From contig JAFCMP010000346.1 of NCBI GenBank assembly GCA_017506865.1, forward strand, positions 310,001 through 374,000: a DNA stretch of 64,000 bases. Direction: 5' to 3'. The notes below the pieces were generated by a model. That model searched no databases. It worked only from the letters and a program-made list of their open reading frames with translations, and was not told where the DNA came from. This DNA comes from Tribonema minus. Taxonomy: Eukaryota > Sar > Xanthophyceae > Tribonematales > Tribonemataceae. Both the position numbers and the translations under genes were made by a program. Below, piece by piece: positions 1-64,000 of this stretch (the first letter of the stretch is position 1; each line of letters begins with the position of its first letter).

Positions 1-556
1 AGGAGGTACCAGCTCGCATTCGGGCAGCAGATTTGGCTCAGAGATCCCTGCGTAGATGTGGTTGGGCGAAGGCTTGGCGTGTGCCAGTCTCAGAAGGTAT
101 GCCGTTGCATCGTCGAAGGAAGGCCGCCGCAGAGGCAAAACGGTAGTGCTTTGGCTGTGACCGCTATGTACAGCTGCGTAAAGCAACAGGAACTTGAAGC
201 AGGAGCTCAAGCAGGTGCTCATCCCCCGCAGAGACGATCTAACAAGGAGCGTGTTGAAGTTGACAAACTTCAAGCTGAACCTCAAGCTTGAAGTTATCCG
301 TTCGCGAGTAAAAGCGCGCCCACCAGCAAGCAAAAGCATGAGCAGTTACGATCGTGTACTGCCATTCTTCAGAGCCCCGCCTCCACCTCTGCTCTGGCCA
401 TCAGGTATTTACCGAGCAAACGTGCCTTCCAGTGCCGCAACACACCCCATGCTGCACTTGTCTTGGCGCGCATCGGCAAGCCATGGTGTTTTCTGTGATG
501 GCTGAAAATCCAGACCATGTGGCTCGTGCAATTCAGCATATGTACGCCTTGCACCC

Positions 557-880
557 ATGACTTGCCTGTCGAGCTCTTCAGCTGATGTGTCACTGTTGCT
601 TGCCTGGGCAGCGCTACTTGGCCCTGGAACATCAATGCCATCCGAGCCACAACACCACTGCTACTCCAACCAGGGCCAAGTGCCAGCCAACGACACCGAG
701 CCAGCAACAGCAGCTGAGGAGGATACGTACACACAACAAGCTCACATGAATGAAGCAGGGCCGGATGAGTGCGTGCCCATACCATCAGATGAAGAAGTGG
801 AGTATACGCTCGTGATGACAGAGGAGTGGGCGGAGCGCTTCCGAGAGTCAAAATCTGTGCAGGCCAAGTTCGGTCAGTAA
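557..880 (+). CDS. Possible orphan coding segment, unknown function
   Basis: This open frame encodes 107 residues ending in an acidic, mixed-composition stretch (DEEVEYTLVMTEEWAERF near the C-terminus) that looks more protein-like than the surrounding low-complexity frames. No family is recognised and no upstream exon could be joined with confidence. It could be the last exon of a gene entering from the left or a chance frame. I lean only slightly towards coding. Confidence 0.15.
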   Translation: MTCLSSSSADVSLLLAWAALLGPGTSMPSEPQHHCYSNQGQVPANDTEPATAAEEDTYTQQAHMNEAGPDECVPIPSDEEVEYTLVMTEEWAERFRESKSVQAKFGQ

Positions 881-1116
881 CACTCACAGCTGATCATGAT
901 GATGAGAATGCCAGCTTCAGCAGCGTGCAAGGATTGGCCTAGACAAGGGTTACCACAGTATTGGTCAACCTGGTAGTCACAATCAGCTTCTGGCGTCCCA
1001 AGATTCAGTGTTGCTCATCAATGTTGGGTGCAGCACCCCTCACATGTGCACCGATGTGTGCTCGGTCGCCAGGGGGGAGTGGTGTGGGGTTGATTTGCTG
1101 ACCACCAACTAGCATG

Positions 1117-1375
1117 CGTTAAGCAGAGTCGTGTCCATCGACTTACACTTGCGCGGGCGGCAACTTTGCTGAGCTCCTGCCACCACAGCCAGCTGCCAGA
1201 AGTATTCAGCACCAGCGCAGCGCAACGTGTTCTGCACAGTGTGGTACCACCATGACAGCATTGCTGTCCAGGGCATCTACCCAGCAACCGCTCAGCTCAA
1301 GGTCTTGCGGCAGCCGTATGTACAATATTGAGACGCAATTGCTCGTGCGCTGCGTACACGGATGTGCCCGCGCTG
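1117..1375. repeat. Dispersed repeat, copy A
   Basis: The sequence from CAGAGTCG to about 1375 aligns in the same orientation with 8333-8566, with shared blocks such as TTCTGCACAGTGTGG and conserved spacing, at roughly 70% identity by eye. The two copies are 7 kb apart, so this is an old dispersed element or segmental duplicate of unknown type. The inner end of the right arm of the inverted duplication (8562) lies inside copy B. Confidence 0.5.
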
Positions 1376-1455
1376 CCTCAGGTGCTGGCGCTCTGAAACC
1401 CAAGCGCGGGCGCCGCGGCGGCAGGCAGGTGCGCGTGCGGCAGGAGCGGCTGCAG

Positions 1456-1486
1456 CGGGAGCAGCAGCAGCAGCAGCAGCAGCCGA
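1456..1486. repeat. CAG trinucleotide microsatellite
   Basis: This is a run of GCAGCAG units in otherwise GC-rich noncoding DNA. It creates polyglutamine, polyalanine and polyserine frames that look like ORFs in several directions. No gene is attached to it. Confidence 0.7.
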
Positions 1487-4052
1487 GCGCTGCCGCGGTA
1501 GTGGACCTCGACAGCTTGCGCACCGCAGCTGCGGCGTACGCGCGCGCTAGGGACGCGTGCGTCGGTTCGCAGGGCGCTGCGAGCACGAGTACGGAGGCGG
1601 GCACAAACGCAGCACAGCAGCAGGGCGTCTGCGATTGTTTGCAACAGCACAGCGATGGCGCTCAGGAGCCGGCGTGCGCGCAGCAGGCGCCGGAAGCAGC
1701 TGCTGCAGCGCATGAACAGTCGACTCTGAATGTTTGTTCTGTGCATACGGAGGTTGTGCATACATAGATTAATAGCACTTCGTGTATCAATAGGCCGCGC
1801 TCGCCGCCTTCACAGGTGCAAGCCGTTGTTGTCATCGGCATTGACCTATGTAGACTGTGCATCGTATTTCGTGTCTGCCGATGTGTTTCCCGAGTGTATC
1901 ATTACATGCCAGCGGTGCAGATGCTGGAGCTGCTGGGGTGTGGCGTGCAGTTTGAGCCATTTGCTGCACGCATCAGCAACGCTCCTTCGTGGACTCCCCA
2001 GTCAATGACGTTAAGCTGTGTTAGATTCATGTGAAGCGCAGGAGGGGAGTTGTGTGAATTATTGTGAAGCGTGCGATGAATGCCTGTACCATGTCAGCAA
2101 GCGGTAGGTATTGCTTGTGAGGGTTAGGCATATGTGTCTGAGAGAGGGGGCAGGTATGCAGTGCCTCCATCGCACAACGTGCCCGGTGTTTGATGCCCCG
2201 ACTGTTCCGCAACATCTCGAGTGATGATAAAGCCAGGCTAGGGTATAGTTTGTTTGTTCGCGACTGCGATTCTTCTGTTGTTGAGACTATACATGTAGCT
2301 GTGCACGCAGCCACTTGAGCCCTTGACCTCTTCATTGTCAGGGCGCAAAATAGCTCAGATGGTGGATGGCCAGCTTGCCACCAGTATATGCATGCATCTC
2401 GTCAAGGTTTGAAAGTGTCGCAGCTCTCAAGACAATCGTACTGCTAGCTGCTCTTGGATCGGACGAAAGTCCTGACTGCTTGTGTAAACTCTGACTGCCT
2501 GTGTTCATCTGAAGGTACGACGATGCACAAGGCCCGTTTGCAGCCATCACATGTGGCTCACAATGTTGTGCTGCTCATCTGTACGCATCGGCTGGTTTTT
2601 TTTTTCACAAACAGGGGGGGGGGGGGGGGAGGTGCACGACAATGCGAGGCTGCCCCTGTAATTGTGGAAGAGGGGGCGGTGCAGCCTGAGGGCGAGTCTG
2701 TGGATAATTTATTTATAAATAAATAACCCTGCCCAGTTGATGTCAGTCCCTGGGTAGACTCAACCACTTCTCTCCAGTGGCACGACATCACAGTGAATAC
2801 ATGACTCTGTTGATTGTGTCATTCTGCACATGTTGCTATGCTCACATGCAAAGACCTTGGACAAATTATTGGGGGCAATGTAGACAGACGGCATGTCTAC
2901 ACCCAATGTAACATGGAGAGCATATCATAAAACAACAGTACGCCATTTACAGAGTACATCGGGCACCAATGGTTGTGGAATCTTGAATCATCTGTTTAGA
3001 AACATCTGGTGCAAGCGTCAAGTGACTTCAGCTAGATGTGTATGGCAGTTGACCACTGTCATACTATACCAAAGAGACGCTGAAAGGCTGAACTCGTGAC
3101 TGCACCAAAATCCTTAGCCATCACAAATGCAACAGCGTAGACTGTATGCCATGGGCATGGCCATGTGCAATGGCGTACATACGCTTGAGCGCATAAGCGT
3201 CCACGCCGCAACGCACTCGTGACGTGTGCATCAGCATTTGCAAATACGCTCGAATGAAAGTGCCAACAAGTGCAACGATGCATTGTGCTTGAGAGGCTGC
3301 AGCAGACAAGTCGCTGAGCGGATGCCTCAGCCAGACCAGGCAGTTGCAGGAGGACGGCAAGCAAGCACAGGCAGTGCAGCACCTGGAAAACAAAAGCCAG
3401 GACCGTGTGCGCAGAGACAGGTTTCGGTTGAAATAAAAGGACTGGGCGACAAGCGCGTGCGCCCACGTGGGGGTGGTCTACAGAGGCCGTTGGCAGACGC
3501 AGCGTCCCCTTGGGGACTGGCTAGAGTATGCAAAACCCAGGAGCACCCGTTGGCGCGCGCTCTCATCTCTCTCCTGGTCGCTCTCACAGTCTACAACGGG
3601 GTCAGCGACAGTGTTGACCAAAGCGTCCCCCCTTCTTTCTTGCGGGAGTGCGAGCGCACGACGGCGTGGTCGCCGCGGCGCTGCACGGCGCCAGCGAATA
3701 TAGGATAGGGCTCTCTCACATATACAAGCGCGTGCGCTACGGAATGGTGCTTACCGCTACACTTACTACCACACCCCGGGCCGCCCCCCCTCAAATGGCA
3801 CCCTTACGACAGTTGGTGGCTGACCCGAACTACCACGCATGAGACACAAAGTCACATCCCGTCCCGGTGAGGTTCCGGGCATACATATGCGGAATGCTGA
3901 TGGGCTGTTGACGCTCGGTGATGCGCCGTTGCCGCATCATGCCGCTGCCGGCGGCTGCGCACGTGCGCAGGCCGCGACGCGGACCGTTGCTGCTGTTGCT
4001 GACGTTCTGGGCGCGCCTGCTGCTGCTGCTGCTGCTGCCGCCGCGAGGCCAT

Positions 4053-5725
4053 TTAGATGGCCCAGCCGCCCACGGTCATGAAGGACGTCTCCGAGGTCAT
4101 GGCCGCCTGCGGCGCCTGCGCGCCGAACATCATGTGGCCCGTGTGCATGGCGGACGGCAGCTGCTGCTGCGCAGCGGCGCCGCCCATGTCCGCTGGCAGC
4201 GCGCAGTCCTGCAGCATGATGTCCATGAAGTCCTCGTCGTCGACCGTGAGCATGGCGGACGCGCTGGAGCCCATGGCGACGTCCTCCTCCGACATGCCCA
4301 GCAGCGCGGCGAGCTCGTCGAAGGGGGCGCCCTCGAACAGGTCGGCGGCGTCCGCGGGCGTCGGCGCGGCGGCGGCGTACACGGGCGCGGGCTGGTGCAC
4401 GGCGGGCTGCGGCGCGGGCGCCATGCACATGTAGCTGTTCATGTGCATCTGGTGCTGCAGCGCCATCTGCGCCATCTGGGCCGCCATCTGCTGCTGCAGC
4501 AGGGCCTGGTCCATGTGGCCGTACGCGCCGTACTGCGGCGCCGCTGCCGCCGCCATCTGGCGCTGCTGCTGCTGCAGGTACAGGCTCTCCTGCATGCGCT
4601 GCTGCTCGGCGGCCTGCTTGTACGCCGCCAGGGGGTCCACTGCCTGCGCCTGCGCCGCGCGCGCCGTCTGCATCATCTTGTACATGGGGTTGGCGTTGCG
4701 GCCCTGCTGCTGCGCGGCGCTCGGGAGGGGCACCGGCGCCGGGAACGGGACCTTAACGTCAAACACCGACTCCTCCTCCAGCTGCTCTGGGTTGGCCAGA
4801 AACAGCGCGTTGCGCAGGGCGCTCTGCAGGCCGCTGGAGGCTCCACGCGTCACGAGGCGCTTCTTCTTCTCCAGCAGCTGCAGCTGGGCCTCGATCTCGG
4901 CGTGCTCCTCCGCCGTGAGGGCGCACTGCGCACGTTCCTTCAGCTCTGAGACAGGACAGCAGAAAATGATGAGGCGCGTGTGAGAGCTGTCAACACATGC
5001 GGATTTCACAAGCAAGCCAGCTCTGCGCAGCACGACCAGGACGAACGAGGGACATTCGCTGCTTGCAGATGCAATGCATGAATACGATGCCTCCTACTCA
5101 GCGCGCAAAACCAGCTAATTGCCGGTGAAAGCGATCCGGAGCAGCGACATGCCCTCTTCAAGTCGATGAAGCCAGCAAGGCAAGTAAGCGAAGCGGCGAA
5201 ATATGGTGAACACAGCAATCAGCATATGAAAGCTGAGAGACGATGCAGCTGCGCCTGCGCAGGCAGCACCGCCGATCCGGTCAACTTAGACCCCTGTTTG
5301 TCCCCAGACAACTGACCTTGAGCTGTCTTGTTCAGGCTCCTGATCTGCCTGTGAGGCCAGCGCTGAATGCCGAACTTGCGGCATATCTTCTTCAGGAGCG
5401 TAAGGCTGAGACCCAGCTCCTTCGCCAGCTCCGCCTGCGTCGTCGTGCAGCACAGTGGCAGGGTGAGGCAAAATGCGGAGCGCTCATTGAACCAAGTACC
5501 GCCGTACGACTGTGGCAGGAAGAACTCTGCAGCGCGAATGCAGGCCAAGCTGCTAAGACCATCGACGGCACGATCTAAGCCAGCCAGGCAGCCCGTCACG
5601 CCCTCGTGCACGATGGGACCAGCAAAACAGTTGCGGAGAGAAGTAGAGCTCACCAGGGGAACATTGTAGTAAGACTGCAGGAGCTCCAGGGTTATCTGGT
5701 CTGCCTCAATATGCTTGACATCCAT
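4053..5725 (-). CDS. RWP-RK domain transcription factor
   Basis: The model has three exons: 5654-5725, 5317-5434 and 4053-4945, giving 360 aa. Intron 1 (GTGAGC...ACGCAG) splits the DNA-binding domain, joining NVPL to AELAKELG in phase 0. Intron 2 (GTCAGT...TCTCAG) restores Q-E-L-K. The RWP-RK domain spans about residues 11-63: ITLELLQSYYNVPL, a helix AELAKELGLSLTLLKKICRK, then RWPHRQIRSL, so the usual RWPxRK reads RWPHRQ with Q for K. After it come a basic/coiled segment, a Q/M/A-rich region and an acidic tail (near DDEDFMDIML) that resembles an activation domain. RWP-RK proteins are nuclear regulators of nitrogen status or gamete fate in plants and algae; which one applies here is unknown. 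The start at 5725 lies 10 residues before the domain. The 5' half is duplicated at 9671-10000. Confidence 0.88.
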
Positions 5726-6831
5726 GGCTGTGCTGGTGCCTAGCTGTGGTGGGCGCTCTCTCGCTGTCGCTCCCTCCCCACCTGGTCTGGAAATGCACTT
5801 GGCTTTGTGGAGAGCTAACTGCGGCAGCGAACCCATTTTGATTTGCCGTTGGGCATGAGAGGGCAAAGTGGCACAAAAAAGTGGTAAAAGTGGTCACATT
5901 TGGCCTGAGCGCAGTTCCTTATGACGCTGCCGAACCTCCCGAACTTGCCGACATGGTGACTCACATGCACTTGTGCCGAGACCAAAACGAAGCAGCAGTG
6001 CGTGCCCCTGTCTCCGGCACGCAGCCACAAGAAAGAGTCGGCATCAGGCAGCAGCAGCAGCAGACTCCATGCTCGGAAAACAGCGAGCTGCTAGCAGTGC
6101 CGCACTCTCTACCAAGCAAGTAAAGGCAAGCAGGGAGGACGCACTGCCAGCGCACAGAGGCAAGAGCTGCTATTCTGGCGCGTGTGCAAGTTGGCTAATG
6201 GCAGTGTCAGGCTGCGCTGGTTTAGTATTTGCCATGGTGCATGGGTCATTGTTTCTGCGCCTGGTGACGTACAAAACATGCTTTTTTTGCTCGGCATTCT
6301 CGTCGGCAAATCTCCTGCAGCAGCTGCTGTCATTCTAGACACAGCAGCCTTTCTTCTGGCCGGGCATCACCAGCAATAAAACCGACATTTGACATGATAA
6401 CCGTAGTGGTGTGCCATGTACATCACCGATGTGCGCTGCCCTCCCCCACCAGATGATGGCCATGGGTACGGTGTTGGATAAGTCTGCTGGACAGTCTACC
6501 AGTACACTACTGTACGTACGGCGCAACAGTGCGCATGTATGCACACATGCAGTCCCCTTGCGGGGAAGGGGGGGGGGGCGCGAACGGCAATGGCCAATCA
6601 GACAGCGCGTGTACGTGGATCTGATGCTATCACCATTGGACATTGGTGCAGTGGTAGTCGCCGCTGCGAAGACTCCCTCTCTGCGCCACTGTGGCCCAGC
6701 TCTGCCGGTGGATCTAGTAGTTGGTGCAGACTAAATGGCGTTAGAGAGGTTGGAGAGCACCGTTGATGGGGCGTGCCAGGCCCAGCGCATGAAGCGCTGG
6801 CTACCTGCGGAGAGTCGCTACGGCGCCTGAG
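5408..6831. repeat. Left arm of a large inverted duplication
   Basis: This arm matches the reverse complement of about 8562-10000. Sampled blocks are about 98% identical, differing mainly by single bases and small indels, so the event is recent. It contains the RWP-RK upstream region, exon 1, intron 1 and the first bases of exon 2. The outer breakpoint falls just after the codons for AKELG. The inner breakpoint lies after the shared block GTCGCTACGGCGCCTGA. Confidence 0.9.
5726..6831 (-). promoter_or_regulatory. Upstream region of the RWP-RK gene
   Basis: This 1.1 kb lies upstream of the RWP-RK start and holds no coding exon I can support. All of it is repeated, inverted, at 8562-9670, so whatever promoter the gene uses exists twice. 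No TATA box or known operator is obvious. The assignment rests on position only. Confidence 0.35.
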
Positions 6832-8561
6832 GATGCAGCAGCTGCCGCGGCAGCTGTGGCGCCACAGCAAGAAAACACGCCACTGCGGCTGCCGCTGCTG
6901 CCACTGCTGATGCAGCGATTGTTAGGTGTGTTGGCTGCTGCTGCAGCAGCAGTTGTTGATGCTAATGCTGCCAGTGCTGGCGTCCTGTTGGTTTTATGCC
7001 AGTGGCCGCAACTCATGTAACTCGTACTGTTTGTAAACAGCGTTGGCCCCAAACAGCAGCGGCGCCTAAGCGGCCGTGGCGGCAGCGCACCTGATGGTGC
7101 AGCAGCAGCGGCAGACAGAGCGTAACCACTTTCAGTCTGGCAGCACCAGCAGTTACCTCAGCGACAACGGCACTGGCAGCAGCAGCGGCAGCACATGGCG
7201 CAGCTGCCCCGGCAGCGCCAGCAACACCAGCGGCTGCAGAAGCTGTTGCGGGCGCAGACGACACAGCTGCTTCAGGGACTACTGCTGCTGCTGCAGCAGG
7301 GCCTGTCGCTGCTGCTACAGTTTCCTGAGGGACGACGCCGCAGCCGGAATGACAACGGTAATGGCAACCGAAAGCATCGACAGCGGCACCGTCAGCCTCG
7401 CCTGCACTACAACGGCCTGGGCAGCACCCGGAGGCACTACAGTGTCACGCGCTTAGCGGGGCATGCAGCGCACCTGCGGCAGTATCTCAACACTGGGCCA
7501 GTCGACGATGGCTACACACCATTCTTGGCATCCCCCACGGGACCGCAGGATGGGCATGGTGCTGCATGCCTACGCATTTCCGGCCACCGGCTACGCCAAC
7601 GACAAATACGACGTGTCAGCTACAGGCGCAGTCGCTGGCGGCGAAGACTGCCCAGGATCCCGAGCGGTGCTGCCGCGACCAAGAGGCCGCCAAAAAGACC
7701 CACTATTCTGCCACTATGATCAGAATTGCTACAAACTTGCCACTTTGGAAACCAGATCGTTTGGCAGCATGGGGGTGCAGGGGCAGAAGCTGCTGGAGGC
7801 TGTCGCCACCGTGACGGAGTACGCATCAGGATGGCAATGGCCCGGAGCAGCCAGTCATGATCTAGCATTGAGAAGCATCATGATAGCACTGGTGTTACGC
7901 GCTACGCTCAGCTCTGTCGGCAGCGCTCCCGCCGGACCGCATGGCATACTCTTTGCGTATTATGACGCACATGGCGGAGTCTAGGGGGGCAGATGGACAG
8001 GACTTAGAGGGGGGTAAATGCCATTTGGCGCTGTCAATTAGAAATGATTGCAATGCCAATGCGCACATTGAGACACTCTCAAGCCAGCAAGCTGGACATC
8101 CACCATTTGGGCTTTTTTGCACGCACAGCGAGAACAAAAAGTGTACTTTTAAGTACTCCTGCTCCCGGGGTGGGGTAATCAATCGACCTCAGCATCAACC
8201 CCAAACAGTGGTTGCACAAGCATGCAGGAGGGGGGCGCCTCTTGCATGAGCACTGCCAGTGTGTATATATCTGCCAGGGGACGTTGCGGAGTGAACCAGT
8301 TGACTTGCTGAGTCGAAGCTTGTGCATCTTACAGAGTCGCGTCTGTCGACTTCCGCTTGTGAGCGGCAGCAAACACTAGCTGAGCACCTGCCGCCGCAGC
8401 CAGCGCGCGGAGGGGAAGCGGGCCGTGATGTTTTCTGCACAGTGTGGCACCATGAGCATGGTTGTCCAAAAGCGTCTGCCCAGCAGCCGCGCAAGTCAAG
8501 GTGCTGTGGCAGCAGTGTCATACTCAGCAAATGGACGCTTGCGTGCTGCGTATGCGCGTGG
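6832..8561. other. Spacer between inverted arms: low-complexity DNA
   Basis: About 1.7 kb separates the two arms. The left half (about 6850-7350) is CAG/CTG-rich and gives long polyglutamine or polyleucine frames without domain signal. The right half carries a possible retroelement tail (7463-7984) and part of dispersed repeat copy B (from 8333). No host gene is supported. Confidence 0.5.
7463..7984 (+). mobile_element. Possible LINE-like reverse transcriptase tail
   Basis: This open frame encodes 173 residues. The segment reading LATLETRSFGSMGVQGQKLL followed by a helix and a basic/aliphatic stretch recalls the short C-terminal tail seen after the palm in many protist non-LTR reverse transcriptases, where an E-T-x-G-x-x-G motif is common. 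No catalytic YADD-type motif is present in the window, so at most a 3' remnant is here. This is a family-resemblance judgement from memory and could be wrong; an ordinary orphan exon is the alternative. Confidence 0.25.
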
Positions 8562-8566
8562 CTCAG
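8333..8566. repeat. Dispersed repeat, copy B
   Basis: This is the same-orientation partner of 1117-1375. It ends in GTGGCTCAGGCGCC, which coincides with the inner breakpoint of the right inverted arm. The junction of the inverted duplication may therefore have been seeded in, or have cut, this repeat. Confidence 0.5.
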
Positions 8567-10000
8567 GCGCCGTAGCGACTTTCCACAGGTAGGTAGCCAG
8601 CGCTTCATGCGCGGGGCCTGGCACGCCCCATCAACGGTGCTCTCCAACCTCTCTAACGCCATTTAGTCTGCACCAACTACTAGATCCACCGGCAGAGCTG
8701 GGCCACAGTGGCGCAGAGAGGGAGTCTTCGCAGCGGCGACTACCACTGCACCAATGGCCAATGGTGATAGCATCAGATCCACGTACACGCGCTGTCTGAT
8801 TGGCCATTGCCGTTCGCGGCCCCCCCCTCTTCCCCGCAAGGGGACTGCATGTGTGCATACATGCGCACTGTTGCGCCGTACGTACAGTAGTGTACTGGTA
8901 GACTCTGTCCAGCAGACTTATCCAACACCGTACCCATGGCCATCATCTGGTGGGGGAGGGCAGCGCACATCGGTGATGTACATGGCACACCACCACGGTT
9001 ATCATGTCAAATGTCGGTTTTTATTGCTGGTGATGCCCAGCCAGAAGAAAGGCTGCTGTGTCTAGAATGACAGCAGCTGCTGCAGGAGAGTTGCCGACGA
9101 GAATGCCGAGCAAAACAAGCATGTTTTGTACGTCACCAGGCGCAGAAACAATGATGCACCATGGCAAATACTAAACCAGCGCAGCCTGACACTGCCATTA
9201 GCCAACTTGCACACGCGCCAGAATAGCAGCTCTTGCCTCTGTGCGCTGGCAGTGCGTCCTCCCTGCTTGCCTTTACTTGCTTGGTAGAGAGTGCGGCACT
9301 GCTAGCAGCTCGCTGTTTTCCGAGCATGGATTATGCTGCTGCTGCTGCCTGATGCCGACTCTTTCTTGTGGCTGCGTGCCGGAGACAGGGGAACGCACTG
9401 CTGCTTCGTTTTGGTCTCGGCACAAGTGTATGTGAGTCACCATGTCGGCAAGTTCGGGAGGTTCGGCAGCGTCATAAGGAACTGCGCTCAGGCCAAATGT
9501 GACCACTTTTACCACTTTTTTGTGCCACTTTGCCCTCTCATGCCCAACGGCAAATCAAAATGGGTTCGCTGCCGCAGTTCGCTCTCCACAAAGCCAAGTG
9601 TATTTACAGACCAGGTGGGGAGCGAGCGACAGCGAGAGAGCGCCCACCACAGCTAGGCACCAGCACAGCCATGGATGTCAAGCATATCGAGGCAGACCAG
9701 ATAACCCTGGAGCTCCTGCAGTCTTACTACAATGTTCCCCTGGTGAGCTCTACTTCTCTCCGCAAGAACTTTTTGCTGGTCCCATCGTGCACGAGGGGGT
9801 GACGGGCTGCCTGGCTGGCTTAGATCGTGCCGTCGATGGTCTTAGCAGCTTGGCCTGCATTCGCGCTGCAGAGTTCTTCCTGCCACAGTCGTACGGCGGT
9901 ACTTGGTTCAATGAGCGCTCCGCACACGCTGCACCGCATTTCACCTCACCCTCCTGCTGTGCTGCACGACGACGCAGGCTGCTGTGCCTGGCAAAGGAGC
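8562..10000. repeat. Right arm of the inverted duplication
   Basis: This is the reverse complement of about 5408-6831 at about 98% identity. It carries a second RWP-RK upstream region in plus orientation, exon 1, intron 1 and a stub of exon 2. Small differences include a 2-base insertion in the upstream region and extra bases near the exon 2 acceptor. With its 1.7 kb spacer the structure could form a stem of about 1.4 kb. Confidence 0.9.
9671..10000 (+). pseudogene. Truncated RWP-RK gene copy
   Basis: Exon 1 (9671-9742) is identical in protein to the parent (24 residues from MDVKH to NVPL) and keeps a GTGAGC donor. The intron and its ACGCAG acceptor (ending 9977) are also present. Exon 2 follows only as far as the AKELG codons, with changes just after the acceptor that shift the frame, and the homology stops near 10000. 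The second helix and the RWPxRK motif are missing, so it cannot encode a working DNA-binding domain. The copied promoter may still drive a short chimeric or antisense-type transcript. Confidence 0.8.
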
Positions 10001-10009
10001 TGGGTGTAT

Positions 10010-11595
10010 GTACACAACCAGTGAACGCAACTTCAACTTCAAGCGGCCGAGGTTTGAATAAACTTTTTCTCAGTTGCCCCTCTTGTTGCCAAGTAGAGCG
10101 GCACCAACACGAGCTGCACCGGTGGTCGCTGTGTTCGGTGGCACTGCGGATTGAGATTTTCAGCAAGGTCTTGGGAAACTTTTCTAGGTAGGTGTAGCTG
10201 AGTTCAGATCGGTGCCTCACACGCACTCAATGTGAAGATGCCAGCACACGTGCTCGTACATCCATGAGTACTTGAGTTCGGGGCTATCTCGGCATACCTG
10301 CATGCAGAGCTTTGAACTAGAGCAAGAGCCGCTACGCGCCAATGCCTCATGACACGGGCGAGCGCCGCGGGTGGGTCGCCCGTAACGCACACTCTGCCTG
10401 CGCATGCCTCTACGTCGCGGCTGGCGGGCGCTGTCTGCAACGCTGCTGCTGCACAGCGCAGCGCTGGACGCAGCGTGCTCGATGTCTGGGGCAACGCTCA
10501 GGTCACCATGGATGCATAACCCTGAAGCAAGGGCTAGCATCATGGCACCAACATGGGAGGCCGTGATGCGCCTGTGCCGGGGGTCAGGGTAATGGCTAGA
10601 GGTTGAGCACTGTGTGTCATATGCAGTTCTCAGGCGCAACTCTCAGCAGCAGGATGTGTAATGCCAAAGTTGCTTGATGCGTGCAATCTTTGAACGCTGT
10701 GGGCGCACCCATGTGCAGGCACGCAGAATACAGCGCATGACGTCAGTGCTTCCAAGACAAACAGAACGCAAGTGGCCAACACGAATGCCACTGTAGCTCA
10801 GTGAGCCAGTGGCAGTCAAAAAGACACAATTCATTGGCGGAGATCGTGACCTGCACTGACACACCGGCCAAATACACCATAGGAGGGAGGGATAGTCGGG
10901 CACAAAGCACTTCCACCCAGGCCTAACAACAACACGTATTTATATGGCGCGACGGTCTCGCATGACGGGAGGGCGTGACCCCCCTGCGACCATATTCGCC
11001 TTGGAAGCCTCAGGCTGGCCTGGTGCAGCATAAAACACTAACCGCCCCCCTGTGCTACATGGTACAGAGACAGCCAACAAATGTGTGTAGTCATCCCCCC
11101 CCCCCAACCCCCCGCCCCGACGTCAGTTGTGTGATCCCTGTGTCAGTCGAAACCTCTTCGTCGCGTCCGCGCTTCCGCCGACGCTGACTGCGCTGCGAAT
11201 AGCATGGACCGCAGGTATGTCCCCGCAGCAGCTGTAGCAGCAGCTGTGGCAGCAGCATCAGCGGCTGTGGCAGCAGAGTCAGCAGCCACGCTCAGGAGAT
11301 GCGTCAGCTGCGGCAGCAAAGGCAGCAGCAGCGGGCGCGCGCCTGTCGCGCATGCGCATACGCACGCGCCCCAGCACGCCACCAGCACGCCAGCAGCAGC
11401 GCCAGTGGCGGCGGCGGCAGCAGTGGCGACTGCAGCGCCAGCAGCAGCAGCAGCAGCAGCAGCGCAACCGCCGCCACAGCAGCGGCAGCAGCAGCGCACC
11501 CGCCGCCACAGCAGCGGCAGCACCGCGGCAGCAGCGGCGGCGCATCGGCGGCGGCGGCTGTGGCGGCGGTGGCGGCGGCGGCGGCGAGGCCCGCG
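10010..11595. other. Intergenic region, 3' of the GT2 gene
   Basis: No coding exon is recognised between the inverted-duplication edge and the stop codon of the GT2 gene. A short CTTCAACTTCAA motif occurs at about 10029. A CAG/GCC-rich microsatellite fills about 11220-11590 and probably lies in the GT2 gene's 3' UTR. Confidence 0.5.
11220..11590. repeat. CAG/GCGGCG-rich low-complexity block
   Basis: Imperfect CAG and GCGGCG units continue up to the stop codon of the GT2 gene at 11596. The block produces long Gln, Ala, Ser and Arg frames on both strands that are not believable proteins. Confidence 0.7.
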
Positions 11596-14500
11596 CTAGT
11601 TCCCCGTGATGAGGTACTGGCGCGTGCGCAGCGCGACCTGCGCGAGCAGCAGCGAGACGGCGCCCATGGCGCGCTCGTCGCGCGCGCCGAGGCGCGAGAG
11701 GAAGTCTATCCCCACGACCAGCACGCCGAGGGTCGCCCAGACGAGCACCTTGAGGTGGTACGCACTGGGGATGCGCCAGCCCATCTGCATGGCGACCATG
11801 GGCCACAGCGCGAAGACCGCGAGCGCCGCCGACGCGAGGACGCTCAGCAGGTTCTGCGACCAGCGGTCGAAGCCGTAGCGCGCGACCCAGAACAGCGCGC
11901 CGCCGATCGCGCAGAACTCGCCGAAGAAGACGGCGAAGAGCGGCCACGTTGGCGCCTTGACGGCCCACGCGTTCTCGTGCTTCTGGCAGCGCAGCGCCGT
12001 CGCGAGCATCGACAGGAACGCGTACACCTGGACGTAGGTTGTGGACAGCCACACCTGCGGCGTGTGCAAACGCAACGTAAGCGAAGGCGTGAGGGGCGGC
12101 ACGATGAGTGCTGCATAGTGTGCTCAGTAGAGCAAGCGGGGGCCTTGGGGGTAAGTAGGTTTCACTTGCCGCGCCCCTCGCACTGCGACTCCACGGGCTG
12201 GCTGGATGCCGCAAATCTGCGTTGCGCGTCGCTTACGCCTCTTCGCCGCCGCCGCAGTTCAAGTTGATGTTGCATGCATCTGCACAAACCTTTCTGCCTT
12301 GCTGCATCGGCGCTCAACCATCCAGCAGCAGCAGCAGCGGCGGCGGCGGCAAAAGCGGCAGCGGCGGCAGCAGTGGCGGCAGCGGCAGCAGCAGCGACGG
12401 CAGCAGCAGCAGCAGCGGCGGCAGCGGCAGCAGCAGCAGCGGCAGCGGCAGCACTCACCTGCTCGTCGCGCTGCAGCTTGTTGGCGTCCACGCCGCGCCA
12501 GCTGCCGCTGATGAGCGTGGGCAGCATGGCCGACACAATGTACGGCGTGAAGAAGAGGAAGAACTCGGCGACCTCCGTGTTGAAGGGCGACTCCCCCGTG
12601 ATGCCGTAGATTATGGGCATGAGCAGCAGGATGTACCCCGGTATCGCCTGCAGTGCGCAGCAGACGGGGTAGGGTTAGGGGGGGGGGGTTCACGGGGTGA
12701 AGTGGTCTGTTTGCTGTGCACTGCTGCTGTGTACGGCAACTGCCAGAAGGCGAACTCATGACTGCTGCTGCTGGACTGCAGTACTGGCGAGCAGCATTTG
12801 AGGCCTTTGGTGCCATGAATCCATGAGTGCGGGCGGCGCCGGTCACTGTGACGTGCAGGCAGCAGCGGTCAATAGAGCACTGGAGGCCTACTAAGTTGTT
12901 ATGGACTGCGGCAAACGCCGCAACAGGCTGACACCTGCTTGTTTGCAATGCTGATGATGACAGCAACTCCAAAGGCTGAGGCTGCATGCACATAGACAGG
13001 GCTCTGTATGTAAATGTGCTCAGGGCAGCGCTCAGCAACGGGCACCAGGAAGCAAAGCAGGTTAGCGCCGCTGCGGTACTCCATCACAGGGCAGCTTGCG
13101 CCGGTCATCAAGCCCGGAGCGAATGGCAGCATGCGGAGCCTGGTCGGTGGATGCTATGAAGAAGTGTGTTGTGTTGAGCCTTCACAGCCTGACGCGACCA
13201 ACTCAGTTTCCCGCCTTATGATTGCTGTGTGTTGGCGGGACGTAAAAGAACGCATCTGCAGGAAGTACGTGGTCTGATCAAAAGCGCATATGAGATGCAG
13301 AGTGCCTGCTCTGTCCATACTGCCGTGTGTGTCAGAAACACACCTGCAGGTAGTACGTGGCCTGGTCAAAGGCGTACACGCGGTGCCAGATGGTGGGGAA
13401 CTTGCCGCCGAAGCTCGTGAACGTGATGCCCTTGTAGAAGAGCAGCTGGACAGCGCCCTGGTGCCACCGCAGCACCTGCAGCAGGCACTCAGCACAGGGC
13501 AAAGGAGTGTCAGTTTCAACAAAAGAAGAGCAAGCTGGATGGCGCCGTGGTGCCACTGCAGCACCTGCAGCAGCGCTCAGCGCCAGCGCCAGAGTGCATC
13601 AGTAGGCAGCGCGCAGACAGCGCAGCAGCCGCCTCTTGCGCATTGCGCCATGCGGAATTCAGGGTACTTGTTGTCAATCCTCGCTCAGGGCAAAGACTCC
13701 CGGATTGTTGTTTGTCAACCTTGCTACCAGAGAGCGCATGCGCACCTCCTGCCTACCGACGGACACCAACTTCAAATCATGGGGATGAATGGTCGAGCGA
13801 CAGCGATTGGGTCGATGATGATTGTGATCATGGCGCACTTGCCTGATGGGCCAAGCGATGCTGTCGGGCTGATCCGTGCGTGCGTATGCTCCTGCTTGAA
13901 TGAGTGAGTAATCGTAACTCAGACAATGCACATGATGGCGGTTGCGGCGCACCTGCTTGATGCGCCACGCAATGCTATCGGGCTGATGCGCGCACGCGTT
14001 CACATTCCTGAATGAATGAGTGAATGATCATGAATCACCATGAGTGAATGATCATGAATCAATTAACGAATGCGATGAATGGTTGCGGCGCACCTGCTTG
14101 ATGCGCCACGCGATGCTGTCGGGCTGATGCGTACATGTGCTCAGGTGCTCCCCCGGCTCATTGACGTAGCGGCTCGTCCACCCGTGCCGGAACATGTCGA
14201 TGCTCGTGTGCGTGTCCTCGATGAGCTGCGACCAGGTTCACAGGGGTACAGATTGAGTTCACAGGGATACAACATGGGTTCAGATGCAGTTCTGATGCTA
14301 GCGTGCCCATGAGGGGCTGCCAGAGCATGCTGGTGCTTGTGTCTTGAATGCTCTGCGCGCTGCGCACCTAATGATACAGAATGAGGTCAAAGCGGCGCAC
14401 AGCAGGTCTTCAAGCAGTTCACAGAGACATGCGGCTCGTGCCTTCGCGTGCCGGGCCACCAGTGTCTGTGCACACCGCGCATGCTTGATCAGCTGTGGAC

Positions 14501-17500
14501 GCACAGCACTGCGCAGCGAGTGCGGCTACAACTACCCCCCTACCCCTCACTTGAACCCTCACCCCAGCCCCAGCCCTACCCCTACATGTTGGTTCAACTT
14601 GTGCAGCATCCTCCAGCCACCGCTCAGGCAGAGTCAAAGGTCTCAGCTGCCGACCGTGCAGAGCCCCAGCAAACAGCCCTCCTCATCAGGCGCCACACTT
14701 TCACGCTGAGCTACAGTAACGATGTCATCGCTCAGTCGACGTCAGCGCTCACCATCTCGCTGCGGAAGCCGACCTCGCTGCCGATGAGGGCGCGGTTGGT
14801 AGGGTCCGCGTAGCGCGTGCCGTCCGCCGCGAGGCCCTTGAGCGCTTCTACCCTCCAAAGACTGCCGTGGCCGCTGCGTAGGGTTAGAATTAGGGTCAGG
14901 GGCAGGGTTCGGGTTAGTGTTAGGGTTAGGGTTAAGACTAGGGTTAGCGTGCCGTCCGCCGCGAGGCCCTTGAGCGCCTCCACGCGCCATAGACTGCCGT
15001 GGAAAGACTGCGTGGCCGCCGTAGAGTTGGGCTCAGGATAGGGGTAAAGGTAGAGTTGGGTTGGAGTTAGCGTCCTGTCCGCCGCGAGGGCTTTGAGCGC
15101 TTCCACACGCCACAGGCTGCCGTGGTCGCTGTGCGGGGTTAGGGTGGGGGGTAGGGGTAGGGGTAGGGTGAGTACTAGGGTTTGGCTTAGGGTTAGGGCT
15201 AGGTAGCGAGGTGTGGCGAAGGTCAGCAGCAGCAGTGAGGGAATAGATGCGATGCTGCTGGTAGTTTATGTAGTTCGTGCACACTACATAGCGACCACTG
15301 CTGACGACATTGTCATGCTGCCAGGGCTGAGCCTCAGTCGTCATCGTGAATCATGACAGCTTTCCGCGCGCATGTTGAGGAGGCAGCGGCAACGCCGTCC
15401 TTGCCATGATTGAAGGCGCCGAACTGCGCCGCGGCAGTGTTGATCTACTCTCAAATCGTCAAGCCACACTCTCTCATCGCTTCAAGAAGTGACACTCCAC
15501 TGACGTGGACGTGGCGGTGCCGATAATGTCATCCACGGTGATTAAACAACGTCATGCTGCATCGCGGCATCAGTGACTCAAAGGTTCAAGTACTACTTCG
15601 ACAAGCGACGCTGCACTGACCTCGATGAAACAGCGCCGATGCCGTCCTTGCCGTGGTTAATGATGTTGTACGCAGATAATGATGTTGTACTGCACTGCAG
15701 CATTGTTGCCTACTTTCTGCAACAAGGGACGCTCCACTGACCTTGATGAAACGGCGCCGATGCCGTCCTTGCCGTGGTTGATGATGTCGTACTGCACGGC
15801 GGCGTTGTTGCCCAGGGGGTCGTCCTCCGCGTTCATGTCCTTGGGGAAGCGCTGGGGGGTCTGCACAAAGGCCACCTGCAGCGACGGAGTGCGAAGGATT
15901 AGGGTTAGGGTTAGGGTTAGGGTTAGGATTAGGATTGGTCTAGGGTTAGGGCTGGGGGGTCTGCACAAAGGCCACCTGCAGCGACGGACGCGCGAAGGGG
16001 TAGGGTTGGGGTTGGAGTTAGTGTCGAAGGTCAGGGCTAGGGTTAGGGTGAGTGTTAGGGTTTAGGGGTTAGAGGTCGAGGTTCGGTTCGGGTCAGGGCT
16101 GGGGGGGGCTGCAGAAAGGCCACCTGCAGCGACGGACGCGCAAAAGACTTAGGGTTAGGGTTAGGCTTAAAGATTACGGTTGGGCAGACGCAGATCGCTC
16201 CATGCGTCCTGCACGAGCACTGCTGCGTGGGTGCATACTCGGTGTGCCGGCCTGGGGAGGGTCAGGCTAAGGCTTAGAGTTAGGTCAGGGCTAGGGTTAT
16301 AATTTGCCGCGCCAGGGTCAGGGGGGTGTCTGGGGGGGTTTGTTGCGCTTGCTCACATTGTCCAGTACTGTGTGGTGCTAGTCGCCACTTGCACGAAGTT
16401 CACCCGCTTGCACCAGCTTCAATCCTACCGTCCTGAGCGCTGCTGAACACGCGCGCGGTTCAACATGTGATGCCCTAGGCCAAAGGTTAGGGTTGGTGCT
16501 CAGGGCGGGGTATGCATCGGTACATACTACGCTCGCTCACCCTGTCCCACATGTACTTTTTCTTACTCCCCTCCCACCCGCTCAAGGCAGCGTTGCACTT
16601 GTAATGCGGATCGCTGCGCGCGCCCTACATGAGCACTGCTACGTGGATGCGCACTCGGTGTGCCAGCCTGATGAGTGTCAGGGTTAGACTCAGACTAGGG
16701 CCAGGGCTATGTATCAGTATATGTTATGCTTGTGCTCACCCTGTCCCACGTGTACTCGAGGCCGGAGCCGTCGTTGGCGCTCTGCTGCAGCTTGAAGAAG
16801 TACGGGACGGTGCGCTGCAGGAAGTTGGGCTGCAGCTGGTGCCTGCGGGGATGGGGGGCGGCACGCGCACACGCGGAGCGCTGTCAGCTGGCGCTGGCGC
16901 ATATCGAGCGCGCTGTCAGCCGATTACGAGCGATCTGAGCGGCGCTGCTGCTAGCATGCACAAAGGGCAACGTTCACTATTGGGTGCACTGGTGGGCAGG
17001 CACGCTCCAACCAACATCGCGGTGGAAGCGCAGTACTACACTGCGGCGCGCTGTCAAAAGGGTGACTGCAGCGGAGCAGTGCCACGCTTGCCGTCAGCAC
17101 AGTCTGACAGGAAGAGCGCGAAGATCGCACCTCAACCAGGGGGTTGCGGTTTGCGAGCGGGGGCTGGTGAACCTGCGGTCATTGACGGCGATGATGGTGC
17201 AAACAATGACCAGGTTCTTGTCGTACGGATAGTCTACACATGGCAACACTTTGGTATGCCTTGCGGTCGCACACATGGTTCTCGCAGTGAAACACTAATG
17301 GCAGCAGCGCTGCTGCAAACCGGTCCCCTCCTGCAAAGGTTGCGCAACACTAAGTGCATGCACACATGCCGACAACACACATAGGCATCGCATGTCTCGA
17401 TCTATTCAGAGTACTGCATTGCTCATGCTGCCTGCCTCGCCCCCCCCGCACCTGCAGTCGTTGACGGCGATGATGGTGCTGTCGCCCACCAGACTCTCAT

Positions 17501-20500
17501 CATCCGGATAGTCTATCGGGAACAGCGCGCTGTTCATGTTGCCGGCCTTGGGCGACACGCGCGGCGTCCCCGGGTCGCGCCGCGTGTAGTACACGAGCGT
17601 CGGCAGCGCGCCGTTGGTGGAGAAGGACTGCATGAAGGCGGGCGGTATCTTGGCCGCGCCCTGCGGGATGTTGAGCGCCTGCAGGAGGCCCTCCACGAGG
17701 TGCCGCGCGCTGCGTTTTTTCTGCGCGCGCGGAGCGTCACGGTTGAAGTTGGTGTCAGAGTTGAGGTTAGGGTTGGACTACGGTTAAGGGGGCCTGCAGG
17801 AGGCCCTCCACGAGGTGCCGCGCGCTGCGCTTCCTCTGCGCGCGTGGAGCGTCACAGTTGAGGTTGAGGTTGAGAGGTCAGGTTCTTATATGAGGGTTTC
17901 GCTCAGCACACTTGAAGTCGTCACGTCAAACTTGAAGTAGTCAACTTCAACTTTAACGTTGACCGCGCGCGCCCGGTCCGGGCTCATCGCTCATGACCCG
18001 TGAAGCTGTCAGGTCAAACTTCTAGAGCAGTCAAGGGAAAACTTCAAGCATTAATCCTCAACTTGAAGTTCACTGCGCACGCACCTGATCCGGGCTCTGC
18101 AGCTGGTCCTCCGGCATCTCCGTCAGGTTGAACAGGTTCCCCTCGTTCCCCTCGCACAGCGACAGGCGCAGCATGAACTCGAGCAGCTGGCACGCGCGGT
18201 TGAGGTGCGAGTCGTTGTACAGGTGGCGCCGCGCGTGACCGCCGCCGTCGCGCCACCACTCGTACAGCCCCTTGGCGTCGATGGACGCCGCGTTCTCCGC
18301 CTGCAGGATCTGTACGATGCTGGGGCTCCTGTAGGGTCAAAGGACGGCGGCAAGCAATAGGTTATGTTTAGGGTCAGGGTTAAAAGTATGGTTAGGGTTT
18401 TTGTGGAGCTTCAATGTTGGGGTTACAGTTAGTGTTGAAGTGCCCTCTGCCATCGCGCCATCACTCGTGCAGGCTCTTGGCGTCAATGAACGCCGCGTTC
18501 TCCGCCTGCAGAATTGGTACAATGCGCGGGCTCCTGGACTCAGAGACGGGGGTTAGGGCAAGGGTGACGATTGATATCAGCGCTACGGTTAGGGCAAGAG
18601 TCAAGGTTGGAGGTTGCAGCAGGGTTGATGTCGAGATAGGGGGGATCGGAGCGAGGGTTGAAGTTTGTCATGCGAGGAGCGGGCCATGTGAATGACAGCA
18701 ACGCTCAGCACGACAAATGACAATGCAACAAAGCATGTCTGAGGGTTATGAGGGTGAGGATCGAACGCTCTGCGTGCGCGTGGCTGCCGCCGTTCACAAT
18801 CCCGTACCAGGCCTCTTGCACTGTTGAGGCTGAAGCTGAGTCAGATGCTGAGTCGAAGTCAGCGTTGTGAAAAGGCTGGTACATACCCTGGCTGCAATAG
18901 CATGCATGCGCTCTGACGTAGATGAAAGTATTTTACTGAGAAGTGCTTCGATGGCTCCAGCAGCAGTGGTGTGGAGCAGTCACCTGGCAACTGTTGTCAC
19001 CTCGCAACAATGGTACAGTTCAGATAATAACCATACTCCATACTCTGTGCACAATCAGACTCCAATGTATAATTCAAAGTGAGACATACAGCAGCGTCAG
19101 TGCTTGGCAGTCACGTGGCGAGCGTCGCCAGCGCGTACACGGCCGCGCAAATCTGCAGCACCGCCTTGGTACTACGAATACATTGCAGTACTTCGAAGTA
19201 CACGCACTTGAAGTATGACAACGTGTCAACGCTCAGCAGTCACCTTGCGAGCGTCGCCAGCGCGTACACGGCCGCGCACATCTGCAGCACCGCCTTCCGT
19301 CGCTTCTCGTCCAGCACGATCACCTTGAACATCGCCGACTGCAACGACACAAATTGACACCGCGGATGGACGGGAATTGCGTAAGCACGGGCACTGGTGC
19401 TGAGCGCTGTTGTGAAAGTCTGTGTCTGTGTGTGTGCGCAAGTGCTGTGAGCTACTTCATGTCGCTCAGCGAGGGGGTACAATCACCTTGAACATCGCCG
19501 ACTGCGGCAGCAGCAATTGACGCCACACGCAAAGGGCATGAGCGCGAGCGCACAAGTGCTGAGCGCTGTTGTGCAGGTCTGTGTCCGTGCCGTGTGTGTG
19601 TGTGTGCGCGCGCAAGTGCTGTGATTCACTTGATGTTGCTCAGAGGAGCTGGTTCAATCACCTTGAACATTGCCGACTGCGCCAGCAGCAGCAATCAGCG
19701 CCGCAGACGGATATCGCGTGAGCGCGCGCATTATTGCTGAGCGCTGCCGTGTACACCGCCGACGGCGGCAGCGGCGATAGGCGCCGCGAAGCGAGCGCGC
19801 TTGAGCGCGCACACACCAGTGCTGAGCACTGCTTTTATGGCACGTGTCTGCGTGGTGCGTCTGTATTCGTGCGTGACCGCTGTGAGTTTCTGCAGCCAGG
19901 GCCCAAGCAGCAGGCAGTAGGCGCCATAGCCGTATTTGTGCGCTACATCACCTACATAGAACCCCAGAGAGCTCTCCACAGAAACTCAACCCAGGGCATG
20001 TATCATCTCGCTCCCGAAATGCGTACATACCCCCAGCCAGACTGGGTACTGTAGCGTCGTTATTTGGCCTCTCATCTGCGTCTCGCTGCTCTTCGAGCCC
20101 GCCCGCAACTTCCGCGCTGACGGTGCCCTGGCGCTTCCAGGTCAAAACCTGTTTGTCGACCTTGTGCACAGCGGCGCACATGTACATCTGCCCTGTGTGG
20201 CGGCATGTTGTGATGTGATGTGCTATTGACAGTTACATGACAGTTACGCCAAGTCAGCAGCGCTCAGCTCCAGCGCACCTTGCTCTTCCTCCCGCACGCC
20301 CACATCCTCTGGCCGATGCACCCCAGCAGCGCCAGCATGACGACTGTTATTCAACAGTCACATGACAGTCACGCCAAGAGCAAGCAGCAATGCTCAAATT
20401 GCCTCGACTCGCCTTGCTCTTCCTCCCGCACGCCCACATCCTCTGTCACATGCGCCCCGGCGTCAGTTCAGTGGGGTCGTGATGGCAACTGTCGGATGAC

Positions 20501-23500
20501 AGTCATGTGACAGTTACATGGCAGTTACATGACAGTTACGCACCTTGCTCTTCCTCCCGCACGCCCACATCCTCTGGCTGATGCACCCCAGCAGCGCCAG
20601 CATGACAATGTCCAGGCGCTCCCCCGCGGTCGGCAGCAGAATGCACACGCGCGCGTTGTAACTGCCATGCACGGCGCGAGCAAGAGCGGAAGATACGGTG
20701 CAGCAGATAACATGAGCAGCGCCCAGCCTATATGCAGAGCATGGCAAATGACACGCAACAATTGTCACTGGCGCACACGGCGTGCGCGAGCGAGAGCAGC
20801 AGACACAGCGCAGCAGATGGATGTCAGCAGCGCTCAACTAGCGTAGACGGGGCATGAAGAATGACCGGGTGCGCACGCGCGCACTGCAACATGGCTCAGC
20901 AGATGATCCCAGCAGCGGTCAGCTGCCATGTACTCTCAAAACATGCGGTTAAGGGGCGTCGTGTGCCGTGGCAGCTTAGGGTTAGGGTTAGGGCTAGGGT
21001 TAGGGTTAGGGTTGTCGTATGCGCCGCGAAGCTGTACACACGCTCGCCAACGGTCGTTGTGAAACCGCCAATAGCATGCTGTGCGTGGGGACAAGCCGCC
21101 ATGTGTGTGAGGTCTGAGAGCATGGGGCCACGTGGCAGCAACAGGCCGCCTCCCATCAGGCACTTGCAGGTGCATTTCGCATTGAGGAAAGACCGGGGAC
21201 AGGACGGCAAACTGTGGGTTCAAAGCATCAAACAGCTACAATTCTCACACTGTATGCACTGTGTACACTTCAATATTTATCGTTGGTCCAGTACTTCACA
21301 CAGTGGCAGCTACAGGCGTGGTCCCATGCTGCATGTATTCAGCATTTGTACCGGCAAGTGTGCCAGCAGTAGGGGCCCATGCTACGGGGGTGCCATCTGC
21401 ATGCTGCTTTTTGCGGTGGCAAGTCAGTGGCGGCTGTTGCGGTTCCATTCTGCACACACGGACGTTTGTTGGCTTTATTGTCCGTCGCATATTGCACATA
21501 GTGACAGGCCAGTTGCGGTGCCACGCTGTGTGTACATCAACACGTGTGTGCAGTCGGTATGCTGCAGGAACTCCGTGGGACTGTCCGCGCTAGAGCACAG
21601 GGCACTGCTGAGCCATGCCACGTGATTGCCTGCTTGTTTGTATGGATGTGCGTCGGTATGTGATTCATAGTATGTGTGTATGGCACCACGCTTGAGCACA
21701 AGCGCTTGGCACAGGCCGTTGGTAATGATGTGGTTCCTTGCATGAAAGAGGATGCTGATATCAGTTCACAGGCGTACAACTGAGCAAGAAAGGACATGCT
21801 GGCCACATGAGGGGGAAAAAACAGCACACTTGCGCTGCAGCGCCTCTAGCGGAATGCGCCCGTAAGACTCGATTGTTGAGGTGCATGCCTGTCGTATATC
21901 GCACGTCTCACGAAACACTTCAAGTACGAGTGCTGCAGAGGAGCACAGCAGCACACGCCTTACTTCAACTACGATTTCACACCAATGCACCGTGAACTGT
22001 ATTGTCCGTCGCATATCCCACATGATGACAGTACAGTTGCAGTCCCAGACTGCATGCATCAACAAGTGTATGTAGTGTGCCAGGGTTAGGGCTAGGGTTA
22101 ACATTAGGGTTAGGGTTAGGATTAGGATTAGGTTAGGGTTAGGTGCACACTCACGCTACGGTGCCGTCCGCCATGGCCAGCTGGTCCATGGTCAACACCG
22201 GTCTGCAGCGATACATGACAGCACACAGCGTGGTACACCCAATGTCAGCAGGTCGCGTGTATGCCAAAGAATGAGCTGGAAGTTAAGCGGCGCGTCGTTA
22301 TCAAACTGCGACGCTGCGGTTCAATGACGCCGGTGATGCATCAGCCGCCGCGCCCGCTGCGCGTTGCAGACATTGGCGAGCCGCGACACAGCAATACACC
22401 CAATGTCAGAACGTCGCCCGCGCATGCCAAAGAACGAGCCCGGACCTTAGTGGCAATGGGCGGTGATGCGCATCGAAATCAAGGTGGTGATGATCAACAG
22501 CTGTCACAGCTTGTCAGTGCTGCAGTGAACGGCACGGGGGTCATGCACCAGGCGCAGGCATCTGCTGAGCTGCAGTGCGCGAACACTTCAACTTCGCCAG
22601 ATGCGCGCTAGCATGGGCAAGCCGTTGTCGCTGCTGCAACTGCCATGTATCTGACACAAACCATTTCGCGCATCGTGCATCACAACATACACACATAAAT
22701 GCATATGTACATACAGCACCATATACTTCAAGTTGAAGTTTCCAGGTCGCGAGTGTGTCAACAAGGCGAGCCTGGCCCTAGCCGTAACCCTAGTTCCAAT
22801 CCGTGAGCAAGGGCGCGCACCTTGACACCGCAAACAGCCGCTGGCTGTGCCCAATCCATATCCCAATCGTCAAGCAGATCTGCCAGCACGTGCACACACA
22901 CAGGGGCAAACAATGAGTCTGTGAGTCTGACATGCGGAAGTACGCAAGCAGCGCCGCCGCACGGCTGTGCCAGCAACGTGTGTGCTCCTCGTGACAGTGC
23001 TGGTCAGACAACGGGGCGGATTGCGCAAAACCTGAAGCCCCCTACACTAGCCGCAGCCTTGGGCATGCAGCCCTGACTGCAGAGGAGCATCCTGACTGTG
23101 GCTCCGAGCGTCGTTGCACGGGAGGTGGTAGCTGCTCACACAAACCCTAGCCCTGGCCCTAACGCTAACCCTAGCATCGATCCTGCTGCGTGTCGCTGCG
23201 CACTGCGGCAAGGTTGAAGTACTACTTGAAGTACCACCCAGCCAGGCAACACACTACAACATCAAGCCAGAAGCACTGACCATCAGCATGACTGCGTTGA
23301 GATGAGCCTTGGGGAATCGGTCACTGTTCTGAGGTACGTACCTGCCCTCTACCCCCTATCCTCTACCCCCCTACCCCCTCCACATCACCACGCACCGTGA
23401 GCGCGTTGCACAGTGAGGGGAAACACGAACCACTAGTGTCCCCTGCTGCTGCGGTCAATACAGCCCTACTGCGACATGGCATGCTTCATGAATCTGCATG

Positions 23501-25276
23501 GCCCGGCCGCTCGTATCGCACTGCCGTTCGTGTGACCGCCCGACGCATGCAGCCCGCGCGTTCAATGGACAAACTGCCGCTGCTGTTGATGCGTCAGCGT
23601 TCGGGCGTTACGGGGGGACTACTGTGAGAGGCTAAACGGGAGTGAATCTGCCCGCTGATCACTCGGTTTTGGACTGCATTGCCCAGGCACGCCACCAATG
23701 CCTTTGATGCTAACCCCAACCCTAGCCCTAACCCCAAACAGTGCGCCTGGCGCAGTGCCACGTGTCACATTGATTCGGAGGCATCAGCATCACAGCAACA
23801 GCAGCTTTGACGCTTGCGCCCCCGCGCCTTGCAGCATCAGAGGCTTCAGCGTCACAGCTGCAGTATGTAACTTCAACTGAGCGCACACAGCGCGGAAGCC
23901 AATCACTGCCAGGACTCAAAGTTTCACACGCCAGCCCTTCAACTTCAACCGCAAGTTCACCCCCTCTGTGCCATCAACAACGCCTCATCATTCGCCCCAT
24001 GACAGCATGTGTCTGGAAGTGAAGATGAGAGTGGCCCAAAGCCATCTCCCATTGAAGTTATTCCCTTCGAACACAGTTCTCACACAGACCAGGTGGCCAT
24101 TCCCGGCAGCACTGCTGACCACGCCGCCTAGCATCTGCAACCTCAACTCTCGCCCCTCAACTTCAATCCTCACCTCCACCGCGTAAAACGTCCATCCCCA
24201 CGCCTGCACCGGCAGCGCCTTGATACCAAAGAAATACCTGTGGCGCGCGCGGCACAGCAGCGCAACAAGAAACATGCCTCGGCAGTTAAGGCTTCGCGCA
24301 ATGGGCACAGCGGCGCCAGCGTAGCTCGGCAGTTAGCGTCTCACAAAAGTGCGGCAACGCTCAGCAGAATGAGGGTGACTTGTGCAGTCAGGCATGCCGG
24401 TCGTGGGCAACAAGCCATGTGTGCGATGTTGCTGAAGGCATGATTGCAACGTCGCATACTTTCCACCGCATAGCGCGTGCTAACACATGGCTTGACGAAC
24501 ACGAATTTGCACCTTTACTTGAAGTGTTTCGCGTCCAGAGGGGGCCGGTTACGGTGAACGCCCAACGGCGGGTGCAAGTCCGTTTTACTCTTTGCATAGA
24601 GCCCTGTGTTTAATCGGGTGATCATGTGGTGACAACGCTCAGCTTAATGCTGAGCCCATCCACAAAGCTCACTTAAGGCGTGCCAGCTGTAACGGCAGGT
24701 GCTGTGCAGCACCACAAGTTCTGCTGTGCACTGATTCGCGGTGCCCTGTTGATGTTTGGCGCAGCAGTAGCTGTTGGCAACGGGCACATATGCCAGACAC
24801 CTCCAGACCTCAAGAGGCCCTTGACATTATGGATTTACATCTATCCTGTTGCATTTGTTGACTAAGCAGCGAGCTGCAGCAGCGAAACAAGTAGACAAGC
24901 CCATGCACTTACGAGTTGATGGTGGTGATGGTGCTCGTTACCCGCCACCACAGATACAGCACGCTGAACGCCAGGTTCGCCAGGATCACGCATCGTATCA
25001 GCAGGTGCGATGACATCGGCGTCGTCCTCTGCAGACGGTGCGCAGAAAGTACAGCAGTGAAAGTTAGGCAGCGATTTGCAGCCATTTGAGAGTTGTAGGT
25101 ACTGGTGATGGGGGAGCTTTGAGCACTCAGCAGCCCAAAAAAATAGTGCCGAGGGAGCAGCTACAGTGGCACGATGGTATGAACTCTCTCGCGTGTAGCT
25201 TGAGTATGTCAACAAGCTGGACTCCACGCAGGGCCGCTACCTGAGGGTCTGGCTTGGTTGTCTTGGACGCGGCCAT
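11596..25276 (-). CDS. Cellulose-synthase-like GT2 glycosyltransferase
   Basis: Sixteen exons join in phase to 772 aa: 25241-25276, 24913-25028, 24174-24237, 22821-22879, 22155-22202, 20544-20661, 19244-19338, 18085-18328, 17452-17720, 16740-16842, 15742-15875, 14753-14873, 14094-14225, 13344-13475, 12459-12647, 11596-12054. This processive membrane enzyme would polymerise UDP-glucose into beta-1,4-glucan at the plasma or Golgi membrane. Order: N-terminal membrane helices (about 20-42 and 57-90), GT-A start ARVCILLPTAGERLD (about 110-124), first Asp in VIVLDE (157), KAGNMNSAL, IIAVNDCRHQLQPNFLQRT, VAFVQTPQRF, the acidic motif LIEDTH (D473), the signature QVLRW (513-517), then C-terminal helices. 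Odd: NDC where DxD is usual and IED where TED is usual. Cellulose is likely; another beta-glucan is possible. Introns are rich in exon-edge copies and telomere-type repeats. Confidence 0.9.
12320..12458. repeat. CAG/GCG microsatellite in GT2 intron 15
   Basis: Imperfect GCAGCGGCG units directly follow the GTGAGT donor of exon 15. They make a false polyalanine extension if the exon is read through. The intron is otherwise short (12055-12458). Confidence 0.7.
13249..13570. repeat. Exon-edge copies flanking GT2 exon 14
   Basis: The exon (13344-13475) has a partial copy of its 3' edge at about 13250-13290 (decoding as AFDQTTYFLQ next to a splice-like boundary). A partial copy of its 5' edge lies at about 13526-13568, including the acceptor (LQWHHGAIQL). 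Both are in the exon's orientation and lack the other half of the exon, so neither is a normal alternative exon. Confidence 0.75.
13829..13993. repeat. Two donor-edge copies of GT2 exon 13
   Basis: The last 12 codons of the exon (HQPDSIAWRIKQ) plus the GTGCGCC donor recur at about 13939-13993 and, more diverged (DQPDSIAWPIRQ), at about 13829-13880. Spacing from the true donor is about 141 and then 115 bp. Similarity falls with distance. Confidence 0.85.
14950..15135. repeat. Two acceptor-edge copies of GT2 exon 12
   Basis: The first part of the exon (SLWRVEALKGLAADG) with its upstream intron recurs at about 14950-15008 and 15070-15135. TTAGGG-type repeats separate the copies. The copies stop at the same codon region, before the second half of the exon. 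Confidence 0.85.
15383..16145. repeat. Exon-edge copies on both sides of GT2 exon 11
   Basis: Downstream donor-edge copies (GATGCCGTCCTTGCCGTGG-type) lie at about 15611-15672, with decayed ones near 15515-15550 and 15383-15420. Upstream acceptor-edge copies lie at about 15950-15995 and 16098-16145, each keeping the GCCACCTGCAG block that contains the acceptor. The real exon is 15742-15875. Confidence 0.8.
16350..16562. repeat. Donor-edge copies of GT2 exon 10
   Basis: The block GCTCACCCTGTCCCACGTG, which spans the exon 10 donor, recurs at about 16535-16562 and, weaker, at about 16352-16375. Both are short and decayed. Confidence 0.5.
17164..17853. repeat. Exon-edge copies of GT2 exon 9
   Basis: A donor-edge copy at about 17164-17245 decodes as a diverged version of the exon end (TIIAVNDRR for TIIAVNDCR). 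An acceptor-edge copy at about 17791-17853 repeats the first 20 or so codons and the pyrimidine-rich acceptor. The real exon is 17452-17720. Confidence 0.85.
18355..18640. repeat. Acceptor-edge copy of GT2 exon 8 with telomere-type islands
   Basis: About 18428-18540 repeats the 5' part of exon 8 and its acceptor (SPRIVPILQAENAA-like decoding). It is flanked by TTAGGG-type islands at about 18360-18400 and 18545-18600. Confidence 0.8.
19105..19690. repeat. Exon-edge copies of GT2 exon 7
   Basis: A donor-edge copy lies at about 19105-19178 and two acceptor-edge copies at about 19479-19508 and 19656-19690 (the CAATCACCTTGAACAT block plus acceptor). The true exon is 19244-19338. Confidence 0.8.
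20275..20465. repeat. Two donor-edge copies of GT2 exon 6
   Basis: The last part of exon 6 plus donor (CTTGCTCTTCCTCCCGCACG on the plus strand) recurs at about 20278-20345 and 20408-20465, with the intronic CATGACAGTTACG block copied as well. The real exon end is 20544. Confidence 0.85.
20975..21014. repeat. Telomere-type repeat island
   Basis: This is a short run of TTAGGG with one variant unit, inside GT2 intron 5. It is isolated from other low-complexity sequence. Confidence 0.85.
21455..22143. repeat. Intronic direct repeat pair and telomere-type island
   Basis: About 21455-21560 and 21976-22082 share TATTGTCCGTCGCATAT and a following 70 bp at about 75% identity. Directly after the second copy lies a TTAGGG-type island (22080-22143) that ends 12 bp from the exon 5 donor. 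Nothing coding is recognised in the repeat. Confidence 0.6.
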
Positions 25277-26295
25277 GACTGCGAGCACGCCATTGCGGGT
25301 TGCTAATTTCACCTGCACAGCAGCACAGGCAGCAGCAGGACACAATTTCAGCCATGCAAACACAGCTGGTTCTGTCAGCACCACTTCAAATTGTACTTGT
25401 CTTTTAGCAAAGACACGAGTTCCATACGTTGCTGCTCACCTTCACCGCGCGCTGGTCTACGGCCATTGAGCCGCCTGGCCCCATCGTCCCCCTCTCCTGC
25501 TGCTCCTCGCCCCGCTGGCTTTCAACAGGACCGCGTGGATAGCTGCATGGCGGTGCCAATTATTGATCGAGCTTGCTCAGTCGCCGTAGGATATTCCTGA
25601 TGCTGACACCCTCCTTCCATGCACTGCCAGACTCAAATTGCTCTTCCTGGAGTCGACGAAAACAGATTGTCTGAGCAGTTACAGGCCGTTCAACTTGCAA
25701 TCCACCCTCCCCCCAAAACCCCAGAAACTTAGCCCCTCATCCACACACACCCAGGCCCCCATCGTCGTAGTGACTCGTAAGCCCTGAAATGCCGTTGCTG
25801 CAGATGACCAGGTGATTGCAAACGAATAGACCAGCAGGCATGTGTGGAGTGGTGCACCTGACATCAGAAAATCCCCAAGTACATGCAGAGCATACATGTC
25901 TCGAGCCTGATTTGCTCAAATCGCCACAAGAAGGCTCGACTGACAACACCAACAAGGAGAAAGGAACAGAGCCGGCAGCCGTTCCAACTCGCAAACAACT
26001 GCTGACACCAAAATCATGTCTGCAGACAGAGCATGTCAGTGAATGGTCACAGACGGTGGAGATGTCTGTTGGACATGGCCAATACTTGTAGTGTGGCCAT
26101 CAACTGCTGCAGCCAGTGGCCGTGCTGCACACATACATTCTTCTATGTGCACACTGCCTTGCGCACATCTATTGAAATAAGCCATGACGGTGCTCTGTCA
26201 TCACAAGGGCAGTAGCGGGAGCAGCTGAGACTCGAACGTCATGCAGGGCCTGCCAGCATATGTGGTTCATACTCACAGACGTTCACAAGTTCATG
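25277..26295. other. Intergenic region upstream of the GT2 gene
   Basis: One kilobase separates the GT2 start from the stop of the coiled-coil gene, both on the minus strand. It should contain the GT2 promoter and the 3' UTR of the coiled-coil gene. No gene, repeat array or telomere-type island was seen. Confidence 0.5.
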
Positions 26296-28021
26296 CTACG
26301 CTAGTCCGTCGCTGGACCCACATTCAGCACACAGCGGCGATGACCTCAAACTGCACTCGCCCCGTTGGCGCCCCCGCCCCAGTGGCGAGGCAGCGCTCTC
26401 TTTGCCCTGCTGAAACTTCAAGTGGCGCGTGACGTGCCGTCGCCGCGTCCGCTCCGCCGCAGCCACCGCTACACCCGCATCAATGGCGGCATCCACAATA
26501 GCTTCCCCGGCGCTGTCTGCGCCACGGCTGCGCTGCACGTCCATCGTTTGTGCGTCTTGAAGTTCGGACTGCAACGCAGCGATTCTCTGAGCCGCCAGCG
26601 CCGCCGCCGCGTGCGCAGCTTTCTGTGCCCCCGCCGCCGCTGCCTCCCTTGCAGCGGCAGCCGTCTCCAGCTCGCTGATGCGCTGCGCTGCCGCTGCCGT
26701 CGCTGCACGCAGCTGCTGCTGGAGTTCCGCTATCTGCGCTGCCGCTGCCGCGGTGCGCGCCGCTGCTGCCGCGGCGGCCTCCGCCGCAGCCGCCTCAAGC
26801 ACGCCAACGCGCTGCGCCGCTGCTGCCGCCGCTGCCGCCACTTTCTGGTCTGCCTCTGCGGCCGCGTCGCGCTGCGCACGCTCGCAACGCTCAGCCATGC
26901 GCTCGCAGCGTTCGTTCAACTGGTTGCAGCGCTCCGTGAGATCTGTAACCAGCGCCTCCGCTTTGGCGCATCTGCGGTGCTGCTCCGTCGTCTCGGCAGC
27001 GGCAGCGGCGCTGCGCGCCTGCTCCAGCGCGGCGGCGGCGGCAGCGGCGTCTGCGGTGCGCCGCGAGCGCTCCTGTGCTTGCGCGTCGGCCGCTGCGGTC
27101 AGCTGATTCGACTGCTGGGCAAGCTGTGATGTCAGCGCATTGACGCGGGCCTGCGACTCTTGCAGAGCCAAATCGCGCTCCGCACACCCTGAGCACTGCT
27201 GCTGTTGTTGCTGTGCCTGCTGCTGCGGCCTGGCCTCCTGCTCATCGTGGCGCTGTCCATCTTGTGGTGCGTCGTGCTGGTGATCGTGCTGCTGCTTGGG
27301 TACAAATTCCCGCTGCTCTCCCCACAATGGCTGCTGCTGCTGCTGAGCTGCGGATGGCAGCAGCGGTACCTGCCACTTCAGTGCCCAAGCACCGCCTCTG
27401 TGGCAACGACAACAACAGTTGCAGCACCTGCACTTTGTACTGTTGGTGCCACAATCCCTCCCATGCGGCTCCTTGCGCGCTGCTTCTCGTTCAGTAGGGT
27501 CGTCAACAGCTGACGGCTGCTTCCCCTTGCGGCTCTTGGTCTCCGCAGCCGGGGCGATGGTGTGCTCTCGATCGGATGCATCCAGGCTTTGTCGAGCGCG
27601 AGCTGCCCCTTCAGCTGCCTTCAGCAGCTCCGTTTCCATTTGCGTGCGGCGGGCGCGCTCCAGGTCCACCTCACATTGCAGTGCCTGCACCTGCGGGATG
27701 CCCATGAGTAGAAAGGAATGCTCAGAGTGATGGGAATAAACGCGAGCGGAACTGACGATGACTGAGTAAGCAGAGGGTCTGTTGCGATTTGGCAACCACC
27801 ACCAAATTGACAGCAATATTGATATGTTGGATAAAATTTCAGGCATTGAAATTTGCGCTGGCGTAGCCTTGCCTTGCCTGGGAGTACAGTCTCTGCACAA
27901 GCTCATCCTGTTGCCTCAGGCTCGGTGGCATCACTGCTGCTGCCGCAGGTAGTGATGTTGCGGCAGCGCGGACGGCGGTGCCAGTGAAGTAGTCATCGCT
28001 GCCTCGCTGCTGGTTGGTCAT
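26296..28021 (-). CDS. Alanine-rich coiled-coil protein
   Basis: Two exons, 27878-28021 and 26296-27690, give 512 aa. The junction uses a GC donor (CAG|GCAAGG) and a normal acceptor (CCCGCAG), both phase 0, joining LVQRLYSQ to VQALQCEV. Without it, the first exon's frame stops shortly afterwards. Residues about 50-85 and 220-430 are heptad-rich with many Ala, Glu and Gln and should form long coiled coils. Between them lie a polyglutamine tract and a cysteine cluster (CRCCNCCCRCH near residue 150). That cluster might instead be a short retained intron, since GT and AG sites flank it. No enzyme domain is seen; a structural or scaffold role is only a guess. It is head to head with the plastid-targeted gene, 201 bp apart. 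Confidence 0.65.
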
Positions 28022-28222
28022 GCCACCCTTGTGTTTCACCTTTCTCAACTGCCACTCCAACTTCAATCGCCACATAAACTTCAAGTCGCCACAGTGACAA
28101 CGCATCGCGCAAACGGCAACGCAGCCGCGCCCTACGTCACTGTTGGCTAGTGCATAGTGCACATCGTTCTGTGATCCACACCACCAGCTCGACTCGCGGC
28201 GCTACAGTCTGCCACGTGCCAC
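28022..28222. promoter_or_regulatory. Bidirectional promoter region
   Basis: Only 201 bp lie between two start codons that point away from each other (28021 minus, 28223 plus), so both promoters must share this segment or overlap the 5' exons. It contains a CTTCAA motif near 28060-28085 and no clear TATA box. Confidence 0.5.
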
Positions 28223-30521
28223 ATGGGCACCTGCAAGCCATTACTGCCAGCGTCGGCTGTGCTGCTGTCGCTGCTGCCCACCCTGGACGCCTTTGCGCCC
28301 GTGCTGACAGTACGGACCAGATCGCGCTTCAGGCAATGCAGCCAAGCCCCGCGAATAAGGCCCGCGTCTGTTGTCACAGGGCTGTGCATGGTAGCCAGCG
28401 ACACAGGTGGCACTGCCGGAGCAGGCGGTGCTGCTGCTGCTACGGCAGCCGATGCCGTTGAGGGCATCATGACCATGCCCACCATAGACATCAAACTGGA
28501 GCTGCAGATGCGCGGCATCGACCACAGGGACGCCCTGGAGAAGCAGGAGCTAGCGAGGCGACTGGCGCAAGCACGCGCCTCCCAGGCGCAGCCGGTCTCC
28601 GTGGCCACGGATCCCAGTATCGAACGCGCAGCGGCAAAGGCAATGGAAATGGGGGAAGGGGGGCTCAGAAGAGCTCTCAGAGACATGGGCATTCCATTCT
28701 CTCAGCTGGCGGATGCGCCGGAACTGGCGAGGCTCTACGCTGCGGCGGTCGCCGAGCGCAAGGCCGCTCGTGCAGAGCGGGAGCCGTTCATCAGTTACTA
28801 CCCGTACGAACGCGTGCCCGGCGACGCTGCAGAGCGGCGCAGGCCGCCAACAACTACGCGCAGCAGAGGCGAGCGCGATGACCGAGGCACTCCTCGTGAT
28901 GCGTCACGGCGCGGCGACAGGTCCAAGCGCCCCCTTGCATACGCCGCACGCAGCGACGGCGGCAGGATGCGGGAGCCGCCGCTGCCGCCGCCGACGACCT
29001 ACGCCGCCGCCGCCGCCGCCAGCGAAGCGGTTTTCGCGCAGGAGGCGCGCGAGCTGTCGACGCGCGAGCTCATGGCGGAGCTCGACAGGGTGGGCGCGCC
29101 GTACGACGTGCTGGCGGCGCGCGGCGCGCTCGAGGAGGCGTACGTGCGGCACTGCCTCGCAGCGGGCGCGTCACCGACTTCAACCGGGCCTACTTCAAAC
29201 CCGTCCGGCGGCGGCGGCGGCGGCGTGCTGCGCGCCAAGCCGCGGCGCAGCGGCGGCGGCGGCGGCAGCGGCAGCGGCGGCGGCGGGGGGGGCGATACAG
29301 CGTCGTACGACAGCGCTCTGCACTGGGCGTCGCGGCTCACGTATGAGGACATCATCGAAGAGCTGCGCGCACGGGACATATCCGTCGGCGGCGGCAGCGG
29401 CGGCGGCGGCGGCGGCGCCGATTTCGGCGCGCTTGCACGGCGGCTCGCGCGCGCGGTCGCTGCGGAGGAGCGCGCGCTGATGCTGAGCGCTGATGAGCAG
29501 CAGCAGCAGCGCTCATCATCATCGGCGTCGTCGCGCGCGGGCTGGCGCAACGGCGCGGGCGCCGACGACGCCTCGTACGACATGTACGGCAGCGGCGGAG
29601 GCGACGACGATGATGGCGAAAGCGGGTACTACAGCCCCGCGCGCATCGCGCTCGACGCCGTAGGCGCGCTGTTCTCGCTCACCGAGCGCATCATCACCGG
29701 CGGCCACGACCCTTCCGATGATGAGGAGGACGAAGCTGCCGCTGCTGGCGGCGGCGGCGGCGCTGCGCAGCGGCAGCGGCGGCGGCGGCGGCGGCAGGGG
29801 GGGGCGAGCGAGTGGCTGCGACGGCACGCGGATGGCGTGAGCGCGGCGCTGCGCAGCACCGCTGGGGAGTCTGCGGGCGGCGTCGCGGCGGGCGTGGTGC
29901 GCGCAGGTGCGTCTCCACTTGCAGTTCAGAACTTCACAGCAAGTGGCAGTGTGTCGCTCGGTGTGCTCGGCGTGCTTGAGCACTCTGCAGCACCGCGACG
30001 GGACAGTTCACACCTCGTGTCAGGCAGGCGCAAAAATTGCTCAATCAGTCCAGCCTTCCTTGCGCGCCACACAAGATCTATCATAGCATGCTCTCAAAAT
30101 ATATAAACTATGGACACTGCATTGCTCCCAATGTTGACCAATTTTCATCTGCATGATGCCCGCCTTGTTTCGCGCGACGCGGCGCGCAGCCGTGAGCGGC
30201 GCGGAGGCAGCGGCGGAGTGGGCCGGCGGCGGCGCCATCGCGCGCGAGCGCGTGCTGCTCGGCGTCTCCCTGTACTGCCTGGCGTTCAAGCGCGGACTCT
30301 GGTCCGCGCTCGTCCTGCTCTTTGCGATCCGCGCGGCGCGCATCACACTGCAGGAGGCGCTGGGAGGGGGGTTTGGGGGGGCAGCGGGGCGACGGGGGGG
30401 AGGGGGGGCGCGCGCCGCACAGGGGACGGTGGGAGGGGGGAAGAAAGTGCGCCGCGTGCTCGTGCGCAAGGTCAAGAGGAAGCCGCAGGGCGGCACCGCT
30501 AGCGGCAGCAGCGCTCTTTGA
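28223..30521 (+). CDS. Plastid-targeted protein with SAP-like repeats
   Basis: Exons 28223-29906 and 30190-30521 join in phase (donor GCAG|GTGCGT, acceptor GCGCAG) to 671 aa. Residues 1-23 form a signal peptide (hydrophobic SAVLLSLLPTLDA) followed by FAP, the aromatic +1 residue and small basic transit segment used for import into secondary red-type plastids. Then come several SAP-like helix-turn-helix motifs: IKLELQMRGIDHRDALEKQE, a second near LRRALRDMGIPFSQL, a third near STRELMAELDRVGAPYDV and a fourth near TYEDIIEELRARDIS. Long Gly/Ser/Ala linkers separate them. Exon 2 adds a hydrophobic stretch (LLGVSLYCLAFKRGLWSALV) and a Lys/Arg tail. SAP motifs often bind nucleic acid, so plastid nucleoid or RNA binding is plausible but inferred. 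No close family is recognised. Confidence 0.75.
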
Positions 30522-32308
30522 ATGGGAAATTATCATCAATGTTCAAAGCGAGAGGCTCGATGAACACGGCTTTTATTGCGATGAGTTCTCGTGCGTGTGT
30601 TCATGTGCTGCTGGAGGCAGGCTCTAGCAGTGCTGCCAGTGTCGATGGTGCCCTGCAGCCGTGCGATCTGCTTGGACTGCAGCACCCCCTGCACCTCCCA
30701 TGGCCATGCAGCGCCATGTACTGGGTTTCTTGTACTTTGAAGTATGCCTTTGCTCCAGAAGTGGTCGCTGCCTAGGATTTGCATTCTGTAGAGCTGAACC
30801 TGCCACTGGGGTTTGTTTCAGTCACATGGTGACATGCAGTTTTTGGAGGTGGTCACAGCCATTCCAGGGCATGCGTGCATCATTAGCAGGCACGACATGA
30901 AGTGCTGCTGGCATCACGGTGTGTCTGTGATGTACAGGTTGAAGAAGTGGCTACCTTCAGGCCCTTAAGGGGCAACCTTCAGACGTGCTGCCTACATGAG
31001 TCCACACATCATGATCTTGCTGTGTGTCCGCCCTCGTATGGCTCAAGCTGCACATTGTCAAGACCTTGGCAAGGCCCCAAATTGTCCTTGTCATCGGTAG
31101 CAAGATGAGTTTTTACGAACTCAAATGGCATGCAAGAAGCGCACAACAGCATGTACCTAAGTGTAGCAGTGCCAGGTGTTGTTGTAGACCTGACATTGGG
31201 GGTCAATGGCATCTGTTGCGCGTCAAACACAACACATGGTGGTGCCGGCATGACGAGGCGCTTTGTCAAGGTCAGTGCTGTAAGTTGGCCCCTGCTGAGC
31301 ACTGCATTCGCTCGCGCCGCATATGTCAATGTACACTTTTGGCAATGTCATTTAGAAGACTGTCAATGCGCGTTGAGACGCTTCAAGTTTCGCAAAGCCA
31401 CGTGTACACTCCGGTAGCAAATTGGACATCGACCACCTGGGGTTGTTCATGCCCCAAGCGAGAGTTGTCGATGCAAGTCAATGCTATTACTCAATGGCCA
31501 CTTCTAAGCACTGGGACTGCACAGTCTGTGAGCAAATGCAGGCTCAGTGCACGAGAGCGCCTGAGATTTCAGGCAGTACCAAAAAGTGAGAACTTAAGAC
31601 TCGTCACAAACGTGCAACGCAGCAGACAGGTACAAGCGCCAACAGTCAATAGATCAGATCAATGGCAACAGCGGTGCTGCATATCCAGACGAATACATCC
31701 ATGAATTCATTTCTGAGCCGCACACACACACTACTGTACCTATATGACTACCAAAGAGCAACAATGACTGGCACCCGCAGAGCAGCGCCCCGCCGCTCCT
31801 GCCGCATGTTCAACTTCAACTTCCATGTACACGAGACGCTTGCCGGTCAGCCCACGCACTGCCTTCCCATAGGCAGGCACGCATGAGCGTGCAGCAGCGT
31901 CAACGATTCCCCCCCCCCTTCCCCCCCTAAACCACACAGTGACTACATGCACATGACTCTAGTGGTAAAGTGCAGTTGCCTCGGTGCCCCCCGTGCGCAC
32001 AGCTTGGATCTAAGTCTTTGTGAAGCACAACTTCAACGTTGATTTCCCTGGCGCTGCTGCGGCAACTGATACGTTCAGCTGCCCGTGCCTACGCGCCCAG
32101 AATGCAGGAGGAGCACAGGAGAGACTCTGTGGAACTCAAACTTCAACTTGCACCCCTACGCCACACGCGAGGTCAGCCAGCAGCAGCAGCAGCAGCGACC
32201 CGCAAACCCCCCTGCGCAGAGACGAAACGATGCTGGCTCATACTTCAACTGGAAATTGGACTTCACTCTGCCGCCCGCCTCGTCTTTCTTCTCCGTAGTA
32301 CGTGTACT
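30522..32308. other. Intergenic region between convergent genes
   Basis: This holds the 3' ends of the plastid-targeted gene (plus) and the methyltransferase gene (minus). A plus-strand frame at 31024-31704 has no recognisable domain and ordinary noncoding composition. A C-rich tract lies near 31910-31928, and several CTTCAACTTCAA-type motifs occur at about 31808-32340. No transposon is evident. Confidence 0.5.
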
Positions 32309-32345
32309 TCAACTAGAAGTTGAACTAGAAGTTGAACTTCGCTTC
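32240..32345. repeat. ACTTCAA/TTGAAGT motif cluster at methyltransferase 3' end
   Basis: Tandem near-palindromic GAAGTTGAACTA units run into the last exon of the methyltransferase. There they encode its terminal Ser/Thr tail (SSTSSSTSS) and the TGA stop. The same motif is scattered through introns and intergenic DNA of the window. Confidence 0.7.
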
Positions 32346-35300
32346 GCCGCCTCGTCCTTCCTCTGCTTGGCGCGCGTGCACGGCGCGCAGAAGCACGGCT
32401 CAAACCTCATCTTGGAGTCGCCGTAGTGGAACGTCAGCTCTTCGCCGCGCTCGATCGTGCGCGTCGTGATGAGCGCATACGTCGCGGGCGCGAACGCCGG
32501 CAGGCCCGCGTTCGGCGCCGCGGTCGCCGCGCCGCACTCGCCGACCACGCGCACCATCTTGAGGTTGGACTCGCCGCACTGCGGGGGAGCGTCACAGGTT
32601 TTGTTTGTTTTTCAGGGGGGGAGGGGGATTAGGCCAGAGAGACGTCACCGAAAGCATCACAACGCGAGCTTTTCTCAAGGGGGGGGGGGGGGGTTGAGGC
32701 CAGAGAGTTCACCGAGAGCACCACGAACCACCTCAGCAGAGCAGCATCTGCAGGAAGATAGCATCGCTCTATACTTCAAGCGCCAGGCTCAGTCTTGTAA
32801 CTTCACCTGGCGTCCTTCTCATGCAGCATGACGTGGGAATAGCATAGGCACGCATCTATGGCCATGGGCTCACGTGCGCTGCTGGAGTATCCAGGCACAT
32901 GACCGACGAACATTGGTGCCAGCACCCACTGCGTGGTTCAGAAAGCCGCCCACATTGTGGTAGATTGCGGCGTTAAAGCGTGCGCGCGCTTTGTGACCCA
33001 CACTGCATTTGAACACACTCCTACCTTTGAAAACTACTTGAAGGGAAGGCAGAGGCGGCGAACAATTGAGTGTTGGTGCCAAACACGCACACCGCGTGGT
33101 TCAGAAAGCCGCCCGCGTTGCGGCAGACGGCGGCGTCAATCATCCAGAGTGTGCGCGCGCTGTGGCTTGCATATATATATATACTTATATATCCAGAGGA
33201 CTGCAAGTGAAAGTAGGCCGTTGAAGTACCCACATAGTACACAAACAATCACTTGTCAGGAACAAAAGCACATGCTTGCTGGCGCACGAGCCACATACCG
33301 CGTGATTCAGGAAGCCGCCCACATTGCGGTGCACGGTCGCGTCGATCACCCACAGCGTGCGCTGTGGCTCATGTTGCTCTTGAAAATGCTCCTGATCCAA
33401 AGTCTTGCAAGTGAAATCAGGCCGTTGATGCATCCCAAAAGTACACACACTAAAACTCATAGCGCAGTGATCGCTGGCGCACATACCGCGTGGTTCAGGA
33501 AGCCGCCCACGTTGCGGTACACGGTCGCGTCGATGACCCACAGCGTGCGCGCGCTGTGGCTCGCGCTGCAGTAGAAGCCGTAGCTGCCCTTCTTCTGCTC
33601 CGTGTACACTGTCTCCCGCTCCTCATACTCCTCCATCGTCACCACTTCGCCCGCATACACGCACACCAGGCAGTCCTGCGCAGAAAATTTGCGGGGCAGC
33701 GAGAGGGCGCGCACGCGCGTGTGTCAGGGAGCGCGGCGGCGGCGCCAGCGACGACTGCTATTTCAACAACAATAATTCTGCTCAAAATCGCGAACTATTG
33801 TGCATACTCCTCCATTGTCACCACTCCGCCCGCGTACACGCACACGAGGCACTCCTGCAGGGTGCGCAGCCAAGGCCAAGATCAAGAAAAGCGCACGTGC
33901 ATGTCAGAGTGCGCGGCAACACCTGAAGCTGGAGCGCGCTAGGTCAAGAGAGAACAGCGGGTGTGCGTTAGAGAGCGCGCCGGCGCCTGGCATGCACCGC
34001 TTCGCAGCGCGTGAGCTCAGTGCTCAACGCGCTCCAGCCCCGATGCGCCTCAATGGGGCGCTGCTCGCATGCGCCGCTTCGTGCTCATGTGACTGTCGTG
34101 AAACCGTCCTGGTACATCATGGCGCACGCACGTGCGGCAGCCACTCCAGCACGAGCACGCCCCACGTCGTGAAAGCACGCACAAAACTGTCATGCAACTG
34201 TCATGAAACTGTCACGAAACTGCCACGCACCTGCGGAAGCCACTCCAGCGTGCGCACGCCCCAGCCCTTCACGCCGCGGTGCTTGAAGACGAGCAGCTGG
34301 CGGTCGACGCCCTGCTGCGCCGCGCGCATGCCGCAGTTCACCACCGCGCCGCTGGGCGCCACCTGCACCACATTGTTGAGCATCATCGAATGAGTGTTGG
34401 CGTTCATGAGGAACTTCAAGTGATGGTCATCGCGGGTGGACGCCCTTCTGAAGCAGTGGCAGTTCATGAGGAACTTCAAGTGATGGTCATCGCGGGTGGA
34501 CGCCCTTCTGAAGCAGTGCGTGCGGTTCGGCCGAGGGGTGTCATTGTGGTCACGGCGCGCAAGGCCTGAATTCTCTGCAGCCAGTGTACTTATTGAAGTA
34601 CCCAAACTCGATGCACTGGCGAACAGCAGACCGCATGCCGCAGTGCACCACCGCACCACTGGGCGCCACCTGCGCCACAACGTTGAGCATCATCGAAAGC
34701 GCGGTTTCGTGAGGAATTGCAAGTTTTTCAGCGTTGCCGCTTCTGAAGCGGTCCCAATGTGGACAAGCGTTGTCGGCCTGATCCTCTCTGTATGTACAAC
34801 CGGCGTCAGCAGGTCGATCTAGTCGATGCAGACTTGCGCGCCCATGTATCTTGATGTTGAGCTCAGCCGATGGCGCGCTTCTGTGCGGAATAACAAGTTG
34901 ATTGTTTTGTTGCGGATGGACGGCAGCCTGAGGGATAGAGCCGTGGCGAGTTGAGCGCTGTTACGGCTCACAGCTCATATCTGCGAGGGCTAGTCCTATC
35001 GCGTCTCTGCTGTCACGCCTCACACTAGCGAGGGCTAGTCCGAGGCTTTGTCTGCAACCGTTGCGCAGACTGACATCAGTAATCTTGCGCGCTTCATGGT
35101 GAGGAACTTCAAGTGTTGGCCGCTGCAGTTCGCCACAGGGTGGGTGCCCTTGTAAAGACGCGGCGCGGCCGTTTCGCAGAATACACTCGCGCGCTTATTG
35201 AGACGGAACTTCAAGCATTGGGTGGAACTTCAAGTATTGGTTGACTGCAAGTTCGCAAGCTGTACCTGTCGCCACGTCGTCAGGAGCACATGCACGCATC

Positions 35301-38300
35301 CCCAATGCGAGGCACACAGCATGCGCCGTGGCTCTGGCACGCTGTCAGGCTTCCTGAGCGCTGACTCCACTAGTTGTAGTAGGGTTGGGGTAAGAGATTA
35401 GGGTTCGGCGGGCAGGAGATGCACCTGATGGCGAGAATCAACTAAAAGTATCTGACAACAGGGCGTACTTGACAGCAGGCACTCAGCATGCCGCCCTTGC
35501 CCTCCACCTCAGTGCGTTGCCAACGACAACTCTGGCATCAGCAGCTCATACAAGTACATGATCAGGGGCGCATACAAGTGCCCGACAGCGGTGAATCCAT
35601 GGACAAGTACCTGGTAGCAGGGGCACAGCATGTTGCACTCCGTGCGCGCGCTCTGGCGCTGGTTGTGCGCCGCGCAGCCCGTGCACTTGGGGGGGGCGCT
35701 CGCGTCCTCGCCGCGCTTGCGCTTGCTGCCGCACCTGCTGCGCATCAACCGCACGCAGGGCAATGTACGTAGTGACAGCACAAGGGGTCAGCAAGTGAGA
35801 AAAGGTGGTGGCGCTGATCGCACGCGATCTTTGCCGCAGGGTGCGCTCGCGTCCTCGCCGCGCTTGCGCTTGCTGCCGCACCTGCCGCCAAAGCGCGCGC
35901 GCGCATTCGCAGCACAGGGTAGCATTGGTTCATGTTGCCATGAAGGTTGGGGAACCTCACAAGGAGAAATCCAAGTGTTTGTTTTGTGGTCAGAGCAAGG
36001 AAATTATTAGAGCACTTGGGGGACGCGTTCGCGTCCTCGCCGCGCTTGCGTTTGCTGCCGCACCTGCCGCGCATCGACCGCACACGAGGCACCGCACGTA
36101 GCGACAGCACAAGAGGTCAGCAAGCGAAAAAAGGTGGTGGCGCTGATCGCACACAACCTGTGCCGCAGGGTGGCGCAGGGAACTTCCGACGAAGACCTTT
36201 GAACTTGGGGGGCTCGCTCGCATCCTCGCCGCGCTTGCGCTTGCTGCCGCATCTGCCGCCAAAGCGCACGCGCGTATTGGCAGCGCAGGGTAACGTCAGC
36301 AAGCACTGGGGCATGTACTGATAGCACAAGGTGAGGTTGGCGAGTTGAAATGGGCGGCGCTGATTGCACGCGACCTGTGCCGCAGGGCGTGAACTCGCTG
36401 TTGTGAACTTCAACTTGAACATACTGGCACACAAACTTCAACTGTGACAGCACTCACGTGCAGGGCCTGGGCGCGCGCGGGCTCGCAAGCTGCCAGTTGA
36501 AGACGACGCCGCGCCCCTCGATGACGCGCGTGACGTACGTGAACTCGTCGCTGGGGAACGGCTCGTCGTCCACCTCGTTGAGCCACGGCACGGGAACGCG
36601 CTCGAGCCCGCAGCTGATGTCGCGCCCGAGACGCGCACCGCGCGGCCACTGGTACAGCACCTGCGGAGCGAAGGAGGGTTCGTGAGTGTTCTGGTCGCCG
36701 CCGTTGTCATTGCGTTCCCATTGTCGCCATGTGTTGGCCGGGACCGGCTGATGTTTGACTCAATAAATCGGACACGCAGCTGATGTCACGCCTGAGGCGC
36801 GCGCTGGCAGCACCTGCGCACAGGCTTCGTGGAGAAGGTTGCGTAAGCGTTCTGGTTGCCAGTGTTGTCGTCGCGAATCACGGTGTGCAGGCATTGTGGT
36901 CACCGACGCAGCCATCCCTACACACCCCACTTGCAAATACTTTGATGCATGTACATATATACCAGCAGCAGCGCTCACTGTTCTGTCATCCGGGTACAGG
37001 CCTGCGTACGTCGTGCGCAGCACGTACCTACGTACCCATTATTCTAAACATACATATACATACATACCTACAGCAGCAGCAGCACTCACCGTTCTGTGAT
37101 CCGGGTCCATGCCCGCGTACGTCGTGCGCAGCACGTACCTACGTACCCATTATTCTAAACATACATACACATATCATACCTACAGCAGCAGCAGCGCTCA
37201 CCGTTCTGTCATCCGGGTCCGCACCCGCGTACGTGGTGCGCAGCACGTACATACGTACCCTTTATTCTATACATACATGTACATACATACCAGCAGCAGC
37301 AGCAGCGCTCACCGTTCTGTCATCCGGGTCCGCACCCGCGTATGTGGTGCGCAGCACGTACATACGTACCCTTTATTCTATACATACATGTACATACATA
37401 CCAGCAGCAGCAGCAGTGCTCACCGTTCTGTCATCCGGGTCCATGCCCTCGTACGTCGTGCGCAGTACGTACGCGCTGGCCATGTCGTGCTGCTCGCACG
37501 CGACGTCGTACGCCGTCAGGCACTTCTGCAAACCTGCGGGACCATGCAAAAGCCAGGTCATGTAAGGTGAATGTCGGCAGAGACTCTCGGCATGGGGCGG
37601 GGGGGGCGGAGCACAGTCCACGCCCTTGCTTACCTTAATTAACTGACCCTACATAATGTTTACTCCACTCCACTGCGATGGTAGAGTTTTCAGGTGAAGT
37701 ACTGGTGAATACGGGCGCAGACTCTTGGCATGAAGGGGGGGGAGGGGGGGGAGGGGGCGGCACAGTCCACACCTTCGCTAACCTTATTTTTCTAACCCTA
37801 ACCCTAACTCTACATGTACTCCACTGCAAGCACGAAGTACTCAGTGAAGGTGCAGGTGAATGCGCGCACAGACTCTCTCAGCGTAGGGGGGGAGAGGGGA
37901 CGGTGCCGGCGCCGCACAGCGCTCGCGCTTACTAACCCTAACGAAAAACAAAGCAAAAGATCGTAGAGCTCTAGGTGACAAGGGATGCAAACCCTACTCC
38001 ACTGCAACGCCTGGTTCAGACGCCAGACGACCTCAGTCATCGACAGGGCGACCGCAGTCGCAGTGGCGACGTACCGTGCTGACTCAAACTAGCAGGCACA
38101 CGCAGGTGCGATGCAACATCAGCCACGGACGCCGACCAGCCTCACTCACACCGGCGGCGGGCACTGTGCGCGTGTGCAAGCGGCTGACTCGCACGCCAGC
38201 AACGTTCATGTGCGTGATATCGCTGCGTCGCGCACGCGCACACGCACCAGCACCACAAAAGAACGCGTTGGCGACATCAGTTACATATGCCAGTCAATCT

Positions 38301-39840
38301 TACAGCGGCAACGTACTGCAGCTAGGTAGTCCATTATGTACCTGGAATCGGCGCGGCGGGCAGGCACACGCGCGGCAGCCCCCCGCGCAGCGCGGCGCCG
38401 GCGTTGCACACCACACCCCCTGGCCCTTTGACACGACATCAGCTACAGACGCCTGACCTTACAGCGGCAACATACTGTTGTTGTGTACTCATCATGTACC
38501 TGGTATCGCCGCGGTGGCAGCAACGCGCGCAGCAGCCGCCCGCGCAGCGCGGCGCCGGCGCCGAACGGCAAGTCTTGGCCGTTACCGCAATATGAGCTAC
38601 AAACGCCAATCGCTTTTCGTGAACGAATCAAAAAATCGTAGAGCTCTAGGCGCCAACCATCTTATAGCGGCAACATGCTGTAGTAATGTAGTCTATACAT
38701 ACCTGGTATCGCTGCAGCGGGCAGGCACGCGCGCGGCAGCCCCCCGCGCAGCGCGGCGCCGGCGCCGAACGGCACGCCGTCGCCCGCGCCGCCCGCCGCC
38801 ACGCGCGCCGCGTGCAGCATGAGGCTCAGCCCCTCGTACCAGCCCTGGCGCGCCGCCAGGTGGAGCGCTGTCACGCTGGCGCGCGGGTGCGGCTGGTGCG
38901 CGGGGTCCGCGCACGTGGTAGCGCGAAGTATCTGCGTGGGGGTGCGTGAAGCGGGGGGGGATGGGGTATGTAAGGGTATGGATGGGGGCAGGTACGGGAG
39001 GTGGCGACGCTGCGCACGTGGTGGCGCGAAGAATCTGCGCACGGCGCGTCAAGGGGGGGGTATGTAAGGGTATGGATGGGGGAGGGTACGGTAGGTGGAG
39101 CGCTGTCACGCTGGTGCCCGCGTGCGGCTGGTGAGCGGGGTCGGCGCACGTGGTGGCGCGCAGGATCTGCGCGCGGCGCGTAGGGTATGCAGGGTATGAA
39201 TGGGGGTAGGTACGGGAGGTGGCGATGCTGCGCACGTGGTGGCGCGCAGAATCTGCGCGTGGCGCGTGCCGGGGGGGGGGGGTATGTAAGGTATGAATGG
39301 GGGCAAGTACCGGAGGTGGAGCGCTGTCACGATGGCGCGGGGTCGGCACATGTGGTGGCGCGCAGGATCTGCGCACGGCACGCGAAGAGGGGGTATGTAT
39401 GGTATAAACGAGGGTAGGTAATGCTGTGCACGTGGTGGCGCGCAGAATCTGCGCGCGTCGCATGAAGGCGTGGGGTGTATGTAAGGGTATGGACGGGGGT
39501 ACGTACAGGAGGTGGAGCGCTGTCACGCTGGTGCCTGCATGCGTGGTTGGTGCGCGGGGTCGGCGCACATGGTGCCGCGCAGCATCTGCGCGGCATGTGC
39601 ACGCACGTGTGCATCCTCGAACAATGGATCTGGTATATGCTTCTGGTCGACTTCACCATAGAGCGACGAGCCCGCCATAGCCGCAATGCGCGCCGTGCCT
39701 AACCTTGTAGACGTCGGCGAGGTTGCGCCGGTGCGCGGCGCCGCGCAGCGCCTCGCTCGCGGCGCACACGCGGCACCTGTACTTGCGCGCACCGCCGCTG
39801 CCGCTGCCGCCGCCGCCGCCGCCGCCGCCGTCGTCGCCGC

Positions 39841-39876
<36 letters not shown>

Positions 39877-42800
39877 CGCGCTTCAGCCTGTGCGCCACCT
39901 TCGCCGCGCATTTGACGTGGAAGTGCACGCCGCACATGTGGCAGTGGTGCCACGGCACGGCGCCTTGCGGCTCCAGGCAGGCCACGCATGCTGTGCCGCG
40001 CCATTTGATGGTGGCTGCGCCGCCGCCGCTGCCGCTGCTGCCGCTGCAGCTGTCCCTGACAGCACTGCGGGGCACGATGCGCAGCGCAGTGGCACGTTGG
40101 AAAGCAGGCTTTATTATGGTGTGACAGGAGCGCCGCAGGTGGCGGAAGCGTGGAAACACGTGCCGCGCGATAGCAATTGCGGCAGCAGGCGTTGCGTCTT
40201 CACCAAGTGCAGTCTGTAGGCGATGACAGCACGCTGCGGCGCGCCGCACTGCGCCGCTTCATGAATGTGCCGCTGACTCGGCCGCCATATAGGGTTGGCT
40301 ACTGTCAGGCTTAGCATTACGTTTAGGGTTAGGGGTAACATGCTACACGAGAGAGCGGACGGAGCCGCGGAGCGCTGACAAAAGACAATGATGACGTGTA
40401 ACGAGCGCAGTATGCGACGTGCTCTCTTGGGTGTGCACACAGCATTCAACGGTGAAGTGAACAGTCATGCCACCGCTCAGCAGCTCTGGTCACGGTACGG
40501 CATGCTTCGGCGTCTGTCTGATGCGCCGCAGCTGCCGACGCTGACGGCACTGCTGCCGCGTGGGCGGTGCGACACGCTTCAAGTCATCCACCGGTGCTGC
40601 TTGTGCTGCTCGTCGTAAGCGAAGCAAAGTGTGGTGCACGTTGCGCACGCGTGTCGTCATGTATAGCGGCGCCAGACTGCACATGACTGCGCAAGCGGTG
40701 AATTACGCTGAGCTCTGTGACGGTTCAAGCAGGCGAGGGGAAGGGGTGCGCTGACTGCGACTGCTGCGCGAGATGCGGCAGGCGATATTAGCACCTAGCT
40801 CAGTGCTTGCCCAGGTGCACGCCGTATGGCGGCGTCGCTGGAAGCAGAGCAGCAGAACGGACTACCGCTCTGAGGTGCATGACACTGCTCTGAGGTGTGC
40901 CATGGCGTGCAGCTGGCACAGCAACAAAATGCTCAGCAGCAGCAGCACTGGCGCAGTCATGCGGGCGCTCACCACAGCTGCTGCTCGCGCACGAGCGGCG
41001 ACAGCGCGCCGCGCGCCGCGTGCGCGCGCGCCGCGCACGCGCGCACCGCCATCTCCAGCTGCGCCGGGCAGCGCCCCATCGCCACGGGCGTGACTGCCGC
41101 GTCCGCCACCGCCCTGTCCCCGCCCACCAGCGCAGCACGGCTCAGCGACAGATCCACGCGCAACAGCGCTCCACGCAGCAGCAGCAGCGCCTCCGCCTCC
41201 GCCCCCCCCTCCTCCTCCTCTTCCTTCACTGCAGCAGAAGAGAACGCCGCCGCCGACGACGGAGCGGCGCCGCTGCTGCCACGGCGGTGCGGCGGCGGCG
41301 GCAGCAGCAGCGCGCCGAGCGCGCCCGCGCGCGCCGCGTCTGACGCCAGCAGCGCCAGCAGGCAGCTGACGGCCCACGCGTGGCGCAGGCCGGGCATCGG
41401 CGCGGCGTCGATGGCGTCGCTCAGCGCGGCGAGCACGCGCGCGACGGCGGCCGCGGCATCAGACGACGACAGCGATGCGGCTGTAGTCTCAAGGACGGCC
41501 GCTGCGGCAGCGGCGGCGGCGTCGCGGCGACTGCCATGAGCCCTGGTGACCGTGGCAGTGGCCGCAGCTGCAGACGAGGCAGCGGCGGCGGCGGCAGCAG
41601 GAGCGGCGGAACCAGCAGCGGCGTCAGCCGCGGCGATACCGGCAGCCGCCGCTACGGAGTCGCCGCTGCCGCTGCCGCGGACGGCGAGCGCCGCAGCGGC
41701 GTCGGTGGCGGCGCTCTTCTGCGGCGACGCATCCTTCGCGGCACCGCCGCCCAGCGCAGCGGCGGCGGCGCGCAGCGCCGCGGCGGCGGCGGCGGCGCGC
41801 GCGCAGCGGCGGCGGCGGAACGGCAGCGAGAAGGGCGGCGGCGCATCGGTTTCGGGGTCCAGGTCCCACTCCTCCTTGTCGTGGAGAGCGTCCGCGGCTT
41901 TGCGGTGCTTGGCGCAGTAGTGGAAGCGGCGCGCGTCGCGGCCGCCGGGGCGCGTGTGCTCGCCGCAGCGCACCGTGCGGCGCGGGCGCTCGAGCATCAT
42001 GCAGTACGCGTGGAACTGCGGCGGCGGCGGCGGCGGGCGCGGCGGCGCGGCGAGGTCAACGTGATGTAAGGGGGGTATGATTGTCACATGGTAACGATTC
42101 AAATATCGTAGACCTCTAGGCGACAAGGTGTGGTTGACAGCGGGTGTGGTTGACAGCGGGCGCTCGAGCATCATGCAGTACGCATGGTACTGCGGCGGCA
42201 GCGGCGGCGGCGGGCGCGGCGGCGCGGCGAGGTCAGCGCGATGTGAGGGTAGGTATGATTGTTACATGGAAACGATTCAAAGACCGTAGAGCTCAGGTCA
42301 CAAGGTGTGGTTAGTCGCGGGCGCTCGAGCATCATGCAGTATGCATGGAACTGTGGCGGCGGCGGCGGGCGCGGCAGCGGGGCGGAGCGCTGAGTCAGCG
42401 CGTCCCGGCGATGCGAGGGTAGGTATGATGGTAATGTGTTGCGACAGTTTGAGCACCAACACAGGCATTGATCACCAAATCGTGCAAGTGCACACAGGTT
42501 GCATGCAATTGTCAATGCACAGGAGAGCGAGGACCATTGGTTCAAGCATCTGCTCGTCAAGTGGATAATGATTGTAGCGCATGTCGCATTCATAATAAGA
42601 GGTGCTGGCCGCACAAAAGCCTGTGTGCAGCGCTCAGCCTATTTGTGTCTCATCATGTGCCAGACACGCTATTTACACTCGCCAAAACTTCAGGGCAACA
42701 ACTGTCTCTGTGAACCTTCCGTTTGTAACCTCAAGTGATCCATATTTTGAAGTGCAATGATGGGTACTGTTGAAGCAGATCAGGACGTGATGGGTTTCAC

Positions 42801-45383
42801 TGAAACGGACTGCAACTTGCAGTCGCAGAGCGCTCAGGCAGTCGCTGCCTGTTGGGAAGGTATAGAGCGAATTTGAGATGGGCACTCAAAACACAGCCTT
42901 CAGAGATATGGTCCCTGTACGCGATCCCCAAAAATCACGAGCGGTAAGGTATGCTCATCGACAGTTCCATGACAAGAACACACAAGAACTTGAAGTATCA
43001 CTTGGAGGTTCGCATACAAAATCAGTGTTGTTTTGGTACCTTGACTCTGCACTCTGAATGCATGCACTCCAGCAGTATCTGGCCCTTGACGCCGGCTTTC
43101 TTGCAGATGCTGCACTTGCCCTTGTGGCTGCAAGAGCACAAACCCAGCGGTAGCAACGGCAGCGCAACTTGAATATCGCTCCGCTGTCCATGTGTGATGA
43201 TGATCAACCTAGTTACGAATGGACGGGGGAAAGCAGGATGATCAACATATTACGATGATCAACATATAACGAGTGGGCGGGGGGAGGCAGGAAAACTGCC
43301 CCCCCGTGCTATGACGGTCGTTGGAAAGGGCCTGATAGCCCTGACCACTTTCTAACAAGGAGGGCAAACATCATCTCGGCACGTTGCTGATTCTGATATG
43401 CGCTGTTCTCATAAAGACATGAAAGCTGTGAAAATGCAGGGCACCGAGAATAAAGTGCATCGAGCATTAAAATTCCAGTACATGCCCCAGTGCAACTGTG
43501 AGCGTGCAACGTTGTGCACCTTGTCCATGACCGAACCCATGGCTGAGAGAGACTGCGCAGCCACTGAAGTATGTCTGTCAGGCGCAGATCGCCCTCCACA
43601 CCAGCCTTCACGACTTCAGCTCATGAAGACAGGAAAGCTCAGCTTGAACAAATAACTTCAACATAAACCTCAACTTCCCCGTTCTTCCTTCGCCTGACCC
43701 TTTGAACATTTTGAGTCGTTGCGAGCACGTCGTCGACCCCACAGTGGCACGCTGACTGCATAGGACGACCCCACTTCTTTCCATCTTCAACTCGCTCTCG
43801 TTTTGCCAACGCATTGTCTGCCCTGTCCTCCATCGTTTCACCCCCGCACAGATCCTGAGTTCGCACGCCACATGAATCTGCAATGTGTTTCAATCCTTAA
43901 CTCGCTCTTGGCAGTTACTGTTGATCATGGGAAACGCGTCGCCCGCCGTGTCCTCTTCTGTCTCGCCGCACTTCGCACACCAACTTCAACTGCTGCAGTA
44001 CCCCACTCCCTGAACGCACTCACTCCTGTGGCAGTTGGGGTTGATCTTGGCGAAGGCATCGTCCGCATTGTCCTCTTCTGTCTCCCCCCAGTACGCACAC
44101 CGGCTTCAGCTGCTACTCAATTTCAACTTCCCCCACCTACACACACCAGCTTCAACCGCTACTCGACCTCCACTCACTCCTGGCAGTTGGGGTTGATCTT
44201 GGCAAAGGCGTCGTCCGCCGTGTCCTCTACCATCTCCCCCCCACTATGCACACCAACATCAACTTCAACTGCTAATGGACTTCAACTCACTCCTGGCAGT
44301 TGGGGTTGATCTTGGCGAAGGCGTCGTCCGCAGTGTCCTCCACCGTCTCCCCCCAGTACGCGCACGCGCGGTGGACCCAGCCGTTGCACGCCGTCGCGCG
44401 CATGAGCAGGTTCTGCGCGCCGCGCTTCCCGCACAGCGCGCACGCGAGCGTCTCCGGCGCCAGCCCCCAGCGGCACGCGTCGCAGTGCCACGGCTCGTTG
44501 GCGCTGCACGCGTCGGCGGGCGTCGCGTGGCGCGCGCAGTCGCGGTCCGCGCGCACGCCGCACGCCGCGCACGCCAGCAGGTCCGCCGGCTCGATGCCGT
44601 CCAGGAAGCACCACTGCGAGAGGGGGGGGGGGGGTGTTAAGGATGGAAAAGTAATACTTCTCTGAAGTACTTCTATAGGGGTTGAGGGGGGGGGCAGATG
44701 CCAGCGACCGCGCATTGGTGGGGGCGCCGCGGTGCAAGCGGCAAAAACGGCTGTGCGCCTTGTGCAAGCCGCAGTCTCCTTCTGATCCCATGCAAAAGCA
44801 TTGGTATTGGCCGATAACTTTTTGCGCGTGTGTGTACATCTACAACAGCCCTGATGATTGCTGCGTCGCGAAGACCTTGCAGCCGGCAAGGGTGCATGAA
44901 AGAGCACAAATGAAGCCAACGGCTTACATACATGGATCGACATGCAGAGCATCGAATGCCGATGTTGTGGCCAGTGCTTCCTCGTTTGCATGTGCTGTGT
45001 GCCAGGCGGCATCATCACCAGCCTTTGGCTATAGAGCAACAGCGTCAATCTCAATATCCGGTGCAGGCTCGCTCGCTGCACCTGATCACCCGTGTATTTG
45101 AGTTGACAGCAGACACAGCTGAGCATCCCTGCAAGGCGGTCCATGCACAGACTTTTGCAGCAGACACAGACTGACCAAAGTCTGAGTTCAGCAGCACGAT
45201 TCGAGGTAAGGACACGCGGAGACCAGGTTGAGAGCACCATTTTGTACTCACAGTGCATACGTCCTGGGGCTCGCAGGCAGGTTCGATTTCACCCTCAGCG
45301 CCACTGCCGTCGTCCTCGTGAGCTCCTTGCCACGTGGGATCCTGCTCGATCAGCTGCAAGCAAGCTGCCAGGGCGTTCCCCAT
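32309..45383 (-). CDS. PHD/ePHD-ankyrin-SET histone lysine methyltransferase
   Basis: Twelve exons join in phase to 1060 aa: 45252-45383, 44291-44613, 43040-43127, 40973-42015, 39704-40043, 38703-38931, 37424-37533, 36458-36660, 35611-35734, 34231-34362, 33487-33675, 32309-32578. Domains: a PHD finger whose first Cys pair (CTWC) spans exons 1/2; a zinc knuckle and extended PHD (CALCGKRG... CSICKKAG... FHAYC... FHYCAKH), a PHD-knuckle-ePHD unit known to read histone H3; a polyalanine linker; another Cys/His region (CVACLEPQ, CHMCGVHFHVKC, CRVC); a weak ankyrin repeat (ALHLAARQGW); a SUV39-type pre-SET (DISCGLERVPVPWLNEVDDE, then Cys-rich); SET with GWGV (897-899), FLNHAC (967-972) and ELTFHYG; post-SET CFCAPC. 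H3K9 methylation is the likely activity. FHYG replaces the usual FDYG. The start at 45383 is the first Met after the divergent VPS16 promoter; a further 5' exon cannot be excluded. Confidence 0.88.
32918..33370. repeat. Three donor-edge copies of SET exon 11
   Basis: The segment encoding VIDATVYRNVGGFLNHA plus the donor recurs at about 33293-33370, 33086-33165 and 32925-33000 in exon orientation. The first copy is closest in sequence (near-identical GGCTTCCTGAA block), the later ones more changed. This part contains the catalytic FLNHA motif, so mis-splicing to a copy would duplicate part of the active site. Confidence 0.88.
33796..33875. repeat. Acceptor-edge copy of SET exon 11
   Basis: The first part of the exon (LVCVYAGEVVTMEEY region, minus strand) and its acceptor are repeated upstream of the true acceptor at 33675. 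Only the first 18 or so codons are included. Confidence 0.8.
34120..34690. repeat. Edge copies of pre-SET/SET exon 10
   Basis: A donor-edge copy (about 34120-34185) and an acceptor-edge copy (about 34633-34700, SGAVVHCGMR-like decoding) flank exon 10 (34231-34362). Between exon and upstream copy lies an exact 60 bp tandem duplication. Confidence 0.8.
34402..34521. repeat. Exact 60 bp tandem duplication
   Basis: Two back-to-back units starting TTCATGAGGAACTTCAAGTG are identical over 57 or so bases with a period of exactly 60 bp. It lies in methyltransferase intron 9 and is the freshest tandem duplication seen in the window. Confidence 0.93.
35835..36300. repeat. Three acceptor-edge copies of exon 9
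   Basis: The block encoding CGSKRKRGEDASAPPK with the upstream acceptor region recurs at about 35842-35905, 36010-36100 and 36207-36300, spaced about 165-195 bp. The true exon is 35611-35734. The copies keep the basic codons almost unchanged. Confidence 0.88.
36770..36880. repeat. Acceptor-edge copy of exon 8
   Basis: The sequence from CAGCTGATGTCACGCC to the GTTCTGGTTGCC block repeats the 5' edge and upstream intron of exon 8 (start 36660). It is shorter by an internal deletion compared with the parent. Confidence 0.7.
36965..37420. repeat. Four donor-edge copies of exon 7, about 112 bp period
   Basis: A unit containing the exon end (LRTTYEGMDPDDRT), the GTGAGC donor, a CAGCAG run and a TACATACAT run is repeated at about 37310, 37198, 37085 and 36970. 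The period is about 112 bp. The two units nearest the exon are almost identical, the furthest is most changed. The true donor is at 37423. Confidence 0.92.
37780..37815. repeat. Telomere-type repeat island (CCCTAA)
   Basis: This is a short CCCTAACCCTAA-type run in methyltransferase intron 6. Its orientation is opposite to most islands in the GT2 gene. Another single unit lies near 37935. Confidence 0.8.
38335..38580. repeat. Two donor-edge copies of exon 6
   Basis: The GC-rich end of exon 6 with its donor (TACCTGGTATCG on the plus strand) recurs at about 38495-38580 and 38335-38430. The true exon end is 38703. Confidence 0.85.
39000..39600. repeat. About six acceptor-edge copies of exon 6
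   Basis: The first codons of exon 6 (ILRATTCADPAHQP) and its acceptor recur at about 39018-39055, 39100-39180, 39230-39270, 39318-39395, 39429-39460 and 39510-39590, alternating long and short forms. G-rich (sense-strand C-rich) tracts separate them. The true exon starts at 38931. Confidence 0.88.
40290..40335. repeat. Telomere-type repeat island
   Basis: A short GGGTTAGGGG run and related units lie in methyltransferase intron 4. The island is degenerate. Confidence 0.65.
42161..42420. repeat. Two acceptor-edge copies of ePHD exon 4
   Basis: The segment encoding FHAYCMMLER and the upstream pyrimidine tract recurs at about 42161-42245 and 42322-42410, spaced 174 and 161 bp. Each unit also contains the intronic block ending in CGTAGAGCTC. 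Confidence 0.88.
43787..44284. repeat. Four decaying donor-edge copies of exon 2
   Basis: The end of exon 2 (DTADDAFAKINPNCQ) and its donor recur at about 44166-44245, 44015-44105, 43893-43975 and 43787-43855. Similarity declines stepwise with distance from the true donor (44290), the outermost being barely recognisable. CTTCAACT motifs sit between copies. Confidence 0.88.
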
Positions 45384-45733
45384 CGTGTCAACTCGTTCGC
45401 GTCAAGTGCAGCCGTAATGGTCAGCAGCAGTGTGCCGCAGCCCTCACTGCTCCGTTTCCACTCGCACCCAAGCGCGTCCCAGCTACCTCTCGGACGCCGC
45501 TCACCGCGTCCGCAAGCGGTGTTAACTCTATAAGTAACCTTCAAAAAGCAGGATCTTGTTGAAGTTTGTGGATCTTCAGGAAAAATAAGAACTCACCTCT
45601 TTACGATGGAGTCGCGTGCTCTCCGACCACGTGCACTTGCAATACAAGCGCCTCTTTAAGTGCTCGAATAAAGCACACAGAGAGCTGTCAACAGCGCAAC
45701 GCACACTTACACTTCAACATCACCTGGACGGAG
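45384..45733. promoter_or_regulatory. Bidirectional promoter of methyltransferase and VPS16
   Basis: A 350 bp gap separates two start codons facing away from each other. Both 5' UTRs must lie here, and no exon is needed in it for either model. A CTTCAACATCA motif is near the VPS16 start. No canonical TATA box is seen. Confidence 0.5.
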
Positions 45734-48700
45734 ATGTTCAGTGAGGTGGGAGCGGACTGGCACTCCCTGGGCGGAGTGCAGTACGAGAATCTGGAGATCT
45801 ACCCCCACCTGGACTGGGGAGGCAAATCCGAGGACTGCAGGCTAGACCAGCATGTCGTCGCAGCAGCGCCCTGCGGAGGCCCCATCGCCATGGTGCGCGA
45901 CGAAGCCGCCCTGGTCAAGCTCGTCGGCGCGGCCCTCAGCCCGCCGCTGCGTCTCTTCACCGCCGCGGGCAGGCCCCTGGCGGAGGTGCCCTGGGAGGGT
46001 CCCGGCGCCGGCGGCGGGCACCTCGTCGCAATGGGCTGGACGGAGGAAGAGCTGCTGGTGACGGTGCGGGAGCACGGCCAACTTCAACTGCGCGACATCC
46101 GCGGCACGCTGCTGCGCGACGTGCAGCTCCTGGACGCCCCCGACCTGTCGGCGTCGGCGCACGTGTCGTCAGCAGGCGACCCCATCACGCACTGCGCGGT
46201 CTGGTCCGACGGCGTCGTCGCCGTAACCGCTGACCTCAGGGTCATCGCCGTCAGCGGCGTCAACTCGCACAGGCCGGGGCCCGCAGGAGCCGTCTCCGCG
46301 CAGCCGCGCCTGTATCAAATGTCAACGGCGGCGCTGCGGCGGCGGCAGCCGCGGCCGTCGGTGACAGCGCTCGCGGTCGTGGAGCCGGCGGCGACGGCGA
46401 GTGCGGAGCTCGAGGTGCTGGTGGCGCTGGCGGACGGCGACGTGAGTGCGCATCGCTCGTCACAGCTGCAATGTGTGTTTGAGATGCGTAGATTAACTTC
46501 AACAATGTGAAGACTGAAGTTGGGAGCATACTTAGGATGACAATGCGAGGGTGCCACTGGCTGCGACAAGCGCGAGGTCCTGGTGGCGCTGGCGGACGGC
46601 GATGTGAGTGCGCATCGCTCTGTGCTGTGTGTGATGGAGATGCGTAGAGTAAATTCAACAACAGTGTCAAGACAGGAAGTTGAGCGTACATATAATGGCG
46701 CCTCGAGGGTGGCACCGGCTGTGTTAGCCGATAAGGAGCTCGAGGTCATGGTGACACCCGCGGACGGCGGCATGAGATGTACCGCTTTGCGCAACTGAAA
46801 CGCCTGAAATGTACTTCAGCGATGACATGAGTGGAAGTTGAAAGTGGCTCTGGATGGCGGACTGAGGGCAGAACTGGCCGTGACAGCTGACGCAGACCTG
46901 GATGTCGCTGCGGGGCTGCAGACGGCAGCGTGGGTATGAACCACTTGCATGCCACCGCGGCAGCTGCATGGTGAAGGCCGCTGTGTCCGTGGGACGGTTG
47001 TGCCTGGCGCGCTGAGCCAGGGGCGGCATGTGAAGGGCAGTTTGCGTGTGTTGCCCATGCGAGGATTGCGCGAGCATGGTGGGCGCCCCTGCTTGTCTAG
47101 GTTGAGCGCAGCAGTACCACAGTTGCGTTGGGGGGAAGGGCGCATCTTGCGTACTGCACGTCCGTGCCGCCGCGATCTGAAGACCATGGCTTTGTGACCA
47201 TGTCGATCTCTTTGCCTTCTGTGGACTGCTTGCATTTGCCCACACTTTGAGCACGACGGGAGTACGAAGCATCCCTGACACCTACCTGGTGAGGATCAGT
47301 GCAACCGCCACAAGTTCCTGTAGCTCTCTAAGCGCCTCTGCAAAGTCTGGCATGCTCTTCAAGTTCTGGGGAAACTGCATGCCCCTTCACGAGTACTCGG
47401 CCACCGTTCCTTTTGCGCATTCGTTGACCGATCGCACCTCTCTACTGCGTGCAGATATGGACGGTGTCAGAGGCCGGCGCGACGCAGGCGCCACTGCCAG
47501 AAGCGCTGCCGTCAGCGTGCGTGGAGTTGGCGGTGGCCCCGGGGGGACAGTTTGTCGCGGTGTTCACCGCAGGGGGGCTCTTGGCAGTGCTCAAGGACGG
47601 CCTGTCCGCGCAGGTGCGCTGGCGCTTGCTAGGGTTAGGGTGGGGGTCAATGTGACTGAAGGGGGGTATATTTGCTGCACCATATGCATTTGTAGGACCA
47701 TATGCAGTTGTAGGTACACGTGCTTCCTGGGGTTAGGATTTTGGGTCGGATGACTGAAGGAGAGTGCATTTGCTGCACCATTGTAGGTGAAATGCGCAAG
47801 TACCCAATGTAGGTGAAAGTTGTAAGTGGGTACCTCTGGTACCCCATGCAGATTGCGCCGTGTGGTGGTGGTGTCAAGCGTGCCGTGAGGCTTATCTTCA
47901 AGTTGGAGACTTCAAGTGACCACTCGACTGCAGCGTGATGGTCCACGAAGAGCCTCATTGCGGGCGCAGGACATCTGGGCTGGTTATCCGCTGTACCGCA
48001 GAAAGTCACTTGCTTTAATCAGGCATTCAACGATGTCAACAACATTGAGCACTGCGCCTGCATGATGAGCGCTGCTGAGGTAGTAGGGTTAGGGTTGGGG
48101 TGAGGGTTACCGTACATGACACCACGGCATGTCGTGCTGAGCATGCATTGTACGCCGAGTGATCTCGCGGGCTGTACACACAAAACACCACGCGCGGCAG
48201 TGCCACACATGGCGCTCTCATCTACTTGTTGACGAGGTTCAGAGGTTCAAAAGTTTTATTAATATGAGCACACGCAGCGCAGAGGGAGAAGGGCTAGAAC
48301 TACTATGAAACTGCCGTAGGGTGTCTGCAGGCACTAGCGAAGACACCGATGCCAGACATGCGCCAAGCAGAACCATGAACAGTACAGTACTATCTTTTTG
48401 AGAACTATATGTGTAACTGAATGTAACGGCCAGTCAACAATGAGGCACCACTACATCAACGTTCTGCATTACTTAAACTGATGAGTGCTGATTTCATTCC
48501 ATGCACAGGAATACGAGAGGGACTCGTCGTTATGTCTTGGTCTGTCTGACTCCAATGCGCATCCCGCGCACAGGTAATAACATTTGACACGAGCACACAG
48601 GAGCCGCCGCAGCAGATGGTCACATGTCATATCATCGATGTCATACCATTACAACTGCGGCCGCTTGATCGTATTGCCCGGACAGTTTGTCATGCATCCC

Positions 48701-51700
48701 GACGTCATGGTCTGTTAACTCCGATGTGCATACCGTGTGCAGGTGATGGCGTTTGACACGAGCACACAGGAGCCGCCGCAGCAGATGGCCATACGTCGCT
48801 TGGTCTTATCTGGAGATTTTGGCATACATCACGACGTCATGGCCTTTTCGAATTCGATGTGCACACCACGTGCAGGTGATGGCGTTTGACACGAGTACAC
48901 AGGAGCCGCCGCAGCAGATGGCCTGGTGCGGCCGTGACTGCGTCCTCCTGCACTGGCCCGGGCTGGGGGTCCTCATGGTCGGGCCCGGGGGCGACTGGAC
49001 CAAGTGAGCGAGCAGCGGCAGTTACCCTAACCCTAACCCTAGCCCATAAGCGTCAACAGTAACGATGTATGTACCGTGTGCGTCACTACGCTCAGCGCTA
49101 ATGTTCTCCGTCGCTGGCCGGCATTCTAGCATGTAGAGCATGTAGTAATATCTGCAGTGGCAGAGGAGCGCTCGCCTCGTTGCAGACTCTGCGCTGCGAG
49201 GTGCTGCCGCCCCTCTCCCCCAGACGAGTCATCGGCACCAGTCATGCGTCACATGCTGAGATGCTAATGGCGCAAGTATATGTTGTACATCAAAGTATTT
49301 ACGTCAACATCATCAAGTGTACACGACCAGCGAGTTCGCATCGGGGCTGAGCACTGCCGCAGCGGCGAGGGAGGAAGTAGTCACGGCGCAAGCGCTGCTG
49401 TGCGTTGCGCGCCTGCGGATGCTTGGTTGCTGTCAGTTCACCACGCGTCATGTTTTTTATGCTTGGAGCGGTGTGGAGGCAAAACCCTAACCCTAGCCCT
49501 AACCCCTGTCGTGTCTAGCGGCGGAACCCCCTGCGGCGGGCAGCTGGTGAGCATCATCGGGTATACATGACTGCTGTGTACTAGGCTATCCTGGGCACAC
49601 GGGACAGCAGTGCTCATCACAGCTGATGCACATGACTGCTGTTGTGTACTGGAAGTACGTTTTCCTTGTCATGCAGATGAATCACACACCCCCATGGCAG
49701 CAGTGCTCAGCGCAGCGTCACTTGTCCGCCATCACGCGTCGATGACGCTCGTGTGGCATCCATGACTACCTATAATCTCTTGCCACCACCATTCCCTTCT
49801 AAGCTCATCCTCTCGACACATACCACAATTGCAACGAGCCCCCTGTGTGTGCATGCCTGTGCGTGCGCTCGCAGGCTGGCGCACCCGCGCACCTCTACCT
49901 TTACGTACGATAATGGTGTGATGATAATGCTCATCGTCTGCATGCATCAAGAGCCGCAACAAGCCACTGTTCTGTGTGGTTGTGCGTGCGCGCGCAGGCT
50001 GGCGTACCCGCAGCAGAACCCCCTGGTGCTGGCCCCCGAGGTGGACTGCTGCCGCATCATCACGCAGGCGCGCATGGAGCTGCTGCAGCGCGTCCCCGAC
50101 AGCACGGAGGCCATCAGTCGTATAGGTATGATATTTGCTAATGCTGTTTATGAACAGCTGCTTGTGGGATTTGTATCACAGCTTAACACAATGAGCATCA
50201 CGCAGGCGCAGACTGAGCTCTTACGGCGCATTAACCACAGCACGGAGGCCATCAGCCGTATAGGTGTGCATTCTGTTGATTGCTAATGATGTTTGTGAAG
50301 TGTATATGATAGTTGACTGTAAATAAGCATCACGCAGGCGCGCATGGAGCTGCTGCAGTGCGTTCTCGACAGCACGGAGGCCATCAGCCGCATAGGTACA
50401 GTATTTGCTGATGATGTACATGGCAGTTACATCTGGAATATGTGTTGTACCTCAACGCAATGAGCATCACGCAGGCGCAGACGGAGCTGTTGTAGCGCAT
50501 TCCCGACAGCACGGAGGCCATCAGCCGCACAGGTGTGCCATTTTGTCTAGTACTATTGGTGTTTTTGATGTGCATAAAAGTATGATAGTTGGCAGTAAAT
50601 AAGCATCACGCAGGCATGCATGGACCTGCTGCTGCACGTTTCCGACATCACGGTGGCCATCAGCACCGTAAGCGCGCCGTTCAATACTGATGGTCGTTGG
50701 TACTTCTGAAGCATGCAATTTTAAAGTCAGCAGACATGTTTGAAGTATGCACAATGCGCACTACTTCAACGCTAGCGATCACCACACAGGTGGGCATCGA
50801 GCTGAGCTGCCTGAGTGCGTTTTCGACTGCGCAGAGGCCATCCGCAGAATGGGTGCACCATTCATCCTTTCATAATCATCAATCCCGCTCGAAAGTATGT
50901 CATCTCAAATGTACAATGCACGTACTTTGAAATGTCATTGAATTATGCTTCGTACTGTTTGTTGTTATTACTCCTACTTTAGTAGCAGAAGTGAGCTCGC
51001 CAGCTGCATGCATCACAATCACATGAACGTGCCTGTTAGTGCTCATGTGAAAGCCACATCTCGCCTGCTGCCGCAGGGTCCACGGAGCCCGCCGCGATGC
51101 TGTTTGACGCGATGGAGGCCTTTGAAGATGGCGATCCAAAGGTACAAGTCTGAGGTTCGAGATGCCATTTGGCGGCGCGTTTGAGTGGTTGTCATTGAGA
51201 CACTTTCAGACTGTCACATGACATGTAGGTTCCGTGCAGCAAGCTTAGAAGCTTAGGTACCTTCAGCTGGGTTTTTTCGCGCCCTGAGCGAGAATTCATG
51301 AAAAGTACGAGTCTGGTCACATCTACACAAAAAAAGCGAGTCACCTAGAAATTGAAGTTGCAGCTTGAAGTACATACTTTTTTGCGCCCTCAGCGAGAAT
51401 TGATAAAGAGTACGAGTCTGGTCACGTCTACAGCAATGTGCGCACGACACACGACTGTTGCCACGTAGAGGGCTGCTGCTCACTAGCCCGTTGCTCCACA
51501 CCAATACAGTGCCAGTGCTCTCCGCGTGTAGCGGTGTTGCGTCCAGGTGACCAATGCAACAGAAGACCGACGCCAGTCGTGTGCCGCTATAAGTGTCAGT
51601 ATTGTGGTCTGTGTACCGGCAAGTGTAACTACCGGAACCGTCAAGCGTGCCAACGGCAATGAGCATGTAACTGACATCTGCACCAACAGCGACCAAATCA

Positions 51701-54700
51701 CTGCCTGCGGTTGACGTTATGGGATTGTGTAGTGGTCTGTATACCGGCAAGTGAAACTGTCGTAACCGTCAAGCGTGCTAACGGCAATGAGTATGTAACT
51801 GCTGTATGCTCCAACAGCGACCAAATCAAGGCTCGCAGATGTATGCGCAGTGTGAGAACACACCTGAATCGTGAGTGCGCGCTGCCGCAAAGGGCGCGTG
51901 CGCGTTGCGTGTCAGCGCTTCCGCGCACGCGTTGGCACTTGTTTGTGCGTGCAACAGACCAAATCTTAGGGTTAGGGTTAGGGTTACGGTTAGGGTTTAG
52001 GATTAGGGTTAGCAACAGACCAAATCACCGGTTGCCAAAGTTGTCGTCATGGTTGTCCTCTGACACACCCCTCGTCATGAACCCCGTTAGGGGCTGGAAA
52101 GGGGAAGGGGAGGGGGCCCGGGGGACAAGTGTGATAGGCAGTGTGAGGGGTCAAGACCTACCAAAGTCGTGAGCGCACGCTACTGCAAGGGTGTATGCGC
52201 ATTTCGTGTCAGCGCTTTGGCGCACGCACTGGCACTCAGACGGAGCCACTGAACGCCAATGTGCTGTAACGGTCAAGCCTGTGTCATGTGCTCAGCCAAA
52301 CACTTGGCTGCGCTGATACACGGTGCGTGTACGCTGGTTTGGGGTCTTGCGGTGAAGTCAGCATACACCAAGGGCTTACTTCCACAACAGAAAGCACTGC
52401 ACTGACTCAAGCACTAGCGTGATATGAGTAGATGTTGAATCTACCATGGTCACGAACTTGTCTTCATGGTTTTCCTCGTGGCATCGCAAGAGGCCGACGA
52501 ACATGTCCGCGCAATGCGTGCTGCGACAACCCCGTCTGCGCTTCGGGGCACAGACTTCTGTTGCTCCAACACTGGCGTTGCCGCAAGCGCGACGCAGATG
52601 CACCTGCACGCATTGCCTCAACAGGCCGACAAATGCAACCGGGTGATGGGGTCAGGATTAGGGTTAGCTCTAGGATCATAATTATAATTAGGGTTAGGGG
52701 TCAGGGTTAGGCTTGCGGCAAAGTCCGTGTGCACCTCTGCCTCCAGACTGACTACTTTGAAGTCCGCCACAGAGAAGTCTACTTTGATGCTACTTGAAGT
52801 ACTGAATTCGTTACTGATGTTTCCGTGGATCGCCACCTCCTCTTCCTCTCCTGTCTTCGCCATGGCATCTCGCGCACACGCGCCAGTGACCATATTCAGC
52901 TGATGGCACGTGGTGCAGGCCGCGCACTTCAAATAACCCCCCCCACAAGGTTACCTCAATGCTGTGAAGGGCTAGTTTGTGGCTGATGTGTCCGTGTTCG
53001 CCACCTCCTCTGTCCCTGCCATGACATCCCACTTACACACAGGCCGACGAACACATTCGCGCAATGGCACGCGGCGACGATCCATATGCGCTGCAGGGTA
53101 CAGGCCCCGAAGAAGATTCGTCCGTGCTGTCGCCGGCGCGAGAGACCCCCGTCGGCTCGCTTGACGCCGCGGGGTCACCCGGCATGGGCGGCCGCGGCGG
53201 CAGCGATGACGTCGCAGCCACAAGGTGGGACAACGCGCAGTGCCACGCAGAAGTTCTGCTCGGCACATGCTATGCGAAGTACTCTGAATGTTATTTTGTC
53301 AAGAAACAATTGCTGCCGCCACTCCGCACAGCATGTGAAGCCTCGGTTACAGGCACAACACCATTCATGGCAGGAGTGCGTTGCGATGTGGAGTGGAGTT
53401 TCTGCATCGTTACGTTTTCACTTGAACTTCAAGGTATAGTGCACCACAAAGTGCTTCAAGACAATGAGCCGCCGCCGGCACATGGCACGGCGTGTACACC
53501 TTGCTTTCAGTTGCGGTCCGGTCCATTATGTGCCATACGCGGTCTGAGCCAGGGAGCAAGACAAGCGCATTCTGTCAGCGCCACTGCCGTTTCTGTGCAT
53601 AAGTGCGTGACGCTGCCAGACGATGACTACACAAAAACACTAAGGCGCATCGGTCGTAGCGACATGGGCGGCATGCATCCCCGCCACGTGCGCACGAGTC
53701 GCGAGAACTGACGGTTACACACCATATCCGATGCACTTCAACGACTGCTTGAAGTAACCTGATGGCGCTGCGCGTCCGCCACCCTCGTTGCGTTGGCAGC
53801 AGCGGCGGCATGCTCGCCGAAGCCGTGGCGGCGTGCATCGCACACACCACTCACTGTACTTCAGCGACTGCTTCAGGTAATCTGATGGCGCTGCGTGTCC
53901 GCCACCCTCGTAGCAGCGGCGGCGTGCTCGCCGAAGCCGTGGCGGCGTGCATCGCACGCAGCAGTGCACACAGCACTCACTGTACTTCAACAACTGCTTG
54001 AAGTAACCTGATGGCGCTACGCGTCCATTGTCGCAGCAGCAGCGGCGGGATGCTTGCCGATGCCGTGGCGGCGTGCATCGCACACACCACTCACTGTACT
54101 TCAACGACTGCTTCAAGTAATCTGATGGCGCTGCGTGTCCGCCACCCTCGTAGCAGCGGCGGCGTGCTCGCCGAAGCCGTGGCGGCGTGCATAGCGCACA
54201 GCAGTGCACACAGCACTCACTGTACTTCAACGACTGCTTGAAGTAACCTGATGGCGCTACGCGTCCGTTGTCGCAGCGGTGGGATGCTCGCCGATGCCGT
54301 GGCGGCGTGCATCGCGGCGGCGGCGGCGCAGCTCGCGCCCGACAAGCAGAAGGCGCTGCTGCGCGCCGCCGCGTACGGCAAGGGGTTCCTGCCGGAGTTT
54401 GACAGCGAGGACTTTGTGGCGTGCTGCCGGTGAGCGCTGCCTCATCGCTGTCACTAACTGGAAATATCAACAAGTGTACATACCTACCCAGCTGCGCGCC
54501 GTTGCGTACGGAAAGGGGTTCTTGCCGGAGTTCGACAGCGAGGACTTTGTGGCGTGCTGCCGGTGAGCGCTGCCGCATCAACACCTGCCTGCTGACTGTA
54601 CTTACCTACCCGGCTGCGCAGTGCCGCGTACGGCAAGGGGTCCCTGCCGGAGTTCGACAGCGAGGACTTTGTGGCGTGCTGCCGGTGAGCGCTGCCACAC

Positions 54701-57700
54701 CAATTCTTGCCTGTATTGACTGTACATAACTACCCGGCTGCGCGCCGCCGCGTACGGCAAGGGGTCCCTGCCGGAGTTCGACAGTGAGGACTTTGTGGCG
54801 TGCTGCCGGCGAGCGCTGCCGCGCTGCTGTCAATACTTGCCATCATTGACAGTATAGAAGTACATACCTACCCTGGTGCGCGCCGCCGCGGACGGAGTTC
54901 GACAGCGAGGACTTTGTGGCGTGCTGCCGGTGAGCACTGCCACACTGCTGTTTAATTGCCTACCTGTAATCAACTGTACGTACCCGCCCTGCTGCGCACA
55001 TGCTACGGGCGGCAAGGGGTTCCTGCCGGAGTACGACAGTGTTGACTGTGTGGCGTGCCGTACGGGAGCGCTGCCACACTTGCCTGTCGCAACCGCACCG
55101 CACCCACCCAGATGACGTGTACTGTATTGTACACCACTGTACGCCACTGTACCGTTGTGGACACTGTTGAGGGACCGCGGAGATGCGACCACACGCATTC
55201 ATCCATCATCCATGATCTGCTCTGTAGTGTACACCACTGTACCTTGATGTGAACCACTGTACCATTGTGTACCCAATATGGACTCTCGTGCTCATATCGT
55301 CCCGCGGCGCCTCTCGCGCTCCCCCAGGAAGCTGAGGGTGCTCAACAGCCTGCGGGACGCGGAGGTGGGCATCCCCATCACCGCTCAGCAATACGACGCC
55401 ATCGGCCCCGACGCCGTTATCCAGAGGCTGGTTCGGCGGCGGTTACACTTTCTCGCTCTGAGGGTGAGTGGCACCGGCTTCAAGTAAAACTTGAAGTAGA
55501 GCTTCTGGTGTTTTCCCTCGAAGCTGCCCCCCCACTGCTCAGCGGTACGACGCCATCGGCCCCGATGCCGTTATTCAGAGGCTGGTGCGGCGGCGGCTGC
55601 ACTTTCTTGCTTTCAGGGTGAGTGGCGCCGGCTTTGATCGATGCTTTCAAGTAGAGAATATTGGGGTTCATCTCCCTTGGAGATGCCCCCCAACGCTCAG
55701 CAGTACGACGCCATCGGCCCTGATGCCGTCATCCAGAGGCTGGTGCGGCGCCGGGTACACTTTCTGGCTTTGAGGGTGAGTGGCGCAGACTTTAATTACC
55801 TTTGAAGTAGAGGATTTTGGCGTTCATCTCCCTTGGAGATGCCCCCCAACGCTCAGCAGTACGATGCCATCGGCCCCGATGCCGTGATCCAGAGGCTGGT
55901 GCAGCGGCGGCTGCACTTTCTGGCCTTCGGGGTGAGTGGTGCTGGTGTCAGCCAACACTTCAAAGTACTTGGCAGTAGATAATTATTTCCTTTTCATGAG
56001 GTTGCCCCTGCCGCTCGACAGTACGACATATTCGGCCCTGACGCCGTGATCCAGCGGCTGGTGCGGCGGCGGTTACACTTTCTCGCGCTGAGGGTGATTG
56101 GCACTGGCTTTGACCAATACTCTGAAGTAGAGTTTTTTGGGTGCTTTTTCATGAAGCTGCCCAACCACCGCTTGGCAGTATGATGCAATCGGCCCCGATG
56201 CCGTTATCCAGAGGCTGGTGCGGCGGCGGCTGCACTTTCTGGCTTCAAGGGTGAGTGGCGCCGGCTTTGACCAATGCTTGGGAGAAGAGCTTTTTGGTGC
56301 AGTTTAATGTTGCCCCCCCCCCACACACACACGCCGCTCGGCGGAATGATGTGATTGGCCCCGATGCCGTTATCCAGTAGCTGGTGCGGCGGCGGCTGCA
56401 CTTTCTGGCTTTGAGGGTGAGTGGCGTCGGCTCTGACAAATACTTTGAAGTAGAGTGTTTTCATGTTTTTCGTCGAAGTTGCCCTCCCACTGCTTGGCAG
56501 TACAACGTAATCGGCGCTGATGCGGTCATCCAACTTCAAATTTGGCGGCGACTATGGCGGTTACACCTTCTTCGCTCTGAGGCTGAGTGGCGCTAGCCCG
56601 CTTCTGATTAAAAGCAGCCGACTGCAAGGAAGGCCCTCCCCTCCCCTATACCTCCGGAAGTAGGGGGCAAGGGACCCTCAAGTGCATGTGGCAGGACAGG
56701 TGTAAGCTGCGCTCAGAGCAGGTCAGATACCGTCACCTCAACTCAACAAATGTGTTTTGCGTGTGAATGTGAGTCACCTTCTCATGCTGCGTTCCTGCGT
56801 TGAACCTGTCATCATGAGAATACGTACATGCTGCGGGCATGAAGTCTGCCTTGCGCTAAAAGGGCGCCATTCCTTTGTCAAACACCTGCAACAGCACCAT
56901 GGCAATGCAAGAGAAGTTGGAATCTTCCACAGCAATTTCAAAGCTGTTGTGCACAACTTCACTTGAGGCAAAAATTGGGGACAGATGAGCGCTTTAGGTC
57001 ACAAACTTCAAGTTGTGACGCACAACTTCTGCACGGAGAGGTCTAGAGTTAGACCCCCCTGCAGGCCGCGAAGCGTGGCCGCAGCCTCGAGACTGCAGTA
57101 AGATTCCTGCCAAGCGCCAAAACGCTGCACGCGGTCAGCGCCGCCTGGGCAGCAGCACCCCACGCACTGAAGAGCCAGCGCCAGAATAAGCTTGAGGCAT
57201 CCCGGGTGTTCCCACAAAACCGGTCACAGAATCTCAGCACGCTGATTGGTGAACGCTGCATACTCATTCACCAGTGTTCTGCTCATCATTGTTTCGTGCG
57301 TGTTTTGTGCACTGCCCACAGGCGTGTCAGCATCTGAAGCTGCCTTCGGATGCTGTGGCAATAAGGTATGTGCATATGCTAAGGCAACTCTGCACGCGCG
57401 CATGCTGTCACTGCTCTGGCGTACGGATTGTAGGTGTGCCAGACATTAGTCCGTGTTTCAGCAATAGCTGCCCGCTCATCAGAGATCTGGGGGCTTGGCG
57501 CATATGGCCGACAGTGCACACAGGCGCCACGTGAAGGTTAGGGTTAGGGTCAGGGTTAGGATTAGGGTTATACATGATGTCGCCGCGACGAGCTGCGGCC
57601 CGCGCATACCCTAGGTTTAGGTTTGGGAATAGGGTAGTATCAGGGTTACGGGTAGTGTCGCGCGATGATCTTCACACCGGCAGCATCACACCTCGCGAAC

Positions 57701-60700
57701 CAGCGCGCATTGAGCGCGTCCGGTCCGCGTGCGTGACAGACCCCCCCCCCGCCCCTCCTGCAGCTGGGTGTGCACAACGCGTGATGACATGCTGTGTAAT
57801 GCGCTTTTCGTCCACAGAACACTCCAAATGCTACATTTATGGAAGCACACACGTGCTTCAAAGCAACGAATTCAGAATATCGTGAGGCTGCGAGCGCCCC
57901 CCGCGCCCCCTGTGCGACACTCTTTTCATCTACAGGACACTCCAAATACTACATTCCGGAAAGTATACACGCACTTTGAAGCAGCGCATTCAGCGTTTCT
58001 TAAGACCGCGGGCGTGCCCCACCACCCTCTTGCCAGGTGGCGAGCCTGAAGGTGTGCAAGTCAGAGCTCATCCTGCAACTTCACTTTGAAGTGATCAATA
58101 TCATGGTCATCGTTCCAGCCTACCCTCCCCCCCCCCACCCCGCTCCCCCCGCACAGCTGGGCGTGCGAGCGCCTAGCATGCCAGGACGCAACCGCAATGT
58201 CGGACGAGGTGTTGCGGGATCTCATCAGGGACAGGCTGAGCCGTGGCAACAGCGGCGGCGGTGGCGGCGGCGGCGCCGCGCGCGCGCAGGCGAAGACCAC
58301 CTACGCGGACGTGGCCAGGTACATACCTCGAAGTACGTATCTTGAAGTAACGTCGAGTTATACGTTGAGTATAGCCTAGCTGCTTGTTGCATATCTCTTT
58401 AACTTCGCATAATGTGTATTTGGGAGGCACGGCGGCGGCGGCGCCGCACGCGCGCCAGCGAGCGCCACCTGCGCAGACGTGGCCAGGTGCAGGTCACGAC
58501 TGTGTAACTGCCGCTTCTTGTCGCGCTGTTTCTGCCAGAGCAGCGACGCTGCTCAGCCATTCGTATTTATCCGCTTCCTCAATTCATTCATGAAACCACT
58601 CATGCAATGTGTCATGATTGTGTACTTGACACTTCTTCTCGCCGTTACTTCCAGAGCGGCGACGCTCCTGAACCATTCTCAATCTTCGTTTCCTCAAGTC
58701 ATTCATGAATTCACTCATGCACAGGGTCACGATTGTGTACTTGCCACTTCTTGTCTCGCCATTACTTCCAGACCGGCGACGCTCCTGGGCCGTCTTCAAT
58801 TCATTTATGGAATGTGTCATGCACAAGGCCATAATTGTGCCCTTGCGACTTCATGTCGTGCGCCGTTTTTTTCAGAGCGGCCACGCTGCTTAAATTCATT
58901 CATTCATTCATGCAAATCATTCATGCAGTCATGTATGTTTTGGCCCCTCATCTCGCCGGCGACGCTGCTGAACTATGCGCGTAATCATCCGCAGCTTCAA
59001 TTCATTCATGAAATCACTCATGCACAAGATCATGATAGTGTACTTGCCACTTATTGCCTCGCTGCTTCTTGCAGAGCGGCGACGCTCCTAGGCCGGCGCA
59101 GGCTCGCCACGCTGCTGCTGGACCTCGAGCCCTTGGCAGCAGACCAGGTGACCACTTGTGCAATTCACCTGAACTACTGTACAATGCGCTAGGATTGCCG
59201 CCCTCTAGTGCTTTCTTGACTGAGAAGTGCTGCAGGTTTTCCGGCAACGCCACTCTGTGTCGTCAACCATGCGCACAGACCTGGAGCCTCTTGACAGCAG
59301 ACCGGGTGACCACTAGTGCGACTCTTGCGAACCGCAGTGTGCGAGGATTTGCCGCGCTCGCTGGCGCTCCTCAGCTGAGCAGTGCTGCAGGTTTTCTGGC
59401 AACACCGCATTGAGTCGTGGAGCCCCTTGGGGGCAGACCGGGTGATCACTCTCGCGAACTACAGTGTGCGAAGATTCACGCTTTATTGACTGAGCCGTGC
59501 TGTAGCATTTGGCAACGCTGTCGCCGCACCGCTCCGTGTCATCAACTGTACGTACCTACCTGGAGCTCCTTGGGGGCAGACCAGGTGACCACTTGTGCGA
59601 CACCTTTTTTTTTAGTTACTCTTGCGAAGTGCAATGTGCGAGGATTTGCCGCCCGCTGGCGCTCCTCAACTGAGCAGCGCTGCAGGTTTTGGCAACACCT
59701 CTCTGTGTCGTCAACCACATGCACAGACCTGGAGCCCCTGGCGGGCAGATCAGGTGACCCACTTGCGCGACTCTCCTGAACTGCAATGTGCGAGGATTTG
59801 CCACGCCTGCTGGCGCTTTCTCGACTAAGCTGTGCTGCAGGTGTTGGCCACGACGTCGTCGCACTGCTCTGTGTCGTCAAGTATGCGTACAGACCTGTAG
59901 CCCTGTGCGGGCAGACCAAGTGACCTACTTGTGCACCCTCGTGTGCAGCTGTTACTGCACGAGCGTGCGCGATCTGGTGGTGCTCAGCTGATGATGCTCA
60001 GCAATCGGATGCGCTATAGCGTTCGCGAGCTAATGAAGCTCAGCCTCAGCATCCGTTGGATTGACGTTGCTGCAGCGCTGTGACTACTCTTTCCATGTCT
60101 GCATGTCTAATAGCACATGGTTTACTCCATGCAACAATCCACACCCTCGCAGGTGCAACTACTGCTTGCCATGAACGAAGACGAACTCGCGCTGAGACGT
60201 GCTGTCGCCAGTGGCGATTACGATCTCATAGCGCTCGTGCTGCTGCAAGCGGAGGACGGGCGCCGCGCCGCTGCGCTGTCGCTGGACGGCAGCGGCAGCG
60301 GCGGCAGCGGCAAGGCGCAGCAGCAGCAGCGCTCAGAAGGCGCGCGCAGCGCCCTCTTCCGCGCCGCGCAGGCGCACCCGGAGGCGCTGAGCATCCTCAA
60401 GGTGCGTCGCAGTTGAACTTATAGACTTGCACCGTTGAGCTTCTGCCTTCATTGCGATGGGCGTGTCTAGTTGGAATTATGACGGGGGTGAGGGGCGTGA
60501 GGCACCCTGTGTGCCGTGAAGACCAAATTTGGAGGCTGCAAATGGGTTTTGATCTCAAATCTACAGGCTCACGATAGGTTGCAAACGGGTTTCGGTGTCC
60601 TTGTGTATAAATGCCCACGTTCCTGGTTCATGCCGTCAAGCTTCGCAGCAATTGCCCGGCTTTCTCACCAGCACCATGTGGCCTGGACTGAAGAGCCTTG

Positions 60701-63685
60701 ACACCATTCGTGCTTCTGATGGCGTATTTATAGACTAGATGTCTGATGACCGCCAGCGTCATGCGGAAAACCGCAGTTACAAATTCGCTGTCGATTCGAG
60801 GTCTGAGCGGAGTCCATTGACCTGCTCGATTGCTCAGCGCTCACATTGCGTGTGTGCCAGCGCTCAGCTCTCCATGCGTTGCGGCCGCCGCGCATGCACT
60901 GCGTGCAATCTCTCGATGCTTCACGTCGCGCCTTACCCTCACCCTAACCTCTCCCTCGACCGGCTGCGTCCCACGTCGCGACAGGCGTACTACAGCAGCA
61001 GGAGCGGGCTGGCGGAGAGGCGGCAGCTGCACGCGCTGTGCACGTTCTGCGGACAGTTCCTCGACGCAGGCACCCTGGCAGTTCAGGTAAGGCGCCTTGT
61101 GAGCATGCCCGTGCTCACATTCTCGGGTTGAAGTTTGACCCCGTCACGCCAACGTCACTTCAACTCATGTGTAGCGGCATGGGTGACTTGACGGGTCTGC
61201 AGACAGGACAGCTCCTTGACGCAGGCGCCCTGGCAGTTCAGGTCAGTCACATCTTCAGTTCGAAGTATGGCAGCTTCGTGCAACCATCACTGCCATTCAT
61301 GACTGTGTAGCGATGTGGATGACTTGGCGACGCTGTGCGCGTTCTGCAGACAGGTCTCTTATGCAGGGCCCTGCAGCGCAGTAAGCAAGCACGGGCGTTG
61401 TTGTTGAGCATCACGCACTAGTGACTTGGTGTCGAGCACAGGCATACCATCAGTGCACACTTGTCGCGCTGCGGCGTGGTGCGCAAGGCGTATGCATGTA
61501 TATTGCAGGCAACGGCAGCAAAATCCCTGACCTGAGCATTTTTCCGCAAGTGTATCTTGTGCCCCCAACGTGGTCCCCAGTTGCTCCTGTGGCGCTTATT
61601 GTGTCTCATCAGGTACGTGGCGCAGACTTCAAGCGTGCGCTGCGCTGCCGCGTAGTGCGCAAGGTATGCGTGCATGCAGTAGCAGTAGCCCTCACCCCAA
61701 CCTTAACCCTAAACCCAGGCATGGCTATTTTCCTCCCGAAATCCCATTACCTAAGGGACTCCGATTATTTGCTTGTGACCCTAGCATGCCTGCTGCGCGT
61801 GTCTGCGCAGGCAGCGTACGAGCAAGCGCGGCTCGAGGACAGACTCGCGGGCCTGCGGGAGGCGGAAAAGCTCTTCTCACAGTCCAGGTATCATAGTTCA
61901 ACTTCAAGTTGGTTAGGTCGGGGGAGCTCTGTGAGGGTCAATGTGGCATTACTCGTTTATGCTGTTGGCCCCTTTCCGGGATGCGAAGAAGCTTACGTCA
62001 CAGTCCGGGTGACTTGCGATTAGGGTGAGGGTCAGGTCAGGCCTACGGTTAGCCTCCTTCCGCGAGGGGGAGAAGCTCTTCGCGCAGTCCAGGTGTCTCT
62101 CTCAGCGATTGAAGTTGAGCATAGGTCACGGTGACTGTGAGGGTTGAAGTTGGCCATTCTCCGGGAGGCGGGCCTGTGGGAGGCGGAGCTGTTCTCACAG
62201 TCCAAGTACATCAAGATTGAGGTTATGCTGGGGCGATTTGTTAGGGTCGTTTAGCATCAGTCAGTCATGCTAATGACCTCTCCCCGGGGAGCCTATGTCA
62301 GAAGCTTTTGAAAGTCACTGTCCATGTGACTTTTAGCGGTTGAAGGTAGGCGTAGGGTTAGGGTCAGGGCAGGGTCAGAATCAGAATGTGGAGCTATGGT
62401 TAGCCTTCCTGCAAGAGGCAGAGAACCGCTCCTAACAGTCCCGGTGGCTCTCAGCAATTAGCATTGAGGTTGCGTTCCTAGTAGTTATTGTAACACTCTG
62501 CGGACGTACATAAGGTGTGGCATTGCTTGTTTATCCTATTAGCCTCTCTCCGGGAGGCGGATAAGCTAACAGTTCCAGTGACGCTCAGCAGTGAGGGCTG
62601 CGTGAGGGGGAGGGTTGACTGACTGTCCTGACTATGAAGGCTGAGCTTAGGGTTTGGGTTACTCCACGACTAGCTCATTGCGTTTGTTGTTGCTTCTTGA
62701 AGAGTTGAGTGTGCTGCCCGTTCGCTGTGAGATTCACGCCAGTCCCCCGTGCGCTGGCTGCAGAGTGCGACGGAGATGCACAATAGGGTCAGCCGTATCT
62801 GCGTGCCTCATTGCGCGCACCTCAGTGTATGGGCACTCTCTTCCTCATGTATGGACTTGAACATGATTTGCTGTTGTACTAAGCAAAATACATCAAGACA
62901 GGCCGGGCAAGTACATGCCGTGAGTGAGGCACTGCAGGAAGCAGCAAACAGTCTTAACGGCTCTCGCAGGGCGAGGCGATCCAGGGCCGGCGCAGGTGCT
63001 TGTGCGGCGCAGAGTCTCCAGGTCAGAGACCGAGAGGGCAGGGGCCGCTGCCGCTACTGTTGCGGCCGCGCTTTGAGCTAGGGCTGGAGGTCAGGGTTAG
63101 GCTTAGTGGTTTATACCACTGACCCGCAACATGCAGTTGCATGCGCACTTGTTTTCCAGCGTTGCTTCTGGATTGCCTCCTTTACGAGTCTCAAAAACTT
63201 CTGGTGGGCCAGCAGGCAAAGCATGCGCCGGTGCGGCAAGGATTGCAGTAGGGTCAAGTTTGCGGGGGTGACCTTCAGAGTTGGAAGGCTAAGTGTTACC
63301 ACGCTGACGTTCACCACCGTCAAAACAATCGGCATCCGTGCAGGCAGCATGCAAGGTCGCGCGCTAACCCCCGCCTGGCCCCCCCCCTACACTCCCCCGG
63401 TGCAGAGACCTGGCGTTCCAGCAGGGCAGCACGCGCGACCAGATCGACCTTCTCGAGGCGCAGCGCGATCTCGAACTCAAGGCGGGGCTGCCCCCGGGAA
63501 CTTTCCTGGACCTCTCCCTGTCCGACACCATCACCAAGGCCATCCGCATGTCGGCCATCGGCGGCGGCGGCGGCGGCGGGCAGGGCGAAACGGCCGCTGC
63601 GGCAGCGCTCGCCGCGCATGGCGCCGACGGCCGCGGCGCGCCCGTTCTCGCGACGGAGGCGCTGCGGCTGGCCAAGCGCTTCAAG
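45734..63685 (+). CDS. VPS16: VPS16, HOPS/CORVET core subunit (3' end beyond window)
   Basis: Fifteen exons join in phase to 882 aa: 45734-46441, 47455-47613, 48876-49003, 49998-50125, 51077-51141, 53043-53224, 54277-54429, 55328-55463, 57322-57365, 58157-58318, 59075-59147, 60153-60401, 60985-61086, 61811-61887, 63406-63685. VPS16 is a core subunit of the tethering complexes for endosome-vacuole fusion. Family marks: DWHSLGGVQYENLEIY and AAAPCGGPIAMVRDE (start of beta-propeller), WCGRDCVLLHW, LAPEVDCCRIIT, STEPAAMLFDAMEAFE, LLRAAAYGKGFLPEF, LRVLNSLRDAEVGIPI, GRRRLATLLLDLEP, LRRAVASGDYDLIALVL, TFLDLSLSDTITKAI. Low-complexity inserts sit in loops (exons 6, 10, 12). The last donor is GC (AAG|GCAAGC). 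About 100 residues should follow beyond the window. Confidence 0.93.
46565..46790. repeat. Two donor-edge copies of VPS16 exon 1
   Basis: The segment encoding LVALADGD plus GTGAGTGCGCATCGC recurs at about 46568-46625 and, decayed, at about 46738-46785. Spacing is about 161-168 bp. The first copy keeps a perfect donor. Confidence 0.85.
48545..48805. repeat. Two acceptor-edge copies of VPS16 exon 3
   Basis: The acceptor plus TFDTSTQEPPQQM-coding block recurs at about 48718-48800 and 48550-48622. The nearer copy retains CAG|GTGATGGCG exactly; the farther one is changed at the acceptor neighbourhood. The true exon starts at 48876. Confidence 0.88.
50194..50860. repeat. Five donor-edge copies of VPS16 exon 4
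   Basis: The block GCATCACGCAGGCG through the donor of exon 4 recurs beginning at about 50194, 50329, 50462, 50602 and 50786. The first four are 133-140 bp apart. Copies 1 and 3 resemble each other, and copy 2 resembles the true exon edge, including downstream intron sequence. This shows that a two-unit block was duplicated. The fifth copy is strongly decayed. Confidence 0.9.
51270..52240. repeat. Purely intronic tandem repeats in VPS16 intron 5
   Basis: Three repeat pairs lie in one intron: about 51273-51327 with 51380-51436 (CGAGAATT...GTACGAGTCTGGTCAC), about 51590-51700 with 51715-51830 (ACCGGCAAGTG... AACAGCGACCAAATCA), and about 51855-51945 with 52165-52235. They show that duplication also affects intron sequence away from exons. 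Confidence 0.75.
51965..52012. repeat. Telomere-type repeat island
   Basis: Several consecutive TTAGGG units with minor variants lie in VPS16 intron 5. The block AACAGACCAAATC flanks the island on both sides, as if the island had been inserted with, or within, a small duplication. Confidence 0.9.
52430..52925. repeat. Acceptor-edge copies of VPS16 exon 6
   Basis: The acceptor-plus-ADEHIRAM region is echoed at about 52475-52530 (GAGGCCGACGAACATGTCCGCGC) and 52618-52640. A copy of the upstream intron (CGCCACCTCCTC...CCATG) lies at about 52830-52890. The true exon starts at 53043. Confidence 0.7.
52657..52712. repeat. Telomere-type repeat island
   Basis: Units of TTAGGG broken by an AT-rich insert lie in VPS16 intron 5, between two acceptor-edge copies. 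Confidence 0.75.
53755..54246. repeat. Four acceptor-edge copies of VPS16 exon 7
   Basis: Units starting CTGATGGCGCT and encoding the GGMLAEAVAACIA edge begin at about 53759, 53883, 54008 and 54123, then the true edge at 54249. The segment 53883-54122 is nearly identical to 54123-54362, so the array grew by copying a two-unit block of about 240 bp. Each unit ends in TACTTCAACGACTGCTT-type intron sequence. Confidence 0.92.
54495..55075. repeat. Five donor-edge copies of VPS16 exon 7
   Basis: The exon end (YGKGFLPEFDSEDFVACC) and its GTGAGCGCTGCC donor recur near 54500-54570, 54620-54695, 54738-54815, 54885-54935 and 55005-55075. The first two keep the donor; later ones change it. With the upstream array, exon 7 is flanked by copies on both sides. 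Confidence 0.92.
55530..56600. repeat. Seven donor-edge copies of VPS16 exon 8
   Basis: The last third of exon 8 (YDAIGPDAVIQRLVRRRLHF) plus donor recurs seven times. The donor position falls at 55464 (true), then about 55618, 55776, 55932, 56094, 56251, 56417 and 56583, a period of 154-166 bp. Five of seven copies retain GTGAGT; one reads GTGATT and the outermost GCTGAG. Each copy also begins with an acceptor-like C-rich tract before its CAG. Confidence 0.95.
57535..57655. repeat. Telomere-type repeat islands in VPS16 intron 9
   Basis: Two TTAGGG-type islands (about 57537-57570 and 57608-57655, the second degenerate) are separated by a short GC-rich segment. Confidence 0.8.
57735..58495. 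repeat. Exon-edge copies of VPS16 exon 10
   Basis: An acceptor-edge copy at about 57738-57790 repeats the C-rich tract, CAG and W-V-C codons. A donor-edge copy at about 58428-58495 repeats the GGCGCCGC...GACGTGGCCAG|GT end. The real exon is 58157-58318. Confidence 0.75.
58495..58985. repeat. Five acceptor-edge copies of VPS16 exon 11
   Basis: The unit (GTGTACTTGCCACTTCTTG, acceptor CCAG or GCAG, then GCGGCGACGCTCCT) recurs near 58498-58565, 58610-58680, 58722-58795, 58830-58890 and 58930-58980. CATTCATTCATG-type runs link the units. The true acceptor ends at 59074. Confidence 0.9.
59255..59945. repeat. Five donor-edge copies of VPS16 exon 11
   Basis: The exon end (LEPLAADQ) plus GTGACCACTTGTGCGA-type intron recurs near 59275, 59405, 59550, 59720 and 59893, each preceded by a copied CGTCAACCATGCGCACAGAC-like block. 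Most keep GT at the donor position. Confidence 0.9.
61185..61380. repeat. Two donor-edge copies of VPS16 exon 13
   Basis: The exon end (GQFLDAGTLAVQ) plus donor recurs at about 61195-61250 with an intact CAG|GTCAGT, and decayed at about 61330-61385. The true donor is at 61087. Confidence 0.85.
61470..62590. repeat. Edge copies around VPS16 exon 14
   Basis: Upstream, two acceptor-edge-like copies (GTGCGCAAG near 61480-61500 and 61650-61680) precede exon 14 (61811-61887). Downstream, six copies of its 3' part (LREAEKLFSQS plus donor) lie near 61955, 62050, 62155, 62285, 62400 and 62540, at 95-140 bp spacing. Two keep CCAG|GT; the rest are changed at the donor. Confidence 0.8.
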
Positions 63686-63814
63686 GCAAGCAATCGTGTG
63701 TGCGTGTTGCGCAAGTTGAGGCGGCGGTGAGGCGAAAGCGCTGCCGCCTGCTGCTGTGGCACTGTTCAGCATAAAAGGTTCGGCAGCGCTCGACACGGCA
63801 TGCTGCGGCAGAGC

Positions 63815-63870
63815 TCAGCGAATCTGGCGACGGAGGCGCTGCGGCTGGCCAAGCGCGTTAAGGCGAGCGT
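63815..63870. repeat. Donor-edge copy of VPS16 exon 15
   Basis: The exon end (LATEALRLAKRFK) recurs as a near-identical block followed by AAGGCGAGC, so the GC donor position is copied as GC too. The true donor is at 63686. Another copy may continue beyond the window. Confidence 0.85.
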
Positions 63871-64000
63871 TGTTGCGTATTGTCGCGTGTTGTGCATGTG
63901 GAAACGGCGGTGAGGCAAAACCACTTCTGGTGCTGTGGCAGGGCTCGGCACGAGTGCTCAACACGCAGCATGCTGTGGCGGAGCTTAGCACATGTGCTGC

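Follow-up and report, generated by a model that had tools for sequence, protein, structure and literature searches.

Edges of exons are multiplied inside the introns of a GT2 gene, a methyltransferase gene and a VPS16 gene of Tribonema minus, and these exon-edge copies are the visible part of the tandem-duplication units of the introns. The copies are direct-orientation tandem duplicates that adjoin their source within one gene, and they carry a contiguous exon edge, usually with adjoining intron; the arrays are an extreme case of known internal tandem duplication. The introns of these genes evidently accumulate short tandem duplications and probably grow by them. Recurrent short tandem duplication had been proposed for this window (the whole 64,000-nucleotide stretch that was analysed) in a sequence-only reading, and the proposal agrees with the observation that 14-34% of the bases of introns of at least 150 bp, depending on length class, lie in self-similar segments, as compared with 0 in block-shuffled controls. 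Recurrent tandem duplication across splice sites followed by neutral decay, with the exon-derived part remaining recognizable for longer, is the probable explanation for the arrays.

Extent, geometry and distribution of the copies

The three genes and their principal arrays are listed in Table 1. In addition to exon 45734-46441 of the VPS16 gene, Vps16_N matches exons 54277-54429 and 55328-55463 joined. Pfam SET PF00856 matches exons 33487-33675 and 32382-32578 of the methyltransferase gene joined, and a PHD match on 44291-44613 scores at about the curated cut-off. Edge copies occur at 7 of 11 kept exons of the GT2 gene, for which the Pfam PF03552/PF13632 and PDB matches were obtained with exons of the paralogue on C14 and not with those of the window. 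Rfam gave no match in the window at gathering scores.

Table 1. Genes and exon-edge arrays in the window
Feature	Position	Strand	Basis or copies
GT2 gene, cellulose-synthase-like	11600..26000	-	gene-finder exons and conservation with four paralogues
GT2 exon, one copy per edge	13344..13475	-	3'-edge copy 13249-13298, 5'-edge copy 13524-13603
GT2 exon, two 3'-edge copies	14094..14225	-	about 13953-14002 and 13832-13882
GT2 exon, both edges copied	15742..15875	-	15596-15671; 15940-16048 and 16090-16169
GT2 exon, one 3'-edge and two 5'-edge copies	19244..19338	-	
SET/PHD methyltransferase gene with edge-copy arrays	32382..44715	-	Pfam and gene-finder exons
SET exon	33487..33675	-	three 3'-edge copies (about 32900-33400), one 5'-edge copy
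111-bp tandem array	36963..37472	-	four copies of the 3' edge of exon 37424-37533 with donor and intron; TRF 4.6 copies, 92% matches
5'-edge copies of exon 38703-38931	38858..39593	-	
VPS16 gene with edge-copy arrays	45734..63870	+	Vps16_N PF04841
3'-edge copies of VPS16 exon 49998-50125	50058..50862	+	
5'-edge array of exon 54277-54429	53735..54315	+	four upstream copies; TRF periods 126/240
3'-edge array of exon 54277-54429	54430..55080	+	up to five downstream copies by eye, four listed; one, 54622-54684, mis-called as an exon
3'-edge array of VPS16 exon 2, 55328-55463	55464..56595	+	six clean copies and one degenerate copy
Diverged 3'-edge copy of VPS16 exon 63406-63695	63823..63950	+	

Exon predictions came from a small gene finder for which the window and the genome served as training data, and an edge was counted as copied when its 40 exon bases recurred within 1 kb at a Smith-Waterman score of at least 20. 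At least one copy lies in an adjoining intron for 22 of the 31 predicted exons of the three genes, and both edges are copied for 7; this set includes one mis-called copy and leaves out exons with a score under 22 or a length under 60 nt. The claimed multiplication of exon edges is thereby borne out, as is the range of one to seven copies, which the VPS16 exon 2 array reaches. Self-BLAST of the window gave 131 repeat pairs that lie on the same strand and are separated by less than 6 kb; low-complexity sequence accounts for some of these. Copies were detected for 5' edges at 14/33 in the window, 10/39 in four paralogue regions and 6/32 in other regions, for 3' edges at 19/34, 18/36 and 11/32, and for exon centres at 0/20, 3/27 and 0/30, respectively. 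Chance as the source of the copies is ruled out by two controls at the same score: the reverse complement gave 0 matches at edges and 1 at an exon centre, and comparison with the flanks of other genes gave 0/264, 2/312 and 0/256 for 5' edges and 0/272, 4/288 and 0/256 for 3' edges in these three sets of regions.

Polarity is without true exception, as had been claimed. Copies of 5' edges lie upstream at 30 of 104 edges and downstream at 1, and copies of 3' edges lie downstream at 48 of 102 and upstream at 1; both exceptions belong to predicted exon 54622-54684, which is itself a copy. This polarity is a matter of geometry, because each tandem duplication straddles one splice site. The spacing of 142 copies at 77 edges has quartiles of 117, 146 and 177 bp (median 146 bp), in keeping with the unit of usually 110-190 bp noted earlier. 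Most copies take in 30-80 nt of exon together with the splice site, and usually some of the adjoining intron as well; the exon breakpoint is 30-80 nt from the junction in 117 of the 142 copies. When the exon part is subtracted from the spacing, the intron share that remains has a median of 77 and a 5-95% range of 44-151 at 71 nearest copies. The intron part is homologous to the intron beside the source exon in 103 of 141 copies, compared with 15 of 141 in a reverse-complement control, and in a stricter set such homology is found for 36 of 40 inner copies and 47 of 63 terminal ones.

The statement that a whole exon is never copied is nearly correct: no exon was found copied with both splice sites, and the ordinary exon that comes closest is covered over 105 of 121 nt (a C14 paralogue exon, 12710-12830 of the joined piece). 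Other hits covering at least 85% of an exon were judged to be the mis-called copy, low-complexity sequence or weak matches (identity 0.68-0.77). The copied exon part exceeds 90 nt at only 5 of 63 edges, as compared with 22.6 expected under uniform breakpoints, and this limit of ~90 nt holds even for exons of at least 200 nt. The earlier suggestion of selection against whole-exon duplicates thus stands insofar as large exon copies are lost, with the limit lying at ~90 nt rather than at the whole exon; we infer that selection is its cause.

The pattern is patchy by region. Copies are present at 33 of 67 edges in the window. Of four CesA-like paralogue regions, three show them too (C548 13/20, C14 8/27, C6 7/24, C479 0/4), as does one myosin-like gene (L027, 14/20), whereas the ten other 10-kb pieces that were sampled have them at 3 of 44 edges in total (L021-L022 1/6, L026 2/11, the rest 0/27). 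Two additional regions, intended as a held-out test, lent no support: one (L029) contains no predicted exon, and in the other (L028) four of five doubtful exons have no edge scoring above 17, and the fifth, of low complexity, matched everywhere. Random non-coding 40-mers have copies in 15.8% of 600 cases in the window, 6.7% of 600 in the paralogue regions and 10.2% of 1200 in other regions. On the comparison with random windows that was to decide the matter, edges in the window are therefore copied more often, but the pattern is not uniform over the genome sample.

Decay of the copies and relation to their exons

In bulk, the copies behave as neutral debris without codon-level constraint. Across 38 arrays, copy-unique substitutions are nearly flat over codon positions (6.5/6.0/7.4%, p=0.13), whereas exon-unique changes in the same arrays are 5/8/25 (p=4e-5). 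With VPS16 exon 2 left out, pooled exon-copy dN/dS is 0.40, equal to the 0.40 (0.35-0.47) of simulated neutral copies beside a constrained exon. Copy-unique third-position changes somewhat exceed the base-matched expectation (136 vs 111). The splice dinucleotides are kept as GT in 63 of 88 copies and AG in 45 of 54, and a match of about 0.75 is expected from the per-base exon identity of 0.86-0.88. In two junction-anchored subsets, of 62 and 39 copies, the match of the dinucleotides is 0.85-1.00 and thus equals or slightly exceeds that of exon bases.

These results bear on the very unlikely alternative that the copies are functional, serving under selection as alternative or decoy exon edges or as redundant splice sites. 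Reading frame, GT/AG and exon sequence are often kept, the dinucleotides of the junction-anchored subsets match at the rates just given, and the VPS16 exon 2 array is an outlier that does not fit neutral copies: its differences are unusually synonymous, with an exon-copy dN/dS of 0.10, and five of its six clean copies differ from the exon peptide at 2-4 of 28 residues. Against function stand in-frame stops, of which one is in the sixth clean copy and 21 are among the 2590 copy codons of the remaining arrays, and function in bulk is ruled out by the splice-dinucleotide, codon-position and dN/dS results. Erroneous expansion of short repeats during assembly is highly improbable, as the divergence of copies from their exon is about 13% for the exon part and 19% for alignable intron parts, and paralogues on other contigs have arrays that differ in copy number and whose units are in part homologous.

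Exons 13344-13475 and 14094-14225 have an identical predicted extent of 132 nt in C548, C14 and C6, and the copies lie inside the flanking introns. Exon 13344-13475 has copies at the same exon in C548, C14 and, for the 3' edge, C6. The arrays of the paralogues are homologous, with sharing seen at this one exon, and the copies resemble their own exon, which suggests concerted evolution between exon and copies in one paralogue family. This resemblance rests mainly on the family of exon 13344-13475; in the family of exon 14094-14225 there is little at the 5' edge. Rows of the paralogue matrix that pair exons of different boundaries were left out of use.

Source of the excess at exon edges

Duplications internal to introns have a modal spacing of 100-150 bp (58 of 219 pairs). 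Copies are found for 7-18% of 30-mers just inside the intron at donor or acceptor, compared with 14% in the intron interior (10-31% at 45-300 bp from the junction), and exon-derived windows alone stand out, at up to 51%. The view in the sequence-only reading that splice junctions as such are multiplied is not supported, since intron windows beside them are copied about as often as the interior.

A mutational hot spot at exon edges, where junctions would be duplicated preferentially through some process linked to transcription or splicing (R-loops, pausing, reverse-transcribed pre-mRNA), is an unlikely explanation. Relative to random non-coding 40-mers from the matching set of regions, edges are copied about 2-7 times as often, more than a uniform model predicts, and the exon breakpoints lie mostly 30-80 nt from the junction. 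The intron windows adjoining the junction, expected in the same units, are not enriched, which rules out a junction hot spot as the sole cause, and intron-internal duplications of equal modal spacing are abundant.

Slower decay of the exon part is likewise insufficient as the sole cause. In forward simulation of uniform duplication with a frozen exon, detection reached 0.02-0.20 at the exon edge (window -30) and 0.04-0.41 in the intron interior, as compared with 0.51 and 0.14 in the data. This shortfall calls for an extra factor, whether conversion, higher intron turnover or duplication bias, which is only partly shown, and concerted evolution was for this reason tentatively added to the explanation.

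The preferred explanation, duplication across splice sites with neutral decay, would then operate as follows. Tandem duplications of about 90-250 bp recur in introns of many genes here. Where a unit spans a splice site, the duplicated stretch includes that site, an exon edge of mostly 30-80 nt and an intron part of about 45-150 nt. Of the two resulting edges, the one adjoining the exon body would remain functional and the other become debris within the intron, which places 3'-edge copies downstream of the exon and those of 5' edges upstream. Arrays of as many as seven copies may then arise by slippage or further unequal exchange between homologous units. Copies decay neutrally in bulk while the exon is held by selection and probably exchanges sequence with them, by gene conversion as we infer; for these reasons the exon-derived part would be recognizable longest, outlasting the intron part, and exon edges would appear to be what is copied. 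Units in which the exon part exceeds about 90 nt are lost, most likely because they make pseudo-exons that are spliced in.

Several observations count against the preferred explanation, among them the misfit of VPS16 exon 2, the surplus of copy-unique third-position changes, the weak own-exon resemblance in the second exon family and the lack of the pattern in most sampled pieces outside the window, the paralogues and L027. Among copies with an exon identity of at least 0.92, anchored intron homology is found for 38 of 50, compared with 0.93-1.00 in neutral simulations. Exon-derived parts have fewer indels than the intron parts would lead one to expect. Young-looking units make up 42 of 138 copies (differing by less than 5% at codon positions 1-2) and 19 of 173 intron-internal pairs (differing by less than 10%); the disagreement between these fractions likewise counts against it. 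A burst of duplication is absent from the exon-part ages, though young members are few among intron-internal pairs.

Known systems and significance

Tandem exon duplication with alternative splicing places local tandem exon copies in introns. The present arrays also consist of local tandem copies of exon sequence in introns, but these comprise a single edge only and are neutral in bulk. Internal gene duplications described by Gao & Lynch (2009), as summarized in PMC7969005, are short tandem duplications of intronic and/or exonic stretches within genes, with a median of about 0.1 kb, and occur in up to 17% of genes in six genomes. The arrays differ in affecting 22 of 31 predicted exons of three genes, often with several copies per edge, although the methods behind the two figures differ. 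As duplication of this kind is already in print, the earlier view that no described feature resembles the arrays does not hold for their kind, and it is their density that is unusual. Tandem duplications touching splice signals, as presented in PMC3443670, PMC4974935 and, for Drosophila, PMC2891723, resemble the arrays in this respect, and the potato case also copies an intron-exon boundary; here, the copies lie inside introns, the original exon edge is in use and no exonic AGGT is needed. Introners, whose copies insert into many genes (PMC9860276), similarly represent one repeated process common to many introns of a genome; here, in contrast, exon-edge copies resemble their own exon (by the other-gene control, which compared exon edges). 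Short motifs are nevertheless common to different genes. No description of exon-edge arrays was found among the matches listed in the literature search, as judged by title and the start of the abstract.

Gene finders will call such copies exons, as seen here at 54622-54684 in the VPS16 gene and in the VPS16 exon 2 array. The duplication is dense enough to leave copies at about half of the window's exon edges. More speculatively, the arrays might amount to a natural mutagenesis experiment in exon recognition, in which edges of all lengths are scattered into introns and survival is confined to those whose exon part is below ~90 nt, so that the catalogue would show how long a one-sided fragment must be for splicing to begin. 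Certain arrays (that of VPS16 exon 2 and perhaps that of a ClpP-family exon on C548) might also be spliced in or trade sequence with the working exon and so provide a reservoir of synonymous variants. Comparison of strains or haplotypes could count intron growth, the limits of exon recognition and gene conversion between exon and copies directly.

Edge copies within and beyond the window

Exon edges were evaluated across 254 kb, comprising the window (G000:C346:310001-374000, from a genome of 158 Mb in 554 contigs), 80 kb covering the regions of four CesA-like paralogues and 110 kb sampled from other places; the sample outside the window is small and was partly picked as CesA paralogues. All exons are predictions, made by a small gene finder whose training drew on both the window and the genome. 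Filtering (score at least 22, length at least 60) left 109 exons, and the gene finder returned no usable exon in two held-out pieces. The three window genes encode a cellulose-synthase-like GT2 protein (family matches were obtained with its paralogue on contig C14), a SET/PHD protein and VPS16. Self-comparison of the window yielded 131 repeat pairs that lie on the same strand and within less than 6 kb of each other, part of them low-complexity.

Using 40-base exon edges and seeking a copy within 1 kb, we found copies of 5' edges at 14/33 (window), 10/39 (paralogue regions) and 6/32 (elsewhere), and of 3' edges at 19/34, 18/36 and 11/32, respectively. The corresponding values for exon centres were 0/20, 3/27 and 0/30, and for random non-coding 40-mers 15.8% of 600, 6.7% of 600 and 10.2% of 1200. 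The sequence-only reading had described copies of 3' edges lying downstream and of 5' edges upstream at most internal exons of the three genes, and this was borne out: 22 of 31 exons carry an edge copy (7 at both edges), and the two exceptions to polarity are both one copy mis-called as an exon.

The distribution is patchy. Among the paralogue regions, copies occur at 13/20 edges on C548, 8/27 on C14, 7/24 on C6 and 0/4 on C479, whose CesA-like paralogue (L015-L016) has a lower predicted GC3 (0.71-0.84) and may be a gene in decay or evolving differently. Elsewhere, 14 of the 17 matches lie in one gene on a different contig (L027, called myosin-like from translation alone), an independent example with copies at 14 of 20 tested edges; the other ten pieces gave 3/44, and in one piece without matches (R1) the predicted introns are short. 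The pattern thus extends beyond the window, to some of the regions sampled.

Composition and neutrality of the copies

Identity and length filters reduced 187 candidate copies to 146, and a further four were set aside since they belong to exon 54622-54684, a copy in its own right. The 142 retained copies are spread over 77 edges (window 68, paralogue regions 47, L027 22, elsewhere 5), with spacing quartiles of 117, 146 and 177 bp. The exon part measures 30-80 nt in 117 of the 142 and exceeds 90 nt in 11. The neighbouring intron is homologous at 103/141 copies, as compared with 15/141 in a reverse-complement control; in a stricter set this holds for 36/40 inner and 47/63 last copies. The unit is a direct tandem duplication spanning one splice site, which accounts for the polarity of the copies.

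In bulk, the copies are debris. Changes unique to copies are nearly flat across codon positions (120/1841, 110/1831 and 136/1843; 136 at third positions against 111 expected with base and CpG matching), and those unique to exons are uneven (5/689, 8/688 and 25/691). Excluding VPS16 exon 2, exon-copy dN/dS is 0.40, in agreement with the 0.35-0.47 obtained in 30 simulated runs of neutral copies beside a constrained exon. Splice dinucleotides are retained at 63/88 (GT) and 45/54 (AG).

Junctions, exon length and introns

We probed 82 introns with 30-mers by distance from the junction. At donors, exon-side 30-mers have a copy at 25-51% in windows from -75 to -15 and at 3% at -90, those just within the intron at 12-16%, those 45-300 bp into the intron at 16-28% and those of the intron interior at 14% (n=1364); the acceptor profile has the same shape at a lower level. 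As the junction-flanking intron resembles deeper intron, it is not a hot spot. Of the earlier interpretation, tandem duplication is supported and the multiplication of splice junctions as such is not supported. Simulated uniform duplication fails to reproduce the exon-side excess. In well-kept copies, the intron part is homologous in 38/50 versus 0.93-1.00 in simulations, a divergence above the neutral prediction. Given both discrepancies, it seems that the exon part is held alike by more than purifying selection on the exon, or that intron turnover is faster than modelled.

Among nearest copies less than 260 bp away (63 edges), 5 include more than 90 nt of exon versus 22.6 expected under uniform breakpoints, and as few as 5 occurred in 0/20,000 simulations. 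For exons of at least 200 nt the values are 3 versus 10.5 (n=21), and the limit thus seems absolute rather than proportional to the exon. We infer that selection removes fragments long enough for splicing in; short exons are generally poorly recognised.

Self-similar sequence makes up 14-34% of introns of at least 150 bp, by length class, versus 0 in block-shuffled controls. Edge copies occur in 0/2 introns below 150 bp, 2/7 of 150-300 bp, 7/13 of 300-500 bp, 14/27 of 500-800 bp, 18/25 of 800-1500 bp and 6/10 of 1500-6000 bp. Telomere-like motifs are enriched on both strands of the 82 introns (63 TTAGGG and 53 CCCTAA in 78.6 kb, where ~7 and ~8 would be expected), as are ACTTCAAGT (14) and ACTTGAAGT (9), each against 0.2 expected, and TTGAAGTT (50, 59-fold). 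An inverted repeat in the window has a predicted RWP-RK domain at the outer end of its left arm, with most of the domain beyond the arm. Together with a ClpP-family protein and the CesA-like genes, this domain suggests plant or algal kinship.

Coordinates of arrays, motifs and repeats
Feature	Location	Remark
Telomere-like intron motifs, examples	window 14879-14947, 15895-15951, 20976-21013	
ACTTCAAGT/ACTTGAAGT/TTGAAGTT, example	window 32311-32338	
Inverted repeat, arms 1.4 kb	window 5411-6831 and 8562-10005	arms 95.7% identical
Predicted RWP-RK domain	window ~5333-5440	by arithmetic
Myosin-like gene, L027	G000:C1:1000001-1010000	
Exon-edge array, ClpP-family gene (Pfam PF00574)	L009 (G000:C548) 6910-7413, minus strand	four filtered copies

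Two notable arrays, possible exchange and overall reading

The VPS16 exon 2 array has an exon-copy dN/dS of 0.10 versus 0.42 simulated, with 0/400 runs at or below 0.12. These runs assume independent copies and the array was found among 38 multi-copy arrays inspected, and its deviation from neutral debris is therefore no more than a lead. Sites in this array form a mosaic (incompatible informative pairs 27/55 in exon, 20/28 in intron), as expected from exchange among copies or recurrent mutation. In the ClpP-family array, the nearest three copies leave the peptide almost intact, with a copy-copy ratio of 0.20.

Arrays at GT2 exon 13344-13475 occur in paralogues as well. Its exon-to-first-copy segment mismatches at 12-13% between C548 and C14 and, at the 5' edge, at 16% between the window and C14; fourfold sites differ at 26% and 34% for these pairs over shared exons, and at 4/19 and 6/19 in this exon alone. 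At its 3' edge, the window segment has no recognisable homology to the paralogues' segments. At sites that distinguish the paralogous exons, copies agree with their own exon in 70 cases, with the other exon in 11 and with neither in 13 (all comparisons, which are non-independent). This exon gives the strongest signal, with little at the 5' edge of GT2 exon family B; the signal hints at concerted evolution through exchange of sequence between exon and copies.

Taken together, the observations describe unusually dense internal tandem duplication in a subset of genes, in which the copies are neutral and their exon part has a ceiling. Our confidence in the best overall explanation fell slightly once patchiness was counted; introns here have probably undergone recurrent tandem duplications across splice sites, with the copies decaying as debris.
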